Of a stretch of DNA of 64,000 bases, positions 1 through 64,000 are shown one piece after another (the first letter of the stretch is position 1; each line of letters opens with the position of its first letter). Position numbers and translations under genes: made by a program. This DNA is from Bactericera cockerelli. Its lineage: Eukaryota > Arthropoda > Insecta > Hemiptera > Triozidae. Below the pieces are notes generated by a model, which worked only from the letters and a program-made list of their open reading frames with translations, was not told the DNA's origin and did no database searches. The stretch is taken from the NCBI GenBank assembly GCA_024516035.1, contig CM044964.1, positions 27,622,717-27,686,716 of the forward strand, read 5' to 3'.

Positions 1-60
1 ACAATTACATGAAATTTCAGCCAAATTGGTATTGTATTATCAAAGTTACGAGCATTTTTT

Positions 61-390
61 CTAGGTGTGGGTACTTTGTGCCCCCCCCTTGGGAGTGCTA
101 GGGTTAAACGGTAAAAACATTCCATGTATGTAAAAAGATATTTTGTTTGAAAAAATATATGCATCTGAATTTGTTGAAAACATTAGTTTGCTCATTACTT
201 GACTTAGTATCGTTCTAGCTCCTTCTTTTTTTCTTCTAAAAATCTTTTTTACAACCAAAATTACAGCAATGAGGATGAGGAAGAGAACCGTAATGTAGCT
301 CAGACGTCCAATGTAGAATTTAAGACTGTTCCTCACGATGACAGTTACTTCAGAAAGTTCCTGGCTGGTTTCATCATCGTCATCAGGCAT
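61..390 (-). CDS. Hypothetical small membrane protein or exon
   Basis: I do not recognise this reading frame. It encodes 109 residues: an acidic start (MPDDDDETSQ), a hydrophobic stretch of about 18 residues near positions 31-48 (YITVLFLILIAVILVV), then a basic cluster (KKIFRRKKEG). This is what a single-pass membrane anchor with a positive cytosolic flank looks like. The C-terminal third is low in character and may be read-through. A tRNA-derived SINE begins just upstream (about 400-585), so the true 5' end may have been displaced or may be an upstream exon. No splice signals clearly define it. It could be a short real gene, one exon of a gene extending left of the window, or chance. Confidence 0.3.
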   Translation of the reverse strand: MPDDDDETSQELSEVTVIVRNSLKFYIGRLSYITVLFLILIAVILVVKKIFRRKKEGARTILSQVMSKLMFSTNSDAYIFSNKISFYIHGMFLPFNPSTPKGGAQSTHT

Positions 391-399
391 CTTATTATT

Positions 400-585
400 A
401 TTATTTTTAACCCATTTAGGTGCTGGGCCAACACGAGCGCACCGGAAGGTGTCCTTTTACAAAAACTATAACCAAATTAAGAATACAATTTTTTTGTCGG
501 CACGGTGATCGAACCTGGGACCTTCCGCATGGCAAGCGAGTGCTTAACCACTGAGCAAATCACGCGCGCTCTAATCATCCCCACA
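400..585 (-). repeat. tRNA-derived SINE (family S1)
   Basis: Read on the minus strand, a tRNA-like head carries an A box (TTGCTCAGTGGTTAAGC) and a B box (GGTTCGATC), followed by a body whose words (TCCGGTGCGCTCGTGTTG) recur at about 7205 and 34110. It ends in an AAT-rich tail. The loop resembles a GCC-anticodon tRNA, but the cloverleaf is degenerate, so it is a retroposon and not a tRNA gene. Family labels S1-S7 are mine. Confidence 0.6.
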
Positions 586-1237
586 TTCAGCACAAGATTT
601 TTTATCTTTTGAAGGTGGGTACCTAAACCCTCGTTGTTTGTTGAAGATGTTATTGTGAAATATAAATACATGGAAACTTAAAAAAAAAAAATTAGAAGGC
701 TGTTCTGCAGGAGGTCTGCAGTTGAGTTGCTGTCGGGAGACTGAGGTTACGTTGCAGAATCCTGTTTAAAACATCAATAAATATTTACATTTTCCAACAA
801 CAACAACAAAAACAACTTGGAGTCCTGTGATGCTGGCTGCCTCTGGCCCCACCCAAGTCAGATGGGGTCAATATTGGTATATGAGTTTCTAGCAAAGTAG
901 TGGAAAACCTGAAAATTAATGTACAAAAATCAATACTTTCCTTATTATAGGATAAGGAAAGTAAAAATCAAAATACGGGACAAAAATCAATACTTAAATG
1001 ATATAAAAAATAAAAATACGGGACATTATTGTTTTCAACTCAAACTTAATTAGTTAAGTACCTACGTATATTTTATTTTTGGTATTTTCAATCAATTAAA
1101 TCTAACATTACATTAGGAACACTCGTAATGTGAACAGAGATAGAAGAGTCATTACTTTGCCTATACTAAAGGAAAGAAGTACAGCTAAGACAAGATACGT
1201 AATGAAAAGAATTAATAAGGACCGAATTATGAAACAG
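586..1237. other. Unassigned repeat-rich DNA
   Basis: No gene is visible. There is a short SINE-body remnant near 820-890 (CCCCACCCAAGTCAGATGGGG). Near 926-972 there is a small palindrome around CTTTCCTTATTATAGGATAA which recurs, with one change, near 29756-29795, so both are probably ends of one unidentified repeat. Confidence 0.4.
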
Positions 1238-1443
1238 GATTATAATAATAGTATCACCTTATTTATACTGCCCGATTAGGACTATTAAAGTCCCATTATT
1301 CTAGCAGTAAGCCCAAGACATATTATTATGTGGTAAAAATCGCAATATGGAGGATAACATGTCATGTCTTAGGTTTCGAACCCACGACCTCTGGAGTCTT
1401 TGGATTCACAGAGTGCCGCCTTCACCACTGAGCTACCGGGACA
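1238..1443 (-). repeat. tRNA-derived SINE (family S2)
   Basis: On the minus strand it starts CCCGGTAGCTCAGTGGTG (A box) and has GGTTCGAAACC (B box). The body includes CACATAATAATATGTCTTGG and the end is an ATT-rich tail. The same body occurs at about 16852, 33873, 39283, 42236, 42345 and 49685, making this the commonest SINE in the window. Confidence 0.7.
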
Positions 1444-1445
1444 GT

Positions 1446-2250
1446 ATCATAGGATTTGTTAATCCAACTAACAGCTGATATACATACGCTGTGATTGAAA
1501 CTAGAGGGCGTGTTAGATTAATCTAATCCTGTTTCATAGTGCGGACTTTGAAGTCAAATCTGACTCTCAATTCTGAGTTTGATCCCCCGAAATGTAGGTC
1601 TAGCTATACCACTGATCACAATAAACTTATTTGATTTGATTGGAAGTATTGAAACAGATTTCTACACATGCGAGGTTGTCTGTCGTGTAATTTTAATATT
1701 TTTATTATTTAACTCTTTATTGGTCAACCACACACATTCAACAAAACAGGACATGCTAAAAAAAAAAAAAATATATAGAATATGTAGTGAACCAAGGGGC
1801 GAGGTTAAAGCCTGTGGCTTTCTCTTCCACCGAACCCCATTTTTTTGTATAATTTTTTTTGTGAGATATTATAATGTATTGGTGGCAAGTGTAATTTTAA
1901 TATTTTTTTGTGAGATATTATAATGCATTGGTAGCAAGGAGATATGCGACCATCTGTTGAACTTGCCAACTCGAATCTGTTATCTTTTCATGAAGAAAAT
2001 ACTGTTTGTTTTTTGGGTTTCAACATCTTTTTCAACTACCTGGTCATATCACGGTGGTTTTATCCACCATTTGCTGGGCAAACAACTCAACTACTCAAAT
2101 CATCCTCACCTAGTAGGGACAAAAATAGCCAGTAGAATGTGAATGCTATTACAGGCATATTTATTTACACTTTATTTTTTTTTTACAAAACAATCATCAA
2201 CAAGAACAACAAAAAACACTCTCTAATGTTCTCTCACAATGTACTAGGTA
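1446..2250. other. No gene seen; short tandem duplication
   Basis: AT-rich DNA without convincing coding potential. The word TTTTTTTGTGAGATATTATA occurs twice (about 1853 and 1903) with GGTGGCAAG or GGTAGCAAG following, so a segment of about 50 bp is tandemly duplicated. The text near 1798-1842 resembles the retroposon tail that recurs at about 43132, 43500 and 60641. Confidence 0.4.
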
Positions 2251-2483
2251 TCTTAATATATAAATGTCAAAGTCACTCACTGACCACTGACTGATCATCG
2301 CTCTACAGCCCAAACCGTAAGTCCTAGGAAGCTGAAATTTGGTAGGTAGCTTTGTCTTATAGTCTAGATGTGCAATAAGATGGGATTTTTCGAAATTCCC
2401 ACTACAACACCTGCCATTGGCGAAAAAGGATTTTTTGCTTTCACGGCCATGCCTCGGCCCGCAAAGCGGGCGACAGCCTGCTT
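2251..2483 (+). mobile_element. Helitron-like non-autonomous repeat
   Basis: Begins TCTTAATATATAAATGTC, continues with alternating CACTGACC words and the phrase GAAGCTGAAATTTGG, and ends near a short GC hairpin (GGCCCGCAAAGCGGGC). An inverted relative lies at 61819-62057, and there the distal end reads CCCGCTAG followed by T. TC at one end and CTRR before T at the other, with a hairpin near the 3' end, match Helitron rules. No Rep/helicase is encoded. The assignment is by termini only. Confidence 0.45.
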
Positions 2484-2867
2484 GTCTACCTATAAGAGTA
2501 TGATTGATTAACAGTTAAAGAAGTAAAAATATCAAAATGGACAAAGTTTTTTTTGAAAACCTATAAAACAATTCTACTTCTGATAATTATACTGGGAGAA
2601 ATAATATGAATTAGGAAGATTTATTCATTTTATTTATTTGTTACACTATTAACCATAAAACCATTTGTGGATGTAGTGTAGGGAATTCAAAATTATAAAA
2701 TAACATTATATTTTTCTCGGTACTTCAAGGGAAAAAACATCATCCTGTTACCCCTGTAGAATAGTCAACTTGCTAGCCCATTTAATAGGATTTAAATAAA
2801 AATGTAAGAAATAATGAAATAAAAATACAAGGTGTATTTCTGAAGAAAAAAAATAACTCACGATTGA

Positions 2868-2936
2868 TATTTACAACACAGAACACAACTGTCTACAGTA
2901 GCTCCTGTTTCATGGCTACGAAATAAAAATTAGTTC
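2868..2936 (+). repeat. SINE S1 3' fragment
   Basis: The word CTACAGTAGCTCCTGTTTCA plus GGCTACGAAA followed by an A-rich end is shared with the SINE copies at about 7205-7400 and 34000-34290. Only the 3' part is present. Confidence 0.55.
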
Positions 2937-2954
2937 CTATAGATAGTTATTATA

Positions 2955-3818
2955 CAGGGTGGGGCAAAAGTCTGGAAACCCCTGAATAACTTTCGAATGG
3001 CTTCTTCGGTAAAATTAAAATTTTGTACGGTAAACCAGCCTAATAAGACCTTCTTTTAAAGTGGGGTCGATTTTTGTTACCGGCCCCCATGTCGGGGCCA
3101 GGGGGGCCAACTTCATTTTTTTAAATACGAACCCCCAACTTGTGATACATTTTTGAAAAGGTCTTTAAATAAGAAATACATTGGTGCAAATTTTATTTTT
3201 TTAGTATTAACTGTTTGCAAATGGCGTCCAACTTTGTGTATGCAGTAAAGTCTAGAAACCCCTGAATATCTTTCGAAAGGGCTTTCTCAGTAAATTTGAA
3301 ATTGTGTACGGTAATCCTTGGTAATAAGACCTTATATTAGAATGGGACCGATTTTTTTTTATCGGCCCCCATGTCGGGGCCAGGGAGGCCAACTTCATTT
3401 TTTTAAATACGAAACTCCACCTTGCGATACATTTTTGGAAAGGTCTAATTACCCCGACTTACCGTGCACAATTTTAATTTTACTGAGAAAGCCCATTCAA
3501 AAGATATTCGGGGGTTTCCAGACTTTACTGCATACACAAAGTTGGACGCCATTTGCAAACAGTTAATATTAAAAAAATAAAATTTGCACCGATGTATTTC
3601 TTATTTAAAGACCTTTTCAAAAATGTATCGCAAGGTGGGGGTTCGTATTTAAAAAAATGAAGTTGGCCCCCCTGGCCCCGACATGGGGGCCGGTAACAAA
3701 AATCGATCCCCCTCTAAAAGAAGGTCTTATTAGCCCGGTTTACCTTAAAAAAAATTAATTTTACCGAAGAAGCCATTCGAAAGTTATTCAGGGGTTTCCA
3801 GACTTTTGCCCCACCCTG
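2955..3818. mobile_element. TA-flanked foldback element (CAGGGTGGGGC)
   Basis: The left end CAGGGTGGGGCAAAAGTC is repeated inverted at the right end, and both ends are bordered by TA. The two halves are inverted copies for more than 250 bp at the outside (starting CTGGAAACCCCTGAATA), with a second inverted pair inside (about 3240 against 3530). No transposase frame is present. TA duplication suggests a Tc1/mariner-type source, an inference strengthened by the related element at 61164-63830. Confidence 0.75.
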
Positions 3819-3869
3819 TATAGTAGGCCATAGGACATGCAATAAATCGTCCCTTGACTAGTGGTAGTT

Positions 3870-4015
3870 ATCATATTTGTATATTGTGTTAATCACTTTC
3901 GTGATGTCACAACTGCTCAAACTCGTTTACTAAATCTACACTGAACCCGGGACTTGAACCACCGACCTCCAGGTTACAAGTCGGTTCCCTTGACTTCTTG
4001 CCTAGTGATTCACCA
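3870..4015 (-). repeat. tRNA-derived SINE (family S6)
   Basis: Minus strand carries GACTTGTAACCTGGAGGTCG then GGTTCAAGTCCCGG (B box), and a body ending with GTGATTAACACAA. The same arrangement occurs as an opposed pair at 53195-53505. Confidence 0.55.
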
Positions 4016-4019
4016 AGCA

Positions 4020-4204
4020 TTGGTAGTGGATGTGGTTACGGCGCTAGACATCAAATCCACAAGTCTAGCGCATGGATCCGTGATGTGTGGATTGGAACTT
4101 AATGCTTGGATTTTTCCCAATTTATTGGAGTAACTGACCACGTAATAATAAGTAAGGGTTAGGAGGTAGAAAATTCTCTGAGCAATCAACTCGCCTGGTG
4201 GTTA
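4020..4204 (+). repeat. SINE-like repeat (family S5)
   Basis: The body GACCACGTAATAATAAGTA with GGGTTAGGAGGTAGAAAA and AACTCGCCTGG matches the tRNA-headed repeat at 52955-53130. The head here is degenerate. Confidence 0.45.
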
Positions 4205-4207
4205 TTG

Positions 4208-4390
4208 CTATCATCATCATAGGGGTGCGTCATCGTGAACGATGGTAGCCAGACAGTGGAGGAATGACTCAGCACTTCTACCACTGTCTTTGCAAATAAT
4301 TGACAAGGGCCCCCAGAACCAAGCCAATGCTGGTCTACTCCCTGTTTATAGTCCCTCAGCCAGACTTATTGTTTATAGTCCCTTTTCCAC
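4208..4390 (+). repeat. Interspersed repeat (GTCATCGTGAACGATGGTAG)
   Basis: The core (GTCATCGTGAACGATGGTAG, then CCACTGTCTTTG and CCAATGCTGGTCTACTCCC) recurs at about 7425-7650 on the plus strand and 49905-50065 on the minus strand, with a fragment at about 40600. It is a medium-copy repeat of unknown class. Confidence 0.55.
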
Positions 4391-4394
4391 TAAA

Positions 4395-6575
4395 GAGTAT
4401 TATAATTATTATTCATTCCTCAAGTAAGTAAGAGATTTTGAAAGAGAATGTCATAGGCATTATTACTACCTTTGAAGTTTTGTTTTTTAAAAAATCACTT
4501 TGTAACTAAAACTTGATAGAATTTGGTAATAATAAGACTAGGAGTAGACATAAAAGGGGTCGTCTCGACGCGAACTTGCTCACTAGAGAGAGTAATGCGC
4601 CGTTTTTTGGTTAATTTAACACTAACAGCATAAAGTCCAAACTCAATGGAAATTAAATTATAAGACATTTTTCATATTTTTAAATTAGTTGAGGACCACT
4701 TTAACAAGGTTCAAAAATACTTCAATTTTTTTTTTTTGGAAAATCATAGAAGATGTCATTTACCATTTGTCATTTTGTGGAGCACTTTTAAAGGTGAATT
4801 TGCCTTTAGTTCGTGCTTAAGTTTATATTGCAAATACATAGTTATAAATTAAGGATCAGTCTCAAAACAAAACAAAAAGTATAGGACAGTGTTAGAATGT
4901 TCAAATTAAAGCATGATTCTAAAGTAAGTATACAATACATACATAAACTTACTTTAAGTAGCGATTTATTATCTAAACTTTTATCGCAAGAAATGAAGTC
5001 CTATAATATCTACTGTTATTGCTCTTTAATGTAGATTTACATTGGTACATTTTTCCTTTCTTTCAGTATGTAATATTATTTTGGTACAAATAAAATTAAA
5101 GGATTCAATTTAAGTTCTTCTTTACTGCTATTAATTTATAATAGAACAGATCGTAAGAGGCTTTGTTATTTATTTTGAACAGTCCAACATCTTTAGAATT
5201 AGTGAAAGAACTTGGTAGGAAAGTGGTATTGTTATAGTGCCTAGGGGCAGTGCAAAACTACAGACTCGCATATGTTAGGCGCAACAGCCGAAAGCGCTGA
5301 TCGAGAAAAAAACGTACCCATTGCGATCTGGTGTCTTCCAAATGCTCAAAGTCCAAATTTTGGCTAAAAGTTGAGAATGTCCCCGATCAGGTAATTTGCA
5401 ATTTTCAAAACCCCGATGTTCGATTAGCGTAACTGGGCGAGGGGTACCACGGATGAATAACTTTTGTTAAATATGGAAAATATCCCTTAAGAGCTACCGA
5501 ACATTCCGAACAACACTCGATATCAGCCCTTCAAACACTTAGGAAGAAAAAAAAATTTACGTCTTAGGGCGAAATTAATAGACAAATTTTATATCTCAAG
5601 TCATTGCTAAGCGTCGGTTTTCCCTATCTTACACAGTACGGTATTACAAAAACGTCTATTAATTTCGCCCTTAGTAGTAAAGAATACCAGATCGCGTCTT
5701 TTTGAGAAATGTTAAAATCCCGATGAGCAGTGTAAGATCTAGGATGTGTGAAATCCGAAAAGCTTTTGCTTTTTCCGCAAAATCGAAAATGTTCTCCCAG
5801 TATAAAATCATAATACTGTTCAAACCGAACTATTCCTGGGCAGTTAGTTCCGCCAAATTCCGTCAGAGAGGTGAAACAGACGAAGGCAGTTCTGTCTTTC
5901 TTAGAGGAGAATTTTTAAATTTGTAACTTTGAAAGGTAAAACACAAGAGTTATGGAAATTTTATTAAAAGTTACAGATTTTCCTGGAAAATGTGTACTTC
6001 CGCTATGATTAGAAGCTTATAAACTTCAGATTCCGGGGCGTACTGTTTCGCTAAGACGCGCCTGATTTCGGAAGAAAAATAATAAATAATCGTTTGAAAG
6101 CATTTCTAGAAAGCCCAGTCCGCGATTTAGTATTCCTACTTTGGCATCGCGATGTCAGCATTTTTTACTTCCAAGAAATTTCTAATATTAGAAATCTTAA
6201 GTATTTTGTTTTCTCCTAGTGATTCAAGGGCCGATTTCGATGTTATGGAAAATGCACAAACCAAATAGCGGAATGAGCTTTATAAGCTTACACAAAGGCC
6301 GAAATTTCGAGCTGTAACATTTTCGATTTCGGCAGTTGCCTATCAGATAAACTAAAAAGGTCACTATTTACCTAATGAAACTAAAATAGAATCTTTGGAC
6401 ATGACAGGAGCCTAGGCGTCCATACAATAATTCAAAAAGGTGACCAAAATAATTGCTCAATCTATTAGTATAAAGAAATTATTTAGGTAAACAAAACATG
6501 TACCCCTGAGCAGGTAAAAGGAACGTTCAAAAGCATCTACCACATTCCCACCACGCAGTGTCACAATCAAGGCAA
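4395..6575. other. Intergenic DNA, no gene recognised
   Basis: About 2.2 kb with no convincing coding exon on either strand. A near-perfect inverted pair of about 20 bp (AGGGCGAAATTAATAGAC at about 5566 against 5654) bounds about 70 bp and suggests an old inverted-repeat element. The right part lies downstream of the SIL1 stop codon and probably holds its 3' UTR. Confidence 0.4.
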
Positions 6576-6581
6576 GTATCA

Positions 6582-7172
6582 CTATAGCTCATCTTTCACA
6601 GGAATTCCAACATTCTCTAAATTCGTTTCCAACTCTACTTCGCTAGGTTCCAACTGATTCTCACTCGAGTCCTCTTTGGATCTTAACTCTTCTTGCTCCA
6701 CTTTAACCTTCTCCCTCCTTTGAATCACAAACACATCGTAGAGCAAACTCAAATTCAGCATTGCCTGTTCATCATACTCCTCAAAGCTCGGCCGCATATT
6801 GATCAATATATTCCTCAACTGTTTGTCCTTCCCGAAATTGTCACACAAATTCAAATTTGTCAACAATATGCTCGTCACACTTTCCATGTTCGCCTTGTAG
6901 TTGTTCTTGACAAACAGATTTCTCACGACGCTACACCAACGAAGGTTGAGCAAAGACTGAGCGAGATCTTGCTGAGTGTACTGGTCCACTTTGGAGCGTG
7001 CCTCCAGATATTTACTACGCGTGAGATTCGCTTCGTACGAGACACTCTGGTGGAGAGAATCGGAACTAGTGGCATTGTTTAGTTCGTCGAGTTTTGACTG
7101 TTGAATGTTCAGCAGAATTTGAGCGTCGTAGCGCTCTTGTAACAGCGTGTTTAGAAGAGAGGCAATCTTCAG
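6582..7172 (-). CDS. SIL1: SIL1 exon 6 (C-terminus, KDEL)
   Basis: Acceptor CACTTTCAG. The longest exon: armadillo-like helices (LKIASLLNTLLQERYDAQ onward), then an acidic tail and NVGIPVKDEL followed by TAG at 6584-6582. The KDEL end confirms ER luminal residence. Confidence 0.93.
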   Translation of the reverse strand: MKIASLLNTLLQERYDAQILLNIQQSKLDELNNATSSDSLHQSVSYEANLTRSKYLEARSKVDQYTQQDLAQSLLNLRWCSVVRNLFVKNNYKANMESVTSILLTNLNLCDNFGKDKQLRNILINMRPSFEEYDEQAMLNLSLLYDVFVIQRREKVKVEQEELRSKEDSSENQLEPSEVELETNLENVGIPVKDEL

Positions 7173-10100
7173 CTGAAAGTGAGAAACACAGATATTCTTT
7201 TAAATTCTTTTAAACACAGAAATTCTTCCGGTGCGCTCGTGTTGACCCAGCACCTAAATGGGAAGTATTGTGTCACTTCTCGCCCATCAGAGGGGAGGCA
7301 TACTACGGGATGGGCAGGCTACAGCACAGACCACAAGCGTCTACAGTAGCTCCTGTTTCATGGCTACGAAACAAAAAAGGCTGTAAAACACTCATCTTTA
7401 AAAAAAAAAAATACATTATCATCATAGGGTAGCGTCATCGTGAACGATGGTAGCCAGACAGTGGAGGAATGACTCAGCACTTCTACCACTGTCTTTACAA
7501 GGAGGCTAATAATTGACAAGGCCCCCAGAACCAAGCCAATGCTGGTCTACTCCCTGTTTATAGTCCCCCAGCAGCCAGACTGCTGGTCTACTCCCTGTTT
7601 ATAGTTCCCTAGCCAGACTGCTGGCTCTTTTTCCACCAGTTTGGAACTATCAGCGTAGGAGGCAAGAGGTCGGAATTAAGGGGGGGGTCAAGGGTGCCTG
7701 GATCCCCCCCGAAAAAATATAGGTGTATGTAGGGAAGTTGGTTCGTGAGTTTTTTGCATACTGAAGATAAAATCCAAGTCTCTAATTACTTAGATGTTAA
7801 AGAGAAGTTAGGAAATAATAAATGAAAATGTTTCTATTCATACCTGAATTTTAAACCCGTTCTCACAGTTGTTTAGGAAGATCTTCTCGTTGAGCAGAAT
7901 GTTGAGGCCTCCATTCTTGATGAAATCATTCTGCGCTGTGGGGAAGTTACGGAGAAGACAGGAGATGGCGTAGACTGCCGCACTCTTGAGTCTATACACA
8001 TGGTCTAGCTCAGGTCCTGAACAAGAATTTTGCATTGTTTAGAACAGGACATCTAAATAATTTGAAGCAAAAACACTGGTTTTATTGGTTGCTTCATTTA
8101 AAAAAATATGTTTTCTTTACACTTTAAGAAGTACCTTTACATTATTAAGATTTTTTTTACCAAGAGTTTTGTACAAATATAAATATGTTCTTCAAGTGAC
8201 CTATAGAATGTTATGGCACTAGGTATGAACTGAGAGTAGTCTCTGGCTAACAGCTTGTTTGTAATTTAAAATTAAAGATGAAAAAAAATATACATATAAT
8301 TATATATATATGTCTTGAATGATCTCTCACAGAAAAAAAAACAAGGGTTTCATACCAGCTTTGGCATGTTCCTTTCCAATGACATGCTGATGAAACAAAT
8401 GCAGCACGGGTTGCAGAATATTCTGTTCTAATGAATGAATCTGCACGGGTATGTTGTTCTGAACTGCCGAGCCAAGTAGCTTGAGAGCCTCAGTCCTAAT
8501 TTGGAAATTTGTCGAGTTCAAACTGGGCCTGATGATATTTGCAATACTGCTGGGAAAGAGGGGAAAAATCAGTAAGGACTTCGAGGTAAAAACAATATTG
8601 ATTTATATCTTTAAAAAAGTCCAAAGTGACTCTTTTGCAATCATTTGGAATTTGCAGCACTATCCACATCAACAATAAAATTTAGAATCGTTTTGATCCA
8701 CTGTAGAGTCCATTTTATGAGTTTTACAATACATGATTATTCTAAGATCACATTATTAGTATTTAAAAAAAAAAATCTTTAAAAAAGTCCAAAGTGACTC
8801 CTTTTTAAGCAATCATTTGGAATTTGCAGCATTGTCCCACATCAACAATAAAATTTAGAAATCGTTTTGGTTCACTGTAGTCTATTTTATAAGTTTTACA
8901 ATACATGTTTATTCTAAGATCACATTAATAGTATTTTTTACAATTACAAATACTTTTGGTGTAGGCCTAAAGAATTTCTTTTTTGTTAGTAGTTGAAACA
9001 AAGTATCACTTAATGCTTCAATAAGATATACAAATTTAAATATAATAATTATCAATTAATTGGTACAATTTATTCAGAGTAAATAACTATTTATAGTCTT
9101 TATGTAGACAACCCATGCATTTATTATGTTTTTACATCTGTTATGGTAATCCAGATCTAATGCATGGATAAGAAACATTCCCCTATAAATATATACATTT
9201 TTAATTCACATAATTATTTAAAATGCTTTCCAAGCAAGGAAGAAAGAGCAACTTACCCATTCTGACTCATAAAATGTCGCGCATTATCAATCTGAGACAC
9301 CAAATATTCAAAGTCCTTTAGAAACCTTATCACATCTTTCTCCAATTTCTTATCTTCTTCCCCATTGGGAGGCAGTTCAAAACTTGAAAAAAGTTTGTTC
9401 ATGATTTCAACATCAGTGTCAACAGTGATGTTCATCTCTTCAAAAATTGATTTCAACTCCTCATAATTTCGAAACTCCTCTCGCTTTTTTTTGCCACTAT
9501 TGGTGATTTGCTTCAGTGAATCCTCCTGAGCTGTGTCTAATGTTTGTAGCTCAGGATGCTATGGAAATAAAGTACATTTTAATCAGCTATACAAAGTAGA
9601 ATGAATGAAAACTACTATTTTTAACACGTTCGTTACCAAGCCAATTTTTTCAAGTTTTACGTAGGGACCAGGCAGTAAAGTTGCTGTTGCATCCTGGGGA
9701 CCAAATTTTGGTCCCCAGGTTTTTTTTTTGCATATTTGGCATCGTATTTGTACAAGAATCGATCCTATATCTGTTCTAATACTAACAACCTACCTCCAAA
9801 AGGCCATATATGGATGTCCGGTCCCTCGTTAAAATTTTGATAACAGCCACATGTGTGTTTTCGGTCCCTCGGAAAAACACAAAAACATCCACATATGGCC
9901 GTTCGGTAACGAACGTGTTAATCTATCGTGTTCTAAGCACTTTAAACAGGTACTTGAAAATCCATCAGATTTAAAAAAAACTGACTTAATTCGCATACTT
10001 ATCTTCTATATAAAAAATGTAATATAATTATGACATATATTAGAAAGCTTCAATACGTAAGTATACCAACATAATCCAGATGATTTTTGACATTTTCATG

Positions 10101-12006
10101 TCTTTGCTCTGGCACATAACCAAAATTATGTGACGAAATTGTGTAACGATATTATGTAACGAAATATCGAATTGTAAAGGGAGAGAAGTCTTCTAATATC
10201 GGATATCGATATTATGGTTTCGATATTATCGATATACCTAATATCGATATTTTCGTTTCGATATTGCAACCCTAAGAGAAGAGGGAAAGTGTGTGTCATG
10301 CGCACAATACGAAATTTGGTCAGTTGGGTTTTGGACCTTGAATAGTAAAGATGAAAATGTCGAAATGGTTGCAGACTCGTATGCAAGCGTTTTTTTTCTA
10401 TAGATGCTACATGCAGCAGCCTAGTGAACAGTGTGGGACTAGTGCTTGCAACGGTGTACACTTAACCACTAAAACCTTCCTCTCCCTCTTAGACATCTGC
10501 ATTTGGAACCGTTGAAGAAACATTACTTCAAATGCAGATGCTTAGGTGGGCTTCACGTTCAGGATTTTGCGGATGAATTCTTCTATGGTATTCCTTTGAA
10601 CTTTGCTTCTCAGCATTTCTTCTACTGTATTTCCAGGAGCAAGTTGTTTTCCTATTTTTCTGAAACAATCCTCTCTTTCTTGGTTGAATCGGTCACAGTA
10701 TTATCTTTCTTCTTCTTTTACTCTGTCTTATCCCGCTTAAGCAGGGTCGACGTTGTTCAACCTCATGGTTGTGGTTGGTTGGTTTTGGCACATTTTTATG
10801 GCTGGATGCCTTTCCTGACGCGAACGATTCTACTTAATTTTACGTCCTGTATTAGGACAGGGGTTTTACCCTCCATTCGCTGGGAATCGTACTAGCTACC
10901 CACATTAACTTCACCCAGCCTGGGTAAAGCCGGAATTGCCAGCCTCACATATTTGGAGGGGACAGAATTTTCTGTGCAAAAAGTCTGCTCCGACCGGGGA
11001 TTGAAGTCAGGATCTCTGGACTACGGGCAGTAGTCACAACCATTACGCCACGGAGGCTGTATTATAATACTTCATTAATATTCTTACAAGAAATAAATAA
11101 ATCTATTACATAGTAAGTATACTCCTTCTCCATGATATGCTAAGATTTGCAACAACAAAAAAACACGTGAAACATACCAAATTGATTTCATCATCTATTT
11201 TCTTAATAGAGTCAGCAACTTTGTCTTCAATTTTTTCTTTCTGTTTTTCCCTATCATAAGTGAGGGATGTATCATCATTTCTTTCATTCAATTCTACTAG
11301 TTTTGCCTCCTTCTTTCCAGACTGTAGGTTCATACGATAGTGAAGTCCTGATGGAAGAATATCATCTGAAAAAATAATAATATATTTACTGTGGTGGCTG
11401 GCCAAACCTAACATACATGCCCAATGAAAAGAATTAAGAAATTCTCACTGGACATTGCATCAGGTACCTACACTTTTTTTTTAAATTTCAATCAAACTTT
11501 ATTATTTACAACTTTCAAATAAGTAGGTAAAATTAACAAAGTTATACAAACAGTAAATAAAGCCTGATTGAAGATTTATGTCTGTTTATTTGTCATTTTT
11601 AGACAATACTACTTTACAACTGCATTGATTAGTAACTCAATTGTTGCTGCATTGATGTTGGACCACAAAATTGGTATTCCCATAAGATCTCAATCTACAT
11701 ATTGAAAATAGAGAGTATAATACCAGAGATACAGTAATCACTAATCAGAGTCAGTGTTTTCATTTTCACCTAGACCTTAATTTTAGCTATAGGTATATTC
11801 ACCTAACTTAGAGGTTTTTTTTTCATTTTTAAGTGACTGTGACAGTGTGCCTAAACATAAGGGAATAGAAAATTACCTTCTTCAACCGTTTGCCACTTAT
11901 TAGTGGCTACAAAAGTTTTCTTATCAGAGTCTTTCTTCTTATCACCTCTGCACACCAGTAGAACCACACAGAAGAAAAGCAGGGAGACAGAGTTTTTGAA
12001 AAGCAT
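6582..12006 (-). CDS. SIL1: SIL1, nucleotide-exchange factor for ER Hsp70 (BiP)
   Basis: Six exons on the minus strand: 12006-11877, 11365-11178, 9558-9257, 8546-8356, 8016-7844, 7172-6582. Lengths sum to 1575 nt, an exact 525 codons including stop, and every junction keeps frame with GT-AG borders. The 524-aa product starts with a signal peptide (MLFKNSVSLLFFCVVLLVC). It then has the family-typical LPSGLHYRMNLQSGKKEA segment near residue 45, armadillo-like helices in the middle, and ends in KDEL, an ER-retrieval signal. Human SIL1 is 461 aa, so this one is somewhat longer, partly from an acidic Glu/Ser-rich stretch before the KDEL. SIL1 is known to bind the BiP ATPase domain and release ADP during ER folding. 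The start is the only ATG directly before a signal peptide. The introns contain SINEs and a TTAA-flanked MITE. Confidence 0.93.
7205..7400 (+). repeat. SINE S1, headless copy in SIL1 intron 5
   Basis: Starts near CCGGTGCGCTCGTGTTGACC and ends in GGCTACGAAACAAAAAAGG and an A-rich tail. Same body as the copies at 400-585 (opposite strand) and 34000-34290. The tRNA-like head is missing, as is usual for 5'-truncated retroposons. Confidence 0.6.
7425..7660 (+). repeat. Interspersed repeat (GTCATCGTGAACGATGGTAG), second copy
   Basis: Closely matches 4208-4390. Inside this copy the words CTGGTCTACTCCCTGTTTATAG occur twice, a small internal tandem duplication. It lies in SIL1 intron 5. Confidence 0.55.
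7844..8016 (-). CDS. SIL1: SIL1 exon 5
   Basis: Encodes GPELDHVYRLKSAAVYAISC and GGLNILLNEKIF, a further armadillo-like repeat (self-association and BiP-facing surface in known structures). Acceptor TTCAG, donor CAG|GTATG. Confidence 0.9.
8356..8546 (-). CDS. SIL1: SIL1 exon 4
   Basis: Acceptor CAGCAG, then IANIIRPSLNSTNFQIRTEA, an armadillo-repeat helix pair. The donor is CTG|GTATG. The junctions with exons 3 and 5 preserve frame (phases 2 and 1). Confidence 0.9.
9257..9558 (-). CDS. SIL1: SIL1 exon 3
   Basis: Begins HPELQTLDTAQ after a CCATAG acceptor and ends MSQNG across the donor GG|GTAAGT. Contains a basic patch (GKKKREEFRNYEEL) and the start of the armadillo-like fold (DNARHFMSQNG, matching the family's helix around the BiP contact region). 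Confidence 0.9.
9621..9921. mobile_element. TTAA-flanked MITE (piggyBac-like) in SIL1 intron 2
   Basis: Ends read TTAACACGTTCGTTACC and, inverted, GGTAACGAACGTGTTAA. The TTAA at both borders matches piggyBac target duplication. The interior of about 300 bp is non-coding and holds smaller inverted words (GGGACCAAATTTTGGTCCC). A non-autonomous derivative; the source transposase is not in this window. Confidence 0.7.
10129..10275. repeat. ATATCG-rich simple sequence
   Basis: Repeated TATCGATATT and GATATTATGG words in SIL1 intron 2. No coding sense. Confidence 0.45.
10735..11062 (-). repeat. tRNA-headed SINE with shared body (family S7)
   Basis: On the minus strand the head CCTCCGTGGCGTAATGGTTG with a TTCAATCCCCGG B box is followed by a body containing CCAGGCTGGGTGAAGTTAAT, CGAATGGAGGGTAAAACCCC and an end with ACGTAAAA. 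The same body words follow a 5S rRNA head at 28771-29032 and recur at about 48240-48370. This copy lies in SIL1 intron 2. Confidence 0.6.
11178..11365 (-). CDS. SIL1: SIL1 exon 2
   Basis: Acceptor TTTTCAG at 11368-11366; donor TTG|GTATG. Encodes DILPSGLHYRMN and a charged helical segment ending KKIDDEINL. This is the best conserved SIL1 signature in the gene. Confidence 0.92.
11877..12006 (-). CDS. SIL1: SIL1 exon 1 (signal peptide)
   Basis: ATG at 12006-12004. Encodes the hydrophobic signal peptide and a Lys/Asp-rich linker ending TNKWQTVEE. The donor is G|GTAATT. The exon ends in phase 1. Confidence 0.9.
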
Positions 12007-12599
12007 GATATTTTTGATAGATCAGTTAAATAGTTTACAGCTTTTTATCCCAATCAGTATAGTAGATAATTTGCTTCAAATCTTGTGATAACTGCAGAAA
12101 AGGACGTTTGCCTTCAGGGTTGTAAAATGTTATAATAATTTCATTCAAATTCAAAATTTCAAAAAACAAGTAAAGTATAGATAAGATGATAAGAACGAGA
12201 CAGACAGAAGAGATCGATTTTTGTTTTGAATTCGAATAATAATCATCGAAAACATCTGTACAAAATAAATTGAAGGGGCATTTTAACTCTGAAAGAAATT
12301 AACATTAATAATTAAGGTGTGATAAATTAAATGAGTGGTTACACCGAAAAGGTCTAGCATTTGCACACTGATGATTGATGATGATGACTTGTGACATATA
12401 GGATTATTATCCCATAGTTTTTAAGCAGAAAGCACTATTTGAATAAAAAACCAAAATCACAAGACGATTATGAATGGGCTTTCCCAAATGACTATTTTTT
12501 TCGAGCAGATGATTGATTCTAATGTAAAAAGACCCGAGGAACACGATTTTGATGTCCAAAAATTAAAAAAGTCATTCCTTAGGGATGAAAAGGCTCTCC

Positions 12600-14700
12600 A
12601 AAGGTCTTCCTTGAAATAACGCAATCTGATTGGTCGCCTACGCTGTGACGTCAAAAGTATGTAAACAAACAATTTTGAAACGCTACTTCGAATTTTGTGT
12701 GTAGAATTACATTAGAGTTGAATGTGAAGAGTCGATTTAAAACTGTAATAAATTTGTGAATTTTAACTCTAATACAGTATTTTAAACTTTACTGTTAACT
12801 AACAATGTCTAAATTATCAGTAGATGACGGCATTGCAAAGGCTGTCAGTGGAAATTTACCTGCAGTAAGGACTTTTACAATGGCCAATTTCTTCAATTTA
12901 CGCGTGTATTTCACGCGTGCTGCAGACGTACTTAGCAAACCAAATTCAAGTGCAGCCAGCCGTCCAATCGCTCGCTTTGGTTAAGAAACGTCCAGCGTGG
13001 TTAGGACAAAAATCGTTGAAGGCTTTGGTTTATTTTTAAATTCATCATTGGTAATTACAAGCCCCACGATTTACGGATTTACTCGTAAGTAAATCTGAGA
13101 AGGATTACTTTAGTGTGTATGTTGAAACAAACTGGATTACGAACTAACTATATACAAGGTTATTGTGTTATGTAAAAATGAGAAGTTCTGTGCCATTTAT
13201 ATACGTATAGGCTAGAGATTTTATCAAAGGAATCTCTATATTGCTTTTTTACGTCCGACTATCGAATATGACGCTAATGTAAATCTTCTTCGTATTGGGT
13301 ATTGCATTTTTTCGTTTTAAAACAATTACGGACACAATGCTTCTTCGTGATTGATTCGCAGTGTATACACGTGGCTATTTTGAGATTGGGAGTGTTAACA
13401 ATAAGTAACAATATCATCAGTCTTCTGTGAAAGTGAAACGTGAATTTGCAAAGTGTTCAAAGGCCCAGCATCCTAACTCGATCGTAGCAACCGGTTTTGA
13501 CAGACAGTATGCTGGACTCTTCAACCCTTCGCGAATCACGAATTCTCTCAGAACGATAACAGAAAATAGACATTACCAAGGTCGCGACTGTAGTATCGGC
13601 AAGCTAGACTTGAGGAGTCTACAGAGAATACCGCGTTTTCAATCGACGTGTTCCACATTGTTTTCACAATCAATTCTTGTAATAGTCAGCTATAGTATCA
13701 AGGATAGTATTATAACAAATTAAATACTGTTTTTCATTCACTGAAGGCTTAAAAAATCAATTTCATTGAAGTGATACCTATGAGAAAACTATGGAAACTG
13801 TAGTATTTCAAAACTCCAAAATTTTTGTTTACATACTTTTGACGTCATCAAAACAAAAATGGCTGCCCGCGAAAATTAGGGTGTTTCAAATTTCGAAGTG
13901 TCTAGAAGCCCGCCGATTGAAACTGAGGTTGACCGCTACGCAGCGTTCGTGTAGCATCCTTATCAAGTTTTTACCCTTGATTTTTTGCTCATGCTTATGT
14001 AATACTTATTTTGACTCCCGTTCTCAACTGTTGGGTAGCGATGCGGTATAAGCATGTCGCTTCTGACGCGCGTGTTGAGGGTATGTCTTCAAATTATGCT
14101 CTCGTCAATTTTTTTTTTTAATTTTTTAAACTGATGTAACATTTTTTTTATTAATGATTTTTTCTTTTATTATTATTATAATTTTTAAACTAAAATAATA
14201 ATTATTTTTATGAGACTTAATGGGCAAAGGTAGGGTTAGGTAAAGTTAACGAGGTGAAATTGCACGATAGATCACTGACTTCAGTTTGTTGGGTAGGATG
14301 GTTGGGTGAGGGGCTTAGGTTAGGTTGAAATTAGTGCAGGTGGTTAGGCCGGGTCGCGCAGCGACCCGGTCTAACCCTGCACTAATTTCAACCTAACCTA
14401 AGCCCCTCACCCAAGCTATCCTAGCTGGCTAACGAAACACAACATTTAGACTGAAAAATTAATAGTAATTCCGCGAATAATGGAACTGTTCGGCTGACAT
14501 CCAAAAAAATAAAAGCAACCGTGTTCGGCTTTGGAAGCGCTCCCAACCAACTAACCATTCAGCTGCCAATACTCATATTAGGAAGCTTCAAACTTTGAGA
14601 GGATGCTACACGAACGCTGCGTAGCGGTCAACCTCAGTTTCAATCGGCGGGCTTCTAGCAATGGCCTTCAAATTTTCCAATTTTCAAATGAAATTTTCTC
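12600..14700. repeat. Cluster of nested inverted repeats between SIL1 and PHETA
   Basis: Three inverted pairs: about 12648-12670 with 13824-13847 (around AAAAGTATGTAAACAAA); 13902-13961 with 14601-14657 (around AGCCCGCCGATTGAAACTG); and 14303-14416, a strong palindrome around CCGGGTCGC/GCGACCCGG with long CCTAACC-rich arms. This looks like several overlapping foldback elements. The intervening DNA carries no gene I can support apart from the fragment at 12805. Confidence 0.55.
12805..12984 (+). pseudogene. Possible fragment of a YqaJ/SWIM-type element protein
   Basis: A 59-codon frame starts MSKLSVDDGIAKAV and contains GNLPAVRTFTMANFF. From memory this resembles the N-terminus of a large insect family of repeated proteins with a SWIM zinc finger and a YqaJ nuclease domain. 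The remainder of such a protein is not present. It sits inside the inverted-repeat cluster, which suits a transposon origin. A database search would decide. Confidence 0.3.
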
Positions 14701-15371
14701 AATGATTGCGATTCCCAAATTGAAAATGGATGTCACCAATAGAATCAGCGTGTTCTAAACCATAAGAATAATTGGTTTGCAAAAAATGTGGGAAAGCCCC
14801 ATTCGTTAAACGACCCCCAATTTTAGTTTTAAAAATACCCCGATAGGTAGCGCTTAATATGATGTCAAGGATGCTGGCGGAAAACTTTTTTGCTTTTAAC
14901 ATCAAAAGTGAGACAGAAATTCCGATTTTGCTCATCCTCATTTGTTTACACACGTCTCTTGACTGATTATAAAAAGTGGAAATTGGAAAATTATATTCTT
15001 CTGAAAAAGTAGAAAACTGTGAAAACAATTTAAGCGTAATAAAATATTAGAAAAAAATATATGAGTCAAGTACATTTTTGATTTCGAGGACATTTCTCTG
15101 GTGTAATTTTGTTTCTATTATTTCTGACATTCTTTTTTCAAAAACAATTCCTATCTTTAACTGTACTGTTGCTTGGAACAAGTATTGTGATACGAGGTGT
15201 TTTTTGGTTTAACTGGTGCTTGGTTTCCCTTTTTCTTCAAATTGACGTGCTTCCTCCAACACCCAACCCCTCATTCAACTAACAATCCCTATACTTTCTT
15301 ACGAACTATCTTTTTGTTGGTTTTTTTTATAACATTAATCCTGTACAACAATCTTCTCCAGGTTATCAAAC

Positions 15372-15654
15372 ATGAAAATCAATGATAAAAACCTCTGCAG
15401 TTTTGCAACTTCAACAACTCCTGTTGATAAAGAAGGATATCTCACTAAACGAGGAGAAATAAACAAAGCAGCTCAAAAACGGTGGTTTGTTCTCAAAGGA
15501 AACCTGTTGTTTTACTTTGAGAAACGCCACGACAAAGAACCAGTTGGAGTGATCATATTAGAGGGATGTACAATTGAGTTGGCAGAGAACTCAGAAGATG
15601 CATTCAGTTTTAAAATTATGTTCCATGGCCCAGGAAACAGAAGCTATATTCTTG
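15372..15654 (+). CDS. PHETA1: PHETA exon 1
   Basis: ATG in context AAACATGAAA. Covers most of the PH beta-sandwich through NRSYILG. Donor G|GTAAGT, phase 1. Confidence 0.88.
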
Positions 15655-16792
15655 GTAAGTATAAGCCATGTAGCTCATTAGTACCTACCTTGACTTGTCT
15701 AGTGAAAAGTTCATTACCACTGCTAATATAGTACATACATATCCCAAATAAGTATTATTCTCACAATATGTTACTTATAACCCTCAAAGGACAAGTGTAA
15801 CTTATACGTCACACACCCCTGTAGCCACCCGGACCATGAAAAAAAAAAATATTTTTAGCATTAGATGGACTCCCTGTAACAATATAAAAAATAAAGTAAA
15901 AATATTTTCAGCATTAGTTGGACTCCCTGTAATAATATAAAAAAGAAAACATCTAGTTTTTCAGAGAAAAAAGAAATAGTTCTTGTCCTTTGAGGGTCAT
16001 GTATCTTCTCAATTCCCAAAACAGTTACAGTGAGAAACATACAATTATAAACACCCTGGATTTGAAATTATAATCTTCATCATAAATTTAGTGTAAAGTG
16101 CTTGTTGTTAGGCCTTATCATACCTCAAAATTAGTACTGGTGCAAGAGCTAGCATAAGCATATCTTTTCTTTATCATTCTTAGTTTGTTGCTGTCCATGA
16201 CTCTTTACCATAGTACCTAAATTTAAAACTCTGTTTTGTGTTTATATAGGTCGGTTGACTGGCACTACTACTCTCGGTGAGCTTGATAGAGCATCCATCA
16301 TTCTCATTTTCTAACTTAACAAATTATTTTGCATGTAAATAATGTTTTTTCACAGGTGCTGATAGTCAAGAATCCATGGAGCAATGGATGAAATCACTTG
16401 CCTGTGCCAGTTACGACTACATGAAATTAATGGTTGCAGAACTGCAAAGGCAACTTGATGAACTGGATGGCACTATTGTATCTGACTCACCCCAAGTACC
16501 TCCTAGGCGACAGAATCCATTCAATAAGAACCATTCAAACAACCAGCAACCTATGTCTTTGCAGCACTCAATAACAATCAGTGACATATCTATGTCAGGA
16601 ACTCAGAGTAACACTAGTACAACCATCAACAAACCAGATCCAACTAGCAATTCAAATAAAAATAAGATTAGCTTTAGAGAATTACACACAGCTTATGGGA
16701 GATCTATTTTGCGGGATAGAAACGAGTTTCAATATCTACTAAAACAGAAGGGACAGGCATCACCCATTCAACAACCTCTCATATCTTTGTAA
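15372..16792 (+). CDS. PHETA1: Sesquipedalian/PHETA-type PH-domain protein
   Basis: Two exons, 15372-15654 and 16356-16792, total 720 nt, giving 239 aa with no frame problem. A PH domain spans residues about 17-115: DKEGYLTKRGEINKAAQKRW, FEKRHDKEPVGVIILEGC, then MEQWMKSLACASYDYMKLMV. A coiled segment (AELQRQLDELD) follows, then a Ser/Asn-rich linker, and near the C-terminus the F-and-H motif (ISFRELHTAYGRSI). In vertebrate PHETA1/2 this motif binds the inositol 5-phosphatase OCRL on endosomes. Human family members are about 250 aa. A poly-proline-like VPPRRQNPF stretch is kept. The gene is expected to act in endosome-to-Golgi recycling. One copy stands for both vertebrate paralogues, so the number in the symbol is nominal. 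Confidence 0.9.
16356..16792 (+). CDS. PHETA1: PHETA exon 2
   Basis: Acceptor TTTTCACAG; begins ADSQESMEQWMKS, the C-terminal PH helix, and runs to the TAA after LISL. Contains the coiled segment and the F-and-H motif. Confidence 0.88.
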
Positions 16793-16851
16793 AGGTGGTC
16801 ACTTTAACACCCCAACAAACCATGCATCCAAAATTCTCCAGTACCTCTTAT

Positions 16852-17060
16852 GTCTGTCCCAGGAGCTCAGTGGTAAAGGCACTATTCTGTGAATCCAGAT
16901 ATTCAAGAGGTCATTGGTTTGAAACCCAACTGGGACATGACAAGCTATCATCCCATTTGGGATTTTTACCACATAATAATATGTCTTGGGCTTACTGCTG
17001 GAATAATGGGACTTTAATAGTCCTTATTGGGTAGTATAAATAAGGTGATATTATTATTAT
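16852..17060 (+). repeat. tRNA-derived SINE (family S2)
   Basis: AGGAGCTCAGTGGTAAAGGC (A box region), GGTTTGAAACCC (B box), the standard S2 body and an ATT tail. It begins about 60 bp after the PHETA stop codon, so it probably lies in the 3' UTR. Confidence 0.7.
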
Positions 17061-18430
17061 TCATACATGATGATAAAAGATGAAGCATCATCAGACATGA
17101 CCCTTGTTCTAGCAAGCTCTCTTCACTCTCACATCTTTGCTTATCAACCTTCACACAATTCACCCTAATAGGATAATTTGAGCTGATGGGAAAGGGAGAT
17201 TTGTTGATCAAGAGAGCTTTCTAGAATGAGGGCTTGATACCCATATTCAGATGTTTCTTTTACTAGAACCTCTTACAATTGATTTTCTCTAGAGGCCAGT
17301 AATATATCTTCCCATTTCATCTTCTCACCAACCACATGATTTGTACGTATATTGTATAGAATATTTTTTATAAATATCTTTGACTGAACAGCACTTATAC
17401 CTATTAATTCTGTTTTTCCTTTTCTATTCAACTTCTGTGTCTCAAGTCATAAGATGGCACACTAATTGGTTACCTCTTGTACTAATTAGTTATTGATTTG
17501 TTAAAAAAAAAATATTGTCTAATTAACAATTTTATTATGTATGTACATTACAAAATAAAAACAGATAGTTTCGATTTTTATTAATTTTTTGTCTGTATTT
17601 AATTCTTAACATTAATGGAATTAAACTTTTTTAATTTAAAATGTCTCAGGAATTTTAAACCAAAATTTAAAACCCTTCACAGTAGACAGTGCTCAAAATG
17701 TACCAAGTACAGCCTTCCAAAGGATTTCATTACTAAAAATACAGACGAAAGAAAAAATAAAAATAAATGAAGAAAATTCATGTATCTATCTAATGGTAAA
17801 TTAGACTTACATTGATTGATAAAAAAAAAAAAGTGTGGGAGGAAAATGACAGTTATTCTGTACAAAGATTTTCAATAACACTGAAGTAGACATAGGTGTC
17901 AAGACCATGGACCATTTATGTTGGTATAATAAGTACCAGGGAGGAGATACACATACAAAGCTAGTGTCCAACATTTTCTCTTGTTGGTTGACTTCCATGC
18001 CATTACAGCAAAAATGCAGGTAGCAGTACAGAGCTGAAAATATTGGCTTAGTGGTTTCTCAGAGGTCCTAGAAAGAAAAGAAGTTATCTTCACAAACAAA
18101 GTTACTTTTTGTAGAGAAGTACATCACATTATTGTGGATGATAGAGAGGTAGAATTTGTCTCACATTATACTAGTTTGGTTACATATTTTGATAGAACTG
18201 AGAGTGAAATATTTACTCTTAAATACATAAAACATTGAAAACAAATTAGTAATACATGTCTAAAACTTGGACCTCTTCAACAGCCACTATTGGTGAGTAG
18301 AAGGCAACATGTATGCCTGTTTCATGAAAATTCTCCAAAAGTCATCAACATTTAAATCAACCCAATCACATTAATGAAATAGTGTTGTGATTGGCACAAA
18401 ACCCAACACAATACACAATTAGAAGTAGAT
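17061..18430. other. Convergent intergenic region
   Basis: AT-rich DNA between the PHETA and nucleoplasmin 3' ends, which point at each other. I see no coding exon. The left part may be PHETA 3' UTR (possible AATAAA-like words near 17553). Confidence 0.4.
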
Positions 18431-18434
18431 TGCA

Positions 18435-18867
18435 TTTATTTACATGAGATAAAAACGTCAATACCATAAGGAAATTTCACTTGGAGGAACAAAAATGTCG
18501 CGTGTAGTAAGTAGGGCACTGAATTAATGATGTGAGAGAAAAACAAATAAAAAAAAAAGATCACAACCCCAAAATGTACTGGGTTCTTTCCATTGAGAAT
18601 GTAACCTAAGAAAAAGCAGGACAGAGATCAGGGACCAAGGTTTTTCTTCTTGCAAACCACAATGACAGTGTAAGAACGTATTGCTTGTGCAAGATCATGT
18701 GAGAAACAGGGACCCATTCCAAGAATCCAAGGATATGAAAACATTACTTGAGACTTGACGAGTTTCAGACTTTGAGTAAGACAAAGATCTTTGTCTCTTG
18801 TTGCCCCGTCCAGAGTTGCTTTTGAGAACAAGGACATGTCAGTAGTAGGTGTTACATCAGTTTTATT
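18435..18867 (-). other. Nlp: Nucleoplasmin-like exon 5, mainly 3' UTR
   Basis: A strong polypyrimidine acceptor (TTTTCTTTCAG) precedes AATAA. Joined to exon 4's last G this gives GAA TAA, so the protein ends with Glu. A canonical AATAAA occurs at the exon start and another at 18440-18435. The frame that begins QNKTDVTPTTD is open here but is out of phase with exon 4. The 3' end is not fixed. Confidence 0.6.
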
Positions 18868-21800
18868 CTGAAAGAAAACAAAAGTAAGGGGGGTCTTTGA
18901 GACATGAGAAGTGATGGACAATGGTGCATCTGAACATAAAATTAAACAGGCTCATAAAATAGGTGTTCAGAATTCACCAGACTATTTAATTAGTGCTCAT
19001 GTTGATTTGATAACACATTGATTTTGACTAGATAATGAAAAAGGACCTTCACGAGTTTCAGTTGGTAGTGCATGGAATATCTTTGTATAAATCATACAGG
19101 CTCATACAAGAGGTGTTAAGAATTCATCATTAACTCCAAGGACCCTATAAGTAGGAAAATCAAGTGAAAACAGTTGGGACAAAGAAAGTTCCTTTCTGGC
19201 AACAGAAAGTTTTTTTTTACAGTTTTTTATTGAAAAAAAAAAAAATGATTTTTTGTTCCCTTTTAATTCAGATGAGCTCAGATGTTAAAGTTATTTCTCA
19301 ACATAAATTGATTCAGGCGCAAATTACCCAAAACTTTAAATCATCATGGCAACTTCTTTGGTTTTAAACTGTGATATTCATTTGATATGCTCAGATTAAT
19401 TTGTTATGCTATCTGAAAATCCTGTCTCAGTTGGTAGTGCATGGAATATCTTTGTATAAATCATACAGGCTCATACAAGAGGTGTTGATCATTCATCATT
19501 GACAGAAATTAGGTGATTCAAAAAATTAGTGATTCAGTTGAACCTGGACACACAGGACTTTTGTAAGCAGAAAAAGTTAATAAACTAATAAAAAAAAAAC
19601 CCCCAATGGTCCATTTATTTATTTATTATTACAAAATCAAGCAAGTTGATTTCATGCTCTTTGAAGATCACATTATGGTGACCTATTGAAATTTACAAAA
19701 AGCTAAATATAGGAGTCTCAGTTGGTAGTGCATGGAATATCTTTGTATAAATCATACAGGCTCATACAAGAGGTGTTTGATATTCATCATAGACTCCTAC
19801 AGAATGACTTAACAAGTAGGAAAATACTTAACCTTGATAGCAAAGCATTTAACTGCTCATGGTTATAACATGACAGACTTCACAATTCACACATTAAGGA
19901 CAGTTCCAAGTTTAGAAAAGTTCTGTTCTGACAGCAGATTAAAAGTTTCTTTAGTCTGTTCAAACAAAAATTGAAATATTCCAAAATTCAGATGAGCTCA
20001 GATGTTAAAGTTATTTCTCAACACACCTTGATTCAGGCGCAAATTACCCAAAACTTTATATCATCATTGCAAATCTTTTTTTTTCATCAGATATCTATTA
20101 AGATCAGCATTCTTTATTATGTGTGTTCTCTTTGAAAATCCTGTCTCAGTTGGTAGTGCATGGAATATCTTTGTATAAATCATATAGGCTCATACAAGAG
20201 GTGTTTAATATTCATCATAGACAATAGATTTTGCATGAGTAAACAAGAAGGGAATGAGAAAACTGAAGCTAATTGTCATAAATATAAATTAATCCTTTGC
20301 TACAAAAGATCATTTGCTCAAATCCTATGATGATCTCAAACTTCCAAATAAGCAGTCAGGCACACAATGTCTCAGATTGGTTTTTCAAAGATCACTGAAA
20401 TATCATAGTAGTGGGTACAGACAATAAATAAATCATCATTGACAATGTGCAGATTTGCAATGAAAAACTAGGTGCAACATTAGAAAGACAAAATACTTTA
20501 AACCAGTTTCTGTTTCAATGAATAAATGTTATTATTATTTATAAACTGGTTGGATTTCCACAAGATAAGCCTTAATATTCTCACATGTCCTCTATAAAAT
20601 TCATTGTGACCTTCATTGATTAATTTATAAATTACTAAATTACATAATAAATATGTATAAGAAATTCAACATCATAAATTTCATTTTTGTATCAAAAATA
20701 TTGGTATCTTTGCCTGTATAGGTTGGTAGTGTATGATGTTGATTATTGATACGAAGAACAATATGAAATTCAATATCATAAACATAATTGACGAAGTTTC
20801 AATACTCACCAGCAGCTGCGTCATCATCAGTTTTAGGTTTCTTTGTAGGTGTTCCTCCTTTTTTGTTGTTTGAATTATTTAGTTTTCTTTTTTTGTCATC
20901 AGTCTGAAACACAATCAAAAAAACCTTGAAAAATTGAAAGCACCAAGAGCAAATTGGCTATCAAAACCTTTTTCTGACTGTTCTGGTTGAGTTTAAAGAC
21001 TACTCCTTGGTAGTTCTGGAATTATCTGTCTCAGTTGGTAGTGCATGGAATTTGTATAAATCATACAGGCTCATACAAGAGGTGTTTAATGTTCATCATA
21101 GACAGATGTGATATGAAGAAATTGTTTGAAAAATAACCAATATAAAATGGCCTACCACTTTTCATTTACCCGAATTTTGTTGTGATTCCATTACAAGGAT
21201 GTCTGACCAATTGAAGAGGTGGGCCAGTAGATTAACAATATTTTGGGACCTTCACAAAATGTCAATACTAGGCAAAATCACATGTCTCCAAAATAATGAA
21301 CCCAAAATTTCACCTACACCTAATTTGGTTAATTTGATTTTAAAAATGAAAAAAAATTATTCATTGACTTTGCTTGCCCATCAGCAGTTAGTTTGGATGC
21401 ATAACCTAGTTCTATTACATTAAAAGGGAGTGTCTCAGTTGGTAGTGCATGGAATAACTTTGTATAAATCATACAGGCTCATACAAGAGGTGTTTAATAT
21501 TCATCACTGACAACTTCTTTCAACTGTCTGCATAAGGGAAAAAAATTACAAAAAATACCCTGTGATACAAGTGAAATCATAGGTAAATAGCACAATACAA
21601 CAAATCATGGGGACTATACCTGATGGTTCATGGTTTGAGGAGCTGTTTAATATTTTATGTTAATTTTAAAAAAAATACAACATGTTGTGCTTACAATTCA
21701 TATCTAGTTCCTGAAGCTCAGATATTGTTTCGATCTCAACACCTAAATGATATTCAGGCGCAAATTACCCAAAACATAACTCATCATAGCAGCAGATCCT

Positions 21801-24800
21801 TATCACAATATTGTAAATAATGAACTAAATAAATTAACTTACATATTATCTTCAATATGATGTCCAAGGTTAGCTGTTTACTGAATGAAAGCTACAACAT
21901 GATTTAAAAACACCTAAGCTCAATGGAATAATATCCCATCAGTTTTTACTTACAAGATTTTTGGACAGAATTTCAGATTCATCAGCTTCCTCATCACTGA
22001 AGTCTTCATCAATGCTCTCTTCATCATCATCTTCTCCCATGGGTTCACCTGTGCCAACGGAGTGGTTTCCAAACAAATATATTGGGCCACTTCCTTTCAC
22101 CAGTTTGAATGTGACGGGTGGGTCAGGAAACAGCAGATCGAGGGGTGCATGATTGTTCACACCTGCTTTAAGAACTACTATGGGCAGTTTTATGTCCGCT
22201 CGGAAACCCATTGCTTCCACCTCAACAACATGTACTTCTCCTTCTTTAGCATTGGCACCTATCACAGCCTAAAACAAGAATAAAATTCACATTACCCTCT
22301 AAACAACTTCACCAGGATTTACTTTCTTGGTGTCTACTTTTGATAATAACCATATGAAAGGATGTATCTAAATGTAATAAAGGTAAAAATAACAGTAGGT
22401 AGAATCTTGTCTCAGAAACAAAGCTTGTACATCACATCAACATCAGACGTAGTAGTGTACAGATATATAATGAGTCATCATTGACTGGTGGTTTACTAAA
22501 TATTGTTATTAAACTAAAATATAGAGCAAATAAATAGCAGGTGCATATTGAAGTGAAACGTGTCTCAGAAACAAAGCTTGTACATCATATTTCTATCAGA
22601 CGTAGTAGTGTACAGATATATAATGAGTCATCATTGATTTATTTCACTAAGATGTTTGGAACCTAAATAAGGCCAAGAAAAAAACTAGAGGTATATGTTC
22701 TCCTATGATTCAAGGATCATGAAATAATTTAAGTATAAAGGTAAAGGAGTATTGTACATTGTCTCAGATTTTGCAAAGATAATATCATAGATAAGTCAGA
22801 GTAGTGGGTACAGACATAAGTTAAGTATCATCATTGACAATGTAATATTAACAAAGGACTTCTAATTTCAGTGTTTTTCATCTCTGATCTCTGCCCTAAA
22901 ATCAACATCTTGGTTTGAAAAAAATAATAATAATAATAATAATAAGACGGTGTCCAGTCAGTTAGCCAGCTAACTGACTGGACACCGTCTCGCGAAACTT
23001 TGCTCCGCGTAATTTTCTCGAAATTTTTGAAAATTTTCAATTCAAATTATCAATGTGATTTAATACCTCGTTTTGTTATCAATGGGATCAAGGCGGCAGC
23101 CCACGGTTCCTGCTGTCCTTTCCCGAAAGCGTTGGTCGTATGAGGAGAACGTTGATATTATCCGGTCATATTTTCGAGCGACAAAATGCGAGACAGACAC
23201 TCTACGTTATCGAGAGAAGTTCCACAACGAATGGAAGAAGATTTATCCAGATTCGACAGCTACCCAGCAAAGAGTATGCGACCAAAGGTTCCAAATAATG
23301 ACCAAAAACAAATTTCTGGACACAACCCAAATTGAACGTATCAAGCAGCAGATCTCTGAAGAATTGCAAATATCACTGCCCAACTATGACCAAGAAGATA
23401 CTACTGAAAACCTTGTTCCAGTGGCTCAAGATCCTGATATTAGACCACCAATTAACAACACTCAACCGAACGTGTCACCTGAAGCCGAGTTGAGCATGAG
23501 AAGTTCTTTCACGCCAGATGAACCAGCTCATTCCCAAATTCCCTACGAGTCAATGCATCTCATTCAGGCCGAATTTAAAGACCTTTTTGAAAAATATAAA
23601 GATATTGAACCTCAAAAAAGACCATTCATTCCAAGAGTACCATATGATCGTTCCACCGAAAACCAAGTGAAACAAGTTGATAAATTCCTCCTGTCAGAAA
23701 TGCCTGTGTATACCTCATTACAACACATCAACTTAGTTATATATGTTGCAGCTCTCACAGTATGTTCTTTGTTAAACATCAGTATACCAGACAGCTCACA
23801 ACCAACCAGACGAAAAGAACATACAAAACCCAACTGGCACATAAGACTCGAGAGACGCATAGCAACGCTTAGATCCGACCTCACAAAGTTGTACAATTGG
23901 AAAAGTAATAAAGCCAGGAAATATTTGCCTCTTCTAAATAAATATGGTATGGACCCAAGGCATCAATACTTTGACCGAAAATTCCTTTACATCACGGATA
24001 ATTTGAAACAAAAAATAGCAGCGTTTAGTCAACGGTTACGTCGCTATAACAAATCCTACCGAAGAACTTACGAGAATAAACTTTTTATTTCTAATGAAAA
24101 ACGGTTTTATCAAAACTTGGAGACTAAAAACAACAATAATTCCCAACAAGCAAATGATCTGTTACCTCAGAAAGAAGAAGTTGTGAACTTTTGGAAAGAT
24201 CAATGGTCAAGTGATGCAACACATAATAAGAAAAATATATGGATACAAGAAGAAAAACAAAACTATGCACATGTGACCCCTATGAATTCTGAGGCAATAA
24301 CTTTACAAGACATAAAACATGTAATCCATAAACTACACAATTGGAAATCACCTGGCTTGGATAAAGTTCAAAATTATTGGTGGAAATATTTCACAAGTGT
24401 TCATGTCCACCTTGTAACACATGTTAATAATGTCTTTCAAAATCCCACCATATTACCAGCATTCCTCAATCAAGGCATCACCTACTTAAAACCTAAATCC
24501 AGTGATCTAAGAAATCCAAAGAATTATCGCCCAATCACTTGTCTCAATACAATGTATAAGATAATTACTAGCATCATTCAATTCAAGATCGATAAATTTG
24601 TCACTGAAAACAATATTATGTGTGAAAATCAGAAGGGATGTCGCAAAAACTCACGCGGCTGCAAAGAACAGCTGATCATCGATAATATAATATGTGCTCA
24701 AGCGAAAAAAAGAAACAAGAATATTTCAGTAGCCTGGGTGGACTACTCCAAGGCGTACGATTCTGTACCACACAGTTGGTTGTTAGAAATACTAAAAATC

Positions 24801-27800
24801 TACAAAATCGACCCCGTGCTTATTCAGTTCCTGAAACATAGTATGCATGCATGGTGTACCAAATTATCCTTGGTTGTGTCAGCAGAGAGCAGATATAACA
24901 CCGTACCTGTAAATTTTGAATCAGATTTCATCCCGATCAAGAAAGGAATATTTCAGGGTGACGGCTGGAGTCCGCAGTGGTTCTGTCTTGCGTTGAACCC
25001 GCTTAGCAACATCCTCAACAACACTCACAAAGGATACAAACTCAATAGCGCGTCAGACTTCAACATATCCCATCTGCTCTATGTTGATGATTTGAAAATC
25101 TATGCAAAGAATAAAGTAGAACTACAGTCACTCCTTGAGACCACTTCCATCTTCTCATCGGATATCAATATGAAATTTGGATTGGAAAAATGTGCTACTT
25201 TAGAAGTCAAAAGAGGAAAAATATTGCACCATGAAAATGTCAATCTAGCACTCACAACTTGTACTCTTCCATCCATAGATTCCTATTACAAATACCTAGG
25301 AATATTTCAAGATCTTGTGTTCAACAAGACTGATGTAAAAGAAAAGTTAATTGATGGTTTCGTAACAAGGATAAAGAAAATATTATCGACAAATCTTGAC
25401 GGGAAAAATAAAATAAAAGCATATAATAGCTGGTGCGTCCCATTCATATCCTATTCATTTGGAATAATACCATGGACGACAACAGATCTTCAAGCTATGG
25501 ATAGACGAACTCGAGTCCTAATGACTCAATACCGTATGCACCATCCCCGTGCTTGTACTGAACGGTTATACCTACCCAGATCATCAGGCGGTAGAGGAAT
25601 GATATGTCTCGAACAACTTGCACAGAAGGAAAAGAAAAACTTGAAAACATACTTTTTCAACAAAAAAGAAACATCCCCACTTCATGCCGCAGTCATCGAG
25701 GCTGACAACAACTTATCAGCACTTGATCTTGGAACAGATGAAATGCCCCAACAAATCCAGACTGAAACACTGATCAACAAGTGGCAACAGAAATCCTTGC
25801 ACGGACGATTCAAAGAAACTCTGGACAGTAACCATGAATCCTCTAATGCATGGCTGAGGAAGAGCTCACTCTATGGAGAGACAGAAGGTTTTGTACTCGC
25901 GATCCAAGATCAAGTAATAGCGACAAAAAATTATAAGAAACATATTCTGAAGCAAAACATAGATGATAGATGTAGATTATGTCAAAGCATGCCTGAAACC
26001 ATCCAACACATCACATCTAGCTGTTCAATCCTGGCTAACTCTGATTATCTACATCGTCATAACTCAGCAGCTAAATTAGTGCACCAATATCTTGCACTAA
26101 CTTTCAAACTATCCGAGAAAAAAATAATGTTCTATAAATACCACCCAGAACCAATTCTAGAAAACTCGATAGCAAAGCTGTATTGGGATTCGACGGTTGT
26201 TACAGATCGAAGAATTGAAGCCAACAGACCCGATATTATACTGGTGGACAAAATCAACAATTCCGTCAAACTAATTGATATTGCCATCCCAGCCGATCAT
26301 AACATATTAAATTCAACAGCTCTCAAGATCCACAAATACCAAGATCTGGCTGTGGAAATCTCAAACATGTGGAACATAGAAAATGTAGAAACCATCCCCG
26401 TCATCATATCCACAAACGGAGTAATTCATCGCAGTTTCTACACCCACACTAAAAAAATCAACCTGCCTCTATCACTTGTACATGAAATGCAAAAAGCTGT
26501 CCTGCTCGAAAATTGTCGCTTGCTCCGAAGATTCCTGTCCCACTCATCATAATATCAACATCTCCTTATCAACAATTGAATACTATGTTTGCTACTGCTA
26601 GCCCATAGAATAATATTTATTACCATATTATGTATAAATATGAGAAATAAAACGAAAAAATAATAATACAAAAATTTCAAGGTAAAATTGTTTATATTGT
26701 TTGGGTGAGTATATTAATTTACAAAATCAAATTAGATATTGAAAAAAATTCAGTAAAGTTTTTCCCATTTTTTATACTTACTTGCTTGACAAGCAGTGTA
26801 TGTTCTCCTCTGAATCCTTGGGATGAATCGGCACTCTTGTCACCTTTTTCAATATCAGGGTCCCAGCAGTCATGTGTCTTCTTGCTGTCCAAAGTCAGTC
26901 CTGAAATCAAAATGTTTAAAATAATCAAGTCAATAATAAAAAACAAAACTTCTTGGTCTTGAGGTGCATTTGTCACAGTTGATTATATTTTTTGGTCCAT
27001 GATATTTTACAGAATATATAAAATTGTCATTGAGAAGCACACCAACACAACACCAAATGATGTTTCCCAAAGGAATCCATTAAAATTATCATTTGATACT
27101 ACAGAATTTATCAGCGAATTACTGATTTATCAACCTGTTTAATTTTTAATGATAAATGCATTCTCAGCTAAGGTTATCATTATGCTAAACAAGGTTGTAC
27201 ATTCAACCACTTCACCCATGAGGCCATTGTTACACATGTAATTGTAAGTGATGATCCCAAAAACTGTGAAAGGGCTCTCATTTAAGAATTTTGGGTAGGG
27301 CCAACTTTAACATAAAGTTTGCTGGAGACCATCACTCACCCCTCCAGCTGTAGCCAAGCTGGCTACAACAACAACAACCTTAAAATCCTCAATTCTCCCT
27401 TTCAACCATCAAATTTTGTTTAAATAAGAAAAGATTGTGTTCAGTTGAGAGATTTGGCAACTGAGAGTGAGAAAGCTTCATAGAAGAAGGCCCTGGTGTA
27501 AGAACAGAAAGATCCACATGGTCTGAGAATATTTCAGTAAGGTAAAGAAAAGAATCCTCATGATAGGTTGGGAAAGGTGTTTTAAGAACAACTGAATCCT
27601 GCCAAACTGAAATATGTTCATTAGATTAAAGACCATGTGTTGAATGGTTTACTTTAAATCTATGATTGACCACACTTTGCTTGGGTACATATACTACATC
27701 AGGGGAACATTCAAAGGTATAAGTGAGGGATATAAATTTTGCCCATTCATGTTTATGCCAGTAACTTGAAATGAGGTTATAGAATGATTATTGGACATTA

Positions 27801-28384
27801 TTGACTAAAAACAAAGAATATTTATGTGAGCTCTTCATTGATGGGACAACATGAATGTATAAATTGAAACATCAAGCTCAATGAACATTTAAAGTTTCAT
27901 ACTTTAAGAACTTCAGATTTTACAATTAAGAATTGATCAATAAACATAATTCCTAGATTTTCCAATGAAGAGGAAGGCGAGCATAATGGAACCTATGCTA
28001 ATGTATTAATGAGACAAAGCAACTCAGTCAAGGCTTTACCAAACAAAATACTTGCCTATTGTCAAAATTTCAGATGAGGTTCGAGGAAATACGAAGAGAA
28101 AGGCTAATTGATAATGCTTGAAGGCTAATTGAGTTTACAGGATCGAGAAAAGTTTTAGGGTAGAGAAAAGGAGTTACGAATAATGAATTAATGACTTTTT
28201 CTTCAGTTTCAAGACATGAGTGAGTAGTTAATGTGAAGTTCCAGACAAGTTTCCCTGTTAGGTTAGAGCACCCAAATTGTGCAAGAAGGAAACTGAATTC
28301 TCTGGGGACCATGTATGGGAAATTCGCAAATGACAGGGCTACACTATTGGGAATCAACTTACCCCAGAAATAGTCTTCGGTCAT
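18863..28384 (-). CDS. Nlp: Nucleoplasmin-like histone chaperone; C/D snoRNA host gene
   Basis: Coding exons on the minus strand: 28384-28363, 26900-26782, 22268-21954, 20903-20810 and 18867-18863; 555 nt, 184 aa, all GT-AG and in phase. The start MTEDYFWG, the segment LTLDSKKTHDCWDPD, the core GANAKEGEVHVVEVEA and PPVTFKLVKGSGPIYLFG are the nucleoplasmin fold, which forms pentamers and binds histones. An acidic tract (EDDDEESIDEDFSDEEADES) and a Lys-rich tail with nuclear-localisation character (DKKRKLNN, TKKPKTDDD) follow. The stop TAA is completed across the last junction (G|AATAA), so exon 5 is almost all 3' UTR. Introns 2-4 carry at least thirteen box C/D snoRNAs in the gene's orientation, and intron 2 also an R4/Dong retrotransposon in the opposite orientation. 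An alternative last exon cannot be excluded. Confidence 0.9.
19054..19135 (-). ncRNA. Box C/D snoRNA, family 1 copy a (intron 4)
   Basis: Minus strand: box C ATGATGA (19130-19124), box D CTGA (19061-19058). The terminal stem is GAGTT/AACTC, different from the other copies but still paired. The guide before box D (CCATGCACTACCAA) can pair over about 13 bp, one of them G-U, with 18S rRNA around GGTGGTGCATGG. Confidence 0.75.
19270..19355 (-). ncRNA. Box C/D snoRNA, family 2 copy a (intron 4), 18S guide
   Basis: Minus strand box C ATGATGA (near 19347-19341), D' CTGA (19316-19313), box D CTGA (19281-19278). The 13 bases before D' (GGGTAATTTGCGC) are complementary to the conserved 18S rRNA string GCGCAAATTACCC. 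By the +5 rule the first A of AAA would be 2'-O-methylated, which corresponds to human 18S A468. The closing stem is weak. Confidence 0.78.
19423..19504 (-). ncRNA. Box C/D snoRNA, family 1 copy b (intron 4)
   Basis: Box C ATGATGA (19499-19493), box D CTGA (19430-19427), closing stem TGTC/GACA. Same guide before box D as the other family 1 copies. Sequence is almost invariant from the guide to the centre and varies just inside box C. Confidence 0.8.
19711..19798 (-). ncRNA. Box C/D snoRNA, family 1 copy c (intron 4)
   Basis: Box C ATGATGA, box D CTGA (19721-19718) and a perfect 7-bp terminal stem AGGAGTC/GACTCCT. The stem sequence differs from copies a and b while pairing is kept, which argues for selection on the RNA. 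Confidence 0.82.
19986..20075 (-). ncRNA. Box C/D snoRNA, family 2 copy b (intron 4), 18S guide
   Basis: Same D' guide GGGTAATTTGCGC, box C and box D as copy a, with a few changes in the linker between D' and box D. A paralogue of copy a within the same intron. Confidence 0.78.
20142..20223 (-). ncRNA. Box C/D snoRNA, family 1 copy d (intron 4)
   Basis: Box C TATGATGA, box D CTGA (20149-20146), stem TGTC/GACA. Same 18S-directed guide before box D. Confidence 0.8.
20363..20450 (-). ncRNA. Box C/D snoRNA, family 4 copy b (intron 4)
   Basis: Shares CTGTACCCACTACT and the ATGATGA box C with copy a, but the D guide differs (TTTGAAAAACCAAT) and the D' box is degraded to ATGA. The terminal stem is about 8 of 9 paired. 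Possibly a diverged paralogue with a new target. Confidence 0.7.
20810..20903 (-). CDS. Nlp: Nucleoplasmin-like exon 4
   Basis: Encodes the basic tail TDDKKRKLNNSNNKKGG and TKKPKTDDDAAA. Acceptor GTTTCAG, donor G|GTGAGT. The Lys-rich composition suggests a nuclear localisation signal. Confidence 0.85.
21024..21107 (-). ncRNA. Box C/D snoRNA, family 1 copy e (intron 3)
   Basis: Box C ATGATGA, box D CTGA (21034-21031), 7-bp terminal stem ATCTGTC/GACAGAT. This copy lacks four bases just 5' of the guide (minus strand) but keeps the guide core. Confidence 0.8.
21431..21512 (-). ncRNA. Box C/D snoRNA, family 1 copy f (intron 3)
   Basis: Box C GTGATGA, box D CTGA (21438-21435), stem TGTC/GACA. One substitution next to the guide (AAGTTATTCC for AGATATTCC). 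The guide itself is unchanged. Confidence 0.8.
21708..21795 (-). ncRNA. Box C/D snoRNA, family 2 copy c (intron 3), 18S guide
   Basis: The D' guide GGGTAATTTGCGC is identical to copies a and b, with box C ATGATGA and box D CTGA. The region between D' and D has diverged fully, so only the 18S-directed half is conserved among the three copies. Confidence 0.75.
21954..22268 (-). CDS. Nlp: Nucleoplasmin-like exon 3
   Basis: Acceptor GTTTTAG; encodes AVIGANAKEGEVHVVEV through the rest of the core domain and the acidic tract, ending ILSKNL before CTT|GTAAGT. 105 codons, phase 0 at both ends. Confidence 0.92.
22405..22488 (-). ncRNA. Box C/D snoRNA, family 3 copy a (intron 2)
   Basis: Box C ATGATGA, D' CTGA (22446-22443), box D CTGA (22415-22412), short closing stem. 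Candidate guides are CACTACTACGT before D' and ACAAGCTTTGTTT before D. I could not assign the rRNA target. Confidence 0.7.
22555..22640 (-). ncRNA. Box C/D snoRNA, family 3 copy b (intron 2)
   Basis: Near-copy of 22405-22488 with the same D and D' guides. The possible outer stem is GTGAAA/TTTCAC. Differences are concentrated between the C' region and D', outside the guides. Confidence 0.7.
22756..22843 (-). ncRNA. Box C/D snoRNA, family 4 copy a (intron 2)
   Basis: Perfect 8-bp terminal stem ACATTGTC/GACAATGT, box C ATGATGA, D' CTGA (22799-22796), box D CTGA (22767-22764). Guide candidates are GTACCCACTACT before D' and CTTTGCAAAAT before D. Target not assigned. Confidence 0.75.
22921..22945. 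repeat. (AAT)n microsatellite, target of the Dong-like element
   Basis: Eight trinucleotide units directly abut the 5' end of the retrotransposon, and a shorter TAATAATA lies at its 3' end near 26659-26668. Dong of Bombyx is known to insert into TAA repeats. Confidence 0.75.
22946..26658 (+). mobile_element. R4/Dong-clade non-LTR retrotransposon, apparently full length
   Basis: A single-ORF element in nucleoplasmin intron 2, antisense to that gene. It opens with a perfect inverted repeat (22946-22965 with 22970-22989), has a short 5' UTR, an intact ORF 23082-26552, a short 3' UTR with AATAAA (26646) and is set into a TAA tract. Architecture (one ORF, C-terminal restriction-like endonuclease) and target fit the R4/Dong clade. 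No inactivating change is visible, so insertion is probably recent. Confidence 0.85.
23082..26552 (+). CDS. Retrotransposon ORF: reverse transcriptase with restriction-like endonuclease
   Basis: 1156 aa from the first ATG (23082); an upstream TTG in frame is unlikely to serve as a start. The N-terminus has a Myb/SANT-like, tryptophan-bearing helix region (RKRWSYEENVDIIRSYF, residues about 15-80), probably DNA binding. The RT domain covers about residues 460-760, with NYRPITCLNTMYKI, the palm motif VDYSKAYDSV, the FQGDGWSP block and the catalytic YVDD near residue 666. A CCHC knuckle (CRLCQSMPETIQHITSSC) lies near residue 964. The PD...D endonuclease (RPDIILVDK then LIDIAIP) lies near residue 1047. 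This order is diagnostic of R2/R4-type elements. It acts by nicking its target and priming cDNA synthesis there. The frame is uninterrupted. Confidence 0.9.
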   Translation: MGSRRQPTVPAVLSRKRWSYEENVDIIRSYFRATKCETDTLRYREKFHNEWKKIYPDSTATQQRVCDQRFQIMTKNKFLDTTQIERIKQQISEELQISLPNYDQEDTTENLVPVAQDPDIRPPINNTQPNVSPEAELSMRSSFTPDEPAHSQIPYESMHLIQAEFKDLFEKYKDIEPQKRPFIPRVPYDRSTENQVKQVDKFLLSEMPVYTSLQHINLVIYVAALTVCSLLNISIPDSSQPTRRKEHTKPNWHIRLERRIATLRSDLTKLYNWKSNKARKYLPLLNKYGMDPRHQYFDRKFLYITDNLKQKIAAFSQRLRRYNKSYRRTYENKLFISNEKRFYQNLETKNNNNSQQANDLLPQKEEVVNFWKDQWSSDATHNKKNIWIQEEKQNYAHVTPMNSEAITLQDIKHVIHKLHNWKSPGLDKVQNYWWKYFTSVHVHLVTHVNNVFQNPTILPAFLNQGITYLKPKSSDLRNPKNYRPITCLNTMYKIITSIIQFKIDKFVTENNIMCENQKGCRKNSRGCKEQLIIDNIICAQAKKRNKNISVAWVDYSKAYDSVPHSWLLEILKIYKIDPVLIQFLKHSMHAWCTKLSLVVSAESRYNTVPVNFESDFIPIKKGIFQGDGWSPQWFCLALNPLSNILNNTHKGYKLNSASDFNISHLLYVDDLKIYAKNKVELQSLLETTSIFSSDINMKFGLEKCATLEVKRGKILHHENVNLALTTCTLPSIDSYYKYLGIFQDLVFNKTDVKEKLIDGFVTRIKKILSTNLDGKNKIKAYNSWCVPFISYSFGIIPWTTTDLQAMDRRTRVLMTQYRMHHPRACTERLYLPRSSGGRGMICLEQLAQKEKKNLKTYFFNKKETSPLHAAVIEADNNLSALDLGTDEMPQQIQTETLINKWQQKSLHGRFKETLDSNHESSNAWLRKSSLYGETEGFVLAIQDQVIATKNYKKHILKQNIDDRCRLCQSMPETIQHITSSCSILANSDYLHRHNSAAKLVHQYLALTFKLSEKKIMFYKYHPEPILENSIAKLYWDSTVVTDRRIEANRPDIILVDKINNSVKLIDIAIPADHNILNSTALKIHKYQDLAVEISNMWNIENVETIPVIISTNGVIHRSFYTHTKKINLPLSLVHEMQKAVLLENCRLLRRFLSHSS
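26782..26900 (-). CDS. Nlp: Nucleoplasmin-like exon 2
   Basis: Acceptor TTTCAG; encodes LTLDSKKTHDCWDPDIEKG and ends GEHTLLVKQ before CAA|GTAAGT. The first strands of the jelly-roll core. Confidence 0.9.
26901..28362. other. Nucleoplasmin intron 1
   Basis: Contains a repeat fragment near 27290-27375 (GGAGACCATCACTCACCCC with CAAGCTGGCTACAACAACAA), shared with about 40960-41020 and 41315-41370. I found no C/D box pair here, unlike introns 2-4. Confidence 0.5.
28363..28384 (-). CDS. Nlp: Nucleoplasmin-like exon 1
   Basis: ATG at 28384-28382; encodes MTEDYFW plus one base before the donor G|GTAAGT. The FWG start is typical of the family. An ETS-like CCGGAAGT lies upstream near 28424-28433. Confidence 0.85.
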
Positions 28385-28758
28385 TGTGGATTAGTGAGAT
28401 AAATACAGATAAAACTTAGAAATAACTTCCGGAAACCGGTCACTTCACTTGAAGAATTTCTGAGGAACTGTACTCGGACGCCGCTGAAATGCAAATGGCG
28501 GAAGAATGCGCTCTTTTCGATTTTGTTTTGTAAACAAAGAAGAATGCGTTTTCATTTCTCTTTGCGATTTTATCGGCCGGTGATTTCACACGATGCAGAG
28601 AAATAAACAATTGTAGGGTCCCGTTTCATTATTCTTCTGATTGTGTTGATAGCAGCAAAATAATTGCAAAATTGAGTTTTTTTTGGTGTAGATTTCACAA
28701 ATTTATTTAATTCTTTGCTTCTCCCAAAGTTGGTTAGTTCTGGCACTCCTACCATAGC

Positions 28759-29044
28759 AAATCTACACGCGCCAGCGTCGATGGCATGTTGAATACACCG
28801 GTTCCCTTCAGAACACCGAAGTTAAGCGACATCCAGCGAGGTTAAGACTTGGATGGGTGACCATTCAAATTCTAATTCTCGTGACGCTGGCTTTTCCCGG
28901 CCCCACTCAGGCTGGGTGAGGTCAATGTGAGTAGCAGGTTTGTGAGTTTCCTGCGAATGGAGGGTAAAACCCCCGTCGTGATATGACCATGGCAGTTGAA
29001 AGCGACGTTAAACCCCACTTAAAAAAAAAAAAAAATCTACACGC
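28759..29044 (+). mobile_element. 5S rRNA-derived SINE (SINE3 class)
   Basis: The head, 28771-28891, is 5S rRNA-like: GAATACACCGGTTC, CACCGAAGTTAAGCGACATC (box A region), GACTTGGATGGGTGACC (box C), and closing helix GCCAGCGTC/GACGCTGGC. A body follows with CAGGCTGGGTGAGGTCAATG and GAATGGAGGGTAAAACCCCC, then an A-run. A 12-bp target duplication AAATCTACACGC flanks it (28759-28770 and 29033-29044). The perfect duplication shows retroposition and a fairly recent insertion. It lies in the divergent promoter region of the nucleoplasmin-like gene and PSMD2. Confidence 0.85.
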
Positions 29045-30267
29045 TATGCTCCTACTCCCAAATTTTACGGCGGGTGCCCTTCAGATCCTAACGCCAACTC
29101 TGTGTAGGTATCAAAAATAAACCCCAAAAATATAGTAAAGGTATCTTCTGAAATAGCTTAAATGACTTCTTGGCCAAAATTTTCAGAATTGCAGCTTGCC
29201 TAAACTCGTTACTATTATTTAACTGGAATATTCAAAATTAAAATTTTCAGGTATCAGGTACGACATTAGACAGTAAATACAGGGTGATCGAGAACGGTTT
29301 CTTTTTCTCGATAACGGTTTGAGTTAGGATTTTGAAACAAAAAATTGGTCCCCAATATGAAGTCTGAAGTTTTATGGGAAAATATTTTGAACTTCCGCCC
29401 ACCGCCCCTGAGGTCGTTTTCGGGGGGGCGCATATCCGTTTCTCCCGAATTTTAAAAGGAATGCATATTTTTTTCTTTTACTTTCAAAACATGCAAAGCA
29501 AGTTAATAACATTAGTAAAAAAGAAAAAATATATTCCTTGGTTCGAGTCCCGAAAAAACACAATTTTTAGGAGAAAATAGGCCCAGGTTGCGGAAGTCAT
29601 TACGGGCACCCGGTAAACGTTGTAAAAAAAACTAAAATATCAAAATATATATATTTTAATATGATTTACTTACTTTTATTCTTTATGGAAGTCATAGGTC
29701 CTTAAATTGGCTATAAAAATTTTTCAGGTTCCAAAAAGTCAAATTTTCGACGAATACAATACTTTCCTTATTATGGGATAAGGAAAGTAAAAAAAATCTA
29801 CGCAAACTGTCTAATATAATAGTGAGGTAGAGCAGAATACGTACGTGAATTCGTACTTACGTACGTACGTAGAGTACGCTGGTTCAACTAGGGAATGTGT
29901 GAGCATGTGCAAAAACGAGTTTTCGTCAGATACGGTCAAAAAGTTTTGTCAGATGCGGTAACGCATTGTCAAATAAAAGGTTGTGTGATCTCCACAGCTA
30001 ATTTATTTTTCCCTCAAACGTGTGGGATTTTTCTTTCTCGCTGTAGAAGTAAATATTTTGAAAAGTCATCTTGCGTTTGTTTTGAATTTTTTATGGGAAC
30101 TTATGGCATATTTTTATGGCAGTGATTTGAAATATTTTTTGTTAAAAGACTGATAACTTTAACTTTTGAACATTATCGAGTGTCCAACTTACGGATACGG
30201 GAGTCTACTTGATTTCAAGTGCTAAAATTGGTTTTATTAGATAGATCAGAGTTATAAACTCGCTATA
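29045..30267. promoter_or_regulatory. PSMD2 upstream region
   Basis: Non-coding. Contains the end of a CAGGGTG-type repeat (about 29280 onward, no inverted partner found), the small palindrome shared with about 926-972, and a self-complementary TACGTACGTACGTA run near 29863-29876. PSMD2 transcription must start in the right part; no TATA box is evident. Confidence 0.35.
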
Positions 30268-30357
30268 ATGCCCGAGAAAATTGCTGTCCCTGTCAAAGAT
30301 GAAAAGCCAGAGAAACCCACCAAGGGTCTCAAAGGAGAGAAGAACCCTGATGAAATG
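30268..30357 (+). CDS. PSMD2: PSMD2 exon 1
   Basis: ATG in ATAATGCCC. Thirty codons ending KGEKNPDEM, donor ATG|GTAAGT. Lys/Glu/Pro-rich start as in other Rpn1 proteins. Confidence 0.9.
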
Positions 30358-33300
30358 GTAAGTTACTTTAGTTCCAGAAGATCGATATTTATATTCTACA
30401 GTTGGAATTAAATAAATGATCCCATGTTTGGTTAATGTTCCACACAATGATGAGCCCCTGTGCCTCTTAATGCTTGTGTTTTTAGCAGGGATGTTGTCAT
30501 GAAAACACCTCTCCCTCTCTTACCTACTCATTTCTTCACTTGTACTTTTTCTAGAGTACAGAGCAAGAGAATGATATGTTTAAATTAATATTACATCAAA
30601 AGAAGACAAATACTGATGATTAAAAAAAAAAAAAAATTGGTCAGACACCTGCATTTTTACACAAAAGGACCACATCAACTTACCATTTCATATAAACAAA
30701 AATCTTTGTAAATATGTGTCATAAAATACCTTTCCAAAAAAGGCTTTTCAGTTTGGGGGTTTACATTTTTATGTCCACTTTTCAGCTCACTTCACCTTAA
30801 TTTTAACAAACCTGTACTTGGATATTTGGGTTCACTTATACCTCGTGAGCTAAAATGAGTTTCTGCTTTGATGTGAGCGGCAACCCATGGTGAAATTTCA
30901 AGAAAAACATAGTACTGTCTCTAAAATGGAAAAAGTTCTATGATTGTGTGCTACCCACTAAAATTGTGACAATAACACTAAAAAAACTTTAGCAACCCTT
31001 ATAATGCTATAATTGAATCTTAAGGTCATTTCATATGGATGGTTACACAAAACAAAATAATATCCTGAAGTAACACTTCAGGATATTATTTTGTTTTGTG
31101 AATGATTTTAACTCTTGATTTTTATTCCATTTTTTCATCATTCAGTCAGAAGAGGATAAGAGGCTTCAAGAAGATCTGAACATGCTTGTAGAGAAAATCA
31201 AAGGGCCAGAGAAGCAATTGTATCTGCCTGCACTGGAATCCATGAGGGATCTTATCCGTACCTCCACAACATCAATGACCAGTGTTCCCATGCCCCTCAA
31301 ATTCCTACGCAACCACTATGGAGCACTGAAGGAAGCATGTGAGAAAATGACAGATCCAACTCCAAAGAAATTGCTCTGTTCAATCATCAGTGTTCTGGCT
31401 ATGAGCCAGGACAATGTAGAACAAGAGTGTCTCAAGTACTGTCTCTTGGCAAAGACAGGGGATGTAGGAGACTGGGGACATGAGTATGTCAGGTAAGTAA
31501 TGATGATTGTCTATGGTTGTTCTACCAGAAAATTTTAACAATGCACTTATTTTTCAATCATTAACCATGTGTTAGTGTTTAAACTTCTCTGGTATTTTGT
31601 TCTGAAGTAGTGTCTGCAACTACCTCTTTGAGGCAGGAAAAAATGGATAAGTCTGTTCAAATGTTATTACAAATTACAACTGTTGAAATTCACCTCAGTT
31701 TTTTTTAAATAACCATCTACTTAAAAAGAACTGTCCAGGCATTTACATTTACAAATACTTTATTTATACTGTTGGCATAGCAGTTTTAACAAAGTTATTT
31801 GTTTGGGTAGGTATGACTGCAGGAAGTCCTGATAAAATTAAATACTCATATTTTTATTTTTTGTTTTTTTTTTTGTTTTTTGCTATTCTACATTATTTTA
31901 TACTCCTTAAACATAACATTATTGATTCCTTGTTCAAAATTTTCAGACAACTAGAAGCAGAGATTGCTGAAGAATGGTCAACTGGCAAGTATGAGAAGGC
32001 TCAACTCCTAGAGCTCATTGAAGACATGATTCAGTTTGACATGAAGCACAATGCGGAGATCCAGGCATGTGACTTGCTCATGGAGATAGACCATCTGGAG
32101 TTGCTTGACAAACACATGGACCAAACCAACTACCCTCGTGTTTGTCTTTACCTGTCCAAGTGAGTTGTGTTCACACAGCAACTGACTGATCACTGTTTCT
32201 GCATGCAATGGTTCAATAATGAAATTTTGGAACAAATTTTCATCTTAGTTTACATATTTCCAAGCAACTCATTATCAGGATTTATTTTATATTATTTGTT
32301 AAAATTAAGGTTTTCATTGAGGTATTGTAAATTTATTTTGAACTAGGTACCTAAAACAAACTTCTAGCAACAATAGAAGAAAAAAAGGAAAAAAAAAAAT
32401 CATAATGGTAGGTTTTTTATTATTATTTTAACTTGTATATTTTACTTCAGAGAAATTTCTAATATTAGAATTTGAAAGTATTGTGTTCATTTTTGAAACA
32501 ACCACGAGGAAGTATTGTGTCCATAATTGGCAGTGTTTTATTAGATATTGCAAGTATTTTTTTCTCATAAATTTGTTCCATTTTATTTTACTATAAATTT
32601 TGATATGTTCAATGTTCACAGCTGTGCTCTTTACGTAGAAGAGCCAGAGAGAAGTGTGATCACCAATGGTGTCCTGAACAACTACCTTAAGTTCAAGGAG
32701 TACCCCAGGGCTCTCACTTTGGCCCTGGCTCTGAATGATGAACCTTCCGTTCTCAAGATATTTCAACTGTGTGAAGACCCGTGAGTTTTTTTTTTATATT
32801 CTATATTTTTCTATCTATATTCTATTACAGTAGAAATCGGTTATAACGAACTTCAAGGGACCGGAGAAAATTGTTCGTTATAGCCGATTGTCACTATAAC
32901 CGATATATCGCTTATAGCGAACTTGTTCGCTATAAGCGATATTTATTGTCTATAAAGAACAATGTTTGTTATAAGAGATAATATGTACATATGTAGGTAC
33001 ATATTATGTACTTTTATCTATATAGGGTATAAAAGGTACAATATTATTACATACATACATATTATTATTGTAATAATAATATTTATTATTATTATTATTA
33101 TTCAAAATCTTTTAGATTTAATAATTTACCAAGGTCATTAGCTTTTTGTTGAAGTATTGGACCATTAATAGGAATATTATTGGCTCTCTGCTGTTTAAAC
33201 CACAGTAAAAGTGCGTCATCCAAATCATCAAGACCAGTATTTCTAATTTTTTTTACTGATTCACACTTATCAAATTGGTTAATTATTTTGTCTCTACATT

Positions 33301-35798
33301 TTAAAAACCCTGCGAGGGTTGATCTCGGAATCTCGAACTCCCTAGCCAAATCGGCACATTTTTCGCCACCGTCAAATCGGCATATTATAGCAAATTTTTC
33401 TTCAATCGTAAAAGATTTTCTAATAGACATTTTTTTAAAAACAAAACTTTTACTAAATAAAACACAAATGCAATTCACGATTCACGAAACACTAAAATAA
33501 AACAAGAAATGAAAAAAAATTATGTAAAAGATTTTCAGGACCTAGTAAAAAGCAATCGACAAGTTTGTGCAGGATAAAACATGTTTTCTATTTTATTCTT
33601 CATAGCAAAAAAAAAAAAATGTTTGTTATAACCGATAGGAAGTTGGTCTTGGGACTTCAAAATTTGTTCGCTATAGCCGATTTGTTCATTATAGCCGATG
33701 TTCGTTATAATCGATACATATGTTAATTTTCCATAAGACTCCAAGGGACCAAAGATTTTGTTCGTTATAGCCGATTATTCGTTATAACCGGTGTCGTTAT
33801 AACCGATTTCTACTGTATATTAAAGTGGTGTTTTTCAACTTTTTAGTTATATACACCTTTTTTTTATATAATAATAATAATATCACCTAAATTTATACTG
33901 TCCAATTAAGACTACTAAAGTCTCATTATTTATTCCAGCAGTAAGCACAAGACATATTATTATGTGGTAAAAATCCCAAATGGGAGGATTTGCTACTTTT
34001 GAAGTAAGCTGGTTAAGCACTTGCTTGCCATGCAGAAGGTCCTAGGTTTGATCCCTCAAGCCAACCAAAAAATTGTATAATACATTTAGTTTCAGTGGTT
34101 TGTAAAGGATACCTTTGGGTGTGCTTGTGTTGACCCAGGTAATTATTGTGTCACGTCTCACCCATCAGAGGAGAGTCATAGTACGGGATGGTCAGGCTAC
34201 AGCAAAGACGTCTAAAGCGTCTACAGCAGCTCCTGTTTCATGACTGCAAAATAAAAAAGGCTTTGAAACCTCATCTTAAAAAAAACCTCACAAAATTATA
34301 GGTTGTTGATTTGATTTCCTTACGTTATTAGAGTAGCATTTATCTTGCTGTCTCACTGGGAGACACCAAAAGACAGTAACAAATTGTTGGCACCCATATA
34401 AGGTTGGTGTTAAGATGGGCATCACCGTAAATAGTGGAAATAGGAGTGCAAGAATTAACAAACCTATGCTGACAACAAATAGGTTTAGGAAAAGGCAAAG
34501 TTGAAAAAAATACTAGATCAGTATTATACTGAGCTGTTAATATTTCTGGACAAATGAAGCTTTCCTGACAAAAAAAATAAATTATTTTGGTATGGTATGG
34601 TATGGTAATGGTGCTCAAAGGCACTTTTATTTACGGAAAGAGTCCATATAAACATGTAACAAATAACAAGAGTTAAAAAATAAAATACAATATAAAATTA
34701 GAAAATAACCTTTCAAAATTTAAAATATGGGTGCTAAAATATGACAAAATACAAAGTAATAATTCTAACATTTAAATATCAGAAAAAAGTCAAAAATAAA
34801 AATACTAAACAAAAATTAGACATTATAAGATTCAAAATTAGGGTAATAAAATATGACAAGAAAGTAATAATCAGAATATAAATATACATAAAGAACAAAA
34901 TATTATCGAACAAAAACATGACTAGAAACATAAAGAATACAGAGATATATCACAGTTGATTTGCTTGTCTCATCATCCTGTTAATAGGAGCATAGAACAT
35001 ATAATTAGACCTACAGAAGTTAACATAGTAGGTGTCATTTTTTCTGAGCCGCCTGTGACAGTCAAAACTGACCAATTCGAGTAATTTGGCGCAGTCAATA
35101 CCCCCATCAACTAATTTATCAAGGAAGTGCAAGTCAGCCAACTCCCTACGTTCAGATAGCGAGGGCATATCTGAAATCCATTGATGATGACGAAAAGAAA
35201 AGTATCTGAAGAATTTCCTCTGAACGCGTTCAATAGAAGCATTATGAACAGCATAGAAAGGAGACCACACCACACAGCCGTATTCAAGCAAAGATCGAAT
35301 CAGGGAATTTCCAAATATTAATTTGTGTTTTATTTTAAAAATAAAACATTATATATTTTCATGCAATTTAATTGTTACAGCATTGTTCGCAAACAGTTGG
35401 CATACATGGCTGGTCGCCAACAACTCACAATAGAGCTGCCAGATGAGATGCCAGACAAGAATGATCTCCAGATCATCATGACAAACTCGCACATCAATGA
35501 TCATTTCCATAGCCTGGCCAGGGAGTTGGATATCATGGAGCCCAAGACTCCTGAGGAGGTATATTTGTCATTGAACGAGAAAAATATTAATTTTAAAAGA
35601 AAATAATAGATAAAAATAAAAACAACAATACTATCTTATGTTCTTTAGAGGTTATAGAAGACAAGATGACCGACCTCAGTAGCTTGATCAATAAGATGGT
35701 GGTCTTTTAACCAGGAAGTTGGTGTTTTCAGTCCAAAGTACAGCAAAAATTTAATAAGTCATATTAGAGTAACTTGTGCAATAACGATTGTGATTAGC

Positions 35799-35830
<32 letters not shown>

Positions 35831-38800
35831 CCTGTCATGTACTTACCAACAAAATCAACAAAGTATTATTTATTATTTTTTTAAGACTAAAAATTCATCT
35901 TCCTTGTAAAAAAAACAATAACAATATTGTCAATAACAAAACCTCCGTGGCTCAGTGGTTAAGAGCATTGGTTACTGATCCGGAGCTTGCGGGCTCGAAT
36001 CCCGGCCGGAGCGGAAAATTCTAACCGAGTTTTTCGTTTCCGGAATGGCATGGATGTAAAGGTAAAGTGCCCTGAAGTAATGCGAAAGCGGTTCCGGGGC
36101 ACACTTACCTTTAAAAAAACATTTAACTAAAAAAAAAAAAAACAATAACAATAATGTCTCTCTATTGTCAGGTATACAAGACATGGCTAGAGAACATCGT
36201 CCTACGTCCCACCTACAATCTCGACGTACCTGTAGATTCAGCCCGGCACAATCTGGCCTCCACATTTGTCAACGCTTTTGTGAATGCGGGATTCTCACGA
36301 GACAAGTTAGTGTCTGTGGAGGATGGAAACAAGTGGATGTACAAAAACAAGCAGCATGGTGAGTGATACGAACTTCACTCGTGAGGACAAGTGAGGAGGA
36401 TTTATTTATTTATTAACAAGTGGATGTACAAAAACAAGCAGCACGGTGAGTGATAGGACCTTCACTCGTGAGGACAAGTGAGGAGGATGGCAACAAGTAG
36501 ATGTACAAGAACAAGCAAGTCAGGCCGATTACCGTGGCTCAGTGGTTAAGAGCATTGGTTGCTGACCCGGAGGATGTGGGTTCGAATCCCGGCCGGAGCG
36601 GAAAATTCTGACCAAGTTTTTCCGTTTCCGGAATGACATGGATGTAAAGGTAATGTGCCCGGAAGTAATGCGAAAGCGGTTCCGGGGCAAAACTACCTTT
36701 TCAAAAAAAACAAAGAAAAAGGCTGGGTGAGGTTAATTTAAGTAGCTGGTTTGTCTGGGGGACGTTAAACAGGGAGAAGACCAGTTTCTCGCTAGAAAAC
36801 TATAAACCGAAAACTGACCAGCCGACCCTTATCCAAGTCCTCACGATGGTTGCTCTCACGTAGAAATACAGTAGAAATCGGTTATAACGACACCGGTTAT
36901 AACGAATAATCGGCTATAACGAACAAAATCTTTGGTCCCTTGGAGTCTTATGGAAAATTAACATATGTATCGATTATAACGAACATCGGCTATAATGAAC
37001 AAATCGGCTATAGCGAACAAATTTTGAAGTCCCAAGACCAACTTCCTATCGGTTATAACAAACATTTTTTTTTTTTTGCTATGAAGAATAAAATAGAAAA
37101 CATGTTTTATCCTGCACAAACTTGTCGATTGCTTTTTACTAGGTCCTGAAAATCTTTTACATAATTTTTTTTCATTTCTTGTTTTATTTTAGTGTTTCGT
37201 GAATCGTGAATTGCATTTGTGTTTTATTTAGTAAAAGTTTTGTTTTTAAAAAAATGTCTATTAGAAAATCTTTTACGATTGAAGAAAAATTTGCTATAAT
37301 ATGCCGATTTGACGGTGGCGAAAAATGTGCCGATTTGGCTAGGGAGTTCGAGATTCCGAGATCAACCCTCGCAGGGTTTTTAAAATGTAGAGACAAAATA
37401 ATTAACCAATTTGATAAGTGTGAATCAGTAAAAAAAATTAGAAATACTGGTCTTGATGATTTGGATGACGCACTTTTACTGTGGTTTAAACAGCAGAGAG
37501 CCAATAATATTCCTATTAATGGTCCAATACTTCAACAAAAAGCTAATGACCTTGGTAAATTATTAAATCTAAAAGATTTTGAATAATAATAATAATAATA
37601 AATATTATTATTACAATAATAATATGTATGTATGTAATAATATTGTACCTTTTATACCCTATATAGATAAAAGTACATAATATGTACCTACATATGTACA
37701 TATTATCTCTTATAACAAACATTGTTCTTTATAGACAATAAATATCGCTTATAGCGAACAAGTTCGCTATAAGCGATATATCGGTTATAGTGACAATCGG
37801 CTATAACGAACAATTTTCTCCGGTCCCTTGAAGTTCGTTATAACCGATTTCTACTGTAATAGAATATAGATAGAAAAATATAGATATAAAAAAAAAACTC
37901 ACGGGTCTTCACACAGTTGAAATATCTTGAGAACGGAAGGTTCATCATTCAGAGCCAGGGCCAAAGTGAGAGCCCTGGGGTACTCCTTGAACTTAAGGTA
38001 GTTGTTCAGGACACCATTGGTGATCACACTTCTCTCTGGCTCTTCTACGTAAAGAGCACAGCTGTGAACATTGAACATATCAAAATTTATAGTAAAATAA
38101 AATGGAACAAATTTATGAGAAAAAAATACTTGCAATATCTAATAAAACACTGCCAATTATGGACACAATACTTCCTCGTGGTTGTTTCAAAAATGAACAC
38201 AATACTTTCAAATTCTAATATTAGAAATTTCTCTGAAGTAAAATATACAAGTTAAAATAATAATAAAAAACCTACCATTATGATTTTTTTTTCCTTTTTT
38301 TCTTCTATTGTTGCTAGAAGTTTGTTTTAGGTACCTAGTTCAAAATAAATTTACAATACCTCAATGAAAACCTTAATTTTAACAAATAATATAAAATAAA
38401 TCCTGATAATGAGTTGCTTGGAAATATGTAAACTAAGATGAAAATTTGTTCCAAAATTTCATTATTGAACCATTGCATGCAGAAACAGTGATCAGTCAGT
38501 TGCTGTGTGAACACAACTCACTTGGACAGGTAAAGACAAACACGAGGGTAGTTGGTTTGGTCCATGTGTTTGTCAAGCAACTCCAGATGGTCTATCTCCA
38601 TGAGCAAGTCACATGCCTGGATCTCCGCATTGTGCTTCATGTCAAACTGAATCATGTCTTCAATGAGCTCTAGGAGTTGAGCCTTCTCATACTTGCCAGT
38701 TGACCATTCTTCAGCAATCTCTGCTTCTAGTTGTCTGAAAATTTTGAACAAGGAATCAATAATGTTATGTTTAAGGAGTAGAAAATAATGTAGAATAGTA

Positions 38801-39443
38801 AAAAATAAAAAAAAAACTTAAAAAATAAAAATATGAGTATTTAATTTTAGCAGGGCTTCCTGCAGTCATACCTACCCAAACAAGCTAATGACCTTGGTAA
38901 ATTATTAAATCTAAAAGATTTTGAATAATAATAATAATAATAAATATTATTATTACAATAATAATATGTATGTATGTAATAATATTGTACCTTTTATACC
39001 CTATATAGATAAAAGTACATAATATGTACCTACATATGTACATATTATCTCTTATAACAAACATTGTTCTTTATAGACAATAAATATCGCTTATAGCGAA
39101 CAAGTTCGCTATAAGCGATATATCGGTTATAGTGACAATCGGCTATAACGAACAATTTTCTCCGGTCCCTTGAAGTTCGTTATAACCGATTTCTACTGTA
39201 TGTGATTAAGGACTGGCCAAATTTGAAATAAAGTTGGCTGGTGAGTCAATCTTATTCAATCTTATTTTAACGAGTTTCCCCCTAGTCTGTCCCGGTAGCT
39301 CAGAGGTCCAGGTGTCTAACTGCTAATACATTGATGCGGGTTCGAAACCCAGCTGGCATATGACAAGTTCTCCTCCCATTTGGGATTTTTACCACATAAT
39401 AATATGTGGTAAAAAGCCCAAGACATCTTGGGCTTACTTCTGG

Positions 39444-39474
<31 letters not shown>

Positions 39475-42400
39475 AACTATTTGGTATTTTTCTCCTGCCT
39501 AGCCAAGAACAAGCAATGTTCCTAGGGCTAGGCAGGGTTGTGTTCCACAGTGCAGCTATTTATTATTATTATCATCATCAAACATTTCGCCTTTAATCCT
39601 TATTATCCTTCCACCTCCCTTAATGACCCCCTTATATTACTGTACCTGGTGTGAATGTGTGATTGAATGTGATTTTTCTTTCTTTTTGCTTTTCTTTTAA
39701 CTACCATTATTACTACTATTTTTATACTATCTTTCACTATTATTTCCTTTTCTTGTTTTCTATTATCTTTACTCTCTAATTGTTATTTTATTTACATTGT
39801 ACTTATACTCAAATAAATAAAGAGGTGTGCTTTGTTAAACTGTTGGCATAATGGGACTACCTGTCTTGCGCTGATAGTCTTTTTTTTACTTTCAAAAGAT
39901 TATTTTTTATTGAACAAGTTCTTTCATCTTCATAAATAAAATTTAAATGTAAAAAATAACTTATTAATAAAACGAAAATTAGGAACATGGCAAGTTTAAG
40001 TGGCCAATTATGCAAAGCATGTGTCTAAATAAAGCACTACTTATACTTATTTCCCTCTGTGTTCAGGTATGCTGAGTGCGGCCGCATCTCTCGGGCTCAT
40101 CTATCTGTGGGACGTGGACGGAGGTCTCACCCCCATCGACAAGTATCTGTACACGTCCGAAGACTACATCAAGGCGGGGGCGCTGCTCGCCCTGGGGATT
40201 GTGAACTGCGGCGTACGCAACGAGTGTGACCCCGCCCTGGCTCTGCTGAGCGACTACGTGCTCAATGATAGCAGCACGCTGAGGATAGGAGCCGTGCTGG
40301 GTAAGATAAGAGAAGATAAGATAAAAGATGAAAAAAAAAAAAAAAAAAAATATCGAGGTGGACTGGCAGATAAAATCGTATATCGATAGGTGCTGCTTTA
40401 TTCAATCTATGGTCTAAAATTAAAATGAAAAACAAGTCGCAAAAGGAAAAAAAAAAAAAAAAAAATATTTGTTTTTATTTAGAAAAGCAAGACTTTCCCT
40501 AAGCTAATACAAAAAAAAAGATATTACTATTTACTAATAAGATATTACTACGAGTATTTAATTATTTATAGGGTTATTTCGTACATAATAATAATTCTAT
40601 CATCATAGGGTGGCGTCATCGTGAACGAAGGAGCCGTGCTGGGTAAGATAAGAGAAGATAAGATAATTTGTGTTTATTTAGAAAAGCAAGACTTTCCCTA
40701 AGCTAATACAAAAAAAAGATATTACTATTTTTTACTAATAAGATATTTTTTTAGTACTAGTCTGGCTGGGGGACGTGAAACAGGGAGTAGACCAGTGTCC
40801 TGCAAGAGGACTATAAACAGAGAACAGACTAGCCAACCCTTACAAGCCAGGCTAGCTTGCAGTTTCCTAAGGGTTTAATGGCTTATAAAGAAAAGTCCAA
40901 GTCCTCATGATGGTTGATCGCACATAGAAATATGTGGTTCAGGACGAGCCAAAATAAAAATGGCTGGAGACCATCACTCACCCCTCCAGCTGTAGTCAAG
41001 CTGGCTACAACAACAACAACAATAACAACAACAACTATTTAATTATTTATAGCGTTATTTCGTACACAATAATAATTCTATTAAAAAAAAAAAATACATC
41101 CTTACAATATTAATTGAGAAAGTCACTGTGGCAGAGTGAGTTAGCGCGCTAGGCATTGCACATATGGTGACCTGGGTTCGATCCCCAGCGGTGTAGGAAT
41201 TTTTCTGCTCTGTACTTGGATGTTCGGGGTCCACTCATACCTCGTGAGAAAAAATGAGTAGCTGCTTAGATGTGATTGAATAGAGCTAATAAATGATTTT
41301 ATTGGTTGTTGTTGTTGTTGCCAGCTTGGCTACAGCTGGAGGGGTGAGTGATGGTCTCCAGCCAACTTTATTTCAAAGTTGGTTCATCCTGAACCACATA
41401 TTTCTATGTGCGATCAACCATCATGAGGACTTGGACTTTTCTTTATAAGCCATTAAACCCTTAGGAAACTGCAAGCCTGGCTTGAAAGGGTTGGCTAGTC
41501 TGTTCTCTGTTTAACGTCCCCCAGCCAGACAGCGTCAATTTTATTGGTTGTGCTTTACACAGAGATAACTCTCCTGGCGTTTAGATGTACAGTAAAAAAA
41601 CATTCGTGTTTGACTCAGTTAAATTTCTATTATAATGTCCTCTAATGAGGTATCTCAATTGTTTTTGATTCTCTCCTCAGGGCTGGGTCTAGCGTATGCA
41701 GGCACCAAGCGTCAGGAAGTAGTCACGTTGCTGCTGCCTGTTCTCACGGATAGGAAATCCACCCCTGAGGTAAGATTCATCATATTTTGTGTATGTATGT
41801 ATAAAAGTTCAAATTCAAATTCAAATTCAAATGTTTATTTATTGATTTAAAGTGCATATACAAAACAGTTAATAAAAACCAATTACATTGTTAATACACT
41901 ATAAAAAAAAAAGAGGAACAAAAAAGTAAGTTAAAAAAAAAAAGTTAACAATAAATAAAAGAATATTTTAAACAATTTGTTAGAATAAATTAAACAAGAC
42001 TTAAGAATCTGTCTCAAAAAACATCTGTTTGAGGTTAGAAATAAAAACACTCAAAGTCTGAGCGTAGTCAAGATCAGGGTGACTATTACAGAGACTCAGA
42101 ACCCTCAATATGGGTACAATATTTGAAGGAATTGCCTTAAATGGAGTATGTTGACGGCGACTAGACCTCCTTAAACTAGGTATGTTAAAAACTATTTGGG
42201 ATGACAGAAAATCACAGTCAATAATCACAAGTAATAATAATAATAATAATATCGCCTTATTTATACTGCCCGATTAGGACTATTAAGCCCCATTATTCCA
42301 GAAGTAAGCCCAAGACGCATTATTATGTGGTAAAAATCCCAAACCATTTTTTTTTTTTGGTTGGAATCGGAGGTTCCAGAGGTCGTGGGTTCGAAACCCA

Positions 42401-43808
42401 ACCGGGACATGACAAGTTATCCTCCCATTTGCATTTTTTACCACATAAGAATATGTCTTGGGCTTACTGCTGGAATAATGGGACTTTAATAGGTCTTAAT
42501 CGAGCAGTAAAAAAAAGGCGATATTATTCAATCAATCAAACCGGTTTCGTTCCGTCGTAACGGGTCGATGGACGAAGCCTCTCCACCATAGTCTATTATT
42601 ATATTTCTGATCCCTCTCAATTACTTCTAGAGTAAACCCTCTCTTTTCTATATCTGATTTCAGAGTGTCTTTGTAACGATGTTCATCATAATGTCCAAAC
42701 CATTTCAGTCTACTTTTCGACATTCTATGTTCTAAACTTTCAAATCCTAGCATGCTTCTGATGTTTTCATTTCTTATGCGATATTATTATTATTATATTC
42801 TCAAAAATCTGAATGACTTTACGTTTAAAAAAAAAAAAAAAAAAAAAAAAAGCTTTATTAGGTAGAACAAAAAATATATACAGTAGAATACAATGAAATA
42901 TAAAGATTAAACAAAAAACAAAAAGATTAAGCAAATATACAAGAAAAAAAAAGAGAATGAAGTTGAAGTTATGTCCTACCTAAAGGGCGGGTTTTTTTTT
43001 ATTTTTTAAATAGTTTATTTATTTATATTCTTTATAAAGAAACATTTATACAAAGGTACTTCTCCTAAACTTTGAAGAGCTTCTAAGAGAAGTGTGTTAC
43101 TTGCATTTTTTTTTTTTTTTTGGTTGTGGCATTGTTGCCTGTGGCAATCTCTTCCACCCAACCCCTAATCTCTCTCCTTCCCCCAGGTGGTGGCGTTCGC
43201 CGCTGTGGCCGCCTCCCTGATCTACGTAGGCTCCGGCTACCACGAGGTGGCCTCCGCCATCCTGCAGACCCTCATCGAACTCCCGGCCTCCGAGCTGCAG
43301 GACGGGCACTACTCCCGCTTCCTACCGCTGGCTCTGGCCATCACCTATTTGGGTGAGTCATTTTATTTATTTATTTACACTTTATTAGGTAATAGGACAT
43401 ATACAATACAAAAAATTACAAACGAAAATACAATATACAATAAAACAAAACAAAAAAAAAAATAAAGAAAAAATAAATAAATATATACATAATATAATGT
43501 CCTAACTAAAGGGCGGGGTTATTGCCTATGGCAATCTCTTCTATTATAAGACAATATAACACTGTATTTTTATTGCTCTTTTTTAAATACATTAAACAAT
43601 ACATTAGAAGAATTTTGTCACTTTATTGTAAAAATAATAATAATAATAAAAAATAAATATTATTATTGAATACTTTATTAATATCGGACATATATACAAA
43701 CTATAGTAATGATAAAAAAAAATTGAACAATATAAACAAGAAAAAAAGACAGGCCTGCAGACGCTCATCGAACTCCCGCTGGCTCTGGCCATCACCTATT
43801 TGGGTGAG

Positions 43809-43842
<34 letters not shown>

Positions 43843-46800
43843 CTACTCCCGCTTCCTACCGCTGGCTCTAGCCATCACCTATTTGGGTGAGTTATTATTA
43901 TTATTATTATTATTATTCACTACTCCCGCTTCCTACCGCTGGCTCTGGCCATCACCTATTTGGGTGAGTTATTATTATTATTATTATTATTATTCACTAC
44001 TCCCGCTTCCTACCGCTGGCTCTCGCCATCACCTATTTGGGTGAGTTATTATTATTATAGTAGATCAGTCGATTGTTTTCTACTCTTGAAATTATGGTCA
44101 AGATTTATTAAAAATTTAACGTAATTGTAAATTTTTTTAGTTCATTTTAATTGTTCAACGAAGCTGTTCAACATGGTGCTTCTACTTTTCCGTTTGGTGA
44201 GCAAATAAGAAAACTATCGCAAATTTTCTTTTGTGCATCGTGATTTTTACGATTATGTAATCAGTTCATCAATCAAGTACTCTAAACTATAGTTGGCATC
44301 TTCAGTGCCGAGTGTGAGTTCGGGTCACCATGGAATGTGGAAAGTGCAAGGTAGTAGTGTCCAGTGAAGTGGGCTATGTTAAGTGCCAAGGCTGCAGGAC
44401 GCGGTACCACCATGGCTGCTCCCTGTCATCCACCACATGGAAGTCCAAGAGTCAAACACTCAAGGATGAGTGGCGGTGCGAGGATTGCAGAAAGGGGAAG
44501 CAGGCTGCTACTGATGAGAAGGTCGATGAGGACGAAAAGTCTAAGGATTCTGGTGAGCCTGTACTGTCGCTTAATATAGTAAAATCTGGACTTGTGTCTT
44601 TCTTTGGCTCTAAGAAGTTTAACATTACGTCTTCTCTCTCTTCTGTAGAGCAGAATTTGAAAAGTCATGTAGCCACTGAAAGTAAGAAGACAACTGATCT
44701 GGTCATTGCTCTTTGTAGCAAAATTGACGAACTTTTTCATGTCATTAAAAATATCCAGACCTCTCAGACAAATCTGATTCAGGTCAATCACAATATCAGA
44801 GAGGAGCTTAAATTAGCTCAAGAAAAAATATGCACACTGGAAGTGAAGATGCAGAATTCCAATGGAGTGGCATCTCCTCATGATAAGAGAGATAAGATAA
44901 CCAACTCCTATAGCACAGTTACTGCTCATGCGTCAAGCCTACATCCAGTGACAACTACTGTGTCCACGTCTCGTACTAATGTACTAACTTCTATTGGTAG
45001 ACCGAATGTCTCGTCTTCTCAAACCAGTACTATTGCTGCTACTAGTACCAATGCAGCTGTAGTTTCTCGGACTGGCAATAGTACGATATCTCGTACTACA
45101 AATGGTTCTCTTCCATCTGCTGTCACTGGTGTCAGGGACGATCCCGCGGCTGCCACGGGGGAGGAGGACTCCTGGAACTTGGTTCAACGCAGATCCAGAA
45201 CATCCAACCGGAAGACAAAGGCGGGCCCGAAGATTGGAAAAAAACAAACTGATCAAAACTGTCCGAAGGTAGCAATGGTGAGACCAAGGGAACCAGGACC
45301 TAAGAAGAGAGCTCTCTTTGTCTCTCGCTTTGATCCAAATGTCACCTCAAATGAAATCAAACAGATGATTAATGCATCTGTACCCCTCATCCACCTTCAA
45401 GTCTCCAAAATCCAAACACGGCGCCAGGAACTCTACTCGTCTTTCCATGTTGAAGTCCTATTATCAGATATTGAGAAGATCGATGACGTCAGCATTTGGC
45501 CGGACGGTTGTTTGATCAAACCGTATTACGGCAGACTACTGCCTGAAATAGTCATAGATAATAGTCCTGATTCTTAGTCTATTCTTATATCTCATAGTTA
45601 TGGATGTAATGAATATTTATTATCAAAACTGCAGGGGTCTGAGGACCAAAAGCTCTGAATTTTATCAAAATTTATTAGGCTGTTCTTATCACTTGGTATG
45701 TATCAGTGAGTCATGGCTCACTGAACGCTTTAATATTTACAACTACTTTAGTCGTACTATTTAGTTTACAGGAAAGACCGGACTGCTGGCGAGGCCGATG
45801 AGGACCGGCGAGGTGGAGGTTCGCTTCTGGCAGCCCACAAGAGTCTTAAAGTCCACAGAAGGTTTGACCTGGATTTTGGTGGCATTGAATGCACTTGGGT
45901 AGAAATAACATTAGGTTCCGGTGTTACGCTACTTGTTGGCAATCACTACCTCCCTCCTGAAATCGGGACTAGTCTTTTACAAAACTACTGTGATTTCCTA
46001 AGAGAAAACTTAGATGTTTCTAATACTAAAATTTTATGTTTAGGGGACTTCAATATCCCTAAATTTGATTGGACCTTAGGTGTAAGCTTTAATGAAAATT
46101 CTCACGTTAGAAGAAAGTCTGAAATAATTTATTCATTGTTCTGCGATCTTAATCTTATCCAACATAATTATGTACGTATTGATCCTAGTGATAGTCTTCT
46201 TGATCTAGTGGGCTCTAATTTTTCAAGTGAGATAAGTATTTTTCAAGAGCAAGAGCTAGTTCCACTCGACAGAAGACATCCTAGTATTAGAATTGATATT
46301 TCATTACCTGCCTATTATAAACAATTTGTACCCATTGTTCAAAAGGATTATGCCAAGGGAAATTATGTTGGGCTTTTAAACTATCTCTCTAATTACCAGT
46401 ACAAAAGTAATCATGAACCTGAGGAGTTAGCCACTGATTTAAATGAGGCCTTAAAAAATGCAATCTCAAATTTCATTCCAGATAGGGTGGTCAAGTCCTC
46501 CAAATACCCTCACTGGTTTTCATTTAGATTGAGGAATTATATAAAAGCTAAAGAAAGGTTCCACAGGAGACTTAAAAAACGACCTGATAATCAATTCTTT
46601 AAAGAGTCTTTCTTTAAGTTTAGGAAACTTGTAAAAAAGAAAATCGCAGAGGACGAAAAAAGGTACAAATTGAAAGTCGAAACTGATCTTTACAACAATC
46701 CTAAATTTTTCTGGCAATATATAAATACAAAATATAAAAATTCTCATGAAATTTGTATCTTGCAGAATGGTCAGGTGGTGCCAATGGAGCAGGTACCAAA

Positions 46801-48681
46801 CAAATTTGCGGAACATTTTAGTTCTGTGTATAATCACTCAGGCCCAGTCGTTCAAGGTACCGAGAACTTCTGCAATGAGTGCGGCAGCATTGATGTTCCT
46901 AACATCAATGTAGTTGACGTTGTGAGGGCCATTAAGGCTTTAAAAAACTCACGCGTTTGTGGCTCGGACAACTTTCCCGCCTTCATCCTGAAGGGATGTA
47001 TTGATGTACTTGCCCCTATTCTGTGTAGAATTTTTAATGCCATTCTTTGTGCAGGTGTGTTTCCATCCCTGTGGAAAACCTCTTTGGTTGTCCCAGTTCC
47101 AAAAAATTCCGATGTCAGCCATGTGGGTAACTATAGACCTATATCGTTGCTTCCTAATGTTTCTAAAGTTTTCGAAAAAGTTATCGAGCAGCATCTCAGT
47201 TTCCACGTTAAAAATAGTCTTAGCCCTAACCAACATGGCTTTTTGAAAGGTCGATCGACGGCTACAAATTTGATCGATCGTGCATCGATCCAAGTGACCT
47301 CTAGACCTCTGTGAAAAACAGGGATTTGGCCATAACTCTTTAAGCAAAATGCCCCACTGCAAGTTGCGCTCATATGATAGTCCACGGTGGGCTGAACCTA
47401 CCCTCAAAATATTTGCATCTGTATACGGGACACCCTGTATTCTATTTTTTTCATGTTTTTTTTTCATTCTACTCTATTTTTTTCATGTCTTTTTTTCATT
47501 CTATTCTATTTTTTTTCATTCTACTCTATTTTTTCATGTCTTTTTTTCATTATATTCTATTTTTTTTTCTTCATTATATTCTATTTTTTTTCTTCATTAT
47601 ATTCTATTTTTTTCATGTCTTTTTTTCATTATATTCTATTTTTTTCATGTCTTTTTTTTTCATTCTATTCTATTTTTTTCATGTCTTTTTTCATTCTATT
47701 CTATTTTTTTCATGTCTTTTTTTTTCTCATTATATTCTATTTTTTTCATGTCTTTTTTTTCATTCTACTCTATTTTTTTCATGTCTTTTTTTTCTCTCTA
47801 TTCTATTCTCTTGGTTCCCCCGCAGGCAAGAAAGACGCCATCGACACAACGCTGGCGGCTCTCGAGGTTCTACCCGACCCCTTCCGCTCCATGGCCAAGA
47901 TGATGCTCAAGATGTGCGCCTACGCCGGGTCTGGTGACGTTCTGGTGGTGCAAGAGTTCCTGCACGTGTGCTCGGAGCACTACACGCCCGGGGGGAGCAA
48001 GGAGGAGGCGGTCTCGGGGTGGGTCCTTTTTTTCTTTTCTTTTTTAGAATAAACTCCTATCAACCTCAACCATGAGGTTGAACAATGCCGACCCCAAAAG
48101 CAACATAAGCTAATATGGGATAAAGGCAAGGGAGATATATATTTAGAATAAACTCGCAGGCAGGCTTAATAGTTTCGACGGATCAGTCTCGACAGGCGCC
48201 GCGCCCCGAAATTTAAGCTAGACTAGGGCTAGACTAGCTGGGTAGGGCTGGAAATGCCAGCCGGCCCTACCCAGCTGGGTGAGGTTATTGTGGGTAGCTG
48301 GTACATTCCCAGGCGAATGGAGGGTAAAAACCCCCGTCCTGACTATCTCAGTCAGGACGTTAAAACCAAATAGAATCAACTGGCCACAATAGATTTAATT
48401 AGGTCGCAGTGTTAATTTCAAGGCCATTCAAAGAGGAAATGCTTCTTGCATCCTCGGTTCCCTTCCGGAAGGACGGTCCCTGGGACAAGTTTTTTATATA
48501 TAATAAAACTAATAATAATAATAATGCTTTTTCTTTGTGTTATTATGTCACAATTTTAGTGGGTAGCGCAGAATCATAGGACTTTACCACTTTAATTTAC
48601 AATATCTTGTATTATTTTTTTTGCCTAAGATTCTGCCACTAGTCGCTGCTTCACTATTTAATAAAACTAAATAAAACATTC

Positions 48682-48712
<31 letters not shown>

Positions 48713-51700
48713 TAAGGGTTTCACTGAAAACCCTGCAACGTGGGCAGATATTACTAAAAAGTTGACGTTTCGTGTTCCAGGGCCTCGTCATCCAGCGGTA
48801 GCAGCAAGGAATCAACAGGCGCAGGCGACAAGAAGGAGAAGAAAGAGGAGACTAAGAAGGAAGACAAAGCCGCCAAGGAGAAGAAAGAGAAGGAAAAGGA
48901 GAAGGACTTGAGTTCCATGCAAGCTGTGGCCGCACTGGGTATGTGTAGGAATCCAAAATTTGTTTCCTATAAAACTGCGAAAAGATGCCAAAACGTGGTA
49001 ATCAATATTTTTCAAAATTTTCAGGAGAGCAAAAATACGTTTTTCTTAAAAAAATGAAAACATGGTATTGGATTTTGTCACGATTTGACATCTTTAAGTA
49101 AGGTCAATTATAAGAAAGTAATCAGATTTTATGATGTTAACATTCAATAACAGGTTTTGCCCTCTTACGATCAAACTCAAATAACTCAAAGTAAACTTAA
49201 CATGTTTTTTTTTTAAAACCTCAATATCTCATGAACGGTACATCGTAGAATAATAATGATTACACTGGTCGATAGAGCTTTAGTAGGAATATACTAATAA
49301 CTCAATTTCGAAAAAAGTTGGTTACCACGTTTTGGCATCTTTTCACAATATGAGATGTTTTTTCTGCTCTGTACTTAATAATAATAATGATCTTTTTGAT
49401 CTTTATTTTTTTATCTTTTGTGTATACATTTTTGTGTTCCCGTAAAGTACTAGTGTACTCAACTTAGATGTTGAGGTGCACTCATATCATACCTCGTGAG
49501 GAAAAACAAGTTTCTGTTTAATGGGAGCCGCGACTAGTAGCAGAATTATGGGTAAATGATACACAAGGAAAAAAAAAGAAACGGAAAAGTCCTATATTTT
49601 TGTCTTATAATATCCACTGCTATAATAAGACCATTTTATTTTTAAAGAGAATAATTCATTAATAAAAAACATTCACGATGGTAATAATAATATCGCATTA
49701 TTTATACTGCAGTATTAGGACTATTATGTCCCATTATTCCAGCAGTAAGCACAAGCAAGACTTACAATTACGTGGTAAAATTCCCAAATGAGAGGATAAC
49801 TTGTCATGTCCCTGCTGGGTTTCGGACCGAGTGCCGTCTTTACCACTGATCTGCCGGGACTGTATTTAACATTAAAAAAAAAAACATTACGAACATAGTA
49901 TTCATATTCTGGCTGGGGGACTATAAACAGGGAGTAGACCAGCATTGGCTTGGTTCTGGGGGCAATTGTCAATTATTAGCCTCCTTGTAAAGACAGTGGT
50001 AGAAGTGCCGAGTCATTCCTCCACTGTCTGGCTACCATCGTTCACGATGACGCCACCCTATGATGGTTAATATTGACCTGTGAAAAGATGCCAAAACGTG
50101 GTAACCAACATTTTTCAAATTTTTCAGGAGAGCAAAAATACGTTTTTCTAAAAAAATGAAAACATGGCATTGGATTTTGCCACGATTTGACATCTATAAG
50201 TAAGGTCAATTATAAGAAAGTAATCAGATTTTATGATGTTAACATTCAATAACAGGTTTTGCCCTCTTACGATCAAACTCAAATAACTCAAAATAAACTT
50301 AACATGTTTTTTTTTTTTTCAACCTCAATATCTCATGAACGGTACATCGTAGAATAATAATGATTACACTGGTCGATTGAGCTCGTCACATTTAGTAGGA
50401 ATATACTAATAACTTAATTTCGAAAAAAATGTTGGTTACCACGTTTTGGCATCTTTTCACTTATTTCATTGTATGGGCATGCTTTTATTCGTATTCTCTT
50501 TTCCACTCAGGCGTGGGAGTGGTCGCCCTGGGCGAGGAAATCGGCTCGGACATGTGCGCCCGCCTCTTCGGTCAGCTGGGCCGCTATGGGGAGGCGCCCG
50601 TGAGACGGGCAGTGCCCCTGGCTATAGCCCTGACCTCCATGTCCCGGCCCGCGCTCAATGTGATAGACGTGCTGAATAAGTATTCGCACGATTTGGACGA
50701 AGAAGTGGCTCACAATGCTATCTTCTCCATGGGACTAGTGGGCGCGGGGACCAACAATGCGAGGTGAGTTTTTTGCTCTTGAAACTGTTCTTTGCTATCT
50801 TCTCCATGGGACTGGTGGGGGCGGGCACCAACAATGCGAGGTGAGTTTTTTTCTTTGCTATCTTCTCTCCATGGGACTGGTGGGGGCGGGCACCAACAAT
50901 GCGAGGTGAGTTTTTTTCTTTGCTATCTTCTTCTCCATGGGACTGGTGGGGGCGGGCACCAACAATGCGAGGTGAGTTTTTTTCTTTGCTATCTTCTTCT
51001 CCATGGGACTGGTGGGGGCGGGCACCAACAATGCGAGGTGAGTTTTTTTCTTTGCTATCTTCTTCTCCATGGGACTGGTGGGGGCGGGCACCAACAATGC
51101 GAGGTGAGTTTTTTTCTTTGCTATCTTCTTCTCCATGGGACTGGTGGGGGCGGGCACCAACAATGCGAGGTGAGTTTTTTTCTTTGCTATCTTCTTCTCC
51201 ATGGGACTGGTGGGGGCGGGCACCAACAATGCTACGTGAGTTTGTTTTCTTTGCTATCTTCTCTCCCAAGTGTTTCTTTTTATTTGCTATCTTCTCTCCC
51301 AAGTACTCGCACGATCTGGACGAGGAGGTGGCTCACAATGCTATCTTCTCCATGGGACTGGTGGGGGCGGGAACCAACAATGCGAGGTGAGTTTTTTTTC
51401 TTTGCTATCTTCTCTCCCAAGTGTTTCTTTTTCTTTGCTATCTTCTCTCCCAAGTGTTTCTTTTTCTTTGCTATCTTCTTCTCCATGGGAATGGTCGGGG
51501 CGGGAACCAACAATGCGAGGTGAGTTTTTTTTTCTTTGCTATCTTCTCTCCCATGTACTTGCACGAAACTGTTCTTTGCTATCTTCTCCATGGGACTGGT
51601 GGGCGCGGGAACCAACAATGCGAGGTGAGTTGTTTTCTTTGCTATCTTCTCTCCCAAGTGTTTCTTTTTCTTTGCTATCTTCTCTCCCGTGAGACGGGCA

Positions 51701-54700
51701 GTGCCCCTGGCCATAGCGCTGACCTCCATGTCCCGGCCCGCGCTCAATGTGATAGACGTGCTGAATAAGTACTCGCACGATTTGGACGAGGAAGTGGCTC
51801 ACAATGCTATCTTCTCCATGGGACTGGTGGGCGCGGGGACCAACAATGCGAGGTGAGTTTGTTTTCTTTGCTATCTTCTCTCCCAAGTGTTTCTTTTTCT
51901 TTGCTATCTTCTCTCCCAAGTACTTGCATGAAACTGTTCTTTGCTATCTTCTCTCCCAAGTACTCGCACGATCTGGACGAGGAAGTGGCTCACAATGCTA
52001 TCTTCTCCATGGGACTGGTGGGGGCGGGGACCAACAATGCGAGGTTAGTTTTTTTCTTTGCTATCTTCTCTCCCAATTGTTTCTTTTTCTTTGCTATCTT
52101 CTCTCCCAATTGTTTCTTTTTCTTTGCTATCTTCTCTCCCAAGTACTCGCACGATCTCGATGAGGAAGTGGCTCATAATGCTATCTTCTCCATGGGTCTG
52201 GTATGGGCGGGAACCAACAATGCGAGGTGAGTTTTTTTCTTTGCTATCTTCTCTCCCAAGTGTTTCTTTTTCTTTGCTATCTTCTCTCCCAAGTGTTTCT
52301 TTTTCTTTGCTATCTTCTTTCCCAAGTGTTTCTTTTTCTTTGCTATCTTCTCTCCCAAGTGTTCCTTTTTCTTTGCTATCTTCTCTCCCAAGTGTTTCTT
52401 TTTCTTTGCTATCTTCTCTCCCAAGTGTTTCTTTTTCTTTGCTATCTTCTCTCCCAAGTGTTTCTTTTTCTTTGCTATCTTCTCTCCCAAGTGTTTCTTT
52501 TTCTTTGCTATCTTCTCTCCCAAGTGTTTCTTTTTCTTTGCTATCTTCTCTCCCAAGTACTCTCACGATCTTGATGAGGAGGTGGCTCACAATGCTATCT
52601 TCTCCATGGGTCTGGTGGGGGCGGGAACCAACAATGCGAGGTGAGTTGTTTTTCTATTGAAACTGTTCTTTGCTATCTTCTCTCTCTTGAAACTGTTCTT
52701 TGCTATCTTCTCTCTCTTGAAACTGTTCTTTGCTATCTTCTCTCTCTTGAAACTGTTCTTTGCTATCTTCTCTCTCTTGAAACTGTTCTTTGCTATCTTC
52801 TCTCTCTTGAAACTGTTCTTTGCTATCTTCTCTCTCTTGAAACTGTTCTTTGCTATCTTCTCTCTCTTGAAACTGTTCTTTGCCATCTTCTCCATGGGAC
52901 TGCTGGGGGCGGGAACCAACAATGCGAGGTTAGTTTTTTTCTGTTGAAACTGGTAGTCAAGTAGTTAACGCGTTAGTCTAGTAATCCAGGTAGCGTCGGG
53001 ATGCGTTGGTTCGAATCCCACCCAGTGCACGAATTTTTCCTCATTTATTTGAGTTTGTGACCACATAATAATAAGACTCTGAGGGTTAGTTAGGTGGTAG
53101 AAAATACTTTTTCTAAACACCAGGCGAGCATTAACCTCTCCTGTTGTTTACCTTCCACTAAAGAGTATTATTATTATTAAAGTTATCATATTTGTGTTAA
53201 TCACTTTCGTGGTATCACAACTAGTCAATCTCGTTTTACCAAATCTACGCTGAAACCGGGACTTGAACTACCCGCCTCCAGGTTACAAGTCCGCTGTCCG
53301 CCGCCTTATCAATCAAGCAACTGAGGTCGGTTATTATTATTATAAAGTTAAAAAAAAGTTAAAAGTAGCTTGATCGATAAGGCGGCGGACTTGTAACCTG
53401 GAGGTCGGTGGTTCAAGTCCCGGTTTCAGCGTAGATTTAGTCATTTGAGTTTGAGTAGTTGTGATATCACGAAAGTGATTAACACAAGTATGATAACTTT
53501 TTTTTATATTTCGTGCTGACCCCCAGACTAGCGACCATGCTGCGACAGCTGGCCCAGTACCACGTGAAGAACACGGGTCACCTGTTCATGGTGCGCATAG
53601 CCCAGGGTCTTCCACCCAACCCTTGGGTGGAAGAGATCTTAGCCTGGGGTATTATTATAATTATATTTTTTTTTATCGTAGGGCTTTAATGCACATCTCA
53701 AAGTGAGAAGATTTTTTTTTGTTATTTTATTTATTTATTTTATTTATTTCATTTATTTATTTTATTTATTTTATTTATTTATTTTATTTATTTCATTTCA
53801 TTTATTTATTTATTTCATTTATTTTATTTATTTTATCTATTTTATTTATTTATTATTATTATTATATTTCGTGTGTACCCCCAGACTAGCGACCATGCTG
53901 CGACAGCTGGCCCAGTACCACGTGAAGAACACGGGTCACCTGTTCATGGTGCGCATAGCCCAGGGTCTTCCATCTTAGCCTGGGGTATTATTATTATTTA
54001 TTTTTTTATCGTAGGGCTATACACATCTCAAAGTGAGAAGATTTTTTGTTGTTGTTATTTTATTTATTTATTTATTTATTTTATTTTATTTCATTTATTT
54101 TATTTATTTTGCTTATTTATTATTATTATTATATCTCGTGCTGACCCCCAGACTAGCGACCATGCTGCGACAGCTGGCCCAGTACCACGTGAAGAACACG
54201 GGTCACCTGTTCATGGTGCGCATAGCCCAGGGTCTTCTATCTTAGCCTGGGGTATTATTATAATTATTAGTGGAAGAGATCTTAGCCTGGGGTATTATTT
54301 TTTTTTATTATTATTTATCGTAGGGCTCTAATACACATCTCACAGTGAGAAGATTTTTTTGTTTGTTGTTATTTTATTTATTTATTTTATTTATTTAATT
54401 TATTTTATTTATTTATTTTATTTTATTTATTTCATTTATTTTTTTTATTTATTTATTTTATTTATTTATTTTATTTTTTTTTTCATTTATTTCATTTATT
54501 TTATTTATTTCATTTATTTTATTTATTTCATTTATTTTATTTATTTTATTTATTTTATTATTATATTTCGTGTTGACCCCCAGACTAGCGACCATGCTGC
54601 GGCAGCTGGCCCAGTACCACGTGAAGAACACGGGTCACCTGTTCATGGTGCGCATAGCCCAGGGTCTTCTATCTTAGCCTGGGGTATTATTATAATTATT

Positions 54701-57700
54701 AGTGGAAGAGATCTTAGCCTGGGGTATTATTTTTTTTATTATTATTTATCGTAGGGCTTTAATACACATCTCACAGTGAGAAGATTTTTTTGTTTGTTGT
54801 TATTTTATTTATTTCATTTATTTTATTTATTTTATTTATTTATTTTATTTTATTTATTTCATTTATTTATTTTATTTATTTTATTTTATTTTTTTATTTT
54901 ATTTTTTTATTTTTTTCCATTTATTTCATTTATTTTATTTATTTCATTTATTTCATTTATTTTATTTATTTCATTTATTTTATTTATTTTATTTATTTTA
55001 TTTATTTTATTTATTTTATTTATTTTATTTATTTTATTTATTTTATTTATTTTATTTATTTTATTTATTTTATTTATTTTATTTATTTTATTTATTTATT
55101 ATTATTATATCTCGTGTTGACCCCCAGACTAGCGACCATGCTGCGGCAGCTGGCCCAGTACCACGTGAAGAACACGGGTCACCTGTTCATGGTGCGCATA
55201 GCCCAGGGTCTTCCATCTTAGCCTGGGGTATTATTATAATTATTAGTGGAAGAGATCTTAGCCTGGGGTATTATTATAATTATTAGTGGAAGAGATCTTA
55301 GCCTGGGGTATTATTATAATTATTAGTTTAAGAGATCCTAGCCTGGGGTATTATTATAATTAATAGTGGAAGAGATCTTAGCCTGGGGTATTATTATTAT
55401 TTTATTTTTTGTATCGTAGGGCTTTAATACACATCTCAAAGTGAGAAGATTTTTTTGTTTGTTGTTATTTTATTTATTTATTTATTTTATTTATTTTATT
55501 TATTTTATTTATTTTATTTATTTTATTTATTTTATTTATTTATTTTATTTATTTCATTTATTTTATTTATTTCATTTATTTTATTTATTTAATTTATTTT
55601 ATTTATTTCATTTTTTTTATTTATTTTATTTATTTTTTTATTTCATTTATTTTATTTATTTATTATTATTATTCTATCTCCTGTTGACCCCCAGACTAGC
55701 GACCATGCTGCGACAGCTGGCCCAGTACCACGTGAAGAACACGGGTCACCTGTTCATGGTGCGCATAGCCCAGGGTCTTCCACCCAACCCTTGGGTGGAA
55801 GAGATCTTAGCCTGGGGTATTATTATAATTATATTTTTTTTATCGTAGGGCTTTAATGCACATCTCAAAGTGAGAAGATTTTTTTTTTGTTATTTTATTT
55901 ATTTATTTTATTTTTTTTTTATTATTTTTTTTTATTTATTTTTTTATTTCATTTATTTTATTTATTTCATTTTTTTTTTTTTTTGATTTATTTTATATAT
56001 TTTATTTATTTTATCAATTTTATTTATTTTATATATTTTATTTATTTTATTTATTTAATTTATTTTATTTATTTTATTTATTTCATTTATCTATTTATTT
56101 ATTTTCTTTTATTTATTTCATTTATTTTTTATTTCATTTATTTATTTTATTTATTATTTTATTTATTTATTTCATTTATTTTATTTATTTTATTTATTAT
56201 TCTTATTATATTTCGTGTGGACCCCCAGACTAGCGACCATGCTGCGGCAGCTGGCCCAGTACCACGTGAAGAACACGGGTCACCTGTTCATGGTGCGCAT
56301 AGCCCAGGGTCTTCCACCCAACCCTTGGGTGGAAGAGATCTTAGCCTGGGGTATTATTATAATTATATTTTTTTTTATCGTAGGGCTTTAATGCACATCT
56401 CAAAGTGAGAAGATTTTTTTTTGTTATTTTATTTATTTATTTTATTTATTTCATTTATTTATTTTATTTATTTTATTTATTTATTTTATTTATTTCATTT
56501 CATTTATTTATTTATTTCATTTATTTTATTTATTTTATCTATTTTATTTATTTATTATTATTATTATATTTCGTGTGTACCCCCAGACTAGCGACCATGC
56601 TGCGACAGCTGGCCCAGTACCACGTGAAGAACACGGGTCACCTGTTCATGGTGCGCATAGCCCAGGGTCTTCCATCTTAGCCTGGGGTATTATTATTATT
56701 TATTTTTTTATCGTAGGGCTATACACATCTCAAAGTGAGAAGATTTTTTGTTGTTGTTATTTTATTTATTTATTTATTTATTTTATTTTATTTCATTTAT
56801 TTTATTTATTTTGCTTATTTATTATTATTATTATATCTCGTGCTGACCCCCAGACTAGCGACCATGCTGCGACAGCTGGCCCAGTACCACGTGAAGAACA
56901 CGGGTCACCTGTTCATGGTGCGCATAGCCCAGGGTCTTCCATCTTAGCCTGGGGTATTATTATAATTATTAGTGGAAGAGATCTTAGCCTGGGGTATTAT
57001 TTTTTTTTATTATTATTTATCGTAGGGCTCTAATACACATCTCACAGTGAGAAGATTTTTTTGTTTGTTGTTATTTTATTTATTTATTTTATTTATTTAA
57101 TTTATTTTATTTATTTATTTTATTTTATTTATTTCATTTATTTTTTTTATTTATTTATTTTATTTATTTATTTTATTTTTTTTTTCATTTATTTCATTTA
57201 TTTTATTTATTTCATTTATTTTATTTATTTCATTTATTTTATTTATTTTATTTATTTTATTTATTTTATTATTATATTTCGTGTTGACCCCCAGACTAGC
57301 GACCATGCTGCGGCAGCTGGCCCAGTACCACGTGAAGAACACGGGTCACCTGTTCATGGTGCGCATAGCCCAGGGTCTTCTATCTTAGCCTGGGGTATTA
57401 TTATAATTATTAGTGGAAGAGATCTTAGCCTGGGGTATTATTTTTTTTATTATTATTTATCGTAGGGCTTTAATACACATCTCACAGTGAGAAGATTTTT
57501 TTGTTTGTTGTTATTTTATTTATTTTATTTATTTTATTTATTTATTTTATTTTATTTATTTCATTTATTTATTTTATTTATTTTATTTTATTTTTTTATT
57601 TTATTTTTTTATTTTTTTCCATTTATTTCATTTATTTTATTTATTTCATTTATTTTATTTATTTCATTTATTTTATTTATTTTATTTATTTTATTTATTT

Positions 57701-58513
57701 TATTTATTTTATTTATTTTATTTATTTTATTTATTTTATTTATTTATTATTATTATATCTCGTGTTGACCCCCAGACTAGCGACCATGCTGCGGCAGCTG
57801 GCCCAGTACCACGTGAAGAACACGGGTCACCTGTTCATGGTGCGCATAGCCCAGGGTCTTCCATCTTAGCCTGGGGTATTATTATAATTATTAGTGGAAG
57901 AGATCTTAGCCTGGGGTATTATTATAATTATTAGTGGAAGAGATCTTAGCCTGGGGTATTATTATAATTATTAGTTTAAGAGATCCTAGCCTGGGGTATT
58001 ATTATAATTAATAGTGGAAGAGATCTTAGCCTGGGGTATTATTATTATTTTATTTTTTGTATCGTAGGGCTTTAATACACATCTCAAAGTGAGAAGATTT
58101 TTTTGTTTGTTGTTATTTTATTTATTTATTTATTTTATTTATTTTATTTATTTTATTTATTTTATTTATTTATTTTATTTATTTCATTTATTTTATTTAT
58201 TTCATTTATTTTATTTATTTAATTTATTTTATTTATTTCATTTTTTTTATTTATTTTATTTATTTTATTTATTTATTATAATTATTATATCTCGTGTGGA
58301 CCCCCAGACTAGCGACCATGCTGCGACAGCTGGCCCAGTACCACGTGAAGAACACGGGTCACCTGTTCATGGTGCGCATAGCCCAGGGCCTCACCCACAT
58401 GGGCAAGGGGACCGTCTCCCTCTCCCCCTTCCACACGGACCGCCAGATTCTCAACCCTGTGGCCCTGGCCGGGCTCCTCATCGTGCTGACCAGCTTCCTC
58501 GACACCAAGAACA
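30268..58513 (+). CDS. PSMD2: PSMD2/Rpn1, 26S proteasome base subunit (3' end outside window)
   Basis: Thirteen exons with consistent phases give 824 codons plus one base. The human protein is 908 aa, so one or more last exons lie beyond 64000. The order matches Rpn1: a charged N-terminus ([17 protein letters not shown]), the helical N-terminal domain, the proteasome/cyclosome repeats ([59 protein letters not shown]), and a Lys/Glu-rich linker ([19 protein letters not shown]). Rpn1 is the toroidal receptor of the regulatory particle that binds ubiquitin, shuttle factors such as Rad23 and the deubiquitinase Usp14. The gene has unusual introns: exon-border copies in five of them, a captured inverted copy of its own exons 3-4 in intron 6, and LINE, SINE and foldback insertions. 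Confidence 0.93.
31046..31100. repeat. Perfect 26-bp hairpin in PSMD2 intron 1
   Basis: Arms 31046-31071 and 31075-31100 are exact inverse complements around a 3-nt loop (AAC). It ends about 45 bp before the exon 2 acceptor, within the normal branch-site zone. No known family recognised. Confidence 0.8.
31146..31492 (+). CDS. PSMD2: PSMD2 exon 2
   Basis: Acceptor CATTCAG; encodes [17 protein letters not shown] through [13 protein letters not shown]-terminal helical region of Rpn1. Donor AG|GTAAGT, phase 2. Confidence 0.93.
31947..32159 (+). CDS. PSMD2: PSMD2 exon 3 (original copy)
   Basis: Acceptor TTTTCAG; encodes [18 protein letters not shown] to PRVCLYLS. Donor AA|GTGAGT. A nearly identical inverted copy lies at 38522-38734. 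Confidence 0.93.
32622..32780 (+). CDS. PSMD2: PSMD2 exon 4 (original copy)
   Basis: Acceptor TTCACAG; encodes [17 protein letters not shown] to FQLCEDP. Donor CC|GTGAGT. The inverted copy lies at 37903-38061. Confidence 0.93.
32828..33815 (-). mobile_element. Tigger/pogo-like element, internally deleted (intron 4)
   Basis: 988 bp, TA-flanked, with terminal inverted repeats starting CAGTAGAAATCGGTTATAAC. The many internal GTTATAACCGAT/CGCTATA words are subterminal repeats. It encodes only the N-terminal DNA-binding part of a transposase on the minus strand (33430-33098). The same 988-bp element is at 36869-37856 in opposite orientation. Confidence 0.85.
33098..33430 (-). CDS. Truncated Tigger/pogo transposase (CENP-B-type HTH only)
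   Basis: 110 aa from [16 protein letters not shown] psq/CENP-B-like helix-turn-helix ([20 protein letters not shown], residues about 24-43) and the beginning of the second HTH ([20 protein letters not shown]). The frame stops after LNLKDFE, and the DDE catalytic domain is absent by deletion. Such a piece could bind transposon ends without cutting. There is an upstream in-frame ATG, but the MSIRKS start fits the family. Confidence 0.75.
   Translation of the reverse strand: MSIRKSFTIEEKFAIICRFDGGEKCADLAREFEIPRSTLAGFLKCRDKIINQFDKCESVKKIRNTGLDDLDDALLLWFKQQRANNIPINGPILQQKANDLGKLLNLKDFE
33873..33995 (-). repeat. SINE S2 fragment
   Basis: Minus strand carries the S2 body and ATT tail without the tRNA head. 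Confidence 0.55.
34000..34290 (+). repeat. tRNA-derived SINE (family S1), longest copy
   Basis: Head with GGTTAAGCACTTGCTTGCCA and GGTTTGATCCC (B box), body with GTGTGCTTGTGTTGACCC and CACCCATCAGAGG, end with CAGCAGCTCCTGTTTCATGA and A-run. It lies in PSMD2 intron 4. Confidence 0.65.
34585..35300 (-). mobile_element. 5'-truncated CR1/Jockey-type LINE tail
   Basis: The frame 35291-34950 (minus) reads [19 protein letters not shown] and [18 protein letters not shown], the usual C-terminal tail downstream of the RT in Jockey/CR1 elements. A 3' UTR follows, ending in a short ACCAT-type tandem tail (near 34590-34607). In PSMD2 intron 4, antisense. Confidence 0.75.
35381..35558 (+). CDS. PSMD2: PSMD2 exon 5
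   Basis: Acceptor TTACAG; encodes [19 protein letters not shown] to [11 protein letters not shown]. Donor GAG|GTATAT, somewhat weaker than the other donors. Phase 0. Confidence 0.92.
35941..36120 (+). repeat. tRNA-derived SINE (family S3)
   Basis: CCGTGGCTCAGTGGTTAAG (A box), GGCTCGAATCCCGG (B box), body GGAATGGCATGGATGTAAAG and GCGAAAGCGGTTCCGGGGC. A second copy is at 36528-36715. It ends about 50 bp before the exon 6 acceptor. Confidence 0.7.
36172..36358 (+). CDS. PSMD2: PSMD2 exon 6
   Basis: Acceptor TTGTCAG; encodes [19 protein letters not shown] to [12 protein letters not shown]. Donor G|GTGAGT, phase 1. The last ~30 nt plus donor and about 40 nt of intron are duplicated downstream. 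Confidence 0.93.
36329..36520 (+). repeat. PSMD2: Exon 6 border copies (2.5 units)
   Basis: Unit: AACAAGTGGATGTACAAAAA, the donor GTGAGTGATA, then TTCACTCGTGAGGACAAGTG. The true border is at 36358/36359. A second unit (36415-36488, with donor) and a partial third (36489-36520, without donor) follow, separated by a short ATTT run. Confidence 0.85.
36528..36715 (+). repeat. tRNA-derived SINE (family S3), second copy
   Basis: Same head and body as 35941-36120, with B box GGTTCGAATCCCGG. Followed by a short S7-type body fragment (GGCTGGGTGAGGTTAATTTA) and a repeat around 36760-36865 also seen near 40760 and 41530. Confidence 0.7.
37254..37586 (+). CDS. Truncated Tigger/pogo transposase, second copy
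   Basis: Same 110-aa product as 33430-33098, here on the plus strand and therefore sense to PSMD2. Helix-turn-helix region only, no DDE domain. Identity of the two copies indicates recent duplication. Confidence 0.75.
   Translation: MSIRKSFTIEEKFAIICRFDGGEKCADLAREFEIPRSTLAGFLKCRDKIINQFDKCESVKKIRNTGLDDLDDALLLWFKQQRANNIPINGPILQQKANDLGKLLNLKDFE
37903..38061 (-). pseudogene. PSMD2: Inverted copy of PSMD2 exon 4
   Basis: Complementary to exon 4 with the same translation and intact splice-site sequences, but on the strand opposite to the gene. It cannot be spliced into PSMD2 mRNA. It can pair with exon 4 in the pre-mRNA. Confidence 0.88.
38522..38734 (-). pseudogene. PSMD2: Inverted copy of PSMD2 exon 3
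   Basis: Complementary to exon 3 with identical translation ([18 protein letters not shown] onward). The intron flanks are mostly conserved. Near 38780-38860 the copy differs from the original at several positions (for example GCCCTGCTAAA for GTCCTGATAAA). Confidence 0.88.
38882..39198 (+). mobile_element. Tigger right-end fragment closing the composite
   Basis: Matches 37540-37856 over its full 317 bp, including subterminal repeats and the terminal CTACTG followed by TA. Confidence 0.85.
39283..39450 (+). repeat. tRNA-derived SINE (family S2)
   Basis: CCCGGTAGCTCAGAGGTCC, GGTTCGAAACCC, S2 body, then a long A-run (about 39445-39470). In PSMD2 intron 6. Confidence 0.65.
39475..40066. other. 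3' part of PSMD2 intron 6
   Basis: AT-rich and T/C-rich DNA with (ATT)n and no gene. Leads into the exon 7 acceptor GTGTTCAG. Confidence 0.4.
40067..40300 (+). CDS. PSMD2: PSMD2 exon 7 (start of PC repeats)
   Basis: Encodes [54 protein letters not shown] and LRIGAVL. The most conserved part of Rpn1. GC-rich relative to the surrounding introns. Donor G|GTAAGA. Confidence 0.95.
40278..40752 (+). repeat. PSMD2: Exon 7 border copy with intron segment
   Basis: The border text AGGAGCCGTGCTG|GGTAAGA with ATAAGAGAAGATAAGATAA recurs at 40626-40665. The intron text AGAAAAGCAAGACTTTCCC also occurs twice (about 40480 and 40680). Between them is a fragment of the GTCATCGTGAACG repeat. Exon border and intron were duplicated as one segment of about 200 bp. 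Confidence 0.8.
40758..41030 (+). repeat. Interspersed repeat, left member of an inverted pair
   Basis: Contains CTGGCTGGGGGACGTGAAAC, TGATGGTTGATCGCACATAG and CCATCACTCACCCCTCCAGC followed by CAACAACAA. Inverted copy at 41308-41532; fragments at about 27290 and 36760. Confidence 0.6.
41113..41285 (+). repeat. tRNA-derived SINE (family S4)
   Basis: CTGTGGCAGAGTGAGTTAGC (A box), GGGTTCGATCCCC (B box), body GCTCTGTACTTGGATGTTCG and CATACCTCGTGAG. The body end recurs near 30832-30868 and 49460-49505. Confidence 0.6.
41308..41532 (-). repeat. Interspersed repeat, right member of an inverted pair
   Basis: Inverse complement of 40758-41030. The pair can fold around the S4 SINE between them. Confidence 0.6.
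41681..41769 (+). CDS. PSMD2: PSMD2 exon 8
   Basis: Acceptor CTCCTCAG; encodes [20 protein letters not shown] and TDRKSTPE, a PC-repeat unit. Donor GAG|GTAAGA, phase 0. Confidence 0.93.
41800..42232 (-). mobile_element. 5'-truncated LINE tail
   Basis: The minus-strand frame 42228-42001 ([38 protein letters not shown]) is the C-terminal tail of a Jockey/CR1-type ORF2. A short TTTGAA tandem tail closes it near 41806-41832. In PSMD2 intron 8. Confidence 0.65.
42236..42520. repeat. Two SINE S2 copies back to back, opposite strands
   Basis: 42236-42345 is an S2 body on the minus strand; 42360-42520 is S2 on the plus strand with GGTTCGAAACCCAACC (B box). Together they form an inverted pair capable of a hairpin in the transcript. 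Confidence 0.6.
42530..42780 (-). mobile_element. RTE-like LINE C-terminal fragment
   Basis: The minus-strand frame reads [31 protein letters not shown] and [14 protein letters not shown]. The xLKWFGH pattern is the C-terminal signature after the RT in many insect LINEs. No RT core is present. Confidence 0.6.
42835..43000 (-). repeat. LINE/SINE 3' tail (CCCGCCCTTTAGGTAGGAC)
   Basis: On the minus strand CCCGCCCTTTAGGTAGGACA leads to TAATAAAGCT and, after it, an oligo-A-like T-run on the plus strand. The same tail is at 43355-43545 and 60505-60690. Confidence 0.5.
43187..43352 (+). CDS. PSMD2: PSMD2 exon 9
   Basis: Acceptor CCCCCAG; encodes [20 protein letters not shown] to [16 protein letters not shown] repeats. 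Very GC-rich. Donor G|GTGAGT, phase 1. Its 3' border is recopied four times downstream. Confidence 0.93.
43355..43545 (-). repeat. LINE/SINE 3' tail, inserted beside the exon 9 donor
   Basis: Plus strand shows ACACTTTATTAGGTAATAGG then GTCCTAACTAAAGGGCGGGG and GCCTATGGCAATCTCTTC. Same repeat as 42835-43000 and 60505-60690, starting within about 10 bp of the donor. Confidence 0.5.
43753..44055 (+). repeat. PSMD2: Exon 9 border copies (four units)
   Basis: Unit: CACTACTCCCGCTTCCTACC, GCTGGCTCTGGCCATCACC, TATTTGG|GTGAGT, then an (ATT)n run. Units lie at 43753 (exon text internally deleted between ACTCCC and GCTGGC), 43841, 43918 and 43995. Each keeps a donor. Single-base differences (CTCTAGCC, CTCTCGCC) show they are not identical. 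Confidence 0.88.
44060..47285 (+). mobile_element. CR1/Jockey-like LINE, cut off inside the RT (intron 9)
   Basis: Two-ORF non-LTR element in PSMD2 intron 9, sense strand. ORF1 is intact; ORF2 has an endonuclease with one frameshift and an RT that ends after [15 protein letters not shown]. The 3' half of the RT and the tail are missing, the reverse of the usual 5' truncation, so a later deletion or insertion removed them. The right neighbour is the end of a CAGGGTG-like repeat. Confidence 0.8.
44330..45577 (+). CDS. LINE ORF1 protein with PHD finger
   Basis: 415 aa. An N-terminal PHD-type zinc finger, residues 3-54, with Cys/His in the order CGKC, CQGC, HHGC and CEDC. A helical middle region follows ([30 protein letters not shown]), then a Ser/Thr-rich linker. 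The C-terminal globular part reads [16 protein letters not shown] to [15 protein letters not shown] and resembles an RNA-binding fold. PHD-bearing ORF1 proteins are known from CR1/Jockey-group LINEs, where ORF1 binds the element RNA. The frame is intact. It starts MECGKCKV with the context ACCATGG. Confidence 0.8.
   Translation: MECGKCKVVVSSEVGYVKCQGCRTRYHHGCSLSSTTWKSKSQTLKDEWRCEDCRKGKQAATDEKVDEDEKSKDSGEPVLSLNIVKSGLVSFFGSKKFNITSSLSSVEQNLKSHVATESKKTTDLVIALCSKIDELFHVIKNIQTSQTNLIQVNHNIREELKLAQEKICTLEVKMQNSNGVASPHDKRDKITNSYSTVTAHASSLHPVTTTVSTSRTNVLTSIGRPNVSSSQTSTIAATSTNAAVVSRTGNSTISRTTNGSLPSAVTGVRDDPAAATGEEDSWNLVQRRSRTSNRKTKAGPKIGKKQTDQNCPKVAMVRPREPGPKKRALFVSRFDPNVTSNEIKQMINASVPLIHLQVSKIQTRRQELYSSFHVEVLLSDIEKIDDVSIWPDGCLIKPYYGRLLPEIVIDNSPDS
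45600..47311 (+). pseudogene. LINE ORF2 remnant: APE endonuclease plus partial RT
   Basis: Frame one (45600 to about 45764) gives [13 protein letters not shown] and [11 protein letters not shown], then a stop. The reading continues in another frame with [32 protein letters not shown], then FVPDRVV-type linker text, [20 protein letters not shown] and [20 protein letters not shown]. The catalytic YxDD motif was never reached, so the element cannot move by itself. Confidence 0.8.
47290..47445. repeat. End of an unidentified CACCCTG-type repeat
   Basis: Contains AAACAGGGATTTGGCCATAA and ends CGGGACACCCTGTA. The terminus resembles the CAGGGT ends of the foldback elements, but no inverted partner is visible. 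Confidence 0.4.
47446..47815 (+). repeat. Pyrimidine minisatellite before exon 10
   Basis: Tandem units built from CTATTTTTTTCATGTC and TTTTTTTCATTCTATT, about 30-40 bp each, about ten copies. It runs directly into the exon 10 acceptor, so the polypyrimidine tract of that splice site is hugely extended. Confidence 0.85.
47826..48018 (+). CDS. PSMD2: PSMD2 exon 10
   Basis: Acceptor CCCCCGCAG; encodes [39 protein letters not shown] and [10 protein letters not shown]. Donor GG|GTGGGT, weaker than the consensus; chosen because it keeps frame with exon 11. Confidence 0.9.
48035..48375 (+). repeat. S7-type SINE body, head degenerate
   Basis: Contains CCAGCTGGGTGAGGTTATTG, CGAATGGAGGGTAAAAACCC and TCAGGACGTTAAAACC, matching the body of the 5S-headed SINE at 28771 and of the tRNA-headed copy at 10735. 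The left part has CAACCTCAACCATGAGGTTG, also seen in the 10735 copy. Confidence 0.55.
48376..48780. other. 3' part of PSMD2 intron 10
   Basis: AT-rich, with an A-run near 48690-48710. No gene or clear repeat. Confidence 0.35.
48781..48938 (+). CDS. PSMD2: PSMD2 exon 11 (charged linker)
   Basis: Acceptor GTTCCAG; encodes [20 protein letters not shown], a Lys/Glu repeat and [12 protein letters not shown] flexible charged loop at this position is a known feature of Rpn1. Donor G|GTATGT. Confidence 0.9.
48979..49344. mobile_element. MITE with GAAAAGATGCCAAAACG ends, copy 1
   Basis: Ends GAAAAGATGCCAAAACGTGG and its inverse complement. Interior of about 370 bp is non-coding (CAGGAGAGCAAAAATACG, CATGAACGGTACATCGTAG). 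The second copy is at 50082-50458 in the same intron and orientation. Confidence 0.75.
49685..49862 (-). repeat. tRNA-derived SINE (family S2)
   Basis: Minus strand: GTCCCGGCAGATCAGTGGTA, S2 body, ATT tail. In PSMD2 intron 11. Confidence 0.6.
49905..50065 (-). repeat. Interspersed repeat (GTCATCGTGAACGATGGTAG), third copy
   Basis: Inverse complement of the repeats at 4208 and 7425. Confidence 0.55.
50082..50458. mobile_element. MITE with GAAAAGATGCCAAAACG ends, copy 2
   Basis: Close copy of 48979-49344. Its right end lies about 50 bp before the exon 12 acceptor, within the normal branch-point range. Confidence 0.75.
50511..50763 (+). CDS. PSMD2: PSMD2 exon 12
   Basis: Acceptor TTCCACTCAG; encodes [39 protein letters not shown] and [15 protein letters not shown]-terminal PC repeats of the toroid. 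Donor AG|GTGAGT, phase 2. Its 3' border is copied at least 15 times in intron 12. Confidence 0.95.
50785..52945 (+). repeat. PSMD2: Exon 12 border array (15 extra copies with donor site)
   Basis: Unit: TTTGCTATCTTCTCCATGGG, ACTGGTGGGGGCGGG, ACCAACAATGCGAG|GTGAGT. Candidate donors lie at 50841, 50906, 50972, 51038, 51104, 51170, 51236, 51387, 51520, 51625, 51853, 52044, 52227, 52641 and 52929. The first seven are 65-66 bp apart. Two read GTTAGT (52044, 52929) and one has CTACGTGAG (51236). One unit (about 51688-51852) includes a much longer exon piece, from GTGAGACGGGCAGTGCCCC on. Two shorter sub-arrays lie inside: a 33-bp unit around CTTCTCTCCCAAGTG (52235-52555, about ten copies) and a 30-bp unit around CTTGAAACTGTT (52655-52880, about eight copies). 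Confidence 0.92.
52955..53130 (+). repeat. tRNA-derived SINE (family S5)
   Basis: AGTCAAGTAGTTAACGCG (A box), GGTTCGAATCCCACCC (B box), body GACCACATAATAATAAGAC with GTTAGGTGGTAGAAAA. Separates the exon 12 array from the exon 13 array. Confidence 0.6.
53195..53505. repeat. Opposed pair of S6 SINEs
   Basis: 53195-53330 on the minus strand and 53352-53505 on the plus strand share GGCGGCGGACTTGTAACCTG and GGTTCAAGTCCCGG-type B boxes. Inverted with a gap of about 20 bp, so the RNA can fold into a hairpin of more than 100 bp. Confidence 0.65.
53515..58307 (+). repeat. PSMD2: Exon 13 border array (11 extra copies with acceptor site)
   Basis: Each unit has a (TTTTA/TTTA)n run, TGACCCCCAG, then about 82 nt of exon 13 (ACTAGCGACCATGCTGC to CATAGCCCAGGG), then TCTTCC or TCTTCT and ATCTTAGCCTGGGGTATT. 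Exon-like starts lie at 53527, 53885, 54152, 54584, 55128, 55695, 56229, 56587, 56854, 57295 and 57776; the genuine one is 58308. Copies 1-6 and 7-12 correspond one to one (offset 2702 bp for the first three), so a block of six was duplicated as a whole. Only the last unit continues into the rest of the exon. Confidence 0.93.
58308..58513 (+). CDS. PSMD2: PSMD2 exon 13 (genuine)
   Basis: Encodes [38 protein letters not shown] and [13 protein letters not shown]. Phase matches exon 12 (AG|A). Donor A|GTGAGT. The remaining Rpn1 C-terminus (expected to begin with an Ile-Leu-Gly-Lys type segment) was not found up to 64000. Confidence 0.93.
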
Positions 58514-58527
58514 GTGAGTCTAATATA

Positions 58528-59422
58528 CAGGGTCTTCATAAAGTCTCACCCAGGCCTAGGTTTCTCGAAAACGACTCAGAATATCAAAAAATCGAAAAAC
58601 CCGTATTCCTTTATATATAAGGGGATTGATTTTCAGCCAATTTTTTTTTGCCTACACGGCCTCAGTCAGGCTGGACATGGACCAACTTTAAAATCTTAAA
58701 TAGAATGGTATGTCTTGTGGCATATTGTTTTAAAGGTCTTATTAAGAGAAGTTCATTACAATAAATTTCAGTGTGCTACGACCTACCGTTCTTGAGATAC
58801 AGGGTCGGACGTCCTGCGTAATATCTATATATTTTGACCTATAACTCGTTAACCGTAAATTATGGAGAAAATTTTTCTTGTTAATAATAACTCCTTATGA
58901 CAAGACCTTTAGAACAAGTTATAACTCGACATACTCTGTTGATGTTAGTTTCTGGTCGGTTTCGTCAGCCAGCCGGACGAACAGTCGAAAAAAATTTAAC
59001 GAAAAAACAAATCAAATTTTAACTTGTTCGAAAGTTCTTGCCATAAGGAGTTATTATTAACAATAAAAATTTTCTCCATAATTTACGGTTAACGAGTTAT
59101 AGGTCAAAATATATGGATATTACGCAGGACGTCCGACCCTGTATCTCGAGAACGGTAAGTCGTAGCACACTGAAATTTATTGTAATGAACTTCTCTCAAT
59201 AAGACCTTTAAAACAATATGCCACAAGACATACCATTCTATTTAAGATTTTAAAGTTGGTCCATGCCCAGATTGCCCAGCCTGACTGGGGCCGTGTAGGC
59301 AAAAAAAAATTGGCTGAAAATCAATCCTCTTAAATATAAAGGAATACGGGTTTTTGCGTTTTTTGATATTCTGAGTCGTTTTCGAGAAACCTAGGCCTGG
59401 GTGAGACTTTCTGAAGACCCTG
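58528..59422. mobile_element. TA-flanked foldback element next to the exon 13 donor
   Basis: CAGGGTCTTCATAAAGTCTC at the left, its inverse complement at the right, both bordered by TA. Nearly the full length consists of two inverted arms of about 430 bp. It begins only 14 bp after the exon 13 splice donor. No coding sequence. Confidence 0.75.
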
Positions 59423-59441
59423 TATATAATTTGGCTTTATA

Positions 59442-60500
59442 CAGGGTGATTCAGAAAAGTACCGTCAAACGTTAACCACATATTCTATGGGCTAGTTAAG
59501 GAGGGGTCAACTCTATAAAAGAAAGTGCGCAAATGCCTCCTAACGGAGGTACACGCCCCTTAAGGTGTTTTTAAACAATCAAAATTTTCATTTTACGGCT
59601 TACCTATTTGGGATATCGCAATGTGGTAAAAAAATCATTCTCAATACTAGATAGCACCTTTCTTTTGGCACAAAATTTAACACCATTCCAATGTCAGGGG
59701 CGGTCTCAGGAGGGTCAGATGGTAGAAAAAAGGTTCTAACTTTTTAGTCGTTGCTTGTAATTGAATTTGGTTTTCACCTTATTAAAACGTCTGTCATTGT
59801 CTACAAAAATGTTTTGAATAATTTTTTTCTCAAACCAACACAAACGCTTGAAAATTGAAATTGAAGATTTTAAAACCGCATTAAGTTTTGAAACCTATGC
59901 AACTAGCATACAATTTTAGAACAAGAATTTTCAGCCAATTCATTATTTAACAAAGAAATACACCTGGAATATTTGAACGTGTTCGTGAATCTTTTCGAAG
60001 GCGTATGGAGGTCTGCATTGAAGCCAGAGGAGCCCATGTGGAACATTTGCTGTAAATCTTATTTCGGCTTAAGCCCTTCAATTTCGATTTTCAAGCGTTT
60101 GTGTTGGTTTGAGAAAAAAATTATTCAGAACATTTTTGTAGACAATGACAGACGTTTTAATAGGGTGAAAACCAAATTCAATTACAAGCAACGACTGAAA
60201 AGTTAGAACCTTTTTTCTACCATCTGACCCTCCTGAGACCGCGCCTGACATTGGAATGGTGTTAAATTTTGTGCCAAAAGAAAGGTGCTATCTAGTATTG
60301 AGAGTGATTTTTTAACCACATTGCGATATCCCAAATAGGTAAGCCGTAAAATGAAAATTTCGATTGTTTAAAAACACCTTAAGGGGCGTGTACCTCCGTT
60401 AGGAGAAATTTGCGCACTTTCTTTTATAGAGTTGACCCCTCCTTAACTAGCCCATAGAATATGTGGTTAACGTTTGACGGTACTTTTCTGAATCACCCTG
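59442..60500. mobile_element. TA-flanked foldback element (CAGGGTGATTCAG)
   Basis: Ends CAGGGTGATTCAGAAAAGTA and inverse, TA borders. Arms of about 450 bp; the centre includes words such as CATGTGGAACATTTGC without a frame I can support. Confidence 0.75.
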
Positions 60501-60504
60501 TATA

Positions 60505-60690
60505 CACTTTTTTAAAGCTTTATTAGGAGGACAAAGTACAGGTAACAGTATAAAATTAAGAAAAGAAAAAAAAAAAAAACAAACAAACAAATGACAAAAT
60601 AAATAAGTAAAAAAAAGAAAAGAACAATAATGTCCTACCTAAAGGGCGGGGTTATTGCCTGTGGCAATCTCTTTCACCCAACACTTGAGA
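60505..60690 (-). repeat. LINE/SINE 3' tail (CCCGCCCTTTAGGTAGGAC)
   Basis: Plus strand shows AAAGCTTTATTAGGAGGAC, then TAATGTCCTACCTAAAGGGC and GCCTGTGGCAATCTCTTTCA. Same as 42835-43000 and 43355-43545. Confidence 0.5.
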
Positions 60691-61160
60691 GCAGAAAAAG
60701 CGAATCAAACTTTTTCCTCCACCAAATCTGCGATATCTTCGAAGGTACTATTTCTATCGAGTCGTATGGTATCTCCAAAATGTTGTAAATTTTGTTTTCT
60801 ACAATTTCATAATTTGATTGTTAAAAAAAACCTACCAGAAGCCGTCAAAATTAAATTTAACTACTGGATGTCAAAAAAGAAGAAAAGCATGATTTTTTTT
60901 TTTATTTTTAACAAAAGACGTTATAACCTGAGAAATCAACAAGATTCGTTCATAACAATGGTGAAAGTAAAATCCTGTAGTAAAATTTAATTTTGACGGC
61001 TTCTGGTAGGTTTTTTTTTAACAATCAAATTATGAAATTGTAGAAAACAAAATTTACAACATTTTGAGATATCAAACGACTCGATAGAAATAGTAACTTC
61101 GAAGATATCGCAGATTTGGTGGAGGAAAAAGTTTGATTCGCTTTTTCTGCTCTCAAGTGT
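60681..61160. mobile_element. Foldback element (ACACTTGAGAGCAG)
   Basis: The left arm ACACTTGAGAGCAGAAAAAG is inverted at the right end. Arms extend about 200 bp, around CAAATCTGCGATATCTTCGA. Non-coding; the centre is T/A-rich. Confidence 0.7.
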
Positions 61161-61818
61161 ATACAGGGTGGACCAAAAAAACGTTTACACCCGTTAATGG
61201 TAAATTACTGACGACATTTCTAGGACGGATCTGCAATCCGTTTTTTCGGATTAGCCTTTATAACTGCACAAAGTGATTTTTTGCAACTTTCTCAAAAAGT
61301 CCGACTTTGGCTTATTCTTCAGGTCAGAACTTTTTTCCTGTTTAAGATGAGTTGATTCTGAACACTTCTGCAGAAAGCCAACAAAATTTCGATGTTTTTA
61401 GCTACACTACTTTGTTTTTTACGGTTTGGTTAGGCATCTTTTTTGAGACCTGAATAGAAAAAAAATTCTCATGTAAATTTTTTACACTTTGAAACACTCA
61501 AGATTTGCCTGAGCAAATTTTGACACAGACATGGGCAAGTTTGATAAAAGTTGGCGGCCAACCCAAGGATGCTAAAAAATAATTTTACGATTTTTTATCA
61601 CGTGATCTTCTGGGTAAACAAACCAGGTAAGTCTCAAAAAATGATGTTCAAAATCTTAAAAGTGTTGACCGTGTAGGGTCGTCTTGTACTCAAAGAGTAA
61701 TTAGCTATTTATGTTTGATAATTATTTTCCTTGAAATTAATTAAAGGCCAGTCAAATGAATGATTGTTTGTTTCTCGATGATAGTTTTCAAGCATATTTT
61801 TCTGCATTCTATGAAATA

Positions 61819-62057
61819 CTAGCGGGCTGTCTATGAAATACTAGCGAGGCATGGCCGTGAAAGCAAAAAATCCTTTTTCGCCAATGGCAGGTGTTGTAGT
61901 GGGAGTTTCGAAAAATCTCGTCTTATTGCACATCTAGACTATAAGACAAAGCTACCTACCAAATTTCAGCTTCCTAGGACTTACGGTTTGGGCTGTAGAG
62001 CGATGATCAGTCAGTGGTCAGTGGTCAGTGAGTGTCTTTGACATTTATATATTAAGA
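61819..62057 (-). mobile_element. Helitron-like non-autonomous repeat, second copy
   Basis: Minus strand starts TCTTAATATATAAATGTC at 62057 and ends GACAGCCCGCTAG followed by T. Nested inside the foldback element. Shares most of its length with 2251-2483. Confidence 0.5.
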
Positions 62058-62109
62058 TTATCTTTAAACTTCTTGAATTTTTTTTAGTACAAGTTACATT
62101 ATTATACCT

Positions 62110-62338
62110 AATTCGGATGCTGAAATGGCAGATACGCATTTAGCATATGGAGTTCCCAACAGGAACATTTGGGATCACGTGAAAAACATAGTTTACGAAA
62201 TCTGGTAGCAAGAATCCTGTTGGCATTCGATGACCTGACAGAAAAACCTGGAATCTTCCGCAACATTCGACGGAACATGATGAAGAGGTTCAACCTTTGC
62301 ATCCAGGAAGGTGGACGCCACTTCCAACAGTTCCTCTA
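62110..62338 (+). pseudogene. C-terminal remnant of a mariner/IS630-type transposase
   Basis: Readable pieces: NRNIWDHVKNIVYEIW, a stop or frame change, then ARILLAFDDLTEKPGIFRN and IRRNMMKRFNLCIQEGGRHF before a stop. This is the typical tail after the third catalytic residue in insect IS630/mariner-like transposases. The catalytic part is missing and there is an internal break. Confidence 0.6.
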
Positions 62339-62356
62339 AGGGAATTGAGAAGGGAG

Positions 62357-62417
62357 AGAGAGAGAGAGAGAGGCAAAGAGAGAGAGAGAGGCAAAGAGAG
62401 AGAGAGAGAGAGAGAGA
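62357..62417. repeat. (GA)n microsatellite
   Basis: AGAGAGAG runs interrupted by two GGCAAAGAGAG words. Confidence 0.9.
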
Positions 62418-64000
62418 AGGGCAAGAAGGTTGTCCCTCTACCTTCTGAGTTAGAACTAAGGTACTAAAGTCACCATTGGTTTCAAAAATTTGTGTGAGGA
62501 GAATCCATAGTGTGTACTATGGCTAAATAAAAAATGGCAACAGTCTTTTATTTTGTAGTCATGAATTTTTTGCTGGCTCTGGCGTTCGGACCGGGTGGAC
62601 TAGCTTACCACTGAGCTAATCGTGCGCGTCTAATCGTTTCTCATTGAACATACTAACACAAAATGTTTTTTTAAATACCTTTTTGTTTATATCAAAATAG
62701 TATAAAACATAATAAAGACTGCAAAAGTTTATTAATTTTACAAAATATTATCTTGTATTTTTCAAGACTTCTATTAAGAGTTGGCAATCGGTAAATATTA
62801 TTTTGTTAATTAATTAGTATTGTTTATGATAGAAGAACCTACCTACATATTTACCTGGATTTATTTCATAAACTCTATTTTCGTTTGGAAAATTCGCTAG
62901 TTTTTTTTCTCTCGTAGGGAAGCATAAGAAAAACCATCCTTACATTATCAAGGCAGTCTCTGAGGGGCTTACATGAATAATAATTAGGTATGTGTATTGT
63001 GATACCAATAGTATCTGATATAATTCAATTTACAGATGGTATTACCCCAAAAAAACCATAAGTTGTTGGTGTAATTTAAAATATTCCATCAGATTTTTTT
63101 GATAATTAAAATAATATTGACCGTCGTGAATTGATCGGTCATGCGTCTTACACTCTTAGCACTACCACATCTAGCTAACACCACTGACAATCTCAGAAGC
63201 ACGAAATTTATCATTTGAATTTTCCTAAACTGGCTGATGAAGGCATGTAAGACCGCGGTATTCAAAAAAAGCAATGTAAACAATTTTTGTAAACAATACA
63301 AGACGCCCTTACACAGTCTACAGCTAGAAAACTCTTAGAATTTTTGAAGAGTTTTTGGCAAACATCTAATAATTTTTCCCAGAAGATCACGTGATAAAAA
63401 ATCGTAAAATTATTTTTTAACATCCTCGGGGCGGCCGCCAACTTTTATCAAACTTGCCCATGTCTGTGCCAAAATTTGTTCGGACAAATGTCGAGTGTTT
63501 TATTTAGTAAAAAAGTTTTTTTGGGTGTTTTTTTTCTGTTCAGGTGTAAAAAAATATGACAAACCAAATCGTAAAAAACAAAGCAGTGTAGCTAGAAACA
63601 TCGAAATTTTGTTGGCTTTCTGCAAAATTGTTCAGAATCAATTCATCTTAAACTTTAAAAAAGTACTGACCTGAAGAATAAGCCAAAGTCGGACTTTTTC
63701 GGAAAGTTGCAAAAAATCACTTTGTGCAGTTACGAAGGCGAATCCGAAAAAAACGGATTGCAGATCCGGCCCGGAAATGTCGTCAGTAATCTACCATTAA
63801 CGGGTGTAAACGTTTTTTTGGTCCACCCTGTATGTAGCGTCGAATTTAAGAAATGCTTGAATTGAATTGAAATTTACTGTGATAATATACAATATTGTAT
63901 GAACACAATTGCTGCTTAAATCTAAGATAATAATGCTTAGACCATTTGGGAAAGAAATTGATTGAAATTACGGGTGATCCCCGTTCCAATCATTTTCTTT

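Follow-up and report, generated by a model that had tools for sequence, protein, structure and literature searches.

Copies of exon borders in the introns of the PSMD2 gene of Bactericera cockerelli differ from their exons mostly at synonymous positions

The PSMD2 (Rpn1) gene of Bactericera cockerelli raises the question of how pieces of its exons, mostly with a splice site attached, came to recur in its introns, and why these pieces still resemble coding sequence. We analyzed a window of 64,000 nucleotides (assembly GCA_024516035.1, contig CM044964.1, positions 27,622,717 to 27,686,716 of the forward strand); all coordinates below are those of the window.

The gene and the copies in its introns

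The 13 visible exons join into an open frame of 824 amino acids, with GT and AG at all junctions. The translation matched the Pfam families PF17781 and PF01851 (RPN1_RPN2_N and PC repeats) and the PSMD2 chains in the PDB (E 7.2e-281). The D. citri PSMD2 protein agrees with it at 91% over the whole query and at 94% of aligned columns, and the non-psyllid bugs named next among the protein matches reach at most 74%. Two PSMD2 proteins, P0002 and P0033, are annotated in D. citri on contigs of equal listed length; P0033 matches from exon 5 onward and is possibly a paralogue or an assembly duplicate. GC3 is 0.49-0.62 in exons 1-6 and 0.60-0.90 in exons 7-13, and is higher in the exons with copies (one-sided P 0.024). 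Exon GC steps up between exons 6 and 7, from 0.45-0.48 to 0.53-0.66.

30268..58513, plus strand: PSMD2/Rpn1 exons 1-13, coding for the first 824 amino acids; the gene extends further
50511..50763, plus strand: exon 12, coding, from open-frame joining
58308..58513, plus strand: exon 13, coding, from open-frame joining
36328..36518, plus strand: exon 6 end with donor, an 87-bp unit repeated 1.9 times, plus a decayed further piece (tandem-repeat scan, BLAST, change count)
40287..41081, plus strand: exon 7 end with intron 7 start, duplicated at 342 bp and interrupted by sequence that looks by eye like a transposable element
43754..44058, plus strand: four copies of the exon 9 end with donor, in 77-bp units, and an interior exon 9 piece (tandem-repeat scan, BLAST)
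50793..52942, plus strand: 15 copies of the exon 12 end with donors, arrayed in 66-bp, 33-bp and 30-bp repeats
53527..57856, plus strand: 11 exon 13 start copies with acceptor, dimeric at an offset of about 2.7 kb (tandem-repeat scan, BLAST)
36866..38883, minus strand: inverted copy of 31799-33818, including exons 3 and 4, inside intron 6

The border copies are real. A BLAST search of each exon against the whole window recovered those listed in the preliminary description for the ends of exons 6, 9 (four) and 12 (15) and the start of exon 13 (11); the exon 7 copy was not among the BLAST matches and was confirmed separately. The copies sit in four introns, not five as first described, and derive from five exon borders. 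BLAST matches and pieces added by hand gave 34 pieces for the analysis of changes: two from exon 6, one from exon 7, five from exon 9, 15 from exon 12 and 11 from exon 13. The observation that the copied piece mostly includes the splice site holds, with two exceptions noted below; the stated 30-80 nt of exon does not, the actual range being 13-167 nt.

The exon 6 end copy at 36415 has 29 exact nucleotides in BLAST, and inspection of the junction by eye showed a 7-nt match, GGAGGAT. A second, decayed piece of exon 6 at 36484-36518, spotted by eye and then scored, has no splice junction. The exon 7 copy retains 14 exact exon nucleotides at 40629-40642, 342 bp past their source. BLAST places the exon 9 end copies at 43776, 43841, 43918 and 43995, and an interior exon 9 piece without a junction at 43754-43778. 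The 15 exon 12 matches are spread across 50793-52928. All 11 exon 13 copies span exon positions 1-81; copies 1-5 are offset from copies 7-11 by 2,702, 2,702, 2,702, 2,711 and 2,648 bp, and copy 6 has its counterpart in exon 13, 2,613 bp away. In structure the arrays are simple tandem repeats (66 bp x 7.1, 33 bp x 9.8, 77 bp x 3.6 and 30 bp x 8.0), made like minisatellites of several units arranged head to tail.

The inverted copy, which the preliminary description lacks, aligns over 2,021 positions at 99.46% and runs from within intron 2, through exons 3 and 4 and the intron between them, into intron 4. Exons 3 and 4 are identical in both copies, all 11 differing alignment positions lying outside them. 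Judged from sequence, 31799-33818 and 36866-38883 could form a long duplex in the pre-mRNA. Copies of what we take to be a pogo/Tigger-like element, with ends such as CAGTAGAAATCGGTTATAACGAAC, lie at 32826-33818, 36866-37858 and 38879-39200. Three further features were classified by eye: LINE-like sequence in intron 9 (44150-47330), in which 419 codons at 44318-45574 form a stop-to-stop frame; a pair of MITE-like elements in intron 11 whose ends are inverted (48975-49346 and 50078-50460, 93.5% identical); and a long, reverse-transcriptase-like stop-to-stop frame on the plus strand at 23064-26549.

Exon borders and the geometry of duplication

Donor-side borders recur downstream of their source exon and the acceptor-side border of exon 13 recurs upstream of it, as tandem duplication requires. 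If a tandem duplication takes in exon sequence and is to be tolerated, it has to cross a border, because one confined to the exon alters the protein and is eliminated. Geometry and selection thus account for the presence of the splice site, and no special process is needed to explain it. The earlier argument that random duplication would not respect exon borders so often was half right: within PSMD2, families that span a border are in modest excess over those confined to introns, in a post hoc test on few families.

Local direct repeats (dust-filtered, at least 30 bp, 80% identity, less than 3 kb apart, with the low-complexity intron repeats 43399 and 47438 left out) form 17 families in the window, 12 of them inside the gene, and five of these 12 touch a border. 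By eye, five of the other seven are transposon copies (32850, 35945, 36877, 37537 and 48975) and two (40467 and 40547) are parts of the exon 7 family, so that all five of the in-gene duplication families judged not to be transposable elements touch a border. Random placement of families with hand-chosen lengths gave a product of chances of 2.5e-5, or 1.2e-4 without the array part of intron 12. Without that part, the chance of at least five border families is 7e-3 given eight families and 0.05 given twelve. From the density outside the gene about 2.6 intron-only families are expected, and none was seen. We discarded a Fisher comparison of inside with outside (5/5 vs 0/5) as invalid, given that only PSMD2 borders were scored and outside families cannot touch them. 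Copies without a border also occur, namely the inverted whole exons 3 and 4 and the interior exon 9 piece.

Synonymous bias of the copies

The 34 pieces carry 32 distinct changes relative to their exons, a feature missing from the preliminary description, and these are mostly synonymous: 25 on a conservative count (P 2.5e-8) and 27 if each change is read within the codon that the copy has, with 4, 2 and 26 changes at codon positions 1, 2 and 3. Matched random placement gave a mean of 9.6 synonymous changes in 32 and a maximum of 19 over 20,000 trials. With exon 12 left out, eight of nine changes are synonymous (P 4e-4); among the exon 12 copies only, the figure is 14 of 18 (P 4e-5), or 12 of 18 under a stricter rule (P 1.4e-3). 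A copy freed from the protein is expected, from the number of sites, to gain about three times as many amino-acid-changing as synonymous differences. The copies depart from that neutral proportion, and those of exon 12 differ from one another mostly synonymously, as repeats under concerted evolution do.

Of the five amino-acid-changing differences, four lie in exon 12 copies (R>T at the edge of copy 7, and L>M, G>W and V>L in copies 9, 13 and 15, respectively), and the fifth is a stop in the second piece of exon 6. Two chimeric exon 12 pieces, both short and located near 51553 and 51920, were excluded from the 32; counted by hand, they hold roughly two amino-acid changes and a single synonymous one. 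In the long exon 12 copies 8, 11, 12, 13 and 14 we observed 0, 0, 0, 1 and 0 amino-acid changes; free decay at the same divergence predicts about 7-37 per copy and is rejected by each. Copy 14 has 11 synonymous changes and no others in 86 nt, and copy 11 has five and no others in 167 nt. This argument is independent of any clock, since exon and copy have diverged for equal time. The shortage of amino-acid-changing differences implies that the copies' sequence was constrained by the protein until recently. For copies 13 and 14 of exon 12, divergence from the exon is 0.58 per synonymous site.

Clean flank alignments were limited to the exon 13 acceptor side and exon 9. The exon 13 copies are nearly identical and their acceptor-side flank is variable (1 of 81 vs 7 of 24 sites, P 1e-4; P 0.054 for synonymous sites alone). 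Changes between AT and GC run evenly in both directions by hand count, and GC-biased conversion is unsupported.

Proposed exchange with the working exon, and its rivals

We propose that the copies are minisatellite-like arrays that arose from border-spanning duplications and are refreshed by ongoing exchange with the coding exon, a scheme to which we give an even chance of being correct. Tandem duplications would by chance have crossed exon-intron borders and been tolerated where the outermost junction stayed intact, and some (exons 9, 12 and 13) would have expanded into arrays. Array copies and the working exon would then swap sequence by unequal crossing-over and gene conversion, including between different alleles. 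Each copy would descend recently from a coding exon end and so differ from it mostly synonymously. The refreshing source is most likely the coding exon or an unseen functional paralogue. The arrays, their tie to exon borders, the synonymous bias and the mosaic exon 12 copies are observed; that the bias stems from the neighboring coding exon, and not from a further functional PSMD2 locus, we infer.

The exon 12 copies are mosaic. A four-gamete test over 49 nt of exon end and intron start found 10 of 33 recoded character pairs incompatible (7 distinct site pairs, Rm 3), which speaks for exchange, although repeated mutation could mimic a mosaic. The higher GC3 of the exons with copies also counts in its favor. 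In toy simulations, none of them fitted to the data, anchored slippage, in which contraction turns a copy into the exon end (two seeds per setting, population 60), gave N/S of 0.86-1.77 at all six settings. We therefore rejected anchored, one-chromosome slippage as a sufficient cause, the low N/S not being reproduced. The equally schematic exchange simulation (nine settings, two seeds each, arbitrary mutation scale) gave 1.08, 0.31 and 0.28 with conversion alone, 1.11 and 0.47 with crossing-over alone, and 0.51, 0.07, 0.12 and 0.02 with inter-allelic unequal exchange plus exon conversion. Low values (0.02-0.12) thus appeared in three of the four settings with both processes, and the five single-process settings ranged from 0.28 to 1.11. 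Several points count against exchange. The three favorable settings yielded too little synonymous divergence, 0.6-2.9 changes per copy vs 5-11 in the real long copies; alleles within one species would seldom reach the 0.58 of copies 13 and 14; near-identity of the exon 13 copies contrasts with their variable flank; the two chimeric exon 12 pieces add amino-acid changes; and the evenness of AT/GC change lends no support to GC-biased conversion. If exchange occurs, the working exon 12 should segregate the array's synonymous variants.

Old synonymous divergence with few amino-acid changes could also mean that the copies were recently imported, either from a second, diverged PSMD2 locus that is functional or from an introgressed allele, the imported sequence being dead thereafter. 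The two annotated D. citri proteins are consistent with such a locus, but P0033 may be a duplicate produced by assembly or annotation. Exons 6 and 9 show the bias too, so import would have to happen more than once along the gene; we consider this unlikely. Quite unlikely in our judgment is a border-specific process (R-loops, a GC/AT step or splice-linked breakage) as the maker of the duplications. It would account for all five non-transposon families lying at borders and for the missing intron-only families, yet these are only five events tested post hoc, the bias is partly geometric, and border copies may merely persist longer, being refreshed from the exon. Plain tandem duplication through slippage or the repair of breaks, with dead copies decaying freely, fits the minisatellite anatomy of the arrays and the GGAGGAT match at exon 6. 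The preliminary description had offered slippage or repair of this kind, and it founders on the shortage of amino-acid-changing differences: plain decay is rejected by the overall bias and separately by each of the five long exon 12 copies, and the account as a whole is decidedly improbable. An assembly artefact would explain the dimeric exon 13 array and the near-identity of the inverted copy of exons 3 and 4, but misassembly alone would not create coding-like changes in the copies of several exons, and its probability is very slight indeed.

It is also very improbable that the copies are coding alternative exons under direct selection. GTGAGT is retained in 13 of the 15 exon 12 copies, and four have a polypyrimidine tract and AG directly at their start; an unused GTGAGA within exon 12 (position 90) could, by eye, in principle reach those acceptors in frame. 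The other eleven copies lack AG at the start, the bias is also present at exons 6 and 9, and the four copies with both splice sites are all 83 nt long and out of frame:

51304..51386, plus strand: 83-nt decoy exon with acceptor CCCAAG and donor GTGAGT, out of frame (copy 8)
51961-52043, 52144-52226 and 52558-52640, plus strand: three further 83-nt decoy exons of the same kind

Inserted after exon 12, any of the four leads to a stop at amino acid 784; replacing exon 12, two stop at amino acids 676-677 and two continue frame-shifted through the visible exons. We rejected in-frame use of these four 83-nt copies on their length and phase. Altogether 15 decoy donors and 11 decoy acceptors, duplicates of the real sites, are present in intron 12. 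By a small matrix built from PSMD2 itself, 12 of the 15 donors equal the true donor's score, and all 11 acceptors score 5.9-8.2 vs 5.5 for the true acceptor. The intron is thus a natural test case for splice-site choice.

Parts of this arrangement have counterparts elsewhere. A single tandem duplication across an intron-exon boundary created a new intron in potato RdRp (PMC4974935); there too the duplicated segment brings splice signals, whereas PSMD2 has many copies within existing introns, still coding-like. Intron gain by exonic tandem duplication is described for Drosophila (PMC2891723), and the Rogers AGGT model, as cited in PMC4974935, likewise has tandem duplication supply the splice sites; unlike these, no new intron is apparent in the DNA of PSMD2. 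Polyubiquitin, whose repeats evolve in concert (PMC10457151), shares with it tandem coding repeats, synonymous differences and unequal crossing-over or conversion, but those repeats are translated and the PSMD2 copies are intronic. New Daphnia introns have internal and exon-edge direct repeats, attributed to staggered breaks (PMC4202315); these match exon edges as in PSMD2, over 4-12 bp there vs up to 167 nt of exon here. At the level of titles and abstract openings, with few subscription papers covered, we did not find multi-exon border arrays with mostly synonymous divergence.

The intronic copies and the working exon may even constitute one recombining pool, in which the intron would store exon ends compatible with the protein and the working end would regularly be replaced from that store; we put this somewhat below an even chance. 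If it is true, purifying selection on the protein extends into silent intron DNA. If exchange with the working exon does occur, an essential housekeeping gene maintains a silent bank of its own exon edges, kept coding-like by that exchange, and the line between exon and intron in selection would become blurred.
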